A stretch of 64,000 nucleotides of DNA, taken from NCBI GenBank assembly GCA_964019135.1, contig OZ025258.1, positions 29,506,186-29,570,185 of the forward strand, written 5' to 3'. Numbering within the stretch: position 1 is the stretch's first letter; the number at the start of each line of letters is the position of its first letter. Below, one piece after another: positions 1 through 64,000 of this stretch. Under the pieces are notes generated by a model. That model was not told the DNA's origin. It saw nothing but the letters and a program-made list of their open reading frames with translations, and did not search any database. A program made the position numbers and the translations under genes. The stretch comes from Arenicola marina (Eukaryota; Annelida; Polychaeta; Arenicolidae).

Positions 1-1138
1 CGCGTCCGTCTTCCCTCCTTTGCAATACTACATTTCAATAATGAACGTGTGTTTTAGATCTTTTCTAGCTGACCATTAATCACATGAAGTATTATCGAAT
101 TGTACTACAGGATGTCATGTCATTTTGTGGTAAAGGGATGAAATTTGGCTCACATGTTAGAAATTCATGTCTAATCGAATTTAGTTTAGTGTCGAGTCAG
201 ATTTAAATGGTGGACAATGTCACCAATTATAAGCGATATCTTGGACTCACAATAAGCAGGATAAAACTGTTATTTTGATGTCTGTCCATAGGTTTTTGTG
301 TAAGCAAAGGGAAAATAAGTCCGCACTAGATATTCAAGAACAACGCATGAGCCATTTCCCTATATAAGGACCCTGCACCTCTTAGTTTTAAGATATTGAG
401 CATGTTTGCTGGCCTTTGTCCGCCATCGTGGAACTAGAGGATGCGTTGCACCTAGATACACACAAATATCTTCTCTTTAATTCAGCGACCCCGAAAACCT
501 ATGCACAAACATAAAACATTAGTTCGATCGTAGATTTGCGAGATTTTGAGCTTTTTTGGGGTAGTTTTGCCCGTCCAAAGCCGCCAGGGGTAAAGTCGAC
601 TTGACATTAGCTAAACTGATTTAAATACAAGGATATTAAGGACAAGTGTGCTAACTTTCATGCTTTCACCACCAAATGCACAACTCGACATAATTTGTCG
701 TTTAGCCCCTGAACTATCACGGAATATAGGCAATGTTTCCGTTTCGTCAACACAATTATAACCAGTAATGACGACGAGGACGACATCAGCTTCGTATAAT
801 ATTTGCCAAAATGTCCTCCTTCCGGGCAAACAAATTCAATGTCTCTCTATTCCTAATCTCTATGTTTCATATGCTATGTGAAATCCATTGTAATCTGTTT
901 TTAAATAATAGGACATATGTCCAACTCATGTAAATGTGTATACAACAATATTACGGTTAATTTCTTGAAGATATGAAAATTAATTTTGGCTTGCCATAGC
1001 ATCTGCACGACAACTGGCGCTCGACCAATTATGGAGGCTTAAAAATTACTAGTTACCGGCCTAGTATGCTGCGAGCGGCTCTAGGCCGGTTCCCAGCCTA
1101 TTCACACCTCGCCCACAGCCGCGACGCATCGGCGCCTC
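1..1138. other. Non-coding stretch, no gene recognised
   Basis: I see only short open frames here with no family resemblance. No terminal repeats or tandem arrays stand out. The sequence is AT-rich in its first kilobase. Confidence 0.6.
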
Positions 1139-2486
1139 CGCCGCTTTTGTACACACCAGGGCTATATCTTGAGATGCACATACATTCTGGTGACTATAGC
1201 TCAACATGCACATATATTCTGGTGAATATAGCTCAACATGTAAAAATGTTGTGGTGACTATATCTTGCCATGGCGCATATATTAGAGTTATTCAATCTTG
1301 TGTTAACCTTCTCCTAAGCGTTTGATCAACTGGAACTTACGGTTGTTGCGGTGCGTCACACAATCCCAATGCCTTCGAGTTTCCGCTTTAATTTGAACTA
1401 AATGTCTATGTCCGAGATTATTCTCTTTGACGGCTGCATGGTATCTCTCCTGTTCAGCTAGGTGTTGATGCTAGGTGTGGATGCGATACACAAATCCTTA
1501 ACACCATCCTTAACGGTGTTGTCGTTGCTTGGAGACTGAATTCATCCGTATATTTGCCTCTGGTCCGAGCACACGCCTCGTGGGGTCAGCACCCCGGGTC
1601 GGCAGGAAGTGTGTACACCCCGGCGGACCGGCACCTTTTAGCTGCGGGTGGGGGGCGGCGAGTGCCCAATGCTGCGGTTGAGGGGCGCAAAGGTAAGGGG
1701 GCAGTTAGTATCCGGTGGGGGGGGGGGGGTGGAGGCGTTGGGGTACACAGGTGGAGCGCATGGGGTAGAGCGGCCGCCAGTTTAACCCTCCAGCAACCAT
1801 CGCTTTGATGTAACGCAGGACTGGCTGGCACCGCTTAGTTCGTTTCATGCGGTTGTATTCCGAAACGCTTCGGAATCTGTAAACCGATTGGTTCCTATAA
1901 AATAAGTCACACATAGTTATTTAGTCGCCTACTTGATAATTAAATATTTCCCAGTCATCTAAGTTGTTTTGATTAAGCGTATTTATCTGTAGGACTGTAT
2001 ATTCTAGTTGGCCAGTTGTCCCGGTTGATAAGTGTTGCAACATTCGATTCGACCAATTAGCAATCCGCAATCGTTTTATCCATTGGCATTATTATGGCCG
2101 CGGGATTAAAGTTCAGGCGAGGTGAGAGACAGAATTTGCGTCTGTATTTTGCAACACTATCACTCCGTTCCTAACACACATACCCCTACGCTCCACGCCC
2201 GAGCTATTGTTACGCGGTCAGTTTGTTATTTACATGGGTACTGTCCCTGCATGTGTTTGCCTTTGCAGACTGCGCACAGTAAATATAGCGTAGCCTAACT
2301 TACTAAGCAACTGTCCCTAACAAAAGCTATTGATGTCACACTGTCCAACCCTTCCCTCGGAACAGCACACCGTAACCCCACCACGCTCTAAGCACTTTAC
2401 CCTACCCCACTCACACCCGAAGCTCATCCTACCCGCAGCTAATACCCAAACCAAAACAACACACAAAGGAAACGGTAACAGCTGTT
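1139..2486 (+). repeat. Diverged relative of the tandem-unit segment (32.2-33.4 kb plus 36.9-37.0 kb)
   Basis: From the words CCGCTTTTGTACACAC onward this stretch follows the order of unit 1 at 32161-33389. The shared parts include the CTCAACATG repeats, the AGGTGTTGATGCTAGG segment, the G-rich tract, and the Cs and As around CCCTACCCCACTCACACC. It then runs directly into the sequence found at 36931-37000 in unit 1. The 3.54-kb block that separates these two parts in the array is therefore absent here, so this copy preserves an uninterrupted site. It has about 100 extra bases near 2010-2150 relative to the units. No coding function is apparent. Confidence 0.85.
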
Positions 2487-3382
2487 ACCGAGGGGGGGGG
2501 AGGGGGTTGGGGGCGAATGTTATCCAAAATTATCCAATCAGAGACGGCGTCAGAGTGAGGCGGCGGGCTGTGGCGGGAGCCTGAGTGCGACTGGCTAGCC
2601 CAATCAGAGAGATCGAAACAAACAGACTTGCTGCGGTGGTCGAGGCAAATCGATCGTGAATAAATAAATGAAAGACTTATCCTGTGTTTCTTCTTTCTTA
2701 CATACGTACCAGTTTCTGATGTGGCGGTTGGCGGACCGTGACTTATTTCTACTCGACCATATTGGCGTCTTTCTTTTCAAGGTGTTTCCGAAACATAGGA
2801 AACAGCCAGAAATGGTGGGGGGTAGTAAAGTCAGGCCCACTGACGTGTACATTTGCTTTGTGTATTAAATCCAGCGCTGTGATAGGATAAAACAGTAACG
2901 TGTTAGACACATACGTATTGGTTTTGTACGTGTTGGTTCTTCGACGTTGATGCATAGGTTGGCCTTCGATAGAGAACCGCCCTCTATCTACCCGTCAGCC
3001 CAGTAGAGAAACGGGTCTCAAACTATAGCAAACTCGGGCCCAGCCAACCTATCCCCCCACCCCCACCCCCAACTGCACACCTCCACCCCCTCCTCCCTTC
3101 GACAACATTATAGACAACAGCAGGTCACTTCGTTCCGCGCGTGCACGGAGAAAACGAGCTGTCCGTTAACTTTCTCGCGACCAGAAGCAAATACATAAAA
3201 TCAAACTGCATTAGTTAATTTTTCGCTCGTAGATTTTTTTGAATTTGCTACATATGAGGTGTAGACAAGACATATTATATATATATCATTCAAAAGTACA
3301 GGCAATCCCGTATTTAGTGACATTTAGTTCACCCCTGTAATCAGTTTAGGTTTTGTGTGAAACGAAGTCAACACTTAAATCA
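2487..3382. other. Non-coding stretch, no gene recognised
   Basis: Begins with a G run at 2492-2510 and includes C-rich low-complexity sequence around 3050-3090. No open frame here resembles a known protein. Confidence 0.55.
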
Positions 3383-3655
3383 CTCGTGTGGCAAGTTCGC
3401 CCTCCGACGATGGGGCACGTTCGCCTGGTGTAGTTTGTGTGGAGACTCCAGCGATAAAGGCGAAATCTGGGTGTAGTGGGCTGCCCTTGACCGATTTTTT
3501 CTGATGCCGTTCTTATGTTTTTTCTACTCGATTTCCTGGAACTAAATATTTTTTCGGACGAAACTAGCATTTCTTAGCAGCGTTGTTCTTGCGGGCGAAC
3601 TTGCCCCATAAGGGGGCGAACTTGCCCCGCCTCGGGGCACGTTCGCCACTTTTAC
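3383..3655. repeat. Cluster of short inverted and direct copies of a GGCAMGTTCGCC motif
   Basis: The 12-mer GGCAAGTTCGCC or GGCACGTTCGCC occurs near 3390, 3414 and 3637, and its reverse complement GGCGAACTTGCC occurs near 3594 and 3613. The arrangement could fold into hairpins. It might be the termini of a small inverted-repeat transposon spanning about 270 bp, but I see no clear target duplication. Confidence 0.45.
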
Positions 3656-3854
3656 CTTAGTGTCTTTGGTGTTAAATGATGTTGCTAGTAAACAATCCAC
3701 AACTGTAAAAATAATGCCAGTCTTATCCGAGATATGTACCTATTATATCAGGCCGAAAAATGGCCGAACTAGCTCCGGTCTCCCCTAATGATATAGCCTC
3801 AATGAAAAGATTCACGGTATGTTTACATTTGAAGCGAACGTTGTAAAGCATTAA

Positions 3855-4334
3855 CAACGTCCTTGGTTACTCTTAACGTTGCATATCAAGCTGTTTTTGC
3901 TGTTTTTAATGTGGATTTTGCCTATAAGAATCCAAACCGAAGACACCTACCATATCCCCGGGGGGCACTCTTGTACCAATCTGGGGGGCGGGGGGGGGAT
4001 GGGGGGGGGGGTTCGCTGGTGCCTTGATGCCGCATATTTTTGTGATGAAAAAGATATCTCTTCAGAGCGGATATTTTAAAACTTGCGACCGGGGGGAGGG
4101 GCTCCGAAAATGTGCGTTCGTAGCGCTGGTTGCCGCGAAAAAATAGCCCTTCCGAGCGGATTTTGGCTGTAAAAAAAATGAAAATCACTACATTCGCCGG
4201 TTGGCATTTATATCACCTGTTTTCTCGGCTTATATGCGTCCATCTGGTTGTTAAAATGGTATTCTTTAGTCAAGATATTTATCTCTCCTAAGAGGTTTTT
4301 TTTCCGGTACAAGCCGTTGACTTGGAAATTTGTC
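3855..4334 (+). repeat. Left copy of the 480-bp direct repeat flanking the LINE (putative giant target-site duplication)
   Basis: This segment starts at CAACGTCCTTGG and ends at GAAATTTGTC. As read, it matches 12221-12700 base for base, including the lengths of the long G runs, with a constant offset of 8366. The LINE lies exactly between the two copies. Two further A residues (3853-3854) are ambiguous with the poly-A tail. Its inner part (about 3980-4185) belongs to the G-rich dispersed repeat also seen at 30.88, 43.98 and 57.09 kb. Confidence 0.9.
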
Positions 4335-4629
4335 CTTTGGTCATGGCAGCCAGGGTGCAACGGTGAAAAGATTGAGCGAGCGGAGAAGTTTTAAAAATGT
4401 GTAAGAATTGAAGGCCTGGCAAGTAATCTTTCGCGGCGAATATTGCAATGCACTGTCAGTGAACTTAAATAGCCAGTGAATTCGAAGGATACTTTTATCG
4501 GATATCGTCGGATTCCGCGAAGAACCATAGGAATTTGGGTGGACAGATTGCTGACTGTGCTGGGCGATAATCAGCCCACTGTTGATAGAACCTTCGCTGC
4601 TCGAGGGACCCACTCAAAAACTATGCGTA
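4335..4629 (+). promoter_or_regulatory. LINE 5' untranslated region
   Basis: The sequence between the left flanking repeat and the first ORF1 ATG. In LINEs this segment usually carries the internal promoter. I see no specific promoter motif and infer the role from position only. Confidence 0.5.
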
Positions 4630-5472
4630 ATGGGAAAGCAAAAGCGGCGACGGAGTGGCAGTGACGGCGCGTCTCCTAAGATCAAAGACAAGAAACAGAG
4701 AAAGCTTCCGGAGTGCTACAGAGATCTTGACTCCCTCGTCGAGAAGGACACAGTGGATATGTCGGCGATAACTCTTGAAGACATATTCGAAAAGGTGGCC
4801 TGCCTTCCTGCCATGAAGGAGAGTATCGACAGCATGAAGAAGGATATTCAGTCTGTGAAGGATTCCCTAAACTTTCAAGGCAGAAGAATTGATGATCTTG
4901 AAAAAGATAATGTAGAACTGAAAGACAGAGTGAAACAGCTGGAAAATAGTAGCGAACAAGGCAAGAAGACCCTTGAACTTGAAGTTGAAGTCAAGGCACT
5001 CAGGCAAGGGGTTTTAGCACAGGAGGTGTACAGCCGTAGGGAGAACCTTGTGTTTCAAGGAATCGAAGAATGCGTCGGACAGCAAGAAAACTGTGAAAGC
5101 ACGGTGAGGGAGGTACTGCGGTCCAAGCTGGGGATAGAGGATGCCACGGCCATAAGGTTCCAGCGCTGTCACCGCCTGGGAGCCCCAAGGGCCCCAGGCA
5201 CCCAACAACAGCGTCGAAGGCCGATCATCGTCCGCTTTGTCCTCTACCCGGATCGACAGAGGGTCTGGGATAAGAAGAAATCACTACGGGGGACTGGCGT
5301 GTTTGTGGATGAAGACCTGCCGCCCCAGATACAGGAACAGCGCAGAAGGCTACTACCACTGATGAAAGCAGCTCGACAGGAGGGGAGACGGGCCAATGTG
5401 ACGGGCAACAAGCTAAAGGTGGATGGGGTAGTTTACACCGTGGAGACAATTGACCGGCTGCCCCTTCATTAA
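4630..5472 (+). CDS. LINE ORF1 protein (coiled coil, RRM-like, C-terminal domain)
   Basis: Encodes 280 residues from the ATG at 4630; the frame opens earlier only through a TTG codon. The N-terminus is basic (MGKQKRRRSG), which suits RNA binding. A heptad-rich coiled coil covers about residues 60-130 (SIDSMKKDIQSVKDSL onward). It is followed by an RRM-like part starting YSRRENLVFQGI and a C-terminal part with RRPIIVRF and the typical KLKVDGVVYTVE ending. This is the L1 ORF1p order: such proteins trimerise and coat the LINE RNA as a chaperone. The TAA stop uses T5470 from the LINE and two A residues from the inserted Helentron-like element, so the original C-terminus probably ran further. With the insertion removed, the frame would continue 47 codons to a TGA near 7886. 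Confidence 0.9.
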   Translation: MGKQKRRRSGSDGASPKIKDKKQRKLPECYRDLDSLVEKDTVDMSAITLEDIFEKVACLPAMKESIDSMKKDIQSVKDSLNFQGRRIDDLEKDNVELKDRVKQLENSSEQGKKTLELEVEVKALRQGVLAQEVYSRRENLVFQGIEECVGQQENCESTVREVLRSKLGIEDATAIRFQRCHRLGAPRAPGTQQQRRRPIIVRFVLYPDRQRVWDKKKSLRGTGVFVDEDLPPQIQEQRRRLLPLMKAARQEGRRANVTGNKLKVDGVVYTVETIDRLPLH

Positions 5473-5519
5473 GACGAAAATCTGCGATTTTCGTCTTATG
5501 TCGGTGTGTTCGGTTTGTT

Positions 5520-6656
5520 AAGACGAAAATCTGCGATTTTCGTCTTATGTCGGTGTGTTCGGTTTGTCTGTCTGTCTGTCTGTCTGTTTGTCTTGTCACG
5601 CATTATCTCTCTAACGCCTCACGATATCGACTTCCAAATTCACAAAAAGATGCGGAGTGGCCATCGTCAGGCCCAATTATCAGATGGGCAATGTAGGTCA
5701 AATTTCAAGGTAACAGGAATTTTTTGAAATTCGCTTAACCATTGATAGATAGGACCAAAAATCGGACAAGTCGCTATAACGTTCACAGTTTCCATTTATT
5801 CGCGCTGCAAATTATTTCCCGCATTAGGCCTATCAGTACCTTGTATGTCGTCTTTAAATTTTGCAAATCGCCCGAATAGCTTTCCTGCAAAAAATTCTTA
5901 AACTTTAACATTGACCCCTATGAGAGGATTTTGGCGGGAAAATGGCTCCTCAATTTCTCCATGAAGGGTACAAGTGAGACAAACGACGCTTTGCATAGGA
6001 CATAAGATTAGTATTTAGGGTCGGATGACGATACTGATCCAGGTCACGCATAAAAGGTCAAGGTCAAATCAAGGTCAAGGTCACGGAACATGATTTTAGC
6101 AGTAACTCCGTTAATATTGGGTTAATATTTGTTTCAGAGTATTCCTCAGAGTGAGGCGCAAAGGAAATGTGTCTCAGATTTCACGTCACATTTATAGTTT
6201 TCGAGTTATTAGATGATCTAATTTTCACATAACGAAAATGATACAAAAACCGATGTGACAACATGCATGTAGTTAGATTAAATATGTGTGGTGGAATATG
6301 TCCTAATGTTACTGACATCATGTGTGCCAAATCCCATCGAAATCGAACCGGTAGTTATGACGCAAAAACATAATCTTACTTTAACATGGCCAATCCCATT
6401 GTGAAGCATCGACAGGCCAAATGACTGCCAGCGCGGTGACCGATTTCGCAATAGACCTCGTTCGGTACGGGTTTGACGCTCAGTGACTTTTTTTGAGATT
6501 CATACGTTCTCGCTATCCTCCAGCTATGTTATACGCGGGTTTATTAATACGGCCTCTGAACTTTATCTGCGACCTTTCATAGTTATTGGGTCAAGGTCAG
6601 TTGCACCTATACCCCGATTTTCGTCTTTCCTCTCAAGCTACGCTTGACAAATCTAG
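5520..6656 (+). mobile_element. Inner Helentron-like element nested in the outer one (1137 bp)
   Basis: Same family and orientation as the outer element. It begins with AAGACGAAAAT at 5520 and ends with TCAAGCTACGCTTGA plus CAAATCTAG at 6653-6656. It sits between T5519 and T6657, again a T/T site, within the start of the host element's GTCT tract. Its body aligns with 6657-7752 with roughly a dozen visible differences and one small length difference near 6120 versus 7207. At first sight the pair looks like a head-to-tail tandem, but the duplicated 49-bp head fits nesting better. Confidence 0.8.
6040..6090 (+). promoter_or_regulatory. Cluster of AGGTCA half-sites inside the Helentron-like element
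   Basis: At least four AGGTCA hexamers lie within about 50 bp, two of them in the extended form TCAAGGTCA. The same cluster recurs in the outer copy near 7127-7175. AGGTCA is the nuclear-receptor half-site, and TCAAGGTCA is the monomer site for ERR and NR5A-type receptors. Any regulatory role is inference; it could be plain repeat structure of the element. Confidence 0.35.
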
Positions 6657-7752
6657 TCTGTCTGTCTGTCTGTTTGTCTTGTCACGCATTATCTCTCCAA
6701 CGCCTCACGATATCGACTTCCAAATTCACAAAAAGATGCGGAGTGGCCATCGTCAGGCCCAATTATCAGATGGGCAATGTAGGTCAAATTTCAAGGTCAC
6801 AGGAATTTTTTGAAATTCGCTTAACCATTGATAGATAGGACCAAAAATCGGACAAGTCGCTATAACGTTCACAGTTTCCATTTATTCGCGCTGCAAATTA
6901 TTTCACGCATTAGGCCTATCAGTACCTTGTATGTCGTCTTTAAATTTTGCAAATCGCCCGAATAGTTTTCATGCAAAAAATTCTTAAACTTTAACATTGA
7001 CCCCTATGAGAGGATTTTGGCGGGAAAATGGCTCCTCAATTTCTCCATGAAGGGTACAAGTGAGACAAACGACGCTTTGCATAGGACATAAGATTAGTAT
7101 TTAGGGTCGGATGACGATACTGATCTAGGTCACGCATAAAAGGTCAAGGTCAAATCAAGGTCAAGGTCACGGAACATGATTTTAGCAGTAACTCCGTTAA
7201 TATTGGGTCTAGAGATCCGCAGTTTGTTTCAGAGTATTCCTCAGAGTGAGGCGCAAAGGAAATATGGTCTCAGATTTCAAGTCACATTTATAGTTTTCGA
7301 GTTATTAGATGATCTAATTTTCACTTAACGAAAATGATACAAAAACCGATGTGACAACATGCATGTAGTTAGATTAAATATGTGTGGTGGAATATGTCCT
7401 AATATTACTGACATCATGTGTGCCGAATCCCATCGAAATCGAACCGGTAGTTATGACGCAAAAAAATAATCTTACTTTAACATGGCCAATCCCATTGTGA
7501 AGCATCGACAGGCGAAATGACTGCCAGCGCGGTGACCGATTTCGCAATAGACCTCGTTCGGTACGGGTTTGACGCTCAGTGACTTTTTTTGAGATTCATA
7601 CGTTCTCGCTATCCTCCAGCTATGTTATACGCGGGTTTATTAATACGGCCTCTGAACTTTATCTGCGACCTTTCATAGTTATCGGGTCAAGGTCAGTTGC
7701 ACCTATACCCCGATTTTCGTCTTCCCTCTCAAGCTACGCTTGACAAATCTAG

Positions 7753-8386
7753 TTGGCATGGCGGGCCGACCACACCACACCGCGCTGATAATCAAAGACT
7801 ATGACTTTGAGACAACCCCTCGTGTGCAACCAACCTGGATAAACAGTGTTCACCGTACAGTGTACAGCGCCGGAGTACAACTGAACTGAGCTAGGGCCCC
7901 GTCTGAGTGGGCTAGGACTAACCTTCAAGCTTCAATCGCCACCCATGCATGCATTATTGTGTCAGGCCGGCCCACAAGCTGGGCTTCAGTAAGTTGCATA
8001 TTTCATCTGCTCGCCAATGTTATCATGAGCTCTACGGTCAGCCAAACCAGCGGCCCGTGGCACTTTGGCATCCTCGGTTCCGCCCTAATCTCATTTCCTT
8101 TTCGCCTCCTTTTATGCACACGCGTGAGCTCGCGTTCTGTTTTTCTTTTTCTTCTTCTTCTCTTCTCCTTTTTCTACTACTGTCACATAATCTGCTATAG
8201 CACATTCTTTGTTATCTTCAGTAAGCGTGTCTCCTTGATGAACAGTTATGCAACACGGCAAGGTGTTTTATGGTCCTGTTCCTCCATGTTTATATGTGGT
8301 AGTAGTTTAAAACGTGATAGTAACACAGCGCACCCTGACTTGGTTGCAGCTCGATTGTTAAGAACTTTAAAACCATTACATTATCT
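7753..8386 (+). other. LINE region between ORF1 and ORF2
   Basis: About 630 bp of LINE sequence between the Helentron-like insertion and the ORF2 ATG. The first 134 bp are open in the ORF1 frame and may once have coded the ORF1 C-terminus. A pyrimidine-rich tract lies near 8138-8175. No separate gene is seen. Confidence 0.6.
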
Positions 8387-11300
8387 ATGGCCTTTAAACT
8401 AGAGATACTAAGTATGAATATACGAGGCCTACGGAATAACTTTAAACGACTATCGCTGTTCAGATATCTTCACAAATTTCATAAAAACTGTCTAGTTTTA
8501 CTGCAAGAAACTCATAGTGTAATAACAGATGAAGTAAGATGGCAAAGAGAATGGGGCTGTACTATTGAATTCAACCATTTCTCTGAAGATAGCAGAGGGG
8601 TCTGTATACTGTTTCCTCCTGATATTGATTGTAGAGTTACATCCCTTGCAACTGATAAGAACGGTCGGATTTTATTGATAAACGCAATATTTGACGAAAA
8701 TGAATTCACGATAGCAAATATATACGCTCCCACCAAAGACAATGTAAAATCACAATGTGATTTTCTTGACAATCTATGGGAACTAATGAAAGACGTCACT
8801 GGTGATAATCTCATAATAGGAGGTGATTTCAACATAACCGTTGATCCTAACTTAGATAAAAAGGGTGTAATCGAAAAACTTTCTAAATATCGCACGAATC
8901 TCTTAGAATTTATTGATGATCAGGAACTCTGTGAGATCTGGAGGAAAAGAAATCCTGGTGTTAAGCAATATACATGGGAGTCTGCTGATGGAAAAACCAA
9001 AAGCAGGCTGGATTTCTTCTTAGTGTCTGACTTTTTAGTGCCTCATGTTAAAGCCATTCGTATTGATGTACCATTTAAATCCGACCATAAGCCAGTTTAT
9101 TTACATCTGCAAGGGCGTCTATTTCAGTCCCGCGGTCCAGGATTTTGGAAATTTAATTCAAGCTTATTAGGGGATGAACATTATGTTAACCAAATGAACG
9201 ACCTGTTAATAGGCGCAAAAAACAAATACGCAGACATTCAAAATAAAGGTTTAAAGTGGGATTTCATTAAGTGTGAAATACGGAATGTGACAATTTCGTT
9301 CTCAAAGATGAAAGCTAGTCAAAGACGGGATAGGGAAAGGGTACTTCTTGAACGGTTACGGGAACTAGAACGTACTGCTGTTAACGGGCTGTTAAACCAC
9401 GATCTCGTGTCCCCCATAAAAACTGAACTCGAAGAGTGGTCCGATATACAAACCAAAGGCGCCATAATACGCTCCCGAGCTCTCTGGGCTGAGCAGGGAG
9501 AAAGGTCTACAAAGTATTTTCTTGGGCTAGGAAAGAGAAATTACAAAAATAAATGTATAGTAAAACTAAAGACAGGTGATAACAAAACCATTGTACACCC
9601 TGGTGAAATATTAAAAGAAGAACTCGCGTTTTATAAAAGCCTGTATTCGTCTAAACGACAACCCTTCTCTAAGATAAAATATAAAGCCTTGAGCGATACT
9701 TTTTTGAAAAATCCTGATATTCCTCAACTAAGCGAGGCACAGCGAGATAACCTCGAGGTTATATTTTCCCCTGAAGAACTGGGTATAACCCTAAAAGAAT
9801 TTAAGCATAATAAAACACCTGGTACGGACGGGCTCACAGCGGAATATTATAAATTCTTCTGGAAACATTTATCAGAGTTTGTGACACAGAGCCTAAATTT
9901 TGCACTGGAATTTAAAACCATGTCTACTGATCAAAAAAGAGGGGTGATATCTCTAATTCCCAAAAAGGATAAGGATAGGTCCCTTTTGAAGAATTGGAGG
10001 CCGCTATCATTGTTAAATGTTGATTATAAACTCGCATCAAAAACACTAGCCAGGAGAATTCAACCACTTTTGACTTATCTAATTAATTCTGATCAAACCG
10101 GTTACGTTAAAGAAAGATACATAGGTGAAAATATAAGGCTAATCTCGGACATTCTAAGAATTTCAAGCACAAGAAATATACCAGCATTAATTCTTTTATT
10201 GGACTTTGAAAAAGCCTTCGATTCGATTGAATGGACCTACATTGATGAAGCTCTAGTTGCTTTTAACTTTGGAAATAATTTTAGGAGCTTTGTGAAAACT
10301 CTGTACAGCGGGAGTATTAGCAGTGTGATAAATAACGGCTATACAACAGAGTGGTTTCCTTTAGAGAGGAGCGTCCGGCAAGGATGTCCACTGGCCCCAT
10401 TTCTGTTTGTTATAGCAGTAGAGCTTCTAGCAATAGCAGTCCGACGAGATGAAAGTATTAAAGGTGTTAACTTAGGTACACACACAGTTAAAATATCACA
10501 GCTAGCCGATGATACCACCTCCTTTCTCGCCGATGAAAAGTCCGCGGAAAACCTTCTCAACCTTGTTGAACATTTCTCGAAATTATCTGGTTTAAGGTGC
10601 AACCTGGACAAAACTGAAGCCATTTGGATAGGCGCCAACGCAGGATGCCCATCAGGAACTTTAAAAGTAAATTGGAATAATACTCTGCTTTTTAACACGC
10701 TCGGAATAACATTTACTCTGGATGAATATGAAATGGCAAATGTAAATCTGGGCTCAAAGCTTGATGCTCTTAAAAAATGCTTGAATCTCTGGAAAATGCG
10801 AAATTTAACTTTAATAGGAAGAATCTTAGTATTAAAATCCTTAGCCCTGTCCAAGTTAACTTATGTTACAACAAACATGTTCATTCCGCCCGAAGCGGTA
10901 GAATGTATACAGCGCCTAATCAATTCGTTTCTATGGGACAACAAAACACCAAAGGTAAAATTAGATGTTATGGCTCTCCCAACAAGTGAAGGAGGCCTAA
11001 AAGCACCTGTGTACGTCAATCAGGTAAAATCACTTAGACTGAGCTTCATTAAACGTATCTTCAGCATTGAAAAAAAGGCATGGAGGGAATGTGCTCAGAT
11101 GTTTTTCCCAACAATGCGACTTGCAGATTTGTTTAGTACCAGGTGCGCAGTCCCAACTTCTCTCTTAAGCGAACTACCGCTATTTTATAAAGATTTAGTT
11201 ACCTTCTGGGCAGAGCTGATGTCAAAGTTTGAACCAGTCTCAGCAATTGATGTACTGTCCGAATCTCTTTGGTTTAACCCCTTTATCACAATCGAAAATA

Positions 11301-12112
11301 TGACAATCTTTTACGAGAATTGGTATATTAAGGGTGTTAAGACAGTGAAGGATTTAATAGGTGAAGATAATCTTTTACTTTCGGAGCAAGAGCTGAAAGA
11401 TAGATATGGTTTGTGTTTTAACTTCTTGGAATATTTTTCGCTACGGTCTGCGATTCCACATAGCTGGAAATTGAAAATCAAAGACGCTCAAGCTGAACGA
11501 GCTCTCACGGTTAATAATGTGAGATTTTATACTTGTAAACAAATGTATTGGAAATTTCTTCCTAGGCCAGCATCTATTGTACAACGCGTTAAGTGGATAG
11601 AACTGTTTGGCTTTTCAGAAGATGAATGGTCTCAATATTGTCTTTTACCTTTCAGCTGCTCTCTTGAAACAAAGTTGCAATCCTTCCAATTTTCGGTTCT
11701 ATATCGGTTCGTACCATACAAAAGCAGGTTGTTTAAGATGGGACTGGTTGACAATGACACCTGTGATTATTGTGATGGAATTGACACGATCATCCATAGG
11801 TTTATATCATGCCCGGTGGTGACAACATTCTGGGACGAGTTTTTATCTTGGTGGAAAGACAATGCTGCTGACAAAGTCCATCTACAAGAATTGCAATTAT
11901 TGTTAGGAGATATCGCGGCGGAGTACACGCTTAATAACTGTTTGCTTGTTGCAAGGAACTTTATTCACAAACAGAAGTGTAAGGTGGCACCTATCAGCTT
12001 CCATATTTTTAAGGTTGTCTTAAGGTATCATATTATGTTGGAAAAACAAATTCTTTCAGCGAAAAAGCAGCTAGACAAGTATGAAAAAAGGTGGAGTCGC
12101 ATTAACATATGA
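8387..12112 (+). CDS. LINE ORF2 protein: APE-type endonuclease and reverse transcriptase
   Basis: Encodes 1241 residues with no internal stop. The endonuclease domain covers about residues 5-240: MNIRG (10-14), the acidic QETH (E41), GGDFN (145-149), SRLDF (206-210) and SDHKP (232-236). The reverse transcriptase runs from about 450 to 800, with NKTPGTDGL near 474, DFEKAFDSIEW near 605 (first catalytic aspartate), RQGCPLAPFLF, and LADD near 706 as the catalytic box where most LINEs have an aromatic residue plus ADD. A C-terminal CCHC (C-x2-C-x7-H-x4-C, about 1124-1142) precedes a tryptophan-rich end. The protein nicks target DNA and primes reverse transcription there. The length and order fit the L1/Tx1 group. 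All key residues I can check are present. Confidence 0.95.
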   Translation: MAFKLEILSMNIRGLRNNFKRLSLFRYLHKFHKNCLVLLQETHSVITDEVRWQREWGCTIEFNHFSEDSRGVCILFPPDIDCRVTSLATDKNGRILLINAIFDENEFTIANIYAPTKDNVKSQCDFLDNLWELMKDVTGDNLIIGGDFNITVDPNLDKKGVIEKLSKYRTNLLEFIDDQELCEIWRKRNPGVKQYTWESADGKTKSRLDFFLVSDFLVPHVKAIRIDVPFKSDHKPVYLHLQGRLFQSRGPGFWKFNSSLLGDEHYVNQMNDLLIGAKNKYADIQNKGLKWDFIKCEIRNVTISFSKMKASQRRDRERVLLERLRELERTAVNGLLNHDLVSPIKTELEEWSDIQTKGAIIRSRALWAEQGERSTKYFLGLGKRNYKNKCIVKLKTGDNKTIVHPGEILKEELAFYKSLYSSKRQPFSKIKYKALSDTFLKNPDIPQLSEAQRDNLEVIFSPEELGITLKEFKHNKTPGTDGLTAEYYKFFWKHLSEFVTQSLNFALEFKTMSTDQKRGVISLIPKKDKDRSLLKNWRPLSLLNVDYKLASKTLARRIQPLLTYLINSDQTGYVKERYIGENIRLISDILRISSTRNIPALILLLDFEKAFDSIEWTYIDEALVAFNFGNNFRSFVKTLYSGSISSVINNGYTTEWFPLERSVRQGCPLAPFLFVIAVELLAIAVRRDESIKGVNLGTHTVKISQLADDTTSFLADEKSAENLLNLVEHFSKLSGLRCNLDKTEAIWIGANAGCPSGTLKVNWNNTLLFNTLGITFTLDEYEMANVNLGSKLDALKKCLNLWKMRNLTLIGRILVLKSLALSKLTYVTTNMFIPPEAVECIQRLINSFLWDNKTPKVKLDVMALPTSEGGLKAPVYVNQVKSLRLSFIKRIFSIEKKAWRECAQMFFPTMRLADLFSTRCAVPTSLLSELPLFYKDLVTFWAELMSKFEPVSAIDVLSESLWFNPFITIENMTIFYENWYIKGVKTVKDLIGEDNLLLSEQELKDRYGLCFNFLEYFSLRSAIPHSWKLKIKDAQAERALTVNNVRFYTCKQMYWKFLPRPASIVQRVKWIELFGFSEDEWSQYCLLPFSCSLETKLQSFQFSVLYRFVPYKSRLFKMGLVDNDTCDYCDGIDTIIHRFISCPVVTTFWDEFLSWWKDNAADKVHLQELQLLLGDIAAEYTLNNCLLVARNFIHKQKCKVAPISFHIFKVVLRYHIMLEKQILSAKKQLDKYEKRWSRINI

Positions 12113-12187
12113 AATCATGTAATGAAATATTTTGCTATGTTCGTCAAGAAATCCAGTATGTATACCCGCACATGCACTTTATATAAA

Positions 12188-12220
<33 letters not shown>
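12113..12220 (+). other. LINE 3' UTR and poly-A tail
   Basis: The 3' UTR is only about 75 bp. An AATAAA overlaps the start of the A tract at 12188, and about 30 A residues follow up to 12220. The tail abuts the right 480-bp repeat directly, as expected for target-primed reverse transcription. Confidence 0.9.
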
Positions 12221-12221
<1 letters not shown>

Positions 12222-12700
12222 AACGTCCTTGGTTACTCTTAACGTTGCATATCAAGCTGTTTTTGCTGTTTTTAATGTGGATTTTGCCTATAAGAATCCA
12301 AACCGAAGACACCTACCATATCCCCGGGGGGCACTCTTGTACCAATCTGGGGGGCGGGGGGGGGATGGGGGGGGGGGTTCGCTGGTGCCTTGATGCCGCA
12401 TATTTTTGTGATGAAAAAGATATCTCTTCAGAGCGGATATTTTAAAACTTGCGACCGGGGGGAGGGGCTCCGAAAATGTGCGTTCGTAGCGCTGGTTGCC
12501 GCGAAAAAATAGCCCTTCCGAGCGGATTTTGGCTGTAAAAAAAATGAAAATCACTACATTCGCCGGTTGGCATTTATATCACCTGTTTTCTCGGCTTATA
12601 TGCGTCCATCTGGTTGTTAAAATGGTATTCTTTAGTCAAGATATTTATCTCTCCTAAGAGGTTTTTTTTCCGGTACAAGCCGTTGACTTGGAAATTTGTC
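12221..12700 (+). repeat. Right copy of the 480-bp direct repeat flanking the LINE
   Basis: Identical as read to 3855-4334. Beyond 12700 the sequence (TTGTGGGAAATG) is unrelated to the LINE 5' end that follows the left copy, which places the boundary exactly. It contains a G-rich tract around 12349-12377 with strong quadruplex potential. Confidence 0.9.
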
Positions 12701-13439
12701 TTGTGGGAAATGTGGAAAAATGACATACATGTGCATATTCCCCTAAATAAATCGACAATATCGACAATAACAAATGCAATGAGGCGAAACGTAAAAAAGT
12801 AAGCTACAAACATAGAAGTAGCTGTGGCCGTATTCGATTAAGGTGTACGAGAGTGTACGACAATGGAACGCCAAGGGATATAACCATATGATGTCACGTG
12901 ACCAATGTAACAGAGTTATTTTGGCCTTGTCTGTCAGTGTGTTGTCACGACCTCAGTAAAGATTACAGATTGCGGAGGTCATGGATCCCAGTGTGGGAAA
13001 TAGATTGCATGTCTCGCAGTTGCAGTTATGTTAACAATAATATATTTGACTCAAAATTCACACTCCGTAAGGGTATATTTATTTCGACCGAATCCACATC
13101 TATTAAATCTCGCCTTCCAGCAACAGTAATACTATTTAAGCGCTAAACCACATAAACTAGATTTACATCCACCTGGTTTTTGCTCTGACGATAATAGGTT
13201 TGGTTGACAAGTAATCTCGAATTGATGCTGCAAGGTAAAAAACGCACCTTGACCGCCTTGGTATTTCACAGACCAAGGATTCCAGGGGCATGTGCAGCAA
13301 TTCTTCCAAATAGGGCACAATCAATGGTTTCACAACAAAAATAGATACCGATGTGACAGTGGTGTACTTTACGTGCTGTGTGCACACCTATAATAAGCTG
13401 ATCGTTGGTAAGATTAAAATTAAGGGACACATAAACTAC
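12701..13439. other. Non-coding stretch, no gene recognised
   Basis: Presumably the original genomic sequence to the right of the LINE target. The open frames are short and unlike known proteins. Confidence 0.5.
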
Positions 13440-13760
13440 GAAGCTTGATACATTGGGGGCACAGAATTTGAAAAGGGGGGGGGGCACTTAGGGTACGTCC
13501 ACTTAGGGGCACGTACACCCTGTGCCCGCCCCCACCCCCACCCCCCCCCCACCCCCACTGGACACGCCCATGTCCACCTGCATCGGGGGGGGGGGCACAA
13601 AGAGACGTAGTACCGTGACCGTTGTGCACACAAAGTGGGAGGGGGGAGGGGTAAGGTATATCTTGTAGGATCTGAAAGGGAAGGGGGGCGGGCATGTGCT
13701 TGTGCCCCCCCCCCCACCACCTATGGCCTGTGCCACCCCCTCCCTGAACACGCCCATGGA
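13440..13760. repeat. G-run and C-run low-complexity stretch
   Basis: Runs of 6-11 G or C alternate (for example near 13478, 13538, 13586 and 13704), with repeated words such as GGGGGCAC and CACGCCCAT. This produces several long proline- or glycine-rich frames without coding character. The stretch lies just beyond the 3' end of the methyltransferase-like gene. Confidence 0.6.
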
Positions 13761-13801
13761 TGCAAACAACACCTAAATCTACGCAACTATATATATTGAG
13801 G

Positions 13802-14794
13802 CTACGTTATGAAATATGGATTTAACCTCCCTACGGAAAAGCCCTGGGGAACTTTTGGCTCGTAGTTGCATTGAAATATTTCCATTATCTGCCCTTCCCT
13901 CTTGGCTGACTCCCAGACGTCACCCAGACTCTGCATCCAACCGAGTCTCTTATCCGGGTAGTTGTCCAGCATAATGATGTTGTCCACGCTGGCCATCTGC
14001 CGGAAGTTGTTATAGTCCGCGAGACACACGGGGTTCGTGTGGCCGCCGTCGATGGATATGACGTCACACTTTACTGCCGGGTTCGCCTGGCGAAACGTTG
14101 GCAGCGTTTCGGTGGAATCACCCCACGTGACAGTCAATCTCCCTGGAAACCGCTGCTGCAGATAATCGGCCATCGGGCGTGAGTAGTGGTGCTCGCCGAT
14201 GTCGAAGGAGTACACAGTGGTGTTTGGGTTAGCCTGTAGCCACATGAAGCTGCTGTGGCCGCCATTAAACCCCGTCTCACATACCGTCCGGATGAACGGA
14301 GCCTGGACTATGTAATAATAGGCGATATATTCCTCAATGTAGGCGGCGCTGGTGCCTTCGTTAATGTTACCCACCGATATCAACTTGGCCTTGAACAGGT
14401 CGTACTCCTTTCGGAAGGGCTCCGGGAATGGGGACTTCTTGTCGACATCTTTGAATAAATCTGGACAATGCTTTAAACCGTTCGGTACGAATGAAAATAT
14501 ATCCAACCAGCTCCACGTGGTTTGGGCGCGAGACCGGCCTTTGGTGATGGTCGCCGGCGTGAGGGGCCTGACACGGCTCTCGGGGTGGTTGAGGAGAGGC
14601 TGTCCCGAGGCCATGGTGGCCGGCACCAGGGCCAATGTCGACGGGGACTGAGCCATGTAACCGCTGTTGTAGAGCAACAGGACACCGAATATGACGAGGG
14701 CAGGGTAGAGAGCACACAGACAGAATCCCTTGGTAAAACGGCCGCTGAAACAGTCTCTGCCTTTGCGAACGCCATATCCGCTTTCCTCCTTCAT
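13802..14794 (-). CDS. Type II membrane protein with a methyltransferase-24-like domain
   Basis: Encodes 330 residues from the first in-frame ATG (MKEESGYG); the frame stays open upstream with no further ATG before a stop. A short basic cytosolic tail is followed by one hydrophobic segment at about 23-43, then a Ser/Thr/Pro-rich stem and a globular domain. That domain has a class I methyltransferase fold signature: ETGFNGGHS (173-181, SAM-loop-like), YSFDIG (195-200, acidic end of strand 2), CDVISIDGGH (243-252) and IMLDNYP (274-280). This suggests a Golgi or ER lumenal SAM-dependent methyltransferase of the Methyltransf_24 type, substrate unknown. The gene is a single exon. No broken motif is seen. 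It could be a retrocopy of a spliced gene or a member of an intronless family. Confidence 0.8.
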   Translation of the reverse strand: MKEESGYGVRKGRDCFSGRFTKGFCLCALYPALVIFGVLLLYNSGYMAQSPSTLALVPATMASGQPLLNHPESRVRPLTPATITKGRSRAQTTWSWLDIFSFVPNGLKHCPDLFKDVDKKSPFPEPFRKEYDLFKAKLISVGNINEGTSAAYIEEYIAYYYIVQAPFIRTVCETGFNGGHSSFMWLQANPNTTVYSFDIGEHHYSRPMADYLQQRFPGRLTVTWGDSTETLPTFRQANPAVKCDVISIDGGHTNPVCLADYNNFRQMASVDNIIMLDNYPDKRLGWMQSLGDVWESAKREGQIMEIFQCNYEPKVPQGFSVGRLNPYFIT

Positions 14795-15325
14795 GTCTGC
14801 TGATTTCTCGCCACCGGCCAGTGGCGCGTTATCCTTATCGTGCCGCACGTAATAAGTGAAATAGTGGTGTGTATCACAAAACAGGCAATGATAGTTATAT
14901 CCTGGTACGGCGACTGTACTATAATAATATTACAAGGAGACGTCCAGTCGAACGGCCCCCATACCATATGGTGTCTATGTGACGTTCACCTTGCCTTGTC
15001 TATGTGGGATCGCGGACGTTCGTACACACATGTATATCTGACTGTGGAGGCGCATGCCAACCAGCCACCAGGTGTCGCGCACTGCCGCCCCACAGTTATG
15101 ATGCCGCCGTGGCTCTGACGCTACCACCACGCCCGCTGGGGGCTCCGCTGTATTTGAAAGCATCCGTCGCCAGGGCCGCGCTGCATAAATGAATCGAATG
15201 AATGGGCCGCGGATGCAAATCAATAACGGGAACCTAGGCGAGCCTAGACCTGCTCGCAACACACTAGGCCGGTAACGGGTAACTTTAGGGGCGCACCATT
15301 TCATATCAGGGGGGGGAGGGCTAGC
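14795..15325. other. Upstream region of the methyltransferase-like gene
   Basis: Should contain its promoter and 5' UTR, but I see no clear TATA box or initiator that I would commit to. No other gene is recognised. Confidence 0.4.
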
Positions 15326-15448
15326 GCTACCGCTGTCGTCTCGCGTCACTCGGTGTCTGCGCTACCGCTGTCGCCCCGCGTCACTGGGTGTCTGGGCTAC
15401 CGCTGTCGTCCCGCGTCACTGGGTGTTTGCGCTACCGCTGTCGCCCCA
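15326..15448 (+). repeat. 35-bp tandem repeat, about 3.5 copies
   Basis: Units start with GCTACCGCTGTCG at 15326, 15361, 15396 and 15431. They differ by a few substitutions, mainly at the GTCTC, CCCCG and TCCCG positions. No coding role is apparent. Confidence 0.9.
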
Positions 15449-16089
15449 CAAGCAACCAGACTGCACGTACCACCGCTAAAGTATTATGGTAAGGACAATG
15501 CCCATGTAACAGCACATTATTGAAAAAGAATGTACGAGGCGAAAGCCGAGTACATATCTTTTCAAGAATGAACAGTTACACGGGTATTCTCTGACTTTAA
15601 AGTACGCTCGGTGAGCACCAGATGAATGTAGCGTGAATAAGAGTTCTTTGAAGATGTACATTGTATCTCTCGCTTCCGAAACCAATAAAATAGCTCACTT
15701 AAGTCGGTCCAGATTCTATGTGAGAACCCACGAAATGTATTGTTGTGGCAATGGTAAACTTGAGTCATATGTGAGCTAAGCGGAAACAGTGGTTTGCCCT
15801 GACATGGAAGAACGTTGCAGCCACGAGTCAGTTTAGTTCATCTTTAGATCGCATGAATGAAGTCGTGTTTCGCATCAAGGCGCGCAGGCTACTTCGCATG
15901 GATTATGTGTCATTATACAGGCGATAATCGTCATTTGAATGTGGAATATGATACAATCGTTCAAATTATTGGATACTGAAAGGATTTCAAAGTAGCTATG
16001 TTCTATGATTTCAAATTCAGTTTCTAAAAGTGGATTTTGTGATCTACGTTTGTTTTGATGAGTCATTTGTATGTGTTTTTGCTGGGGCT
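15449..16089. other. Non-coding stretch, no gene recognised
   Basis: AT-rich sequence with only short frames. It ends at the SINE target duplication. Confidence 0.5.
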
Positions 16090-16300
16090 TTCCATCGGGC
16101 GTCACGGGGGCCTCCCTGGTGTAGTGGTTAGCGCACTAGACCGCAGATCAATAGGTCCTGGGTTCGAATCCGGGCTCGGGCACCTAATCTGGGGCATGTT
16201 TCATTCCTTCATCCTTCATCGTCTCGGGAGGTTCCTTGGCCCAATTTAGCCTGTATGTGCACAAAAGTGGCCTAAAACACCAACATTCCATCGGGCGTCA
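16090..16300 (+). mobile_element. tRNA-headed SINE with 15-bp target-site duplications
   Basis: The body (16105-16285) is bracketed by TTCCATCGGGCGTCA at 16090-16104 and 16286-16300, a perfect 15-bp duplication. The head contains a polymerase III A box (TGGTGTAGTGG, near 16117) and B box (GGTTCGAATCC, near 16160), as in a tRNA gene. The following part with TTCATCCTTCATCG and CCAATTTAGCCTG is the SINE body, and the 3' end reads AAAACACCAACA. Perfect duplications suggest a young insertion. The same family occurs truncated and reversed at 29135-29280. Confidence 0.93.
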
Positions 16301-16529
16301 AGCTTCCAGTTCATCATCCATTGTGGTTGTGACCTGTTTTAGACAAGCTCACTTATTGCTCATGATTGGCATTGCCGGCGATTGTCGATTTCGTAACAGA
16401 AGGACGCATGTTCAACAGAACACCTGTTTGGTCTCCTTGAGTCAATCGCAATTTATCAGCTCGCTAAAACAGTACATTCGTGAAAATTAATGTACAGTTT
16501 AGACAATAGAATGACGTCACAGCAGTACT

Positions 16530-17595
16530 TTAATGGAAAGTTATTTTGTTCACTATGGGTTTCCAGGCAGGCTCCATAGCGACCAGGGTCGAAATTTCGA
16601 GGGGGAGATAATCAAAGAGTTGTGTGAACTCCCTGGCATGAACAAGTCTAGGACCACCCCGTACCATCCCATTGGAAATGGCTCCTGTGAACGGTTGAAC
16701 TCTACCCTGCTTAACATGTTGCGAACATTAAGAAAAGACGGACTGGAAGGCCCACGTTTCGCACTTAGTACATGCGTACAACTAACTGCACACGCGGTGA
16801 GGCGACACATTATTCTCCCCTTTACCTGATGTTCGGTAGACATCCAAAACTGCCCGTAGACTTACGATTTGGGCTCCGTGAAGCCCAGGCTTCTGAGCAG
16901 ACTTCTGGGAAATACGTGGTAAATCTACGTTGTCGCATGGAACATGCCCACTTTCTGCACTTGAATGCGGTTTCTGCTGGGGGGGGGGGGGGAGGAGAAA
17001 GGAAAGCAGCGCTATGATGCAGGAGTTCGTGGTGCCGTACTCAAAGTTGGGGATAGTGTAGTTCGTAGTGTCGGCCTGAAAGGCAAACACAAAATTGCGG
17101 ATCGGTGGTTACCGGATGTTTTCCTGGTAAAGTCTCAGCCATCCCGTGAAATCCCGGTGTTCGAGGTGGCAAGAAGCGATGGCCGTGGCAAATCGCGGAT
17201 CCTCCACAGAAACTTGCTACTGCCTGTTGGATCATATATCGATCAACGAGAACCAACTCCAATTCTTCGACGGGAGCGACTTCCCCGTGATCCTACAACG
17301 ATGATTGATGATGATGATGATGATGATAATGATGAAGAAGAGGTGGTTTTGCATGTTGCACAACCAATACCTGCACCACGTTCTGTTGTACATGACCTTG
17401 CACCCGTGTCGGTCTCTTCACCAAATGGTGTACAAGAGCCTGACAGTATCAGCCCGTACAGTTCCGTTGAGGGGACGAGCACCATCATTAATCAGAGTGA
17501 TTCGGATTCATTCACAGGTTTTGTAGCACGCGCGACGAGACGCCCAGGCCTACACCGCGGCCGCGGAGGGCAGTTCGACGCCCCACTTGGATGAA
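16530..17595 (+). mobile_element. Fossil of a Ty3/gypsy-type LTR retrotransposon (integrase region)
   Basis: The translation shows integrase-core features (HSDQG with a downstream NGxxER region) and then the integrase C-terminal region. This is typical of Ty3/gypsy polyproteins. The copy is a fragment, broken at least twice, with no long terminal repeats recognised on either side. It ends in low-complexity acidic-coding (GAT)n sequence. I treat it as an old, non-functional remnant. Confidence 0.8.
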
Positions 17596-17819
17596 TCCAG
17601 AAGTGTATGACATGTCGCATCAAGTCACTTATCCCACGCCTGTAGCCCAGAGGGTTAACGCACTGAAAGTTGTTGTTCAGACATTGCTAGGTGGCTTTAT
17701 TTAGCATGTTTATTTATTATAGCTCTTGTCTTTCCTAATTAGACAGTTTGAAATATCAGGACGCCATTTCCCGGAGGCGAAAAAGATGTGACAGATATGA
17801 AATGGTTGGCTTTCCATAG

Positions 17820-17950
17820 CCCCATATCGCCTGTGTGAGTTGAGTGAGTGTGTGAGTGAGTATGTGGGTGAGTGCTTACTGTAAGGTGTGTCGGGTTGAT
17901 GATGATACGATTACGAGTGAGTATGAAAGTGAGTATGAGTGAGAGAGCGG
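17820..17950. repeat. Impure (GAGT)n / (GTGA)n microsatellite
   Basis: Runs of GAGTGAGTGTGTGAGTGAGT-like sequence near 17836-17875 and again near 17916-17945, separated by a non-repetitive stretch. Confidence 0.7.
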
Positions 17951-18888
17951 TCACCATAAGGTGTCATTTGCATGTTGGCCTGTATTGCCCAATCCGCCAG
18001 CGTTAAAATGCGTCTTGTCCCATCCCTTCCTTGTCATTGCGGGTGTATATAAACGTATAGAGAATCTGACTCGTGACAATGGCTCCGTCCCAGCTCGGGC
18101 CAGCCTGCTATGTATTGGTCACGGTGGTCCGACTGGAAAGGTATGTTACCTGTTTGTTTGATTACTTTGATATAGATATGCGTTTCTATGGGTCTCCCGG
18201 AGTATATATAGTATGGATTTATTAATAAATAACTATATGCCGTTATCCTTGTCATATACCTTGTCTTTTCGCTCGATATACTTCTATCTCGCCATGAGAA
18301 GGTATTTATGTTTTTCGTCTTCCCCCAGACTACCACGTGATCTTTTGTATACATCTATGCAATAAATGTATTTACCGAACCACACCGGCTGTTGTAGTCT
18401 GTGTCCCATCAATACTGTCAGTTTCCAAGGCGACGAAAGTCCCCATTATGAGCCAATGAAAGTTTTTGCCCCCCGGTTTGGATAACTTGCCATGGAGGTA
18501 TCTCCACACCGCTTGGCAGGGACATTCGGTCCGTTTCGTTTCGGTTCGTTTCCAAGGCAACGGAAAATCCCATTATGAAAGATACAAATTTTACTTTTTT
18601 CCATGTTTGGTGCAGTTACAATGCAATGCGTGTAGCCTCACGCTACTTGCTACACGCTTTCTGTTGACTTTGCTCAGGTTATTTCTGAAAAGCTTTCACA
18701 TGTTTTCCAATGCTTTGAACGTGAATGATTGGGTTTTATTTAGCAGTAGTTAATTTAGTTAAGAGACATGCTTATTGTAGAACATTCACTGAGCACAATA
18801 AAAAATGGCACGCTGTCGAGCCACTTTTTATGCCAAACTGGTGCATCTTGGGAAGTGTCGCTTTGTTCTTGTGGACTATGACTCTATG
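17951..18888. other. Non-coding stretch with a short direct repeat
   Basis: A word of about 28 bp beginning TTTCCAAGGC and ending CCCATTATGA recurs near 18421 and 18549 with a few changes. No gene is recognised. Confidence 0.45.
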
Positions 18889-19388
18889 TAGACTCCATAT
18901 GACATCAAAATCTCAGCTGCAGTTTTTGCCTTTTTAAATATAACAATTTAATTCTGCTCTCTATTATGATTCCAAACCTATATTTCAAATGCCTCCACCC
19001 CTGAAATAGATTTGATGAGTTGATTTGATACAAATTAAATAGGATTGAAAAAAAAATATATATATATTTTATGACCTGTATATTGTTCATATACTATTTC
19101 CTAATACTTGACACCTTTTGCCTATTTCTGACACAGACTCTATGACGTCAAAATTTCAGCTGCAGTTATTGCCTTTTTAAATACAACAATTTAATCTTTG
19201 GTATCTTATTATAATTCCAAAGCAAGATTTCAAATGCCTCCACCCCTGAAATATATAATTTGAAGAGTTTAATTGAGACCAATTAAACAGGAGTTTAAAC
19301 CAAAACTGTAAATATTTTAAGAATATTTTATTATATTTGTTCACATACTCTTTCATATTTTTGACACCCTATGCCTACTTTTGACACC
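18889..19388 (+). repeat. Diverged tandem dimer, unit about 245-255 bp
   Basis: Two adjacent units begin AGACTCCATATGACATCA (18889) and AGACTCTATGACGTCA (19136). Both contain CAGCTGCAGT, TTTCAAATGCCTCCACCCCT and end with a GACACC...CCTA...GACAC run. The divergence is substantial, so the duplication is old. Confidence 0.8.
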
Positions 19389-20534
19389 CCAGGAAAATTC
19401 AGATTTATTGATAACCATGTCACTCATCTATGGTTTGAAAAAATACCGGGTTATTCAGTGGTGCTATTGTTAAGTTTCAGATTAATTTAATCTATCCTAT
19501 ATATTTTAATTAATGCCATTATTACTATTTTTAATCAAATGCAGAATGTATATATTTTATTTATCTCAAACCAACATTTTAATTTTAATATTGTTCCAAT
19601 ACAATAATTTTCAATGTCAAATGTCAAAAACTGGTTTCCCTGGCAGACAAATATAGATCTAGATTACCATCACAAAACAATACATGTATAGGACATACAA
19701 ATATTTTCATATCCAGTCTATTTGGACATGGAAATTAAACATATCACTAGCTATTTTATGAACAAAATTGGCTAGGATATCAAAAAATGTACAGATACCG
19801 AATGAAATCCTTTTTCCCGAAACTAAACGACCCCTCTTAAAATGTCACGCTTCGAGTATATTCACAACAAAATGGTTATACTTTGTATTTTTAACATCCC
19901 CTTGCTGACAAAGAATTAAAATTCAAAAAAGCCACAATTATTGAATTCAAAGTTTAATCAAAAAGGCAACAATTACTGAAACAACGGTTTTAGTAGCTCA
20001 TATGACATGTTATGGACATGTCAAATTTTGTTTGGCCAGATTGGGGCACTTTCTGTGAAAGGGTGTAGCTTTGTAATGAACATATACCTGGTACATAGAT
20101 ATCAGAAAGCATGCTATAGATTGCTATAGATCTATGAACAGCTTTAAACTTGATTTAAAAATATCTCACCAACCTATATATAATTTAAGCAAAGGGAACA
20201 AAGGGTCAGAAAATTAAAAATGAATAAGATATTAATCATTATAAAATAGATCTAATATCATTAATTATAGACTCAAGCAACTACTTATTTCTGTATTTCT
20301 CTGCATATGACTTTAAGCCCAAATATTACCGCTGAACGACTGAGCCATTAATCTTATTTTTAATTAAAAGAAATATATAAAAACATCATTTCTATAACCT
20401 AGATAAGATATTTCAGCAAAAGCAGCTTTAAGAATATAAACTACTTCAGCTAATACAGCAGCTTTAAGAACTAGACCTATATTATTATTAAATTTGGGTG
20501 AGCTCGAACTTAGGTTATGCCTATTTATATTATG
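19389..20534. other. AT-rich non-coding stretch
   Basis: No gene, no clear tandem or terminal repeats. Scattered TATA and AATAAA-like words are expected at this composition. Confidence 0.5.
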
Positions 20535-20670
20535 CAGCTAAGCTAATATATGAATAGGTAGGAAAGTAGAGTTTGTGAAACGAGTGTTTGTTATTCAGTG
20601 CCGTGTGTACGTAAGGCCATTTAAACATACACTGACGGTAAGGAGACCACACAGGCGGTATTGCTCAGCT

Positions 20671-21713
20671 GGGTTGAGTTGCGGAGCACGATCGACCGCG
20701 ATCGACCGCCTCAGCGAGAGTAGTTCCGCATCATAATATTCAACTCTGGACGACGACTCTTCTGAAATACGTGGGGATAACCCTTAATTATTTAGTGGAC
20801 TAGCCGCCCCGCTCGCTCCGCTCGCGGGACGTCTAGCGTTCGTAGTAATAAGCGAAAGAAATAACAGTATGACAGTATTTTGTTTTATACGTCAAATAGT
20901 AGCAGGCAGAAGGTAGACATTGGGCAGAAATAATATCGATAATCATATTGACATAAATTGAGACCGGGAGCTACGGAATAACGGGACATACATGTTAAGG
21001 ATATTTAAACCCTGTGCAATTATTGTGCATCTAGTACAGAATACTCAAATTGCGGCCAAAGCACGATATAAGCGAATATCAGTCCAGTAAAACTAAGGCC
21101 CAAGCTCATACATTGATTGAGTAAAAAAAAGGGTTGATTGAGTTAAAAAAAGGGCTGTTTCCCGTCCGTTGTTCGTCATTTAACGTATTACTACTACCTT
21201 CAGTGGATAAAATCTGCCTGACGTCCTGGTTGGTCTATAGAATTGACGTGTAGACCGCTTAAATATACTGTAAAATTTGATCAAAGATCAAAAAGATCAA
21301 ATCAATTCAAATAGGCAAGGTTCCCCGGGCAGAGTTCGTTCTCTTGCTACTAAAGGGAAGTTGTGGACGCGAGACAGTACGGGATTTGTTTGCTTTGATG
21401 ACGGTTCGGGCGATAAGGCGTTGGGAGAAATATTATTACTGTTGGCACCAAGCCAGGTAGCCCGCCGCAGGCCGCGGGATATAAGGTGATAAGGACCCAG
21501 CGGTTGTGTTGACACATGCGATATCTTTAACACATCTAAGAGCGACGGCTGGATATTAATAGGTTCTCATGGCGTAGGTTCTCAAGGCGGCTGCTGGGGC
21601 CAATGGGCTCTTGCATGCCGCGGCATAGTGGGACAGACAGCTTCATTTTATTAGTATAGATATGCCCGCAACACATTGTTCGCGGCGGTCGCTCGTGCTC
21701 CGCAACTCAACCC
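20671..21713 (+). mobile_element. MITE with 29-bp terminal inverted repeats, carrying a Helitron
   Basis: The left end (20671-20699, beginning GGGTTGAGTTGCGGAGCACG) and the reverse complement of the right end (21685-21713) match at 28 of 29 positions. Without the internal Helitron the element would be only about 180 bp, so it is non-autonomous. Comparison with the empty sites in the array supports the borders. Any target duplication is at most 1-3 bp, so I do not assign a superfamily. Confidence 0.85.
20800..21660 (-). mobile_element. Non-autonomous Helitron (861 bp) nested in the MITE
   Basis: On the minus strand the element begins TCTATACTAATAAAATGAAG at 21660 and ends with a GC-rich imperfect hairpin (arms CCCGC and GCGGG) followed by GGCGGCTAG at 20800. 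The flanks on that strand are A before TC and T after CTAG. A-TC...CTAG-T with a terminal hairpin is the canonical Helitron end pair. No replication initiator or helicase is encoded. Confidence 0.85.
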
Positions 21714-21960
21714 TGAACTATTCACCTTGTTGGCTATGCATGTAGCAGGGGACAGCACTGTAAGCGGCCCTTCTACAGTGTCTATCACGGACCCTGCGGA
21801 CTACCGCATTCGAAGGTCTGAAAGACGTAGGCACCAATACAAAATACAGCTACAAATTCACGTTTATATGTGACAACCTGAGGTCAAAAGGTATATTCAA
21901 GGCTTAATTTCTAATGGCGAAGCGAGTGTTGTGCAGTATGCAACCATTGGGTGGCGAGTG

Positions 21961-23475
21961 TACCCCTGGCATTGCCCCGAAACAAACTTCTTTTCGTTGT
22001 GAGACGGACCTCAATACCTGAAAACCCACCAGGTAAATATTTGTACTGAACAATCTAGCTTCCCCTTACAAGGCGTATTCCAATACAAAGGGAACGCAAT
22101 AGCTGCATATCGTTCGTTTGCTACGGCCTGAATGGGTTGTCGTTTGGTACACTTACCAGCCTGTTCTCGATAACGGTTGCCTTTCAGTGTATAGTACAGA
22201 ACACCGTCAAGCAGATCGATAAACCGTTCCTAGCGAGTGTGTACTAGATCAGACGCCGTGCTTTACGTAGAATGTGCCACTAATTTCAAAACCCCTTTGT
22301 GAAAGTTGGAGAAATTGAGACATAGAGGTATATAATCCAGGGGTACCAGAGACCAAGGGTGCCAGAAGCCCCGACCTCTGGTCGTCTGAGCCGAAGGAGC
22401 CAATCAGCTTCCAGGGTTTGCAATTAGTTCAACTGGCACTGACAACTCATTATTCGTGGCTGCGGAACACGCATACATTATCCAAGAACGTGGAAGTTGT
22501 TTGTAGGGCAGAAAGCGGGGATGACTTAATGCAGGGCCATAGTTCTGCCGCTGTGGATTGTTACTTTCCATCATGTGGCATGTAAGCAAGGGTCTGTACA
22601 GCTATATCACAAGATTCAATACGATTTTTGTCCATGGAGAGTGGTCTTCAGTGAGCTATATCAGCACGACAACAGTGTTTGTACAACAGATAGCGGGACT
22701 GGATCTATGGTGATGACACCTGTCTTTAAGAACGTTATCCATCTCGTAGCGCCATACTTATTTACGTATGTCAGGGGATACACCTCGGACGGTTAAAGGG
22801 TAAGCGGGAGGTGAAGAGGTGAGAGCAAAATACAAAGGGCCGGTAGATATATTAATGGCGCTCCGGCGGGCCGGGGTCAAATCCCGGGGTCAACTGCATG
22901 GATAACACAGGACCTCTGGATCCGTGGGAAAGACCCACGCAGGTACACATGCGCACTTGCCATATTTCCCACTGGAGATTCTGATTAATACATTGCTGGG
23001 TTGGGAAGGGTTCCGCGCCAAAATAATCCCCCCTTTTCACGTCCGAAATCCGTTCGGAAGGGATATTTTTTCCATTGAGGAACCGGTTTACATGTCGCCG
23101 CCAGGTGGCCTGTTGCCCCTAGCACCAACTAAGCAAAGTGTTGTTTGAACGTAGAAGACCTGCGCTATAACACCATTCACGCCAACAGTTTGTTTAAAAC
23201 TCAGGTTTCAGGTGACTATATCAGCTATATTTTCCTATTTTGATAGCTCAATGCGGTTGTGTAAAATTACCAGTGATTTCGAGACATTTATAATGTCTCA
23301 GTGCCCGTATTGAAGACTGCCCAGCGCAGGTGTTCAAACTAAACAGCTGTCACTAACATACGCTTTTCATGTCAAATGTACCACGACCACCCCTCCCCTG
23401 TACCTCTCACCTTATTGCCCACCCACACTATGAACTAGCACATCTGAATGCCAGATATAACGCCAACGAACAAAA
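21961..23475. other. Non-coding stretch, no gene recognised
   Basis: Only short frames; no terminal repeats noticed. Confidence 0.5.
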
Positions 23476-23541
23476 TACCATAATCACAACAAACATTATA
23501 CCATGAGCACAACAAACATTATACCATAATCACAACGGACA
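23476..23541 (+). repeat. 23-bp tandem repeat, about 2.8 copies
   Basis: Units TACCATAATCACAACAAACA at 23476, 23499 and 23522 with small changes. Array units have a single related word near 37965. Confidence 0.85.
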
Positions 23542-23679
23542 GACGGCAAAATGAGAGAAACCGATTATGTGACCGGAATTTTTGCATTTTATTTAATTTT
23601 GTAACTATTAGTACCAACGAGATAGATAAAATGCTTACTAATGGTAAATCAAAATGTCAGGACAGCACAGAATGTAATA

Positions 23680-23767
23680 ACCTATGACACATAATGTAAT
23701 ATACTATACCACATAATGTAATAACCTATAACATATAATGTAATAACCTATAACACATAATGTATTA
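23680..23767 (+). repeat. 22-bp tandem repeat, 4 copies
   Basis: Units ACCTATAACACATAATGTAA-like, starting at 23680, 23702, 23724 and 23746. Units 2 and 3 of the array keep only a single related word just left of their 34-bp minisatellite. Confidence 0.85.
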
Positions 23768-23854
23768 ACGAACCAACTTTTAAGGGTGTCGAGCGACGTG
23801 CTCTTTGACGCTAACTCCGTTTAAACTTGTTTTATCCACTCATCCGCAGAATGA

Positions 23855-24372
23855 TCCTAACGGGGTGGCGGGCTGGCGGGTGGACTGATAGTGACGGGGT
23901 GGCGGGCTGGGGGGTGGACTGATAGTGACGGGGTGGCGGGCTGGGGGGTGGGCTGATAGTGACGGGGTGGCGGGCTGGCGGGTGGACTGATAGTGACGGG
24001 GTGGCGGGCTGGGGGGTGGACTGATAGTGACGGGGTGGCGGGCTGGGAGGTGGACTGATAGTGACGGGGTGGCGGGCTGGCGGGTGGACTGATAGTGACG
24101 GGGTGGCGGGCTGGGGTGTGAACTGATAGTGACGGGGTGGCGGGCTGGGGGGTGGACTGATAGTGACGGGGTGGCGGGCTGGGAGGTGGACTGATAGTGA
24201 CGGGGTGGCGGGCTGGGGTGTGGACTGATAGTGATGGGGTAGCTGGCTGGGGGATGGACTGATAGTGACGGGGTGGCGGGCTGGGGTTGGATTGATAGTG
24301 ACGGGGTGACGGGCTGGAGTGCGGACTCATCCCGCCGGGGTGACGGGCTGGGGTGCGGGCTGATCCCGACTG
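23855..24372 (-). repeat. 34-bp minisatellite downstream of array gene 1, about 15 copies
   Basis: On the plus strand the unit is GACGGGGTGGCGGGCTGGGG followed by GGTGGACTGATAGT; successive starts are exactly 34 bp apart (23893, 23927, 23961, 23995). Since 34 is not a multiple of three, the proline-rich open frame over it cycles through three readings, which is typical of a repeat and not of a real protein. It ends about 25 bp before the stop codon of the gene, so it may be transcribed as 3' UTR. Confidence 0.92.
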
Positions 24373-24394
24373 GGCGACGTAAGTCCTGTCATTT

Positions 24395-27300
24395 TTAGTG
24401 ACACTTGCCGAGCTTCATTACACAGTCGATAGTATTTGCCGAGACCCAGTCGGGGTGTTTCTCCGCCAGATGGGCCTTCACGGTCTCCAGACCCACCGGC
24501 GTAGGTCCCAGCTCACGGACCACCTGCTCGGCGCGCAGATGGTTCCGCATTCTGTGCCACGCACATCTCGTGTTGTGGAGGAACTGTTTCCGCCAGGCGT
24601 CAGTGCCCTGGGAGTCCAATCCCATCTCAGCCATGAAGCCGCGGATCGCAGAGGACGTTGGGGCACTGCACTCAAGGGTTACTGGATGCGTTTTGAGAAA
24701 GTTCTGCACCAGGCGTTGGCGGTTAAAGGTCAACGGATCTGGTCTATGCTTTTTGTAGAGCTTTATTACAAACTCGGTAGTCTCTACCGGGGCCCAGTCG
24801 GGGTGTTCCTTCGCCAGGTGGGCCTTCACGATCTCCACTCCCACCGGCGTAGGTCCCAGCTCACGGACCACCAGCTTGGCGCGCAGATGGCTCTGCCTCT
24901 CATACCAGGTGGATTGCGTGTGATCGCTCAACTTGGTCCGCCAGGCGCCAGTGCCTTGAGAGTCCAATCCTATCTTAGCCATGGAACCGCGGATCACAGA
25001 GGACGACGGGCCACGGCTCTCGAGGGTTACTGGATGCGTTTTAAGCAAGTTCTGCATCAGGCGTCGGCGGCTCGAGCGCGTCGGATCCGGGTGGAGCCCC
25101 TTGTATAGCTTCATTACAAACTCGGTAGTCCTTCCCGGGGCCCAGTCGGGGTGTTCCTTCGCCAGGTGGGCCTTCACGGTCTCCACCCCCACCGGCGTGG
25201 ACCCCAGCTCACGGATCACCTGCTTGGCGCGCAGATGGCTCCGCATGCCATGCCAGCTGGACTTTGTGTTGTCGGTCAACTTCTTCCGCCAGGCCAGGCC
25301 CTGGGAGTCCAATCCCATCTTAGCCATGAGGCTGTGGACTTCAGAGGCCGAGGGCCAACAGCTGAGTGGGGTCACCGGATGCGTTTGCACTAAGTTCTGC
25401 AGCAGACGTTTTTTAACCAGTTGGCTGTTAGCGTCCGTCCTCTCAAGTTTGGACTTTCCGGGGCCCAGTGGAAAAACCGAGCGACCCGGGGAGGGTGCCG
25501 AGCGACCCGGAGAAGGCGCCGAGCGACCCGGAGAAGGCGTCGAGCGACCCGGAGAGGGCGTTAAGCGACCCCGGGAGGCCCCGGAACTTGCCGGCGATCG
25601 TCCCAAAAGACCCCAAAAGGGCCGTAAACCACCTCTGGATTGATCCTCACCTCGAATAACCCCCTCCTGCCTGTCTCCGAATTTGCTCATCTCGTTGGGT
25701 CGTGTAGTCCGTCGTTCTACACTTCCCTCATCAAACCCCTTCTCATCAGCCCCCTCCTCGTCAACCCCCCTCTCATCCACCCCCTCCTCATCAACCCAGC
25801 GGCCTTCAGTGGTGCCATCCTCGGGCTTGAACCGTTTCGGGGGCGGAGGCTGAGCCCCATCCCGAGTCGCAGTCACCTGTCGCTTCAAGGACATCCCGGC
25901 CCTGAATGTGACCCCGAGCCGCTCTCTATCCCTGATCCGTGTATCCGTGACAAATGTCCTGTGTCCCGAGTCCTGTACCTTGCTGTCAGAGGTCGGGAGC
26001 GGCCGGTCGACAGCGACAGGATCGCTCAACTTGGTCCGCCAGGCGTCAGTCCCTTGAGAGTCAAATCCTATCTTAGCCATGGAACCGCGGATCGCAGAGG
26101 ACGACGGGCCACGGCTCTCGAGGGTTACTGGATGCGTTTGAAGCAAGTTCTGCATCAGGCGTTGGCGGCTCGAGCGCGTCGGATCCGGGTGGAGCCCCTT
26201 GTACAGCCTCATTACAACCTCGGTAGTCTTTCCCGGGGCCCAGTCGGGGTGTTCCTTCGCCAGGTGGGCCTTCACGGTCTCCACCCCCACCGGCGTGGAC
26301 CCCAGCTCACGGACCACCTGCTTGGCGCGCAGATGGCTCCGCATGCCATGCCAGCTGGACTTCGTGTTGTCGGTCAACTTCTTCCGCCAGGCCAGGCCCT
26401 GGGAGTCCAATCCCATCTTAGCCATGAGGCTGTGGACTTCAGAGGCCGAGGGCCAACAGCTGAGTGGGGTCACCGGATGCGTTTGCACTAAGTTCTGCAG
26501 CAGACGTTTGACCAGTTCGCTGTTAGCGCGCGTCTTCTCAAGTTGGGACTTTCCGGGGCCCAGTGGAAAAACCGAGCGACCCGGGGAGGGTGCCGAGCGA
26601 CCCGGAGAAGGCGCCGAGGGACCCGGAGAAGGTGCCGAGCGATCCGGAGAGGGCGTTAAGCGACCCCGGGAGGCCCCGGAACTTGCCGGCGATCGTCCCA
26701 AAAGACCCCAAAGGGGCCGTAAACCACCTCTGGATTGATCCTCACCTCGACTAACCCCCTCCTGCCTGTCTCCGAATTTGCTCATCTCGTTGGGTCGTGT
26801 AGTCCGTCGTTCTACACTTCCCTCATCAAACCCCTTCTCATCAGCCCCCTCCTCGTCAACCCGCTCCTCATCCACCCCCTCCTCATTAACCCAGCGGCCT
26901 TCAGTGGTGCCATCCTCGGGCTTGAACCGTTTCGGGGGCGGAGGCTGAGCCTCATCCCGAGTCGCAGTCACCTGTCGTTTGAAGGACATCCCGGCCCTGA
27001 ATGTGACCCCGAGCCGCTCTCTATCCCTGATCCGTGTATCCGTGACAAATGTCCTGTGTCCCGAGTCCTGTACCTTGCTGTCAGAGGTCGGGAGCGGCCG
27101 GTCCATGTCCTCGGATAGGCGGCTGTCCTCAAGAATCTGTTCCATGAGAGTGTCATCATTGTGGGCGGTATCATCATTGTCCATAGTTTCAGCGACAGTA
27201 TCATCACTTTCGACGCTATAAGCACTGCCGTGAATGCCAGTCCCATCATCATCATCATCATCTTCGTCGTCATCGTAGCCATCGTCGAAGTCTTCACCAT

Positions 27301-27754
27301 GGTCCTCGTACCATCGTGCTCTTGCAAGGCTGACAGAATCGCGCCGGACGGGAGGGTAAAAGTCCTTCGGGTTCAGTGGTAACAACCGGAGGTTGTGGCA
27401 CAGTTCTACCTTAAACAACTCGCGCACCATACGGAAGATTTCGTTGCCATGGTAAAGGTTGCTACTTGGCCACAATTCGGCCATCGACCGTGCCACCATA
27501 CTCTCCGTGGTACTCCTAAGTACCTTGCTGGCGTCAGACCCACCCGGGTCTTTTGAGATTACACCCAACCGCGACACACTTGTCTGTTCAAGTTTCTTTC
27601 CACATTTTAAATCTTTCCGACCACCCAGGGTCTTCCGGATGTCAGGAAGTACTGATTTTGCTCGAATTCCGATGGGAGCCGCCGAACCTGATGACGTGTC
27701 TAAACGGCTACAATGAGCATTGCGCATGCGTGTCCATTTTGATTCGGCGTCCAT
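24395..27754 (-). CDS. Array gene copy 1: unrecognised repeat-domain protein (1119 aa, internally duplicated)
   Basis: Starts at the ATG of MDAESKWTRM in good context (AAAATGG); the frame opens 10 codons earlier at a GTG. The N-terminal ~140 residues are conserved between copies. Then come an Asp-rich stretch (about 152-172), an Arg/Lys-rich part with KRFKPEDG as a possible nuclear signal, VDEEG repeats from a 15-bp minisatellite, and SPGRSAP repeats from a 21-bp minisatellite. Helical-looking repeats of about 112 residues form the C-terminus: THPVT, MGLDSQG, AWR, HLRA, ELGxTPVG, KAHLAxxHPDW. A 1095-bp (365-codon) segment is duplicated in frame, so this copy has five such repeats, one cut short at the duplication joint. 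I do not recognise the family. Minus-strand neighbour copies lie 13.2 and 26.3 kb away. Confidence 0.78.
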   Translation of the reverse strand: MDAESKWTRMRNAHCSRLDTSSGSAAPIGIRAKSVLPDIRKTLGGRKDLKCGKKLEQTSVSRLGVISKDPGGSDASKVLRSTTESMVARSMAELWPSSNLYHGNEIFRMVRELFKVELCHNLRLLPLNPKDFYPPVRRDSVSLARARWYEDHGEDFDDGYDDDEDDDDDDGTGIHGSAYSVESDDTVAETMDNDDTAHNDDTLMEQILEDSRLSEDMDRPLPTSDSKVQDSGHRTFVTDTRIRDRERLGVTFRAGMSFKRQVTATRDEAQPPPPKRFKPEDGTTEGRWVNEEGVDEERVDEEGADEKGFDEGSVERRTTRPNEMSKFGDRQEGVSRGEDQSRGGLRPLWGLLGRSPASSGASRGRLTPSPDRSAPSPGPSAPSPGRSAPSPGRSVFPLGPGKSQLEKTRANSELVKRLLQNLVQTHPVTPLSCWPSASEVHSLMAKMGLDSQGLAWRKKLTDNTKSSWHGMRSHLRAKQVVRELGSTPVGVETVKAHLAKEHPDWAPGKTTEVVMRLYKGLHPDPTRSSRQRLMQNLLQTHPVTLESRGPSSSAIRGSMAKIGFDSQGTDAWRTKLSDPVAVDRPLPTSDSKVQDSGHRTFVTDTRIRDRERLGVTFRAGMSLKRQVTATRDGAQPPPPKRFKPEDGTTEGRWVDEEGVDERGVDEEGADEKGFDEGSVERRTTRPNEMSKFGDRQEGVIRGEDQSRGGLRPFWGLLGRSPASSGASRGRLTPSPGRSTPSPGRSAPSPGRSAPSPGRSVFPLGPGKSKLERTDANSQLVKKRLLQNLVQTHPVTPLSCWPSASEVHSLMAKMGLDSQGLAWRKKLTDNTKSSWHGMRSHLRAKQVIRELGSTPVGVETVKAHLAKEHPDWAPGRTTEFVMKLYKGLHPDPTRSSRRRLMQNLLKTHPVTLESRGPSSSVIRGSMAKIGLDSQGTGAWRTKLSDHTQSTWYERQSHLRAKLVVRELGPTPVGVEIVKAHLAKEHPDWAPVETTEFVIKLYKKHRPDPLTFNRQRLVQNFLKTHPVTLECSAPTSSAIRGFMAEMGLDSQGTDAWRKQFLHNTRCAWHRMRNHLRAEQVVRELGPTPVGLETVKAHLAEKHPDWVSANTIDCVMKLGKCH

Positions 27755-27980
27755 TTTGAAGACCTGGATGTTCCCAGTAGCCACGGCGTTCTCTGGTGAA
27801 GTTAGAATTAACGAGATTTATATATATAACAATGTAACAAGAGTTATCAGGGATAACAAGTTATCAACACATGTCAGTGTGACGCATTTATCAAACATTA
27901 AAGAGTATGAAACTATACATGAAGACATATTATATGAGGTATCAAGATAAATTACAAAGGAAAGGAAATTAGCTAAGGAG
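27755..27980. promoter_or_regulatory. Upstream region of array gene copy 1
   Basis: Sequence just before the ATG is shared with copies 2 and 3. It should hold 5' UTR and promoter by position. A TATATATAT run lies near 27820, 66 bp upstream of the ATG. I see no decisive promoter element. Confidence 0.4.
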
Positions 27981-28212
27981 TGTATAATCACGATATCGAC
28001 ATGCAATGTTGTCTCTTGTAAATGCAACTCTTGCTTAATGTGCAGCTTAGCGGTAAACGGTAGGAACGTAGAGTTTGTGAAAAGGTTGTTTAATATTTCC
28101 ATGTGCAATAAATGTTATATATACATAATTGATTACTATTATCATCATTGTCGGTCAATAGCACTTGTGGTGATGCTTTCTGTTAACTTTCAATACCCAC
28201 GCTAAAAAAAGC
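27981..28212 (+). mobile_element. LINE 3'-end remnant (unit 1, first remnant)
   Basis: In the plus frame near 27990-28055 the translation STCNVVSCKCNSCLMC resembles the last residues of the LINE remnant at 34375-34437 (STSDVSLCHCNLCTLC). Both are followed by a shared ATCATTGTCGGTCAATAGCA segment. It is a non-LTR retrotransposon tail, truncated at the 5' side. Units 2 and 3 have lost the cysteine-coding part (compare 41178 with 28007). Confidence 0.6.
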
Positions 28213-28324
28213 TTTATCCTATGTTCCATCTATATACATATTGATGTATATATAAGCGCAGTGACAGGTTTATCATATGTTCCATCTATATACATATTGA
28301 TGTATATATAAGCGCAGTGACAAA
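28213..28324 (+). repeat. 56-bp tandem duplication (two copies, unit 1)
   Basis: TTTATCCTATGTTCCATC at 28213 and TTTATCATATGTTCCATC at 28269, each continuing through TATATAAGCGCAGTGACA. The same pair exists at 41348-41459 and 54442-54553. Confidence 0.9.
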
Positions 28325-29122
28325 GACTGACTAACGGGCCGAAGATTACTCCTGTTCCCTCTGTCTGATGAGTTCTACTCCTGGCACAGAACACAATGGC
28401 CATACCATACTACAGTTAAGATACAACGGGCTATTTAAACTTATACTTAAGGCTTAACGAGGCCATTCAAACATACGCTGACGGAAAGGATGCCACACAG
28501 ACGCTATTGCTCACATGAACGTTTCATCCTTTTGGCTGCAGAATGCAAACAGCAATCCGCGTGGCCCTTCTCCAGTGTCTGTCACAGACCATGTGGAGTT
28601 GTACCGCAGCCGAAGGTTTTAAGTGCCAGCCTAAAAGTTCAAGGATGTATCCAAGGGTAAGCATTTCATGGCGAAGCGAGTGCTTTGCACTATGCCACCA
28701 CTGAGTGGAGGGGGTCCACATGGCCGGTCACCACATCCCTGGCCGCCCACATGGGCGTATCATCACTGAAACACTCGCATCAATGCATCATGTTTGTTTT
28801 CCAAATCTCCGGCATCACACAGAGGCCCGTGTATTGGAACCTTGTTAAACAAGGCATTGCCGCGATACCGACTGACTTTCTTTATGGAACGAATCTCTGT
28901 TGATGAACCCTCATGAGGGGAAGAATATTAATAAACAATCTTATAGCTTGTGAGATTAAAGCGCAGTTGAAGTTAGATACAGAATACGCATTTATATATT
29001 CTACAACATAGTTCAAGACACCCCTCCCCCCCCCCCCCTTCTCGCGCCCTGGCTTCCGTCCTGAGGTCAATTGTTTAATTTACCTTAGGCTAAGTGTTTG
29101 CCGTATGTCACACCTTGCAACA
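28325..29122. other. Non-coding part of unit 1
   Basis: Shared with units 2 and 3 and partly with 20.6-22.0 kb. Unit 1 lacks about 50 bp found near 41760-41810 in unit 2. A run of about 11 C residues lies near 29028. No gene recognised. Confidence 0.5.
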
Positions 29123-29292
29123 CCACCCCTATAGGAAGGAATGTTGGTGTTTTAGGCCACTTTTGTGCACATACAGGCTAAATTGGGCCAAGGAACCTCC
29201 CGAGACGATGAAGGATGAAGGAATGAAACATGCCCCAGATTAGGTGCCCGAGCCCGGATTCGAACCCAGGACCTATTGATCCACCCCTGTAG
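29123..29292 (-). mobile_element. 5'-truncated SINE with target duplications, present only in unit 1
   Basis: The body (29135-29280) is the reverse complement of the distal two thirds of the SINE at 16105-16285; it retains the B box but not the A box. It is flanked by CCACCCCTATAG (29123-29134) and CCACCCCTGTAG (29281-29292), a 12-bp duplication with one difference. Units 2 and 3 show the uninterrupted site ACCACCCCTATAGACAGCAC at 42303 and 55397, so this insertion occurred after the units separated or was lost from them. Confidence 0.92.
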
Positions 29293-29754
29293 ACAGCACA
29301 CAATATCCCCACCAAGCTGTAACCATCCCACCCCACCACTCACACCTTCCCTAATCCCCAAACCATACATTGAAATATTGACACTACGAACGTACTGATA
29401 GAAGGCTGGCGAAGTAGGTTATGACAACTATAGATTATATCGCATCAAAGAAATACGCCTGTGATATCCAGGACCTGTCTTAACACAATGTTGATGTAAG
29501 GGTTCACTATTCGGAAAACTTTCTTAATTTGGTTAGAATGCTCACATTACCAAATATCAACTTCTTTCGTTGCCTCTGCTGCGGTTAAACAGTGTGTAAC
29601 ATCCAAGGTCATTTATGCAGTTACTGCCCTGTTTTAGTTGTACACGTCGATGTACATTTCATTGATGTCATTGACAGACACACAGCCTTGTGTGTTCCTT
29701 TCCGGTGCAGCGGTATATGTATAGAGCGCGGCGCAATGTGCGACTGACATATAG

Positions 29755-29990
29755 CGCCTCAAAAAGTAACGCGATAAAATCGAATGCGCTGAAATATAAC
29801 GCCTCAAAAAGTATCGGAAACAAAAATAACGTCTTAAAAAATCAAGCGGTGAAAAGCAATTCAATAAAATCTGACTAAAAGTAATGGAATTAAAATTTAC
29901 CGCTATTAAAATTTGCCGCGTTAAAACGTAGCGCGTTAGAAAAAAATACCCTACGAAATCTAACAGTAAGGCGATAAAATCTATTTTTAG
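29755..29990. repeat. Degenerate 15-bp-periodic repeat (unit 1)
   Basis: Words of the type AACGCSTNAAAAAGT recur every 14-16 bp. On the plus strand the 15-bp period gives pentapeptides such as NAIKS, NALKY, NASKS, NVLKN; on the minus strand RYFLR and RYISA. The period is locally in frame but not conserved over the whole stretch. Origin unknown; equivalents are at 42763-42990 and 55857-56084. Confidence 0.6.
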
Positions 29991-30429
29991 CGACGCACGC
30001 TGATGCAGAAAGTACGGGCAAACAAACGGCTTGAACATGAGGTGCTACTGGTTGAAACCCAATGAAAGTATGGCGGCCTCGGATGTTTTTCATTTGAGAA
30101 AACTCTCACATGACGACGTCCCTGGGACAAAATGTACTGGGGTTGAGTCAATACTTACCAACACTGATGTACCGTTATTTTTTTCACGCTATGAACGGAA
30201 AGACCATTGCTATGTCCAATAACAACAATAGTTCCGAAATATTCCGTAGGAGCAAAAATATTTTTCTACAATTAAGATGCGCAATGCGCTGCACCAGACC
30301 TGGCCCCACCACTTTCTTTTGATGTTGTACGGTTATATACAGGGGCAGGGATTATGCAAGCTCCTTGTTCTGGTGTTTAATATTGCTAATATACATTTCC
30401 TCAACGTACATTGTTAGCCAGGCACTGTG

Positions 30430-30560
30430 AGGGGGCGCAATGCTCGATATAGGGGGGGGGGGTGCAGCAGCCACTGTTTGCTTAGGTTTAGGAGCCTGTG
30501 CGCCCTCACCCCACCCCGCCTCCGCGTTGCCCCCCCACCCCCACCCCACCCCCCAAAAAA
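30430..30560. repeat. G-run/C-run low-complexity stretch (unit 1)
   Basis: A G run near 30462 and C-rich runs near 30530-30556. No coding meaning seen. Confidence 0.6.
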
Positions 30561-30879
30561 AATCCAGTTTCATCCCACTTTCATATCATTGTCGCATATC
30601 ATTCTTGGCCAAAGTTAATCTTTCATGTGTACATAAGTGACCAACATCACTTTCTTCTCTACAAGCCGTATTTCCCATGGTTGGTCTTAGACCTAAGCAT
30701 TACATATCAATGTTCATATTATGCACATGTTTCGTAGCTTTTTTGAAAACCTGTTAAGAAAATTCTTTCAGCGTTCCATTGATGTTTAATTTGCATTCAA
30801 GACCATCTCACCGAACAAATGACAGCGGGAGGGGTGTGGATCTCGGAATATTTGAAACCGTCAGTGACGCTGCGGCCCG

Positions 30880-31115
30880 TGGGGGGGGGGGGCGGGGCTC
30901 GTATACTAAGTTGGTGGGGGGTGTGGGTTCCGTGAGGTTCGTTGATGCCTGAGAGAGTGGATATTTGTGATGAAAAAGATACCCCTATAGAGCTGATGTT
31001 ATAAAACTTCTGACCGGGGAGGGGGGGGGGGGCGCTCTCAAATTGTGCATTTATAGACGGGTTACCGCGAAAACTTCCCCTTCTGGGCGGATTTTGGTGA
31101 TAAAAGTAGCAATTA
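30880..31115 (+). repeat. G-rich dispersed repeat, unit 1 copy
   Basis: Contains a G run, CTCGTATACTAAGTTGGTGG, the word TTTGTGATGAAAAAGATA, a second G run, and TCTGGGCGGATTTTGG. The same order is found, diverged, inside the 480-bp repeats at 3980-4185 and 12346-12551, and in units 2 and 3. Here the first module (about 55 bp) occurs once, but three times in the later units. Confidence 0.8.
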
Positions 31116-31420
31116 ATCCCGCTCCGATCGTCAGCTACCTTTATTCCCGCGGGAGGGTGGGGGGGGATATTTTTCATCAAAATACACCTTCAGAAATGAA
31201 ATATTCCTACAAAAAAGTAAATCCACAAAACCCACAATTTATATGTAAACCAACATTAGAAGAGGACGTCTGGGAATTTTGGTTCCATTCGGGCGGGTAC
31301 CCCATCAACCCAAGTTATATTGGTAAGAGAGCGCTGTACAATGTGTAGATGACTTAAGCGATGCAAAACGTCTCGGGTGTTGTCGTCGCTTCGCTCTGCT
31401 AATGAGCGGGGTGCGCTTGG

Positions 31421-31545
31421 AAGCAAGACGCTGTTGGCGGTAGTGCTTGCAGGACTACATAGCAACCAATTCAATTATCCGACCACCCCAGCTTGACCCC
31501 CCCCCCCTCCCCACCTCTACACACACACACCAACTCGCACCGTGG
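31421..31545. other. 125-bp segment present only in unit 1
   Basis: Units 2 and 3 jump from GCGCTTGG to CAGTCATCACC at 44642 and 57735. The jump occurs at a shared TGG, which fits a deletion by microhomology in the ancestor of units 2 and 3. Confidence 0.8.
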
Positions 31546-31719
31546 CAGTCATCACCGCTCGCGATCGCCCAACGCCTCGCTGTTGTTTTGATTACCAGAT
31601 TAGTGAACCGTCGCGTTTTGTTATAAAATAAGGCATGCTTGGTGTGGGGCCCTGACTGTCACCACGCAATAGATGTCGGCCAGCTGTTCTTAATAGTTAA
31701 TAGCTCTCGTAGGGTCCCA

Positions 31720-31945
31720 TGTTAAAGATTGCGAATTTTTGGCAGAAGATTCCTGTGACCTTGACCTGTGAAGTACATACCCCGCTAACGAACTTGACCG
31801 AACCATGTCTGATACCTATCGATGGGTAAAGTTACAGAACGAAATGTTGCGCTTTGCGACATACAGAGCGCGCGCAGACAGATACACACACACACAGACA
31901 TACCAACGTACTGATAAATGACGGAAAAATCGTAGATTTTCCGGC
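31720..31945 (-). mobile_element. 5'-end fragment of a Helentron-type element (unit 1)
   Basis: On the minus strand it starts with a stem-loop (CGGAAAATC with GATTTTTCCG), then a GTCTGTGTGTGTGTGTATCT microsatellite, then a CAGGTCAAGGTCACAGGAAT word. This is the same order as the 5' part of the elements in the LINE (stem-loop, GTCT tract, GGTCAC AGGAATTTTTTG). The sequence is diverged, so it is a related family. No 3' end is seen. Confidence 0.6.
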
Positions 31946-32189
31946 ATAATGATGAGAGAAAACAGGTTTGACTGCTATTGTAAGTTGTTTTGGGTAATTC
32001 CCCAGGTAGCCCAGACTATAACGTACACGCTACATGAGCGTGTGATGTGTTAGAAGTTTGCCCGTCCGGTCGGAAACGGCACATACGCATTGCGCGACTG
32101 CATCCTGATCTAAAATTAGCCTATCCCGCCAATCCTGACAGCACCTATTGGTGTTTCATGCCGCTTTTGTACACACAAGGGCCATATCT

Positions 32190-32312
32190 TGAGATGCACA
32201 TACATTCTGGTGACTATAGCTCAACAAGTACATATGTTCTGGTGACTATAGCTCAACATGCTCATATATTTGGTGAATATAGTTCAACATGCACAAATGT
32301 TGTGGTGACATA
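32190..32312 (+). repeat. 32-bp tandem repeat, about 4 copies (unit 1)
   Basis: TGGTGACTATAGCTCAACA-like units with TGG at 32209, 32240, 32271 and 32303 (period 31-32). The edge of the recent 13.09-kb duplication falls in or beside this repeat. A related but shorter stretch lies at 1180-1262. Confidence 0.85.
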
Positions 32313-32759
32313 TCTTGACATAGCGCATATTTTAGAGTTATTCAATCTTGTGTTGACCTTCTCCTAAGCGTATGATCAACTGGAACTTACGGTTGTTGCG
32401 GTGCGTCACAAAATCCCAATGCCTTCGAATTTCCGCTTTAATTTGAACGAGGTGTCTATGTCCGAGATTACTCTCTCTGACGGTTGTTTGGTATCCCTCA
32501 CGTTCAGCTAGGTGTTGATGCTAGGTGTGGATTCGATACACAAATTCTTACCACCATCCTTCACGGTGTTGTGGTTGCTTCGAACCTGTGAATTCATCCG
32601 TATGTTTGACTCTGATCCAAGCATCGAGCGCACGCCTCGTGGGGTCGGCACCCCGGGTCGGCACGAAGTGTATGTACAATTGTACACCACGGTGGACCGG
32701 CACCTTTTAGTTGAGGGTGGGGGCGAGGGGCCAATGCTGCGGTTGAGGGGCGCGTAGAG

Positions 32760-32815
32760 GTCAGGGGGCAATTAGTATCCGGTGGTGGGGCGGGGGGGGG
32801 GGGCGGGGGGGTACA
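32760..32815. repeat. G-rich tract (unit 1)
   Basis: Several G runs of 4-12 within about 55 bp, with equivalents at 1718-1735, 45887-45907 and 58978-59002. Run lengths differ between copies. Confidence 0.7.
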
Positions 32816-33414
32816 CAGGTGAAGTGCATGGGGTGGGGCGGCCGCCAGGTTAACCCTCCTGCAACCACCGCAATGATATGTAACGCAGGACTGGCTGGCA
32901 CCACTTAGTGCGTTTCATGCGGTTGTATTCCGAAACGCTTCGGAATCTGTAAACCGATTGGTTCCTATAAAATAAGTCACACATAGTTATTTAGTCGCCT
33001 ACGGGATAATTAAATATTTCTCAGTCATCTAAGTAATTTTGATTAAGCGTATTTATTGTAGGACTGTTTATTCTAGTCGGCCATTGTCCAAGTTAACATT
33101 CGATTCGGCCAATTAACAATCGGAAAGCGTTCCTAACACACATAATACCACTTTCGCTCCACGCCCGAGCTATTGTTCCGCCGTCAGTTTGTTATTTACA
33201 TGGGTACTGTCCCTGCATGTGTTCGCCTTAGCAGACTGCGCTCAGTAAATATAGCGTACGCCTAACTTACTAATAAGCAACTGTCCCTAACATAAGCTAT
33301 TCATGTCACACTGTCCAATCCTTCCCTCAGAACAGCACACCGTAACCCCACCACGCTCTAAGCACTTTACCCTACCCCACTCACACCCGGTATGACAGCA
33401 CATCGGGCTCACCT

Positions 33415-33615
33415 TTAATTATTTAAGCGGTACCCCTTAAATATTTAACGGGTACCCCTTTATGTTAAGCGGTATCCCTTAACTTTAAGGGATATCCCTT
33501 AATTGTACCCAACCACAGAACGCGTTTCATTCAATGCTGTCTGTTAAAAGAAGGATTGTCATTTGGCACAAGTTAAAGGGGATGTGGTTAAAGTTAAAGC
33601 GATATCCCTTTAATG
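33415..33615. repeat. Cluster of TTAAGNGGTATCCC-type words in both orientations (unit 1)
   Basis: TTAAGCGGTACCCC, TTAACGGGTACCCC, TTAAGCGGTATCCC, TTAAGGGATATCCC and AAAGCGATATCCCTTTAA recur within 200 bp, many with self-complementary cores (GGTACC, GGGATATCCC). The cluster could form hairpins. Confidence 0.65.
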
Positions 33616-34104
33616 CGAACCAATCACGATGTTCGAGACACTGGCTGAAGCCGCTATGAAATATTGTTTTGTCTTCTTTTATATACGGATATTTGATTCC
33701 ACGACACGTGTGATATGTATAGTGATGTAGAATTAGGCGATCATCATATCTTCCTTCTTTTATAGCTATTTGAGAAGTGTCATAGATCTGCGAACAGGAA
33801 TAGAGCGATAATAGGAAAGAATATAGGCTCACCGTGTTCGATCGATTGGAGCATTGGACTTTTTTTGACACTTAACAGGTTACAAGCAGACTGTCCAATG
33901 ACTGGTGAAATGAAAACAAATTACTTTACTTTGACATGAGAAAATGGGTCACAGAAGGCTCAATGGCAGGAACTTATACTTATTGGTTGTAATAGATCTA
34001 CTTCCATTATTTTATTCCTTTATCCGTACACCTTTTAAATATTATCCTGTTGTAGGCATTTTTGTGATATGAAAAATATGCGTAAGATTGAAAAGATACA
34101 TTAG

Positions 34105-34440
34105 CGTGCATTGAGGTATGACTTTTGATCAGAATATGCAGAGATGAGGAAGAGAGCGGGTAGACCATTGCTATATGTTGAACGATTACGCTGCATAGCA
34201 TTAGAAGTTTTCAAGAGTATCAACAAGATTAGGCCCAGTTGCCTTCATGATACGTATTAAGACAACAGCGTATGGCTATAATTCAGTGAAGTATCAAGGA
34301 GGTAAGCTATGGAACATGCTCAACAAGGAAATAAAGTTAGCCAAATCTGCCAAGGAATTTAAAACAATGCTGTCAACCTCGGATGTGTCCTTGTGTCACT
34401 GTAACTTATGCACATTATGCAACATAGCTAATGGATAAGG
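34105..34440 (+). pseudogene. 3' remnant of a CR1/L2/Jockey-type LINE ORF2 (unit 1)
   Basis: The plus-strand translation gives RPLLYVERLRCIALEVFKSINKIRP-like residues in one frame and YGYNSVKYQGGKLWNMLNKE in another (split for length). This is the usual C-terminal tail of non-LTR reverse transcriptases (RRLR..ALEVFK..N..P, then YG..S.KY.G.KLWN.L). It ends in a cysteine cluster CHCNLCTLC and a stop at 34436. A stop (TAA near 34258) and a frame change separate the two parts, so it cannot code for a working protein. Only the last ~110 codons are left. Confidence 0.8.
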
Positions 34441-34801
34441 TTTTATGAGATGCAAAGGTTATTATATTTTCATTGTCATCTATACATATATCTTATCCGC
34501 TCATGTCATTTTATCATTGTCGGTCAATAGCACGTATGCTAATTTTTATTGTGGACTTTTACATACCCACGTTAAATAAAACGTTATCTTATCTTAATAG
34601 GTGTGGGTGTGTGTGGTGTCTGGACGGTATTTTGCTATTTGTTGAGCTCAACTGTCAAACAGTTAAAATGCCCCACTCAATTTATTTACCAATGATTTTT
34701 TTTTAGGATTATATTGGCAAGTATTGAAATAAAAAGCTCTTATGCTTCGGTGCATACCCGGGTACAAAATTAAGTGAATGAAGACTAACAGCCTATAGAG
34801 G

Positions 34802-36037
34802 AGTAGGGGCTGCGGTTTGATTTGATTTGATTTGGTTATTCAGGATGCTTTAAGGTAAACCACCCATAATAGCAAGGTAAAAGAACTCTGTATTTGTGAT
34901 TATTTTATGAAAGTATACCCAATTACACACCTTCTGGTGAATTTTTAGGATACTTTACCTTCCCGTTAAAAAAATATTCTCAATTTTCCAAGTATACCCC
35001 CATTTCACAAAATGACCAAGACGACACCTACCACGAATATGTAATTTTGCTACAATTCAGCTTAATATTAAGTTATTATTATCAGTAATAGCTCTTTGGA
35101 AAGCTTAAACCTAGTGCAATACAGGAATGATATTCAACAATGTAAATAGTAGCCACAAAAAATAGCAGAATGGCAATAATAAAGTACAGTTATGCAAAAA
35201 CAGGACCGTTTTTGCCAAAGTTAGAAATCACCACCTTCACAAAATTGGCTATAATTTCATCAAAAATGAAAATCTTGACACCAAACCACGTTTTACAACT
35301 TTTACAGCTCTTGTAATAAAAATATAGAAAAATATAGGTAGCCGTGCAAATTTTCCCAAAAAATACGTCCTGAAATTTGAAAATGTTATTTCAGAAATAT
35401 TTTTTGGAGCAGCTTATTTCACACCAATTATCAATAATTTACGCCTTTTGCTCACATTTTAATAAATCTTGTTATATATAATGGTCTCCGATATAATTAT
35501 GATCTACACGAATGTTTTCTGAACTATTTACACGTTTTTTTCATGTTTTTTTCTTGAATATTCGGAATTTATCACGAAGAGCCTTTCTCGGGGAAATACC
35601 CTGTGAATGACGTCACGAATTGGGGATTCCCTGTGAATGACGTAACCAGTTAGGAATTCCCCTTTCACTGACACCCGCCGATGTTTGTCGATGTTTACCG
35701 AGGTCTTCCCTAAATCGCCGAAGCTTATTATACGATGTTCCATTTATTTTACCTATGTCACCACTTCTTTTGCTGTGTTTTATTCGTGCTTTGTTTCATT
35801 AAGACTGCTTAAAATCTCAGGGCTACAGCCCGCCGATGTTTGCCGATGTTCACCGAGGTCTGCTCAAAATCGCCGAGGCTCATTATGGGTGGCTTACCTT
35901 AACCACTTTTGGTCACATCGCGTCAATGGGAGAAGGAAGGGAGAGTGGAGCCATGTCTCCGGGGGTAACCCCCTACTCTTTACGAAGAAAGATATAGGAT
36001 CTTTATCCTGCGACCACACAGACAGTAGGGGCTGCGG
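34802..36037 (-). mobile_element. Probable tailed retroposon with 14-bp target duplications, interrupted by a MITE (unit 1)
   Basis: AGTAGGGGCTGCGG occurs at 34802-34815 and 36024-36037, a perfect 14-bp direct repeat. On the minus strand the enclosed segment ends in (TCAAA)n just before the duplication, like the simple-repeat tail of some LINEs and SINEs. Once the MITE is left out, about 155 bp remain. I cannot name the family. Confidence 0.6.
34850..35902 (+). mobile_element. MITE with 21-bp terminal inverted repeats and TTAA ends (unit 1)
   Basis: The left end TTAAGGTAAACCACCCATAA and the reverse complement of the right end at 35882-35902 match at 20 of 21 positions. TTAA at each end may be a piggyBac-type target duplication. 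The interior is AT-rich and has a 60-bp direct repeat (CCGATGTTTG...CGCCGA, at 35678 and 35829) plus a doubled CCCTGTGAATGACGT word. It encodes nothing recognisable. Confidence 0.75.
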
Positions 36038-36930
36038 CTATTTTACATAATGAATTGCCCCTGAAAAAAGAGGATGTGCTGTATATTCTGCTTCAATAGT
36101 AGCCATGCCACTGTGTTTATCCATATAGAATTATATATATCAAAAATATAATTATACATGGACTAATCATGTCTTGAATATCTCTACAGTTATCAGGTTA
36201 TAATAATAGACTTCTTTATTACATGCTATAGTTGACTGGGCCATAGTATGTATTAATTAAGGTATTTTATTGATAAAAACTCTCAGGAATCATATTGCAC
36301 CTCTAATAATTTATTTCTAAGGTAAACATTTTTTTATTGTTATAGAATTATTCACCTGTATAAATAATGAATTTGTATTAATATTGCTGCATGGGTTATT
36401 ACTATGAACCAGGCTTTGTAACTGCAATACAACCTGGGGGTTAAAAAAATAGATTGCCAAATGAGAAAACCTTTCTGTGGAAATCAAGTCATTTTGACCT
36501 TTGAGCAGTTTCTAGGTCTGCCGTTTTCTTACAAGTATATGCCTTCAGTATGTAGATATGCAAATAGCAAATGTTGTAATATGACAATTAATTATTCAAG
36601 CGTTGTGGAAAGAACATTTTTCAAAATGTTTTAAAATGTACCGGTAATCCTTTTTTTAGAATGACTTATCTATTTGTGTTCTCTGTCTCATTTCAATATT
36701 ATTTGTTTGTATGTGGTTAATTGTCCATGGCAAATATTAGCAACAATAACAAAAATTATAACATTCAGTTGTTGTATCCCTTCATATTTATTTTTTAATA
36801 AAGTGTCTTTTTGATGCATAACTTACTCATCTGTTGATGGCAATGTTACTTTTTACAATCATTTGCATTATTACGCTTTGACTAGAGGCAGTTTACTTGG
36901 AATCTATAGCATAAATATTAATATATTATA

Positions 36931-38300
36931 GCCCATCCCACCCGCAGCTAACACCCAAACCAAAACAACTCACAAAGGAAACGGTAACAAGAGCTGTTAT
37001 TGTTTGTGTATTATAGTGACACGAAGACATACCAGGATGAAATCATACCAGGACAGAACTGCCCGCCTTGGGCGCATCAGTCACCTTCAATACGATCAAA
37101 CAGTTACAGTAAGACGCGACACATGAATCGTAAATAACAATGAACATAGTGCCAAAATGACAAGGAAGAAAAAACCAACGGGGATAGTGCCATAATCACA
37201 ACGGACATTATCAACCTCGGAATCCTCCGGTTAATTTTGTGATTCGCGCTATTGCGGTATTTTTTCTTCGGTTACTTTACGCCGTATAAATCCACAGGTC
37301 TCAATCCACGGGTAAGCCAACACAGACGACCTCACTCCCGAGAGAGGAAGACGTGCTAGGATTTCACGCTCGAACTTGTTTGGCCGAATTGTGTCCTAGG
37401 CGTGGCTTGCACGTGTTTTATCTGTGTTTTTGTGTTTGAAGAAAATCATCCAGTGTGTTATATCAAAATTTACTTATCAACATCGGAGCGCAATTGCCCA
37501 CCGCCTTCCCTATTACTCCCGCGGCACCACCGGTCGGTTTGTCACGTTGTAAAGCGTATGGCCCGAGCAAGAAGGTTTATTTGTAAACGCGGCATATAAG
37601 ATCGGTTAATATATAGTGTAACTTCTACAGCATATCGGCTTATTATGAACATTAAAATACGATATTAATGATAATAATTCACACCTTATGTGGTCAGGGT
37701 TGTTAGCCATTTAATTCTACGTTGTTACGTGATGAGGCATTGTTTGGCTCATGCCACTTAAGGTCTTCGATTAGTATGACGGTTAACACCTCAAATGTCT
37801 CATCTTGTACAGCTGTTCCGAAATTTACTGTGTGCTTCACACATGTTTAAACTTGACACTAAATTAAGGACGATATTCCACACGGATGTGTTGCATCTTT
37901 TTGTGTTGTGCGTATCCGATCTGTGCGTGCACGCGAGTTACAAAAATACAAACGGATATATTGCCACCATCACAACAGACAAATGGCCAAATGAGAGAAA
38001 CTGATAAAAAAAATGCGATAAAATTTCAATTCATTTCGTAACTATTATTTCCAAGAAGATAGATACAGCGCTTACTAATGGTAAATCATTATATCAGTTA
38101 AAGAAAACATTACACCAATGTGTGAAAACGCATCGTAATCGTAATAGTCCTGTTGGGTAAAGGCTTATCATGAAAGCCACAACATCTGAATCGAATCTGA
38201 ACCTGCAATATGAATTTGATAATTCAAACTTTGGCGACAAAGAAGCCAGAATGCAATAACCAATAACACAAAATGTAATAATAAACCAGCCTCTGAGGGT
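36931..38300. other. Right part of unit 1, no gene recognised
   Basis: Non-coding sequence shared with units 2 and 3. Its last 350 bp resemble 23.45-23.85 kb, left of gene copy 1. No gene recognised. Confidence 0.5.
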
Positions 38301-38309
38301 CTCGGGTGA

Positions 38310-39028
38310 GGGGTGACAGGCTGGGGTGCAGACTGATCCCGACGGGGTGACGGGATGGGGGGTGGACTGATAGTGACGGGGTGACGGGATGGGCGCGGGC
38401 GGATAGTGACGGGGTGACGGGCTCGGGTGCGGACTGATCCCGACGGGGTGACGGGATAGGGGGTGGACTGATAGTGACGGGGAGACGGGCTGGGGTGCGG
38501 ACTGATCCCGACAGGGTGACGGGATGGGGGGCGGGCTGATAGTGCTGGGAAGACGGGCTGGGGTGCAGACTGATCCCGACGGAGTGACGGGATGGGGGGG
38601 TGGACTGATAGTGACGGGGTGACGGGTTGGGGTGCGGACTGATCCCGACGGGGTGACGGGATGGGGGCGGGCTCATAGTGAAGGTGAGACGGGCTGGGGT
38701 GTGGACTGATCCCGACGGGGTGACGGGCTGGGGTGCAGACTGATCCCGACAGGGTGACGGGATGGGGGGTGGACTGATAGTGATGGGGAGACGGGCTGGG
38801 GTGCGGACTGATCCCAACGGGGTGACGGGCTGGGGTGCAGACTGATCCCGACGGAGTGACGGGCTGGGGGGGCGGGCTCATAGTGACGGGGAGACGGGCT
38901 GGGGTACGAACTGATCCCGACGGGGTGACGGGCTGGGGTGCAGACTGATCCCGACGGGGTGACGGGCTGGGGGGCTGGCTTATAGTGACTTGGTGACGGT
39001 CTGAGGCGCGAACTGATCCCGACGGGAT
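38310..39028 (-). repeat. 34-bp minisatellite downstream of array gene 2, about 21 copies
   Basis: Two subtypes, one with GATCCCGACGGGG and one with GATAGTGACGGGG, alternate through most of the array, which gives a higher-order 68-bp period. Copy 1 has almost only the GATAGT subtype. The long proline-rich minus-strand frame across it cycles readings and is not counted as a gene. Confidence 0.92.
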
Positions 39029-39047
39029 GACGTAAGCCCTGTCACGT

Positions 39048-40934
39048 TTAGTGATTCTTGCAGAGCCTCAATACACATTTGACAGTTTTTATGGAGACCC
39101 AGTCGGGGTGTTTCTCTGCTAGGTGGGCCTGCACGGTCTCCAGACCCACCGGTGTAGGTCTCAGCTCACTGATCACCTTTTCGGCGCGCAGGCTGATCCG
39201 CATGCGGTGCCACGCACCGGTTGTGTAGGCGATCAGCTGTTTCCGCCAGGCGTCAGTGCCCTGGGAGTCCAATCCCATCTCAGCCATGAAGCCGCGAATC
39301 GCAGAGGACGTTGGGCCACTGCCCTCAAGGGTTACTGGATGCGTTTTAAGCAAGTTCTGCATCAGGCGTTGGCGGCTCGAGCGCGTCGGATCCGGGTGGA
39401 GCTTCTTGTATAGCCTCATTACAAACTCGGTAGTCCTTCCCGGGGCCCAGTCGGGGTGTTCCTTCGCCAGGTGGGCCTTCACGGTTTCCACCCCCACCGG
39501 CGTGGACCCCAGCTCACGGACCACCTGCTTGGCGCGCAGATGGCTCCGCATGCCATGCCAGCTGGACTTCGTGTTGTCAGTCAGCTTCGTCCGCCAGGCC
39601 AGGCCCTGGGAGTCCAATCCCATCTTAGCCATGAGGCTGTGGACTTCAGAGGCCGAGGGCCAACAGCTGAGTGGGGTCACCGGATGCGTTTCCACTAAGT
39701 TCTGCAGCAGACGTTTGACCAGTTGCCTGTTAGCGCCCGTCCTCTCAAGTTGGGACTTTCCGGGGCCCAGTGGAAAAACCGAGCGACCCGGAGAAGGCGC
39801 CGAGCGACCCGGAGAAGGCGCCGAGCGACCCGGAGAGGCCGTTAAGCGACCCCGGGAGGCCCCGGAACTTGCCGGCGATCGTCCCAAAAGACCCCAAAAG
39901 GGCCGTAAACCACCTCTGGATTGATCCTCACCTCGACTAACCCCCTCCTGCCTGTCTCCAAATTTGCTCATCTCGTTGGGTCGTGTAGTCCGTCGTTCTA
40001 CACTTCCCTCATCAAACCCCTTCTCATCAGCCCCCTCCTCGTCAACCCCCTCCTCATCCACCCCCTCCTCATCAACCCAGCGGCCTTCAGTGGTGCCATC
40101 CTCGGGCTTGAACCGTTTCAGGGGCGGAGGCTGAGCCTCATCTCGAGTCGCAGTCACCTGTCGCTTCAAGGACATCCCGGCCCTGAATGTCACCCCGCGC
40201 CGCTCTCTATCCCTGATCCGTGTATCCGTGACAAATGTCCTGTGTCCCGAGTCCTGTACCTTGCTGTCATAGGTCGGGAGCGGCCGGTCCATGTCCTCGG
40301 ATAGGCGGCTGTCCTCAAGAATCTGTTCCATGAGAGTGTCATCATTGTGGGCGGTATCATCATTGTCCACAGTTTCCGCGACAGTATCATCACTTTCGAC
40401 GCTATAAGCCCTGCCGTGAATGCCACTCCCATCATCATCATCTTCGTCGTCATCGTAGCCATCGTCGAAGTCTTCACCATGGTCCTCGTACCATCGTGCT
40501 CTTACAGGGCTGACAGAATCGCGCCGGACGGGAGGGTAAAAGTCCTTCGGGTTCAGTGGTAACAACCGGAGGTTGTGGCACAGTTCTACCTTAAACAACT
40601 CGCGCACCATACGGAAGATTTCGTTGCCATGGTAAAGGTTGCTACTTGGCCACAATTCGGTCATCGATCGTGCCACCATACTCTCTGTGGTACTCCTAAG
40701 TACCTTGCTGACGTCAGACCCACCCGGGTCTTTTGAGATTACACCCAACCGCGACACACTTGTCTGTTCAAGTTTCTTTCCACATTTTAAATCTTTCCGA
40801 CCACCCAGGGTCTTCCGGACGTCAGGAAGTAATGATTTTGCTCGAATTCCGATGGGTGCCGCCGAACCTGATGACGTGTCTAAACGGCTACAATGAGCAT
40901 TGCGCATGCGTGTCCATTTTGATTCGGCGTCCAT
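39048..40934 (-). CDS. Array gene copy 2: unrecognised repeat-domain protein (628 aa)
   Basis: Starts at MDAESKWTRM. Layout: conserved N-terminal region 1-150, Asp-rich 152-170, Arg/Lys-rich 230-280 with LKRFKPEDG, VDEEG repeats 287-308, Pro/Ser-rich SPGRSAP repeats 365-385, then two ~112-residue repeats at 407-515 and 522-628. Their shared words are THPVT, MxxMGLDSQG, AWR, WHxMR, LRA, TPVGxET, AHLAxxHPDW. The second repeat looks like a hybrid of the second and third repeats of copy 1. No signal peptide or membrane segment is seen, so a nuclear or cytosolic protein is likely. The single exon and in-frame length changes between copies support real coding. No function can be named. Confidence 0.8.
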   Translation of the reverse strand: MDAESKWTRMRNAHCSRLDTSSGSAAPIGIRAKSLLPDVRKTLGGRKDLKCGKKLEQTSVSRLGVISKDPGGSDVSKVLRSTTESMVARSMTELWPSSNLYHGNEIFRMVRELFKVELCHNLRLLPLNPKDFYPPVRRDSVSPVRARWYEDHGEDFDDGYDDDEDDDDGSGIHGRAYSVESDDTVAETVDNDDTAHNDDTLMEQILEDSRLSEDMDRPLPTYDSKVQDSGHRTFVTDTRIRDRERRGVTFRAGMSLKRQVTATRDEAQPPPLKRFKPEDGTTEGRWVDEEGVDEEGVDEEGADEKGFDEGSVERRTTRPNEMSKFGDRQEGVSRGEDQSRGGLRPFWGLLGRSPASSGASRGRLTASPGRSAPSPGRSAPSPGRSVFPLGPGKSQLERTGANRQLVKRLLQNLVETHPVTPLSCWPSASEVHSLMAKMGLDSQGLAWRTKLTDNTKSSWHGMRSHLRAKQVVRELGSTPVGVETVKAHLAKEHPDWAPGRTTEFVMRLYKKLHPDPTRSSRQRLMQNLLKTHPVTLEGSGPTSSAIRGFMAEMGLDSQGTDAWRKQLIAYTTGAWHRMRISLRAEKVISELRPTPVGLETVQAHLAEKHPDWVSIKTVKCVLRLCKNH

Positions 40935-41347
40935 TTTGACGACCTGGATGTTCCCAGTAGCCACGGCGTTCTCTGGTGAAGTTAGAATTATCGGGATTTA
41001 TATATGTCACAATGTAACAAGCGTTGTCAGGGATAACATGTTATCAACACATGTCAGTGTGACGCATTTATCAAATATTAAAGAGTATGAAACTATACAT
41101 GAAGACATATTATATGAGGTATCAAGGTAAATTACAAAGGAAAGGAAATTAGCTAAGGAGTGCATAATCACGATATCGACATGCAATGTGAACGGTAGGG
41201 ACGTAGAGTTTGGGAAAAGGTTGTTTAATATTTCCATGTGCAATAAGTGTTATATATACATAATTGATTACTATTATCATCATTGTCGGTCCATAGCACT
41301 TGTGGTGATGCTTTCTGTTAACTTTCAATACCCACGCTAAAAAAAGC
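40935..41347. promoter_or_regulatory. Upstream region of array gene copy 2, with degraded LINE tail
   Basis: Matches 27755-28212 of unit 1 but lacks about 45 bp of the LINE tail (joint near 41190). Promoter role inferred only from position. Confidence 0.4.
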
Positions 41348-41459
41348 TTTATCCTATGTTCCATCTATATACATATTGATGTATATATAAGCGCAGTGAC
41401 AGCTTTATCATATGTTCCATCTATATACATATTATTGTATATATAAGCGCAGTGACAAA
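41348..41459 (+). repeat. 56-bp tandem duplication (unit 2)
   Basis: Same two-copy structure as 28213-28324, starting at 41348 and 41404. Confidence 0.9.
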
Positions 41460-42762
41460 GACTGACTAACGGGCCGAAGATTACTCATGTTCCCTGTGTC
41501 TGATGAGTTATACTCCTGGCACAGAACACAATGGCCATGCCATACTACAGTAAAGATACAACGGGCTATTTAAACTTATACTTAAGGCTTAACGAGGCCA
41601 TTCAAACATACGCTGACGGAAAGGATGCCACACAGACGCTATTGCTCACCTGAACGTTTCATCTTTTTTTTTGGCTGCAGAATGCAAACAGCAATCCGCG
41701 TGGCCCTTTGTCCAGTGTCTGTCACAGACCATGTGGAGTTGTACCGCAGCCGAAGGTCTGGAACACGTATAGACACCAATACAAAACTACTTTGAAAAGG
41801 CAAGTTTTTAAGTGCCAGCCTAAAAGTTCAAGGATATATCCAAGGGTAAGCATTTCATGGCAAAGCGAGTGCTGTGCACTATGCCACCACTGAGTGGAGG
41901 GGGTCCACATGGCCGGTCACCACATCCCTGGCCGCCCACATGGGCGTATCATCACTAAAACACTCGCATCAATGCATGATGTTTGTTTTCCAAATCTCCG
42001 GCATCACACAGAGGCCCGTGTATTGGAACCTTGTTAAACAAGGCATTGCCGCGACACTGACTGACTTTCTTTGTGGAACGAATCTCTGTTGATGAACCCT
42101 CATGAGGGGAAGAATATTAATAAACAATCTTATAGCTTGTGAGATTAAAGCGCAGTTGAAGTTAGATACAGAATACGTATTTTATATTCTACAACATAGT
42201 TCAAGACACCCCTCCCCCCTCCTCACGCCCTGGCTTCCGTCCTGAGGTCAATTGTTTAATTTACCTTAGGCTAAGTGTTTGCCGTATGTCACACCTTGCA
42301 ACACCACCCCTATAGACAGCACACAATATCCCCACCAAGCTGTAACCATCCCACCCCACCACTCACACCTTACCTAACCCCCAGACTATACATTGAAATA
42401 TTGACACTACGAACGTACTGACAGAAGGCTGGCGAAGTAGGTTATGACAACTATAGATTATATCGCATCAAAGAAATACGCCTGTGATATCCAGGACTTA
42501 ACACAATGTTGATGTAAGGGTTAACTATTCGGAAAACCTTCTTAATTTGGTTAGAATGCTCACATTACCAAACATCAACTTCTTTCGTTGCCTCTGCTGC
42601 GGTTAAACAGTGTGTAACATCCAAGGTCATTTATGCAGTTACTGCCCTGTTTTAGTTGTACACGTCGATGTACATTTCATTGATCTCATTGACAGACACG
42701 CAGCCTTGTGTGTTCCTTTTGGGTGCGTATAGAGCGAGGCGCAATGTGCGACTGACATATAG
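41460..42762. other. Non-coding part of unit 2, with an empty SINE site
   Basis: Corresponds to 28325-29754 without the SINE. The intact target word ACCACCCCTATAGACAGCAC begins at 42303. No gene recognised. Confidence 0.6.
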
Positions 42763-42990
42763 CGCCTCAAAAAGTAACGCGATAAAATCGAACGCGCTGA
42801 AATATAACGCCTCAAAAAGTAACGGAAACAAAAATAACGTCTTAAAAAGTCAAGCCGTAACAAGCAATTCAATAAAATCTAACTAAAAGTAATGGAATTA
42901 AAATCTACCGCTATTAAAATTTGCCGCGTTAAAACGTAGCGCGTTAGAAAAACAAGACTATGAAATTTAACAGTAAGGCGATAAAATCTA
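42763..42990. repeat. Degenerate 15-bp-periodic repeat (unit 2)
   Basis: Equivalent of 29755-29990 with small differences. It is followed by about 140 bp (42991-43130) not found in unit 1. Confidence 0.6.
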
Positions 42991-43130
42991 GCGCGGGGAA
43001 AAGCAACGTGATGGATTCACGCCCTAAAACTCCACACGACGAAAAATACAGCTATGTTTATTGAAATGAAACGAATTGCATTGGTCAGGATTGAGGAAGA
43101 TGCGACGTCACACACCGGTGACTTCGTCCC

Positions 43131-43984
43131 TATTTTTAGCGCACGCACGCTGATGCAGAAAGTACGGGCAAACAAACGGCTTGAACATGAGGTGCTACTG
43201 GTTGAAACCCAATGAAAGTATGGCGGCATCGGATATTTTTTATTTGAGAAAACTCTCACATGACGACGTCCCTGGGACAAAATGTACTGGGGTTGAGTCA
43301 ATACTTAACAACACTGATGTACCGTTATTTTTTTTACGCTATGAACGGAAAGACCATTACTATATCCAATAACAACAATAGTTCCGAAATGTTCCATAGG
43401 AGCAAGAATATTTTTCTACAATTAAGATGCGCAGTGCGCTGTACCAGACCTGGCCCCACCGCTTTCCTTTGATGTTGTACGGTTATATACAGGGGCTGGG
43501 ATTATGCAAGCTCCTTGTTCTGGTGTTTAATATTGCTAATATACATTTCCTCAACGTACATTGTTAGCCAGGCACTGTGAGGGGGCGCAATGCTCGAAAT
43601 AGGGGGGGGGGGTGCAGCAGCCACTGTTTGCTTAGGTTTAGTGCGCCCTCACCCCACCCCGCCTCCGCGTTGCCCCCGTCCCCTCCTCCCCCTCCACCCC
43701 CCCAAAAAATCCAGTTTCATCCAACTTCCATATCATTGTCACATATCATTCTTGGCCAAAGTTAATCTTTCATGTGTACATAAGTGGCCAACATCACTTT
43801 CTTCTCTACAAGCCGTATTTCCCATGGTTGGCCTTAGACCTAAGCATTACATATCAATGTTCACATTATGCACATGTTACGTAGCTTTTTTGAAAACCTT
43901 TCCATTGATGTTTAATTTGCATTCAAGACCATCTCACCGAACAAATGACAACGGGAGGGGTGTGGATCTCGGAATATTTGAAAC
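43131..43984. other. Non-coding part of unit 2, no gene recognised
   Basis: Corresponds to 29987-30879 in unit 1. A G run near 43602 and C-rich DNA at 43675-43705. Confidence 0.5.
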
Positions 43985-44330
43985 CGTCAGTGACGCTGCG
44001 GCCCGTGGGGGGGGGGGCGGGACTCGTATACTAAGTTGGTGGGGGGTGTGGGTTCCGTGGGGGGGGGCGGGGCTCGTATACTAAGTTGGTGGGGGGTGTG
44101 GGTTCCGTGGGGGGGGGGGGCGGGGCTCGTATACTAAGTTGGTGGGGGGTGTGGGTTCCGTGAGGTTCCTTGATGCCTGAGAGAGTGGATATTTGTGATG
44201 AAAAAGATACCCCTATAGAGCTGATGTTATAAAACTTCTGACCGGGGGGGGGGCGCTCTCAAAATGTGCGTTTATAGACTGGTTACCGCGAAAAATTCCC
44301 CTTCTGGGCGGATTTTGGTGATAAAAGTAG
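43985..44330 (+). repeat. G-rich dispersed repeat with a tripled 57-60-bp module (unit 2)
   Basis: The module with a long G run, CTCGTATACTAAGTTGGTGG and TGTGGGTTCCGTG occurs three times (near 44008, 44060 and 44110), against once in unit 1. The rest follows 30930-31115. Confidence 0.85.
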
Positions 44331-44814
44331 CAATTAATCCCGCTCCGATCGTCAGATACCTTTATTCCCGCGGGAGGGTGGGGGGGGGGATATTTTTCAT
44401 CAAATAACACCTTCAGAAATGAAATATTCCTACAAAAAGTAAATCCACAAAACCCACAATTTATATGGAAACCAACATTAGAAGAGGACGTCTGGGAATT
44501 TTGGTTCCATTCGGGCGGGTACCCCATCAACCCAAGTTATATTGGTAAGAGAGCGCTGTACAATGTGTAGCTGACTTAAGCGATGCAAAACGTCCCGGGT
44601 GTTGTCGTCGCTTCGATCTGCTAATGAGCGGGGTGCGCTTGGCAGTCATCACCGCTCGCGATCGCCCAACGCCTCGCTGTTGTTTTGATTACCAGATTAG
44701 TGAGCCGTCGCGTTTTGTTATAAGATAAGGCATGCTTGGTGTCGGGCCCTGACTGTCACACGCAATAGATGTCGGCCAGCTGTTCTTAATAGTTAATAGC
44801 TCTCGTAGGGTCCC

Positions 44815-45045
44815 ATGTTAAAGATTGCAATTTTTTGGCAGAAGATTCCTGTGACCTTGACCTGTGAAGTACATACCCCGCTAACGAACTTGACCGAACC
44901 ATGTCTGATACCTATCGATGGGCAAAGTTACAGAACGAAATGTTGCGTTTTGCGACCTACAGAGCGCGCGCAGACAGATACACACACACACAGACATACC
45001 AACGTACTGATAAATGACGGAAAAATCGTAGATTTTCCGGAATAA
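44815..45045 (-). mobile_element. 5'-end fragment of a Helentron-type element (unit 2)
   Basis: Same structure as 31720-31945: stem-loop near 45019-45041, GTCTGTGTGTG microsatellite, GGTCAAGGTCACAGGAAT word, all on the minus strand. Confidence 0.6.
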
Positions 45046-45285
45046 TGATGAGAGAAAACAGGTTTGACTGCTAGTGTAAGTTGTTTTGGGTAAATCCACA
45101 GGTAGCCCAGACTATAACGTACACGCTACATGAGCGTGTGATGTGTTAGAAGTTTGCCCGTCCGGTCGGAAACGGCACATACGCATTGCGCGACTGCATT
45201 CTGATCTAAAATTAGCCTATCCCGCCAATCCTGACAGCACCTATTGGTGTTTCATGCCGCTTTTGTACACACAAGGGCCATATCT

Positions 45286-45407
45286 TGAGATGCACATACA
45301 TTCTGGTGACTATAGCTCAACAAGTACATATGTTCTGGTGACTATAGCTCAACATGCTCATATATTTGGTGAATATAGTTCAACATGCACAAATGTTGTG
45401 GTGACAT
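45286..45407 (+). repeat. 32-bp tandem repeat (unit 2), at the joint of the recent duplication
   Basis: Same repeat as 32190-32312. The joint between the two copies of the 13.09-kb block must lie in or near this stretch. Confidence 0.85.
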
Positions 45408-47199
45408 ATCTTGACATAGCGCATATTTTAGAGTTATTCAATCTTGTGATGACCTTCTCCTAAGCGTATGATCAACTGGAACTTACGGTTGTTGCGGTGC
45501 GTCACAAAATCCCAATGCCTTCGAATTTCCGCTTTAATTTGAACGAGGTGTCTATGTCCGAGATTACTCTCTCTGACGGTTGTTTGGTATCCCTCACGTT
45601 CAGCTAGGTGTTGATGCTAGGTGTGGATTCGATACACAAATTCTTACCACCATCCTTCACGGTGTTGTGGTTGCTTCGAACCTGTGAATTCATCCGTATG
45701 TTTGACTCTGATCCAAGCATCGAGCGCACGCCTCGTGGGGTCGGCACCCCGGGTCGGCACGAAGTGTATGTACAATTGTACACCACGGTGGACCGGCACC
45801 TTTTAGTTGAGGGTGGGGGCGAGGGGCCAATGCTGCGGTTGAGGGGCGCGTAGAGGTCAGGGGGCAATTAGTATCCGGTGGTGGGGCGGGGGGGGGGGCG
45901 GGGGGGTACACAGGTGAAGTGCATGGGGTGGGGCGGCCGCCAGGTTAACCCTCCTGCAACCACCGCAATGATATGTAACGCAGGACTGGCTGGCACCACT
46001 TAGTGCGTTTCATGCGGTTGTATTCCGAAACGCTTCGGAATCTGTAAACCGATTGGTTCCTATAAAATAAGTCACACATAGTTATTTAGTCGCCTACGGG
46101 ATAATTAAATATTTCTCAGTCATCTAAGTAATTTTGATTAAGCGTATTTATTGTAGGACTGTTTATTCTAGTCGGCCATTGTCCAAGTTAACATTCGATT
46201 CGGCCAATTAACAATCGGAAAGCGTTCCTAACACACATAATACCACTTTCGCTCCACGCCCGAGCTATTGTTCCGCCGTCAGTTTGTTATTTACATGGGT
46301 ACTGTCCCTGCATGTGTTCGCCTTAGCAGACTGCGCTCAGTAAATATAGCGTACGCCTAACTTACTAATAAGCAACTGTCCCTAACATAAGCTATTCATG
46401 TCACACTGTCCAATCCTTCCCTCAGAACAGCACACCGTAACCCCACCACGCTCTAAGCACTTTACCCTACCCCACTCACACCCGGTATGACAGCACATCG
46501 GGCTCACCTTTAATTATTTAAGCGGTACCCCTTAAATATTTAACGGGTACCCCTTTATGTTAAGCGGTATCCCTTAACTTTAAGGGATATCCCTTAATTG
46601 TACCCAACCACAGAACGCGTTTCATTCAATGCTGTCTGTTAAAAGAAGGATTGTCATTTGGCACAAGTTAAAGGGGATGTGGTTAAAGTTAAAGCGATAT
46701 CCCTTTAATGCGAACCAATCACGATGTTCGAGACACTGGCTGAAGCCGCTATGAAATATTGTTTTGTCTTCTTTTATATACGGATATTTGATTCCACGAC
46801 ACGTGTGATATGTATAGTGATGTAGAATTAGGCGATCATCATATCTTCCTTCTTTTATAGCTATTTGAGAAGTGTCATAGATCTGCGAACAGGAATAGAG
46901 CGATAATAGGAAAGAATATAGGCTCACCGTGTTCGATCGATTGGAGCATTGGACTTTTTTTGACACTTAACAGGTTACAAGCAGACTGTCCAATGACTGG
47001 TGAAATGAAAACAAATTACTTTACTTTGACATGAGAAAATGGGTCACAGAAGGCTCAATGGCAGGAACTTATACTTATTGGTTGTAATAGATCTACTTCC
47101 ATTATTTTATTCCTTTATCCGTACACCTTTTAAATATTATCCTGTTGTAGGCATTTTTGTGATATGAAAAATATGCGTAAGATTGAAAAGATACATTAG

Positions 47200-47535
47200 C
47201 GTGCATTGAGGTATGACTTTTGATCAGAATATGCAGAGATGAGGAAGAGAGCGGGTAGACCATTGCTATATGTTGAACGATTACGCTGCATAGCATTAGA
47301 AGTTTTCAAGAGTATCAACAAGATTAGGCCCAGTTGCCTTCATGATACGTATTAAGACAACAGCGTATGGCTATAATTCAGTGAAGTATCAAGGAGGTAA
47401 GCTATGGAACATGCTCAACAAGGAAATAAAGTTAGCCAAATCTGCCAAGGAATTTAAAACAATGCTGTCAACCTCGGATGTGTCCTTGTGTCACTGTAAC
47501 TTATGCACATTATGCAACATAGCTAATGGATAAGG
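47200..47535 (+). pseudogene. 3' remnant of a LINE ORF2 (unit 2)
   Basis: Copy of 34105-34440, with the same frame change and stop, ending in the CHCNLCTLC cluster. Confidence 0.8.
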
Positions 47536-47896
47536 TTTTATGAGATGCAAAGGTTATTATATTTTCATTGTCATCTATACATATATCTTATCCGCTCATG
47601 TCATTTTATCATTGTCGGTCAATAGCACGTATGCTAATTTTTATTGTGGACTTTTACATACCCACGTTAAATAAAACGTTATCTTATCTTAATAGGTGTG
47701 GGTGTGTGTGGTGTCTGGACGGTATTTTGCTATTTGTTGAGCTCAACTGTCAAACAGTTAAAATGCCCCACTCAATTTATTTACCAATGATTTTTTTTTA
47801 GGATTATATTGGCAAGTATTGAAATAAAAAGCTCTTATGCTTCGGTGCATACCCGGGTACAAAATTAAGTGAATGAAGACTAACAGCCTATAGAGG

Positions 47897-49132
47897 AGTA
47901 GGGGCTGCGGTTTGATTTGATTTGATTTGGTTATTCAGGATGCTTTAAGGTAAACCACCCATAATAGCAAGGTAAAAGAACTCTGTATTTGTGATTATTT
48001 TATGAAAGTATACCCAATTACACACCTTCTGGTGAATTTTTAGGATACTTTACCTTCCCGTTAAAAAAATATTCTCAATTTTCCAAGTATACCCCCATTT
48101 CACAAAATGACCAAGACGACACCTACCACGAATATGTAATTTTGCTACAATTCAGCTTAATATTAAGTTATTATTATCAGTAATAGCTCTTTGGAAAGCT
48201 TAAACCTAGTGCAATACAGGAATGATATTCAACAATGTAAATAGTAGCCACAAAAAATAGCAGAATGGCAATAATAAAGTACAGTTATGCAAAAACAGGA
48301 CCGTTTTTGCCAAAGTTAGAAATCACCACCTTCACAAAATTGGCTATAATTTCATCAAAAATGAAAATCTTGACACCAAACCACGTTTTACAACTTTTAC
48401 AGCTCTTGTAATAAAAATATAGAAAAATATAGGTAGCCGTGCAAATTTTCCCAAAAAATACGTCCTGAAATTTGAAAATGTTATTTCAGAAATATTTTTT
48501 GGAGCAGCTTATTTCACACCAATTATCAATAATTTACGCCTTTTGCTCACATTTTAATAAATCTTGTTATATATAATGGTCTCCGATATAATTATGATCT
48601 ACACGAATGTTTTCTGAACTATTTACACGTTTTTTTCATGTTTTTTTCTTGAATATTCGGAATTTATCACGAAGAGCCTTTCTCGGGGAAATACCCTGTG
48701 AATGACGTCACGAATTGGGGATTCCCTGTGAATGACGTAACCAGTTAGGAATTCCCCTTTCACTGACACCCGCCGATGTTTGTCGATGTTTACCGAGGTC
48801 TTCCCTAAATCGCCGAAGCTTATTATACGATGTTCCATTTATTTTACCTATGTCACCACTTCTTTTGCTGTGTTTTATTCGTGCTTTGTTTCATTAAGAC
48901 TGCTTAAAATCTCAGGGCTACAGCCCGCCGATGTTTGCCGATGTTCACCGAGGTCTGCTCAAAATCGCCGAGGCTCATTATGGGTGGCTTACCTTAACCA
49001 CTTTTGGTCACATCGCGTCAATGGGAGAAGGAAGGGAGAGTGGAGCCATGTCTCCGGGGGTAACCCCCTACTCTTTACGAAGAAAGATATAGGATCTTTA
49101 TCCTGCGACCACACAGACAGTAGGGGCTGCGG
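47897..49132 (-). mobile_element. Tailed retroposon with 14-bp target duplications (unit 2)
   Basis: Copy of 34802-36037; AGTAGGGGCTGCGG begins at 47897 and 49119. Confidence 0.6.
47945..48997 (+). mobile_element. MITE with TTAA ends (unit 2)
   Basis: Copy of 34850-35902 with the same terminal inverted repeats. Confidence 0.75.
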
Positions 49133-50025
49133 CTATTTTACATAATGAATTGCCCCTGAAAAAAGAGGATGTGCTGTATATTCTGCTTCAATAGTAGCCA
49201 TGCCACTGTGTTTATCCATATAGAATTATATATATCAAAAATATAATTATACATGGACTAATCATGTCTTGAATATCTCTACAGTTATCAGGTTATAATA
49301 ATAGACTTCTTTATTACATGCTATAGTTGACTGGGCCATAGTATGTATTAATTAAGGTATTTTATTGATAAAAACTCTCAGGAATCATATTGCACCTCTA
49401 ATAATTTATTTCTAAGGTAAACATTTTTTTATTGTTATAGAATTATTCACCTGTATAAATAATGAATTTGTATTAATATTGCTGCATGGGTTATTACTAT
49501 GAACCAGGCTTTGTAACTGCAATACAACCTGGGGGTTAAAAAAATAGATTGCCAAATGAGAAAACCTTTCTGTGGAAATCAAGTCATTTTGACCTTTGAG
49601 CAGTTTCTAGGTCTGCCGTTTTCTTACAAGTATATGCCTTCAGTATGTAGATATGCAAATAGCAAATGTTGTAATATGACAATTAATTATTCAAGCGTTG
49701 TGGAAAGAACATTTTTCAAAATGTTTTAAAATGTACCGGTAATCCTTTTTTTAGAATGACTTATCTATTTGTGTTCTCTGTCTCATTTCAATATTATTTG
49801 TTTGTATGTGGTTAATTGTCCATGGCAAATATTAGCAACAATAACAAAAATTATAACATTCAGTTGTTGTATCCCTTCATATTTATTTTTTAATAAAGTG
49901 TCTTTTTGATGCATAACTTACTCATCTGTTGATGGCAATGTTACTTTTTACAATCATTTGCATTATTACGCTTTGACTAGAGGCAGTTTACTTGGAATCT
50001 ATAGCATAAATATTAATATATTATA

Positions 50026-51395
50026 GCCCATCCCACCCGCAGCTAACACCCAAACCAAAACAACTCACAAAGGAAACGGTAACAAGAGCTGTTATTGTTT
50101 GTGTATTATAGTGACACGAAGACATACCAGGATGAAATCATACCAGGACAGAACTGCCCGCCTTGGGCGCATCAGTCACCTTCAATACGATCAAACAGTT
50201 ACAGTAAGACGCGACACATGAATCGTAAATAACAATGAACATAGTGCCAAAATGACAAGGAAGAAAAAACCAACGGGGATAGTGCCATAATCACAACGGA
50301 CATTATCAACCTCGGAATCCTCCGGTTAATTTTGTGATTCGCGCTATTGCGGTATTTTTTCTTCGGTTACTTTACGCCGTATAAATCCACAGGTCTCAAT
50401 CCACGGGTAAGCCAACACAGACGACCTCACTCCCGAGAGAGGAAGACGTGCTAGGATTTCACGCTCGAACTTGTTTGGCCGAATTGTGTCCTAGGCGTGG
50501 CTTGCACGTGTTTTATCTGTGTTTTTGTGTTTGAAGAAAATCATCCAGTGTGTTATATCAAAATTTACTTATCAACATCGGAGCGCAATTGCCCACCGCC
50601 TTCCCTATTACTCCCGCGGCACCACCGGTCGGTTTGTCACGTTGTAAAGCGTATGGCCCGAGCAAGAAGGTTTATTTGTAAACGCGGCATATAAGATCGG
50701 TTAATATATAGTGTAACTTCTACAGCATATCGGCTTATTATGAACATTAAAATACGATATTAATGATAATAATTCACACCTTATGTGGTCAGGGTTGTTA
50801 GCCATTTAATTCTACGTTGTTACGTGATGAGGCATTGTTTGGCTCATGCCACTTAAGGTCTTCGATTAGTATGACGGTTAACACCTCAAATGTCTCATCT
50901 TGTACAGCTGTTCCGAAATTTACTGTGTGCTTCACACATGTTTAAACTTGACACTAAATTAAGGACGATATTCCACACGGATGTGTTGCATCTTTTTGTG
51001 TTGTGCGTATCCGATCTGTGCGTGCACGCGAGTTACAAAAATACAAACGGATATATTGCCACCATCACAACAGACAAATGGCCAAATGAGAGAAACTGAT
51101 AAAAAAAATGCGATAAAATTTCAATTCATTTCGTAACTATTATTTCCAAGAAGATAGATACAGCGCTTACTAATGGTAAATCATTATATCAGTTAAAGAA
51201 AACATTACACCAATGTGTGAAAACGCATCGTAATCGTAATAGTCCTGTTGGGTAAAGGCTTATCATGAAAGCCACAACATCTGAATCGAATCTGAACCTG
51301 CAATATGAATTTGATAATTCAAACTTTGGCGACAAAGAAGCCAGAATGCAATAACCAATAACACAAAATGTAATAATAAACCAGCCTCTGAGGGT
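50026..51395. other. Right part of unit 2, no gene recognised
   Basis: Copy of 36931-38300 with no gene recognised. Confidence 0.5.
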
Positions 51396-51403
51396 CTCGG
51401 GTG

Positions 51404-52122
51404 AGGGGTGACAGGCTGGGGTGCAGACTGATCCCGACGGGGTGACGGGATGGGGGGTGGACTGATAGTGACGGGGTGACGGGATGGGCGCGGGCGGATA
51501 GTGACGGGGTGACGGGCTCGGGTGCGGACTGATCCCGACGGGGTGACGGGATAGGGGGTGGACTGATAGTGACGGGGAGACGGGCTGGGGTGCGGACTGA
51601 TCCCGACAGGGTGACGGGATGGGGGGCGGGCTGATAGTGCTGGGAAGACGGGCTGGGGTGCAGACTGATCCCGACGGAGTGACGGGATGGGGGGGTGGAC
51701 TGATAGTGACGGGGTGACGGGTTGGGGTGCGGACTGATCCCGACGGGGTGACGGGATGGGGGCGGGCTCATAGTGAAGGTGAGACGGGCTGGGGTGTGGA
51801 CTGATCCCGACGGGGTGACGGGCTGGGGTGCAGACTGATCCCGACAGGGTGACGGGATGGGGGGTGGACTGATAGTGATGGGGAGACGGGCTGGGGTGCG
51901 GACTGATCCCAACGGGGTGACGGGCTGGGGTGCAGACTGATCCCGACGGAGTGACGGGCTGGGGGGCGGGCTCATAGTGACGGGGAGACGGGCTGGGGTA
52001 CGAACTGATCCCGACGGGGTGACGGGCTGGGGTGCAGACTGATCCCGACGGGGTGACGGGCTGGGGGGCTGGCTTATAGTGACTTGGTGACGGTCTGAGG
52101 CGCGAACTGATCCCGACGGGAT
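51404..52122 (-). repeat. 34-bp minisatellite downstream of array gene 3
   Basis: Copy of 38310-39028 with one G-run difference near 51961. Same alternation of GATCCC and GATAGT subtypes. Confidence 0.92.
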
Positions 52123-52141
52123 GACGTAAGCCCTGTCACGT

Positions 52142-54028
52142 TTAGTGATTCTTGCAGAGCCTCAATACACATTTGACAGTTTTTATGGAGACCCAGTCGG
52201 GGTGTTTCTCTGCTAGGTGGGCCTGCACGGTCTCCAGACCCACCGGTGTAGGTCTCAGCTCACTGATCACCTTTTCGGCGCGCAGGCTGATCCGCATGCG
52301 GTGCCACGCACCGGTTGTGTAGGCGATCAGCTGTTTCCGCCAGGCGTCAGTGCCCTGGGAGTCCAATCCCATCTCAGCCATGAAGCCGCGAATCGCAGAG
52401 GACGTTGGGCCACTGCCCTCAAGGGTTACTGGATGCGTTTTAAGCAAGTTCTGCATCAGGCGTTGGCGGCTCGAGCGCGTCGGATCCGGGTGGAGCTTCT
52501 TGTATAGCCTCATTACAAACTCGGTAGTCCTTCCCGGGGCCCAGTCGGGGTGTTCCTTCGCCAGGTGGGCCTTCACGGTTTCCACCCCCACCGGCGTGGA
52601 CCCCAGCTCACGGACCACCTGCTTGGCGCGCAGATGGCTCCGCATGCCATGCCAGCTGGACTTCGTGTTGTCAGTCAGCTTCGTCCGCCAGGCCAGGCCC
52701 TGGGAGTCCAATCCCATCTTAGCCATGAGGCTGTGGACTTCAGAGGCCGAGGGCCAACAGCTGAGTGGGGTCACCGGATGCGTTTCCACTAAGTTCTGCA
52801 GCAGACGTTTGACCAGTTGCCTGTTAGCGCCCGTCCTCTCAAGTTGGGACTTTCCGGGGCCCAGTGGAAAAACCGAGCGACCCGGAGAAGGCGCCGAGCG
52901 ACCCGGAGAAGGCGCCGAGCGACCCGGAGAGGCCGTTAAGCGACCCCGGGAGGCCCCGGAACTTGCCGGCGATCGTCCCAAAAGACCCCAAAAGGGCCGT
53001 AAACCACCTCTGGATTGATCCTCACCTCGACTAACCCCCTCCTGCCTGTCTCCAAATTTGCTCATCTCGTTGGGTCGTGTAGTCCGTCGTTCTACACTTC
53101 CCTCATCAAACCCCTTCTCATCAGCCCCCTCCTCGTCAACCCCCTCCTCATCCACCCCCTCCTCATCAACCCAGCGGCCTTCAGTGGTGCCATCCTCGGG
53201 CTTGAACCGTTTCAGGGGCGGAGGCTGAGCCTCATCTCGAGTCGCAGTCACCTGTCGCTTCAAGGACATCCCGGCCCTGAATGTCACCCCGCGCCGCTCT
53301 CTATCCCTGATCCGTGTATCCGTGACAAATGTCCTGTGTCCCGAGTCCTGTACCTTGCTGTCATAGGTCGGGAGCGGCCGGTCCATGTCCTCGGATAGGC
53401 GGCTGTCCTCAAGAATCTGTTCCATGAGAGTGTCATCATTGTGGGCGGTATCATCATTGTCCACAGTTTCCGCGACAGTATCATCACTTTCGACGCTATA
53501 AGCCCTGCCGTGAATGCCACTCCCATCATCATCATCTTCGTCGTCATCGTAGCCATCGTCGAAGTCTTCACCATGGTCCTCGTACCATCGTGCTCTTACA
53601 GGGCTGACAGAATCGCGCCGGACGGGAGGGTAAAAGTCCTTCGGGTTCAGTGGTAACAACCGGAGGTTGTGGCACAGTTCTACCTTAAACAACTCGCGCA
53701 CCATACGGAAGATTTCGTTGCCATGGTAAAGGTTGCTACTTGGCCACAATTCGGTCATCGATCGTGCCACCATACTCTCTGTGGTACTCCTAAGTACCTT
53801 GCTGACGTCAGACCCACCCGGGTCTTTTGAGATTACACCCAACCGCGACACACTTGTCTGTTCAAGTTTCTTTCCACATTTTAAATCTTTCCGACCACCC
53901 AGGGTCTTCCGGACGTCAGGAAGTAATGATTTTGCTCGAATTCCGATGGGTGCCGCCGAACCTGATGACGTGTCTAAACGGCTACAATGAGCATTGCGCA
54001 TGCGTGTCCATTTTGATTCGGCGTCCAT
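52142..54028 (-). CDS. Array gene copy 3: unrecognised repeat-domain protein (628 aa)
   Basis: Identical to copy 2 at the protein level as far as I can read. It lies within the recent duplication, so its identity with copy 2 says nothing about selection. Start at MDAESKWTRM, two C-terminal ~112-residue repeats, and the same minisatellite-coded linker. Its 3' end is again 20-30 bp from the 34-bp minisatellite. Family and function unknown; see copy 2 for the domain layout. Confidence 0.8.
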   Translation of the reverse strand: MDAESKWTRMRNAHCSRLDTSSGSAAPIGIRAKSLLPDVRKTLGGRKDLKCGKKLEQTSVSRLGVISKDPGGSDVSKVLRSTTESMVARSMTELWPSSNLYHGNEIFRMVRELFKVELCHNLRLLPLNPKDFYPPVRRDSVSPVRARWYEDHGEDFDDGYDDDEDDDDGSGIHGRAYSVESDDTVAETVDNDDTAHNDDTLMEQILEDSRLSEDMDRPLPTYDSKVQDSGHRTFVTDTRIRDRERRGVTFRAGMSLKRQVTATRDEAQPPPLKRFKPEDGTTEGRWVDEEGVDEEGVDEEGADEKGFDEGSVERRTTRPNEMSKFGDRQEGVSRGEDQSRGGLRPFWGLLGRSPASSGASRGRLTASPGRSAPSPGRSAPSPGRSVFPLGPGKSQLERTGANRQLVKRLLQNLVETHPVTPLSCWPSASEVHSLMAKMGLDSQGLAWRTKLTDNTKSSWHGMRSHLRAKQVVRELGSTPVGVETVKAHLAKEHPDWAPGRTTEFVMRLYKKLHPDPTRSSRQRLMQNLLKTHPVTLEGSGPTSSAIRGFMAEMGLDSQGTDAWRKQLIAYTTGAWHRMRISLRAEKVISELRPTPVGLETVQAHLAEKHPDWVSIKTVKCVLRLCKNH

Positions 54029-54441
54029 TTTGACGACCTGGATGTTCCCAGTAGCCACGGCGTTCTCTGGTGAAGTTAGAATTATCGGGATTTATATATG
54101 TAACAATGTAACAAGCGTTGTCAGGGATAACATGTTATCAACACATGTCAGTGTGACGCATTTATCAAATATTAAAGAGTATGAAACTATACATGAAGAC
54201 ATATTATATGAGGTATCAAGGTAAATTACAAAGGAAAGGAAATTAGCTAAGGAGTGCATAATCACGATATCGACATGCAATGTGAACGGTAGGGACGTAG
54301 AGTTTGGGAAAAGGTTGTTTAATATTTCCATGTGCAATAAGTGTTATATATACATAATTGATTACTATTATCATCATTGTCGGTCCATAGCACTTGTGGT
54401 GATGCTTTCTGTTAACTTTCAATACCCACGCTAAAAAAAGC
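54029..54441. promoter_or_regulatory. Upstream region of array gene copy 3
   Basis: Copy of 40935-41347 with one visible base difference. Promoter role inferred from position. Confidence 0.4.
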
Positions 54442-54553
54442 TTTATCCTATGTTCCATCTATATACATATTGATGTATATATAAGCGCAGTGACAGCTTT
54501 ATCATATGTTCCATCTATATACATATTATTGTATATATAAGCGCAGTGACAAA
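54442..54553 (+). repeat. 56-bp tandem duplication (unit 3)
   Basis: Copy of 41348-41459. Confidence 0.9.
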
Positions 54554-55856
54554 GACTGACTAACGGGCCGAAGATTACTCATGTTCCCTGTGTCTGATGA
54601 GTTATACTCCTGGCACAGAACACAATGGCCATGCCATACTACAGTAAAGATACAACGGGCTATTTAAACTTATACTTAAGGCTTAACGAGGCCATTCAAA
54701 CATACGCTGACGGAAAGGATGCCACACAGACGCTATTGCTCACCTGAACGTTTCATCTTTTTTTTTGGCTGCAGAATGCAAACAGCAATCCGCGTGGCCC
54801 TTTGTCCAGTGTCTGTCACAGACCATGTGGAGTTGTACCGCAGCCGAAGGTCTGGAACACGTATAGACACCAATACAAAACTACTTTGAAAAGGCAAGTT
54901 TTTAAGTGCCAGCCTAAAAGTTCAAGGATATATCCAAGGGTAAGCATTTCATGGCAAAGCGAGTGCTGTGCACTATGCCACCACTGAGTGGAGGGGGTCC
55001 ACATGGCCGGTCACCACATCCCTGGCCGCCCACATGGGCGTATCATCACTAAAACACTCGCATCAATGCATGATGTTTGTTTTCCAAATCTCCGGCATCA
55101 CACAGAGGCCCGTGTATTGGAACCTTGTTAAACAAGGCATTGCCGCGACACTGACTGACTTTCTTTGTGGAACGAATCTCTGTTGATGAACCCTCATGAG
55201 GGGAAGAATATTAATAAACAATCTTATAGCTTGTGAGATTAAAGCGCAGTTGAAGTTAGATACAGAATACGTATTTTATATTCTACAACATAGTTCAAGA
55301 CACCCCTCCCCCCTCCTCACGCCCTGGCTTCCGTCCTGAGGTCAATTGTTTAATTTACCTTAGGCTAAGTGTTTGCCGTATGTCACACCTTGCAACACCA
55401 CCCCTATAGACAGCACACAATATCCCCACCAAGCTGTAACCATCCCACCCCACCACTCACACCTTACCTAACCCCCAGACTATACATTGAAATATTGACA
55501 CTACGAACGTACTGACAGAAGGCTGGCGAAGTAGGTTATGACAACTATAGATTATATCGCATCAAAGAAATACGCCTGTGATATCCAGGACTTAACACAA
55601 TGTTGATGTAAGGGTTAACTATTCGGAAAACCTTCTTAATTTGGTTAGAATGCTCACATTACCAAACATCAACTTCTTTCGTTGCCTCTGCTGCGGTTAA
55701 ACAGTGTGTAACATCCAAGGTCATTTATGCAGTTACTGCCCTGTTTTAGTTGTACACGTCGATGTACATTTCATTGATCTCATTGACAGACACGCAGCCT
55801 TGTGTGTTCCTTTTGGGTGCGTATAGAGCGAGGCGCAATGTGCGACTGACATATAG
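54554..55856. other. Non-coding part of unit 3, with an empty SINE site
   Basis: Copy of 41460-42762; the uninterrupted SINE target begins at 55397. Confidence 0.6.
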
Positions 55857-56084
55857 CGCCTCAAAAAGTAACGCGATAAAATCGAACGCGCTGAAATATA
55901 ACGCCTCAAAAAGTAACGGAAACAAAAATAACGTCTTAAAAAGTCAAGCCGTAACAAGCAATTCAATAAAATCTAACTAAAAGTAATGGAATTAAAATCT
56001 ACCGCTATTAAAATTTGCCGCGTTAAAACGTAGCGCGTTAGAAAAACAAGACTATGAAATTTAACAGTAAGGCGATAAAATCTA
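55857..56084. repeat. Degenerate 15-bp-periodic repeat (unit 3)
   Basis: Copy of 42763-42990. Confidence 0.6.
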
Positions 56085-57078
56085 GCGCGGGGAAAAGCAA
56101 CGTGATGGATTCACGCCCTAAAACTCCACACGACGAAAAATACAGCTATGTTTATTGAAATGAAACGAATTGCATTGGTCAGGATTGAGGAAGATGCGAC
56201 GTCACACACCGGTGACTTCGTCCCTATTTTTAGCGCACGCACGCTGATGCAGAAAGTACGGGCAAACAAACGGCTTGAACATGAGGTGCTACTGGTTGAA
56301 ACCCAATGAAAGTATGGCGGCATCGGATATTTTTTATTTGAGAAAACTCTCACATGACGACGTCCCTGGGACAAAATGTACTGGGGTTGAGTCAATACTT
56401 AACAACACTGATGTACCGTTATTTTTTTTACGCTATGAACGGAAAGACCATTACTATATCCAATAACAACAATAGTTCCGAAATGTTCCATAGGAGCAAG
56501 AATATTTTTCTACAATTAAGATGCGCAGTGCGCTGTACCAGACCTGGCCCCACCGCTTTCCTTTGATGTTGTACGGTTATATACAGGGGCTGGGATTATG
56601 CAAGCTCCTTGTTCTGGTGTTTAATATTGCTAATATACATTTCCTCAACGTACATTGTTAGCCAGGCACTGTGAGGGGGCGCAATGCTCGAAATAGGGGG
56701 GGGGGTGCAGCAGCCACTGTTTGCTTAGGTTTAGTGCGCCCTCACCCCACCCCGCCTCCGCGTTGCCCCCGTCCCCTCCTCCCCCTCCACCCCCCCAAAA
56801 AATCCAGTTTCATCCAACTTCCATATCATTGTCACATATCATTCTTGGCCAAAGTTAATCTTTCATGTGTACATAAGTGGCCAACATCACTTTCTTCTCT
56901 ACAAGCCGTATTTCCCATGGTTGGCCTTAGACCTAAGCATTACATATCAATGTTCACATTATGCACATGTTACGTAGCTTTTTTGAAAACCTTTCCATTG
57001 ATGTTTAATTTGCATTCAAGACCATCTCACCGAACAAATGACAACGGGAGGGGTGTGGATCTCGGAATATTTGAAACC
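56085..57078. other. Non-coding part of unit 3, no gene recognised
   Basis: Copy of 42991-43984 with a slightly shorter G run near 56696, which alone changes which small frames are open. Confidence 0.5.
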
Positions 57079-57425
57079 GTCAGTGACGCTGCGGCCCGTG
57101 GGGGGGGGGGCGGGACTCGTATACTAAGTTGGTGGGGGGTGTGGGTTCCGTGGGGGGGGGGCGGGGCTCGTATACTAAGTTGGTGGGGGGTGTGGGTTCC
57201 GTGGGGGGGGGGGCGGGGCTCGTATACTAAGTTGGTGGGGGGTGTGGGTTCCGTGAGGTTCCTTGATGCCTGAGAGAGTGGATATTTGTGATGAAAAAGA
57301 TACCCCTATAGAGCTGATGTTATAAAACTTCTGACCGGGGGGGGGGCGCTCTCAAAATGTGCGTTTATAGACTGGTTACCGCGAAAAATTCCCCTTCTGG
57401 GCGGATTTTGGTGATAAAAGTAGCA
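57079..57425 (+). repeat. G-rich dispersed repeat with a tripled module (unit 3)
   Basis: Copy of 43985-44330; the run lengths of G differ by one or two bases. Confidence 0.85.
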
Positions 57426-57907
57426 ATTAATCCCGCTCCGATCGTCAGATACCTTTATTCCCGCGGGAGGGTGGGGGGGGGGATATTTTTCATCAAATAA
57501 CACCTTCAGAAATGAAATATTCCTACAAAAAGTAAATCCACAAAACCCACAATTTATATGGAAACCAACATTAGAAGAGGACCTCTGGGAATTTTGGTTC
57601 CATTCGGGCGGGTACCCCATCAACCCAAGTTATATTGGTAAGAGAGCGCTGTACAATGTGTAGCTGACTTAAGCGATGCAAAACGTCCCGGGTGTTGTCG
57701 TCGCTTCGATCTGCTAATGAGCGGGGTGCGCTTGGCAGTCATCACCGCTCGCGATCGCCCAACGCCTCGCTGTTGTTTTGATTACCAGATTAGTGAGCCG
57801 TCGCGTTTTGTTATAAGATAAGGCATGCTTGGTGTCGGGCCCTGACTGTCACACGCAATAGATGTCGGCCAGCTGTTCTTAATAGTTAATAGCTCTCGTA
57901 GGGTCCC

Positions 57908-58138
57908 ATGTTAAAGATTGCAATTTTTTGGCAGAAGATTCCTGTGACCTTGACCTGTGAAGTACATACCCCGCTAACGAACTTGACCGAACCATGTCTG
58001 ATACCTATCGATGGGCAAAGTTACAGAACGAAATGTTGCGTTTTGCGACCTACAGAGCGCGCGCAGACAGATACACACACACACAGACATACCAACGTAC
58101 TGATAAATGACGGAAAAATCGTCGATTTTCCGGAATAA
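57908..58138 (-). mobile_element. 5'-end fragment of a Helentron-type element (unit 3)
   Basis: Copy of 44815-45045. One substitution inside the stem-loop (near 58123). Confidence 0.6.
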
Positions 58139-58377
58139 TGATGAGAGAAAACAGGTTTGACTGCTAGTGTAAGTTGTTTTGGGTAAATCCCCAGGTAGCC
58201 CAGACTATAACGTACACGCTACATGAGCGTGTGATGTGTTAGAAGTTTGCCCGTCCGGTCGGAAACGGCACATACGCATTGCGCGACTGCATTCTGATCT
58301 AAAATTAGCCTATCCCGCCAATCCTGACAGCACCTATTGGTGTTTCATGCCGCTTTTGTACACACAAGGGCCATATC

Positions 58378-58500
58378 TTGAGATGCACATACATTCTGGT
58401 GACTATAGCTCAACAAGTACATATGTTCTGGTGACTATAGCTCAACATGCTCATATATTTGGTGAATATAGTTCAACATGCACAAATGTTGTGGTGACTA
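58378..58500 (+). repeat. 32-bp tandem repeat (unit 3)
   Basis: Third copy of the repeat at 32190-32312. Just after it the sequence reads GTGACTATATC where units 1 and 2 have GTGACATATC, the first of many unit-3 differences. Confidence 0.85.
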
Positions 58501-60394
58501 TATCTTGACATAGCGCATATATTAGAGTTATTCAATCTTGTGTTGACCTTCTCCTAAGCGTATGATCAACTGGAACTTACGGTTGTTGCGGTGCGTCACA
58601 AAATCCCAATGCTCTCGAATTTCCGCTTTAATTTGAACGAGGTGTCTATGTCCGAGATTACTCTCTCTGACGGTTGTTTGGTATCCCTCACGTTCAGCTA
58701 GGTGTTGATGCTAGGTGTGGATTCGATACACAAATTCTTACCACCATCCTTCACGGTGTTGTGGTTGCTTCGAACCTGTGAATTCATCCGTATGTTTGAC
58801 TCTGATCCAAGCATCGAGCGCACGCCTCGTGGGGTCGGCACCCCGGGTCGGCACGAAGTGTATGTACAATTGTACACCACGGTGGACCGGCACCTTTTAG
58901 TTGAGGGTGGGGGCGAGGGGCCAATGCTGCGGTTGAGGGGCGCGTAGAGGTCAGGGGGCAATTAGTATCCGGTGGTGGGGCGGGGGGGGGGGGGCGGGGG
59001 GGTACACAGGTGAAGTGCATGGGGTGGGGCGGCCGCCAGGTTAACCCTCCTGCAACCACCGCAATGATATGGAGCGCAGGACTGGCTGGCACCACTTAGT
59101 GCGTTTCATGCGGTTGTATTCCGAAACGCTTCGGAATCTGTAAACCGATTGGTTCCTATAAAATAAGTCACACATAGTTATTTAGTCGCCTACGGGATAA
59201 TTAAATATTTCTCAGTCATCTAAGTAATTTTGATTAAGCGTATTTATTGTAGGACTGTTTATTGTAGTCGGCCATTGTCCAAGTTAACATTCGATTCGGC
59301 CAATTAACAATCGGAAAGCGTTCCTAACACACATAATACCACTTTCGCTCCACGCCCGATCTATTGTTCCGCCGTCAGTTTGTTATTTACATGGGTACTG
59401 TCCCTGCATGTGTTCGCCTTAGCAGACTGCGCTCAGTAAATATAGCGTACGCCTAACTTACTAATAAGCAACTGTCCCTAACATAAGCTATTCATGTCAC
59501 ACTGTCCAATCCTTCCCTCAGAACAGCATACCGTAACCCCACCACGTTCTAAGCACTTTACCCTACCCCACTCACACCCGGTATGACAGCACATCGGGCT
59601 CACCTTTAATTATTTAAGCGGTACCGCTTAAATATTTAACGGGTACCCCTTTATGTTAAGCGGTATCCCTTAACTTTAAGGGATATCCCTTAATTGTACC
59701 CAACCACAGAACGCGTTTCATTCAATGCTGTCTGTTAAAAGAAGGATTGTCATTTGGCACAAGTTAAAGGGGATGTGGTTAAAGTTAAAGCGATACCACT
59801 TTAATGCGAACCAATCACGATGTTCGAGACACTGGCTGAAGCCGCTGATACTGAAACACCTGAAATGTCGGCTCAGTGGGTTATAAAAGAGCAAGGGATG
59901 AGCGAAGCTGTGCACGGCCGCTTCACTGCTTCAGATTTTTAAACAGCTCACACGCTATGAAATATTGTTTTGTCTTCTTTTATATACGGATATTTGATTC
60001 CACGACACGTGTGATATGTATAGTGATGTAGAATTAGGCGATCATCATATCTTCCTTCTTTTATAGCTATTTGAGAAGTGTCATAGATCTGCGAACAGGA
60101 ATAGAGCGATAATAGGAAAGAGTATAGGCTCACCGTGTTCGATCGATTGGAGCATTGGACTTTTTTTGACACTTAACAGGTTACAAGCAGACTGTCCAAT
60201 GACTGGTGAAATGAAAACAAATTACTTTACTTTGACATGAGAAAATGGGTCACAGAAGGCTCAATGGCAGGAACTTATACTTATTGGTTGTAATAGATCT
60301 ACTTCCATTATTTTATTCCTTTATCCGTACACCTTTTAAATATTATCCTGTTGTAGGCATTTTTGTGATATGAAAAATATGCGTAAGATTGAAA

Positions 60395-60743
60395 AGATAC
60401 AGGAGTGTGCATTGAGGTATGACTTTTGATCAGAATACGCAGAGTTGAGGAAGAGAGCGGGTAGACCATTGCTATATGTTGAACGATTACGCTGCATAGC
60501 ATTAGAAGTTTTCAAGAGTATCAACAAGATTAGGCCCAGTTGCCTTCATGATATGTATTAAGACAACAGCGTATGGCTATAATTCAGTGAAGTATCCAGG
60601 TAGTAAGCTATGGAACATGCTCAACAAGGAAATAAAGTTAGCCAAATCTGCCAAGGAATTTAAAACAATGCTGTCAACCTCGGATGTGTCCTTGTGTCAC
60701 TGTAACTTATGCACATTATGCAACATAGCTAATGGATAAGGTT
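60395..60743 (+). pseudogene. 3' remnant of a LINE ORF2 (unit 3)
   Basis: Diverged copy of 34105-34440 (for example KYPGSKLWN where units 1 and 2 have KYQGGKLWN). Same cysteine-rich end. Confidence 0.8.
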
Positions 60744-61102
60744 TTATGAGATGCAAAGGTTATTATATTTTCATTGTCATCTATACATATATCTTATCCG
60801 CTCATGTCATTTTATCATTGTCGGTCAATAGCACGTATGCTAATTTTTATTGTGGACTTTTACATACCCACGTTAAATAAAACGTTATCTTATCTTAATA
60901 GGTGTGGGTGTGTGTGGTGTCTGGACGGTATTTTGCTATTTGTTGAGCTCAACTGTCAAACAGTTAAAATGCCCCACTCAATTTATTTACCAATGATTTT
61001 TTTTTAGGATTATATTGGCAAGTATTGAAATAAAAAGCTCTTATGCTTCGGTGCATACCCGGGTACAAAATTAAGTGAATGAAGACCAACAGCCTATAGA
61101 GG

Positions 61103-62125
61103 AGTAGGGGCTGCGGTTTGATTTGATTTGATTTGGTTATTCAGGATGCTTTAAGGTAAACCACCCATAATAGCAAGGTAAAAGAACTCTGTATTTGTGA
61201 TTATTTTATGAAAGTATGCCCAATTACACACCTTCTGGTGAATTTTTAGGATACTTTACCTTCCCGTTAAAAAAATATTCTCAATTTTCCAAGTTTCCAA
61301 GTTCCCCATTTCACAAAATGACCAAAACTTGACACCTACCACGAATATGTGATATTGCTACAATTCAGCTGAATATTAAGTCATTATCATCAGTAATAGC
61401 TCTTTGGAAAGCTTAAACCTAGTGCAATACAGGAATGATATTCAACAATGTAAATAGTAGCCACAAAAAATAGCAGAATGGTAAATATTTTTTGGAGCAG
61501 CTTATTTCACACCAATTATCATTAATTTACGCCTTGTGCTCACATTTTAATAAATCTTGTTATATATAATGGTCTCCGATATAATTATGATCTACACGAA
61601 TGTTTTCTGAACTATTTACACGTTTTTTTCATGTTTTTTTCTTGAATATTCGGAATTTAGCACGAAGAGCCTTTCTCGGGGAAATACCCTGTGAATGACG
61701 TCACGAATTGGGGATTCCCTGTGAATGACGTAACCAGTTAGGAATTCCCCTTTCACTGACACCCGCCGATGTTTGTCGATGTTTACCGAGGTCTTCCCTA
61801 AATCGCCGAAGCTTATTATACGATGTTCCATTTATTTTACCTATGTCACCACTTCTTTTGCTGTGTTTTATTCGTGCTTTGTTTCATTAAGACTGCTTAA
61901 AATCTCAGGGCTACAGCCCGCCGATGTTTGCCGATGTTCACCGAGGTCTGCTCAAAATCGCCGAGGCTCATTATGGGTGGCTTACCTTAACCACTTTTGG
62001 TCATATCGCGTCAATGGGAGAAAGAAGGGAGAGTGGAGCCATGTCTCCAGGGGTAACCCCCTACTCTTTACGAAGAAAGATATAGGATCTTTATCCTGCG
62101 ACCACACAGACAGTAGGGGCTGCGG
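61103..62125 (-). mobile_element. Tailed retroposon with 14-bp target duplications (unit 3)
   Basis: AGTAGGGGCTGCGG at 61103-61116 and 62112-62125. Copy of 34802-36037 with the MITE shortened. Confidence 0.6.
61151..61990 (+). mobile_element. Shortened MITE with TTAA ends (unit 3)
   Basis: Same inverted ends as 34850-35902, but about 210 bp of the interior are missing. Confidence 0.75.
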
Positions 62126-63012
62126 CTATTTTACATAATGAATTGCCCCTGAAAAAAGAGGATGTGCTGTATATTCTGCTTCAATAGTAGCCATGCCACT
62201 GTGTTTATCCATATAGAATTATATATATCAAAAATATAATTATACATGGACTAATCAGGTCTTGAATATCTCTACAGTTATCAGGTTATGATAATAGACT
62301 TCTTTATTACATGCTATAGTTGACTGGGCCATAGTATGTATTAATTAAGGTATTTTATTGATAACACCTCTCAGGAATCATATTGCACCTCTAATAATTT
62401 ATTTCTAAGGTAAACATTTTTTTATTGTTATAGAATTATTCACCTGTATAAATAATGAATTTGTATTAATATTGCTGCATGGGTTATTACTATGAACCAG
62501 GCTTTGTAACTGCAATACAACCTGGGGGTTAAAAAAATAGATTTCCAAATGAGAAAACCTTTCTGTGGAAATCAAGTCATTTTGAGCTTTGAGCAGTTTC
62601 TAGGTCTGCCGTTTTCTTACAAGTATATTCCTTCAGTATGTAGATATGCAAATAGCAAATGTTGTAATATGACAATTAATTATTCAAGCGTTGTGGAAAG
62701 AACATTTTTCAAAATGTTTCAAAATGTACCGGTAATCCTTTTTTTAGAATGACTTATCTATTTGTGTTCTCTGTCTCATTTCAATATTATTTGTTTGTAT
62801 GTGGTTAATTGTCCATGGCAAATATTAGCAACAACAACAAAAATTATAACATTCAGTTGTTGTATCCCTTCATATTTATTTTTTAATAAAGTGTCTTTTT
62901 TATGCATAACTTACTCATCTGTTGATGATACTTTTTACAATCATTTGCATTATTACGCTTTGACTAGAGGCAGTTTACTTGGAATATATAGCATAAATAT
63001 TAATATATTATA

Positions 63013-64000
63013 GCCCATCCCACCCGCAGCTAACACCCAAACCAAAACAACTCACAAAGGAAACGGTAACAAGAGCTGTTATTGTTTGTGTATTATAGTG
63101 ACACGAAGACATACCAGGATGAAATCATGCCAGGACAGAATGATGCCCTGCCCGCCTTGGACGCATCAGTCACCTTCAATACGATCAAACAGTTACAGTA
63201 AGACGCGACACATGAATCGTAAATAACAATGAACATAGTGCCAAAATGACAAGGAAGAAAAAACCAACGGACATAGTGCCATAATCACAACGGACATTAT
63301 CAACCTCGGAATCCTCCGGTTAATTTTGTGATTCGCGCTATTGCGGTATTTTTTCTTCGGTTACTTTACGCCGTATAAATCCACAGGTCTCAATCCACGG
63401 GTAAGCCAACACAGACGACCTCACTCCTCACAGGAAGACGTGCTAGGATTTCACGCTCGAACTTGTTTGGCCGAATTGTGTCCTAGGCGTGGCTTGCACG
63501 TGTTTTATCTACGTTGTTACGTGATGAGGCATTGTTTGGCTCATGCCATTTAAGGTCTTCGATTAGTATGACGGTTAACACCTCAAATGTCTCATCTTGT
63601 ACAGCTGTTCCGAAATTTACTGTGTGCTTCACACATGTTTAAACTTGACACTAAATTAAGGACGATATTCCACACGGATGTGTTGCATCTTTTTGTGTTG
63701 TGCGTATCCGATCTGTGCGTGCACGCGAGTTACAAAAATACAAACGGATATATTGCCACTATCACAACAGACAAATGGCCAAATGAGAGAAACTGATAAA
63801 AAAAATGCGATAAAATTTCAATTAATTTCGTAACTATTATTTCCAAGAAGATAGATACAGCGCTTACTAATGGTAAATCATAATATCAGTTAAAGGAAAC
63901 ATTACACCAATGTGTGAAAACGCATCGTAATCGTAATAGTCCTGTTGGGTAAAGGCTTATCATGAAAGCCACAACATCTGAATCGAATCTGAACCTGCAA
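63013..64000. other. Right part of unit 3, cut by the window end
   Basis: Corresponds to 36931-38210 with a deletion of about 300 bp near 63510. The next feature expected beyond the window is another 34-bp minisatellite and possibly a fourth gene copy. Confidence 0.6.

Follow-up and report, generated by a model that had tools for sequence, protein, structure and literature searches.

Three minus-strand open reading frames (ORFs) in a 64,000-nucleotide stretch of the Arenicola marina genome (the window) appear to belong to a family of host genes that derives from a recombinase, has been amplified in tandem and encodes what are probably nuclear DNA- or chromatin-binding proteins. We give this reading, which draws on sequence comparison, a probability of roughly 0.6.

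The layout that an earlier note had described for the three ORFs proved real: each combines a core at the N terminus with acidic stretches, a Ser/Pro linker and, at the C terminus, repeats of some 112 residues (Table 1), and the signature MGLDSQG..AWR..LRA..TPVGxET..AHLAxxHPDW was found in the window repeats. The likely ATG of the window ORFs opens MDAESKW; that of copy 3 coincides with the end coordinate of the feature as first delimited. Copies 2 and 3 show no difference over 1917 bp and have two repeats each (in copy 3 by identity), and copy 1 carries four full repeats plus a truncated one, its reported 1095-bp internal duplication being visible as spacings of 1095 and 1098. In copy 2, PPPLKRFKPED looks like a possible nuclear localisation signal. 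The tandem repeats within the ORFs are in frame, as claimed for the minisatellites, with periods of 15, 21, 30, 42 and 348, each divisible by three; outside the ORFs the periods are mixed (34, 56, 32 and 22, and also 15, 30, 63 and 102).

Table 1. Features of the three gene copies in window coordinates; ORF lengths are counted from GTG.
Feature	Positions	Strand	Remarks
34-bp minisatellite	23860-24364	+	immediately 3' of copy 1
Copy 1 ORF	24395-27784	-	1129 aa; likely ATG 27754; holds the internal duplication (linker + repeat)
Repeat region, copy 1	24398-26506	-	starts 26506, 26161 (truncated), 25408, 25063, 24715; interrupted by the duplicated linker
N-terminal core, copy 1	27308-27511	-	
Splice-acceptor-like site, copy 1	27785-27795	-	CAG 27793-27795 plus 8 nt to GTG
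Array resembling the 34-bp minisatellite	38310-39032		beside copy 2
Copy 2 ORF	39048-40964	-	638 aa; likely ATG 40934
Two C-terminal helical repeats, copy 2	39051-39713	-	39369-39713 and 39051-39368
Ser/Pro/Arg linker, copy 2	39714-39917	-	net +11 over 68 aa; contains 21-bp in-frame minisatellite
PPPLKRFKPED motif, copy 2	40098-40130	-	
Acidic stretch, copy 2	40131-40487	-	net charge -22 over 119 aa
N-terminal core, copy 2	40488-40691	-	68 aa, TTESMV..RARWY
Array resembling the 34-bp minisatellite	51405-52126		beside copy 3
Copy 3 ORF	52142-54058	-	638 aa; same sequence as copy 2, which also gives the likely ATG, 54028

Consistent with the earlier proposal, the repeats are predicted to be helical, with five main helices and a mean pLDDT of 84.8 in the structural model. 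No convincing match to the repeat was found in Pfam, NCBIfam or PDB; the top-ranked fold match, to the tandem FF domains of TCERG1 (PDB 4fqg), was weak and not significant (E 0.87, TM 0.39), and FF domains have roughly half the length of the family repeat. A repeat profile of six rows gave TALE-type PDB matches (E as low as 2e-5), which were rejected as compositional: they vanished with a 24-row profile, and no single stretch passed alone. The idea that the N-terminal core is a diverged repeat was also discarded (it scored 12.2, while the highest of 200 shuffles reached 19.7), and the model of the core, which was poor (pLDDT 61.1), was left out of the interpretation. Searches found no relatives of the window protein among phages or of the repeat among viral contigs and GTDB genomes; the eukaryotic sequence covered by the searches for relatives was the window's own genome. 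Literature searches on annelid domestication of tyrosine recombinases, tyrosine recombinase catalytic residues and annelid programmed DNA elimination brought up nothing on this family.

The earlier suggestion that no known family has this layout held for the repeat, but the family as a whole probably does have a tie to known ones, since a tyrosine-recombinase-like (YR-like) domain, the probable link, occurs in six paralogues that lie outside the window. In these relatives, a 423-residue domain containing ordered tyrosine recombinase residues lies between the N-terminal part and the repeats. R244, K277, R354, H376 and Y385 are invariant in all six, the Glu/Asp after the first Arg is replaced by Val (it is missing in 6/6), and Asn, Thr or Ser stands in place of the HxxR His, again in every one. 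All 14 places where the genome matches the domain lie outside the window, whose copies lack it, and searches of viral contigs, plasmids and phages gave no relatives of the domain. When the catalytic half together with two remote rows was compared with two prokaryotic tyrosine recombinase profiles, it scored 33.5 and 32.6, above 200 of 200 column shuffles in each case. In the alignment, box I comes first, then the lysine hairpin, the second Arg and H..Tyr, as in tyrosine recombinases. Elsewhere in the genome, a remote family (L055) keeps the same motif residues. Homology of the 423-residue domain to tyrosine recombinases has moderate support overall, since profile comparison favours it with some reference sets and fails to do so with others.

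The alternative that fares best, although we think it unlikely, is that the central domain is something other than a recombinase, in a lineage-specific family with a different origin, where R, K, R, H and Y stand in this order by coincidence. No recombinase is among the domain's PDB, Pfam and PHROGs matches, and neither PF00589 nor PF12012 hit the family, whether in the four of six domains scanned or in genome searches. Several reference profiles were likewise silent: Crypton, other eukaryotic tyrosine recombinase and pooled profiles gave no signal, the score with a XerD-like-only profile (23.6) fell below the best shuffle (25.4), and L055 did not match the prokaryotic profiles either. Single recombinases scored 12.1-20.1 against the domain, a range overlapping that of four unrelated proteins (9.2-18.0). 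Against coincidence stand the two prokaryotic profiles, with their motif boxes in order, and the residues shared with the remote family. A match of the YR-like profile to bL17 (E 0.0017; 0.059 in another search) covered only positions 141-217, outside the motif part, and was set aside as chance.

When the tree is rooted at its midpoint, each of the two deep clades includes members with the domain, with three label changes. L033 lacks a net 2064 nt relative to L042 between colinear flanks; it counts against the preferred reading that L033 loses its frame further on. The tree pattern and this deletion suggest that the YR-like domain was lost repeatedly.

The tandem amplification noted in the window extends well beyond it. 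The unit measures ~13.1 kb, the flanks were duplicated along with the genes, and a fourth copy lies directly beyond the window end. The N-terminal core has 24 matches in the genome, 23 of which lie on the window's chromosome (C11) in three clusters of 15, 5 and 3, with one on C9, and family open frames reach 2280 aa. This distribution bears on a second, rather improbable alternative, namely a living, locally hopping Crypton-like transposon whose domain-bearing members are autonomous and whose window copies are non-autonomous derivatives. Such an element would fit the invariant Tyr and both Arg residues of the six copies, the coexistence of forms with and without the domain, and the DUF3504-type Cryptons present in the genome (58 matches). 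However, all core matches are confined to four regions, the window flanks were copied with the genes in each unit, and the Glu/Asp and HxxR His are absent throughout. It is also at odds with an acceptor-like site kept in 20/20 copies, although fungal Cryptons with introns exist, which weakens this last argument.

The same site bears on gene structure. In each of 20 inspected copies (L044 among them), a CAG or TAG in a 3' splice-site-like context lies shortly upstream of the ORF, copies 2 and 3 having the CAG arranged as at copy 1, and because of this the description of the genes as single-exon is probably wrong. When the 9.0-10.6 kb preceding five copies (two from the window, the C9 copy, L042 and L044) were compared in translation, no convincing conserved coding exon emerged.

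Selection was informative across the wider family, whereas the pair proposed earlier for this purpose, copies 1 and 2, was not (pN/pS 0.68, p 0.35 over ~380 codons). Among diverged copies the median N-terminal dN/dS was 0.43, and it was below 1 in all 182 usable pairs of 190; of 15 pairs compared over the YR-like region, the 12 more distant gave 0.32-0.43. Frames of diverged copies are mostly open, which together with dN/dS below 1 is the pattern taken to mark host genes. Judged by these substitution ratios, the family is under purifying selection. Satellite-like amplification of a decaying, non-functional ORF has little to recommend it: minisatellites do lie inside and beside the ORFs, and 9 of the 93 genome matches to copy 2 contain a stop, but every usable pair has dN/dS below 1, and in simulations the 423-codon region, drifting neutrally, acquired means of 6.6, 10.9 and 15.1 stops, with one stop-free outcome in 1500 runs, against zero stops in the six full copies.

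The preferred reading is a recombinase-derived host family. The ancestor would have combined the N-terminal core, an acidic linker, a basic motif, the YR-like domain, a Ser/Pro linker and at least one helical repeat (1 to 8 now). Because the Glu/Asp and HxxR His are lost, a YR-like domain that keeps R, K, R, H and Tyr is likelier to serve as a scaffold for binding DNA than to recombine it efficiently. The window lineage would have dropped the YR-like region with the remainder staying in frame, and copies would have multiplied by unequal crossing-over of 13-kb units. The shorter window proteins are predicted to bind DNA or a partner via the repeats and core, and their acidic stretches to recruit or compete. 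That domain-bearing members are active recombinases rearranging or excising worm DNA at defined sites, for example the family's own 34-bp arrays, with the window proteins as regulators in what would be a domesticated annelid recombinase system, seems very improbable.

With tyrosine recombinases (XerD, Cre, lambda Int; PF00589), the paralogue domain shares the ordered R..K..xxxR..H..Y and a profile score above shuffles with two reference sets; it differs by Val for Glu/Asp, Asn/Thr/Ser for the HxxR His and the lack of a PF00589 match, and the window copies are missing the domain itself. The HxxR His is described as less conserved in one tyrosine recombinase subgroup and as replaced by Tyr in another (PMC8138268). 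Host genes from tyrosine recombinases are already known, as described for the Crypton-derived DUF3504 genes (KCTD1, KIAA1958, ZMYM2/3/4, QRICH1, WOC), in which a recombinase-derived domain with a damaged active site sits in a longer host protein and probably binds DNA or protein (PMC3212892). The annelid paralogues would resemble them in these respects. However, none of the vertebrate genes retains the catalytic site according to that paper, the Tyr and second Arg being lost, whereas the annelid paralogues keep both, and the annelid family differs further by its tandem array and helical repeats. Nor was a link to Cryptons found: no PF12012 match was found in four of the six domains, no family locus is among the 58 genome matches, and this genome's Cryptons gave no profile signal to the YR-like domain. 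MrpR of the Bacillus subtilis prophage SPbeta, a tyrosine recombinase fold reported to serve as a DNA-binding repressor, has Asn at the HxxR His position and keeps the Tyr and Lys but not the first Arg (PMC10516654), and it sets a precedent for the use of this fold as a repressor. The paralogues share its Tyr, Lys and replaced His (Asn, Thr or Ser) and alone keep the first Arg; MrpR is a bacterial prophage protein, and the likeness described concerns the active-site pattern and the proposed role. If our reading is right, the annelid family would be a clustered, diversifying array, several members of which keep the Tyr, fused to a new helical repeat domain, and its members would line up naturally between recombinase and DNA-binding protein, a series open to direct testing.

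We compared the three genes of the window (copies 1 to 3), which spans C11 29506186-29570185, with one another and with family members elsewhere in the 867-Mb genome. Copies 2 and 3 do not differ over 1917 bp, units recur at a spacing of 13.1 kb when intergenic DNA is included, and one more copy, a 666-codon frame, lies just beyond the window end. Units of 13 kb point to unequal crossing-over. Two features described in the earlier note were recovered, namely an internal duplication, seen as an additional 1095-bp block in copy 1, and in-frame minisatellites, every period within the ORFs being divisible by three and both kinds of period being present outside them. The ORFs of copies 1 and 2 have a GC content of 0.57-0.59 (GC3 0.63-0.66), and 2-kb windows away from family ORFs have 0.34-0.52; the GC-rich ORFs could reflect biased gene conversion between copies.

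In all 20 copies inspected, an acceptor-like CAG or TAG stands directly 5' of the ORF, the sequence 5' of it differs between distant copies, and no conserved coding exon was found 5' of the five copies searched. Because of these features it is likely that another exon, perhaps a non-coding one, precedes the ORF in the family genes, and the description of the genes as single-exon is probably wrong.

Features of the window, and genome matches by contig (C numbers)
Feature	Position	Strand	Description
Copy 1 ORF	24395-27784	minus	
Copy 2 ORF	39048-40964	minus	
Copy 3 ORF	52142-54058	minus	
Copy 2 start codon	40934	minus	ATG
Copy 2 N-terminal core			68 residues
Copy 2 first acidic stretch			net charge -22 over 119 residues
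Copy 2 PPPLKRFKPED motif			after first acidic stretch
Copy 2 second acidic piece			net -12 over 60
Copy 2 Ser/Pro/Arg linker			basic, net +11 over 68
Copy 2 repeats			two; net +7 and +6
34-bp minisatellite	23860-24364, 38310-39032, 51405-52126		GC-rich, directly after stop codons
LINE-like element	4555-12112		1241-aa endonuclease/reverse transcriptase frame
LINE-like element, upstream frame			305 codons, ORF1-like by eye; Pfam weak only
Open frame, 375 codons	13805-14929	minus	Methyltransf_24, E 5e-13
Core matches	C11 29.35-29.62 Mb		15
Core matches	C11 30.92-30.99 Mb		5
Core matches	C11 33.96-33.99 Mb		3
Core match	C9 1.255 Mb		1
Second family matches	C11 42.93-43.12 Mb		16, within ~200 kb of contig end
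Second family matches	C4 50.857-50.866 Mb		7, within 45 kb of contig end
Second family matches	C10 90-91 kb and 42.96-42.97 Mb		7
Second family matches	C7 2.82 Mb		3
Second family match	C245		1

A genome search that took a distant member's core as query, with all 28 candidates scored, placed the core at 24 or more sites; this count, like those for the repeat and copy 2, is a lower bound. The repeat gave at least 74 matches in the same regions, and copy 2 at least 93 (9/93 with an internal stop), part of them opposite-strand fragments at 29.36-29.37 Mb. A 23-base stretch taken from the 34-bp unit matched 68 times when up to 2 mismatches were allowed, always inside the family's C11 clusters and only at 29.47-29.60 and 33.96-33.98 Mb. 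Across 11 ORF segments from 10 loci (locus L041 contributing two), the repeat profile found 38 matches, 33 of them at E < 0.001 and 30 of those 33 near-complete, with 1 to 8 repeats per locus. Elsewhere in the assembly, the mitochondrial contig (code 5; gene names by eye) has the order nad3-nad2-cox1-cox2-atp8-cox3, which is typical of annelids; tRNA-like stretches were seen by eye in the cox1/cox2, cox2/atp8 and atp8/cox3 gaps, and ARAGORN reported no tRNA in them.

The predicted fold of six window repeats has five main helices (mean pLDDT 84.8), in agreement with the helical repeat proposed earlier. Foldseek matched this model to nothing in PDB or BFVD at E 0.001 or better, and a PDB sequence search with a 24-row repeat profile returned nothing below E 0.5. 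Pfam gave scattered weak matches to 11 families on the 24 repeats, most commonly a zinc-finger model (5/24, best E 0.0084), and, on copy 1 as a whole, to 12 families, none of which reached its own cut-off (best E 0.00018). The N-terminal core yielded a poor structure model. Repeat and core are undescribed in the libraries searched, as had been suspected, and no paper on the family appeared among the search results from the non-subscription literature.

Six relatives outside the window (L040 and L042-L046) carry a 423-residue domain between the linkers, resembling tyrosine recombinases (YR), and a seventh (L047) carries about half of it; a recombinase domain is absent from the window copies. 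On a midpoint-rooted tree of 20 N-terminal regions, in which 3/16 inner branches are well supported, copies with the domain fall in both deep clades, and its distribution requires three changes when L047 is scored as lacking it. L033, sister of L042, lacks the YR region, but the sequences flanking that region are colinear between the two, upstream of the ORF included; the interval measures 2086 nt in L042 versus 22 nt in L033, a net 2064 and a multiple of three. Past this interval the L033 frame continues some way and ends, and repeats resume in another frame. Given the label changes on the tree and the L033/L042 comparison, the simplest reading of these sequences is that the YR region was deleted repeatedly and that the window copies derive from such an event.

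Selection was assessed by Nei-Gojobori counting in 20 copies, with pairs usable at dS between 0.05 and 2; of the 24 cores, three incomplete ones and that of copy 3, which has the same sequence as copy 2, were excluded. The proposed comparison of copies 1 and 2 gave a dN/dS of 0.68 (p 0.35). In the wider family the N-terminal median was 0.43, and all 182 usable pairs (182/190) were below 1. In the YR-like region, dN/dS was 0.32-0.43 in 12/15 pairs and 0.70-0.74 in the three closest. Neutral simulation of the 423 codons of this region produced on average 6.6, 10.9 and 15.1 stops at distances 0.15, 0.3 and 0.6, and 1/1500 outcomes was stop-free. The family is not a plain pseudogene array.

PPPLKRFKPED of copy 2 resembles a nuclear localisation signal; a simple pattern detects a basic motif in 7/11 ORF segments. 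Since the proteins combine it with acidic stretches, a basic linker and basic repeats, they most likely act in the nucleus. The YR-like domain and the repeats may bind DNA, and the window proteins would be shortened versions binding through repeats and core. DNA binding or protein-protein interaction has been proposed for Crypton-derived genes in a passage of PMC3212892. Tests speak against the family itself being a Crypton: PF12012 matched none of the domains scanned (4/6), and the copies are not dispersed.

A second, remote YR-like family (members L055 and L057) has motif residues in common with the 423-residue domain, at 25-30% identity and an hhalign probability of 93.5%. Its Pfam scan gave no recombinase match, and the five-, 15-protein and XerD-like prokaryotic profiles gave no signal (11.3, 22.2, 12.2). 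A genome search returned 40 matches, six in the window-gene family and 34 others, many short or stop-bearing, with one intact frame of 558 codons (L055); this second family looks largely subtelomeric. The L057 frame continues into a further stretch that we take to resemble a SET domain. As a separate observation, DUF3504 (Crypton-type) recombinase domains gave 58 matches on many contigs, several within long open frames.

Judged by sequence profiles, the YR-like domain is moderately likely to be homologous to tyrosine recombinases. When the query consisted of the six catalytic half-domains plus L055 and L057 rows, a profile of five prokaryotic proteins (XerD, FimB, FimE, lambda Int, Cre) scored 33.5 (E 4e-4), the best column-shuffle controls reaching 20.5 among 200 and 21.0 among another 50. 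A 15-protein profile scored 32.6 (best shuffle 23.4), its best alignment beginning past the first Arg. The six full-length domains, remote rows omitted, scored 33.0 (five-protein), 22.5 (15-protein) and 19.9 (XerD-like). No support came from 11 XerD-like proteins alone (23.6 versus best shuffle 25.4), eight further eukaryotic YR-like frames from the genome (12.5 versus 23.8), these frames pooled with the five prokaryotic proteins (18.0 versus 20.8) or seven Cryptons (14.9 versus 19.3, best of 50). The last three of these groups recognised one another (probability 88-99). Single templates did not separate, with five recombinases at 12.1-20.1 and four unrelated proteins at 9.2-18.0, and no recombinase was among the matches in Pfam (4/6 domains), PHROGs (6/6) or PDB.

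Four motifs follow one another in all six domains, each resembling an element of tyrosine recombinases: HACRxSV..GMTxGEF (box I), VK[ED]HKT (lysine hairpin), Tx[NTS]x[IMV]R (HxxR) and YLHHSxxTAELHYR (H..Tyr end). R244, K277, R354, H376 and Y385 are invariant, as is K274. The recombinase core is given as R, D/E, K, H, R, H/W, Y in a passage of PMC10516654, and as the pentad RKHRH plus Tyr in part of PMC8138268, which describes the first His of the pentad as weaker in one YR subgroup and replaced by Tyr in another. The six domains differ at two of these places: the third residue after the first Arg is Val, whereas it is Glu in Cre and XerH and Asp in lambda Int, and the His of HxxR is Asn, Thr or Ser.
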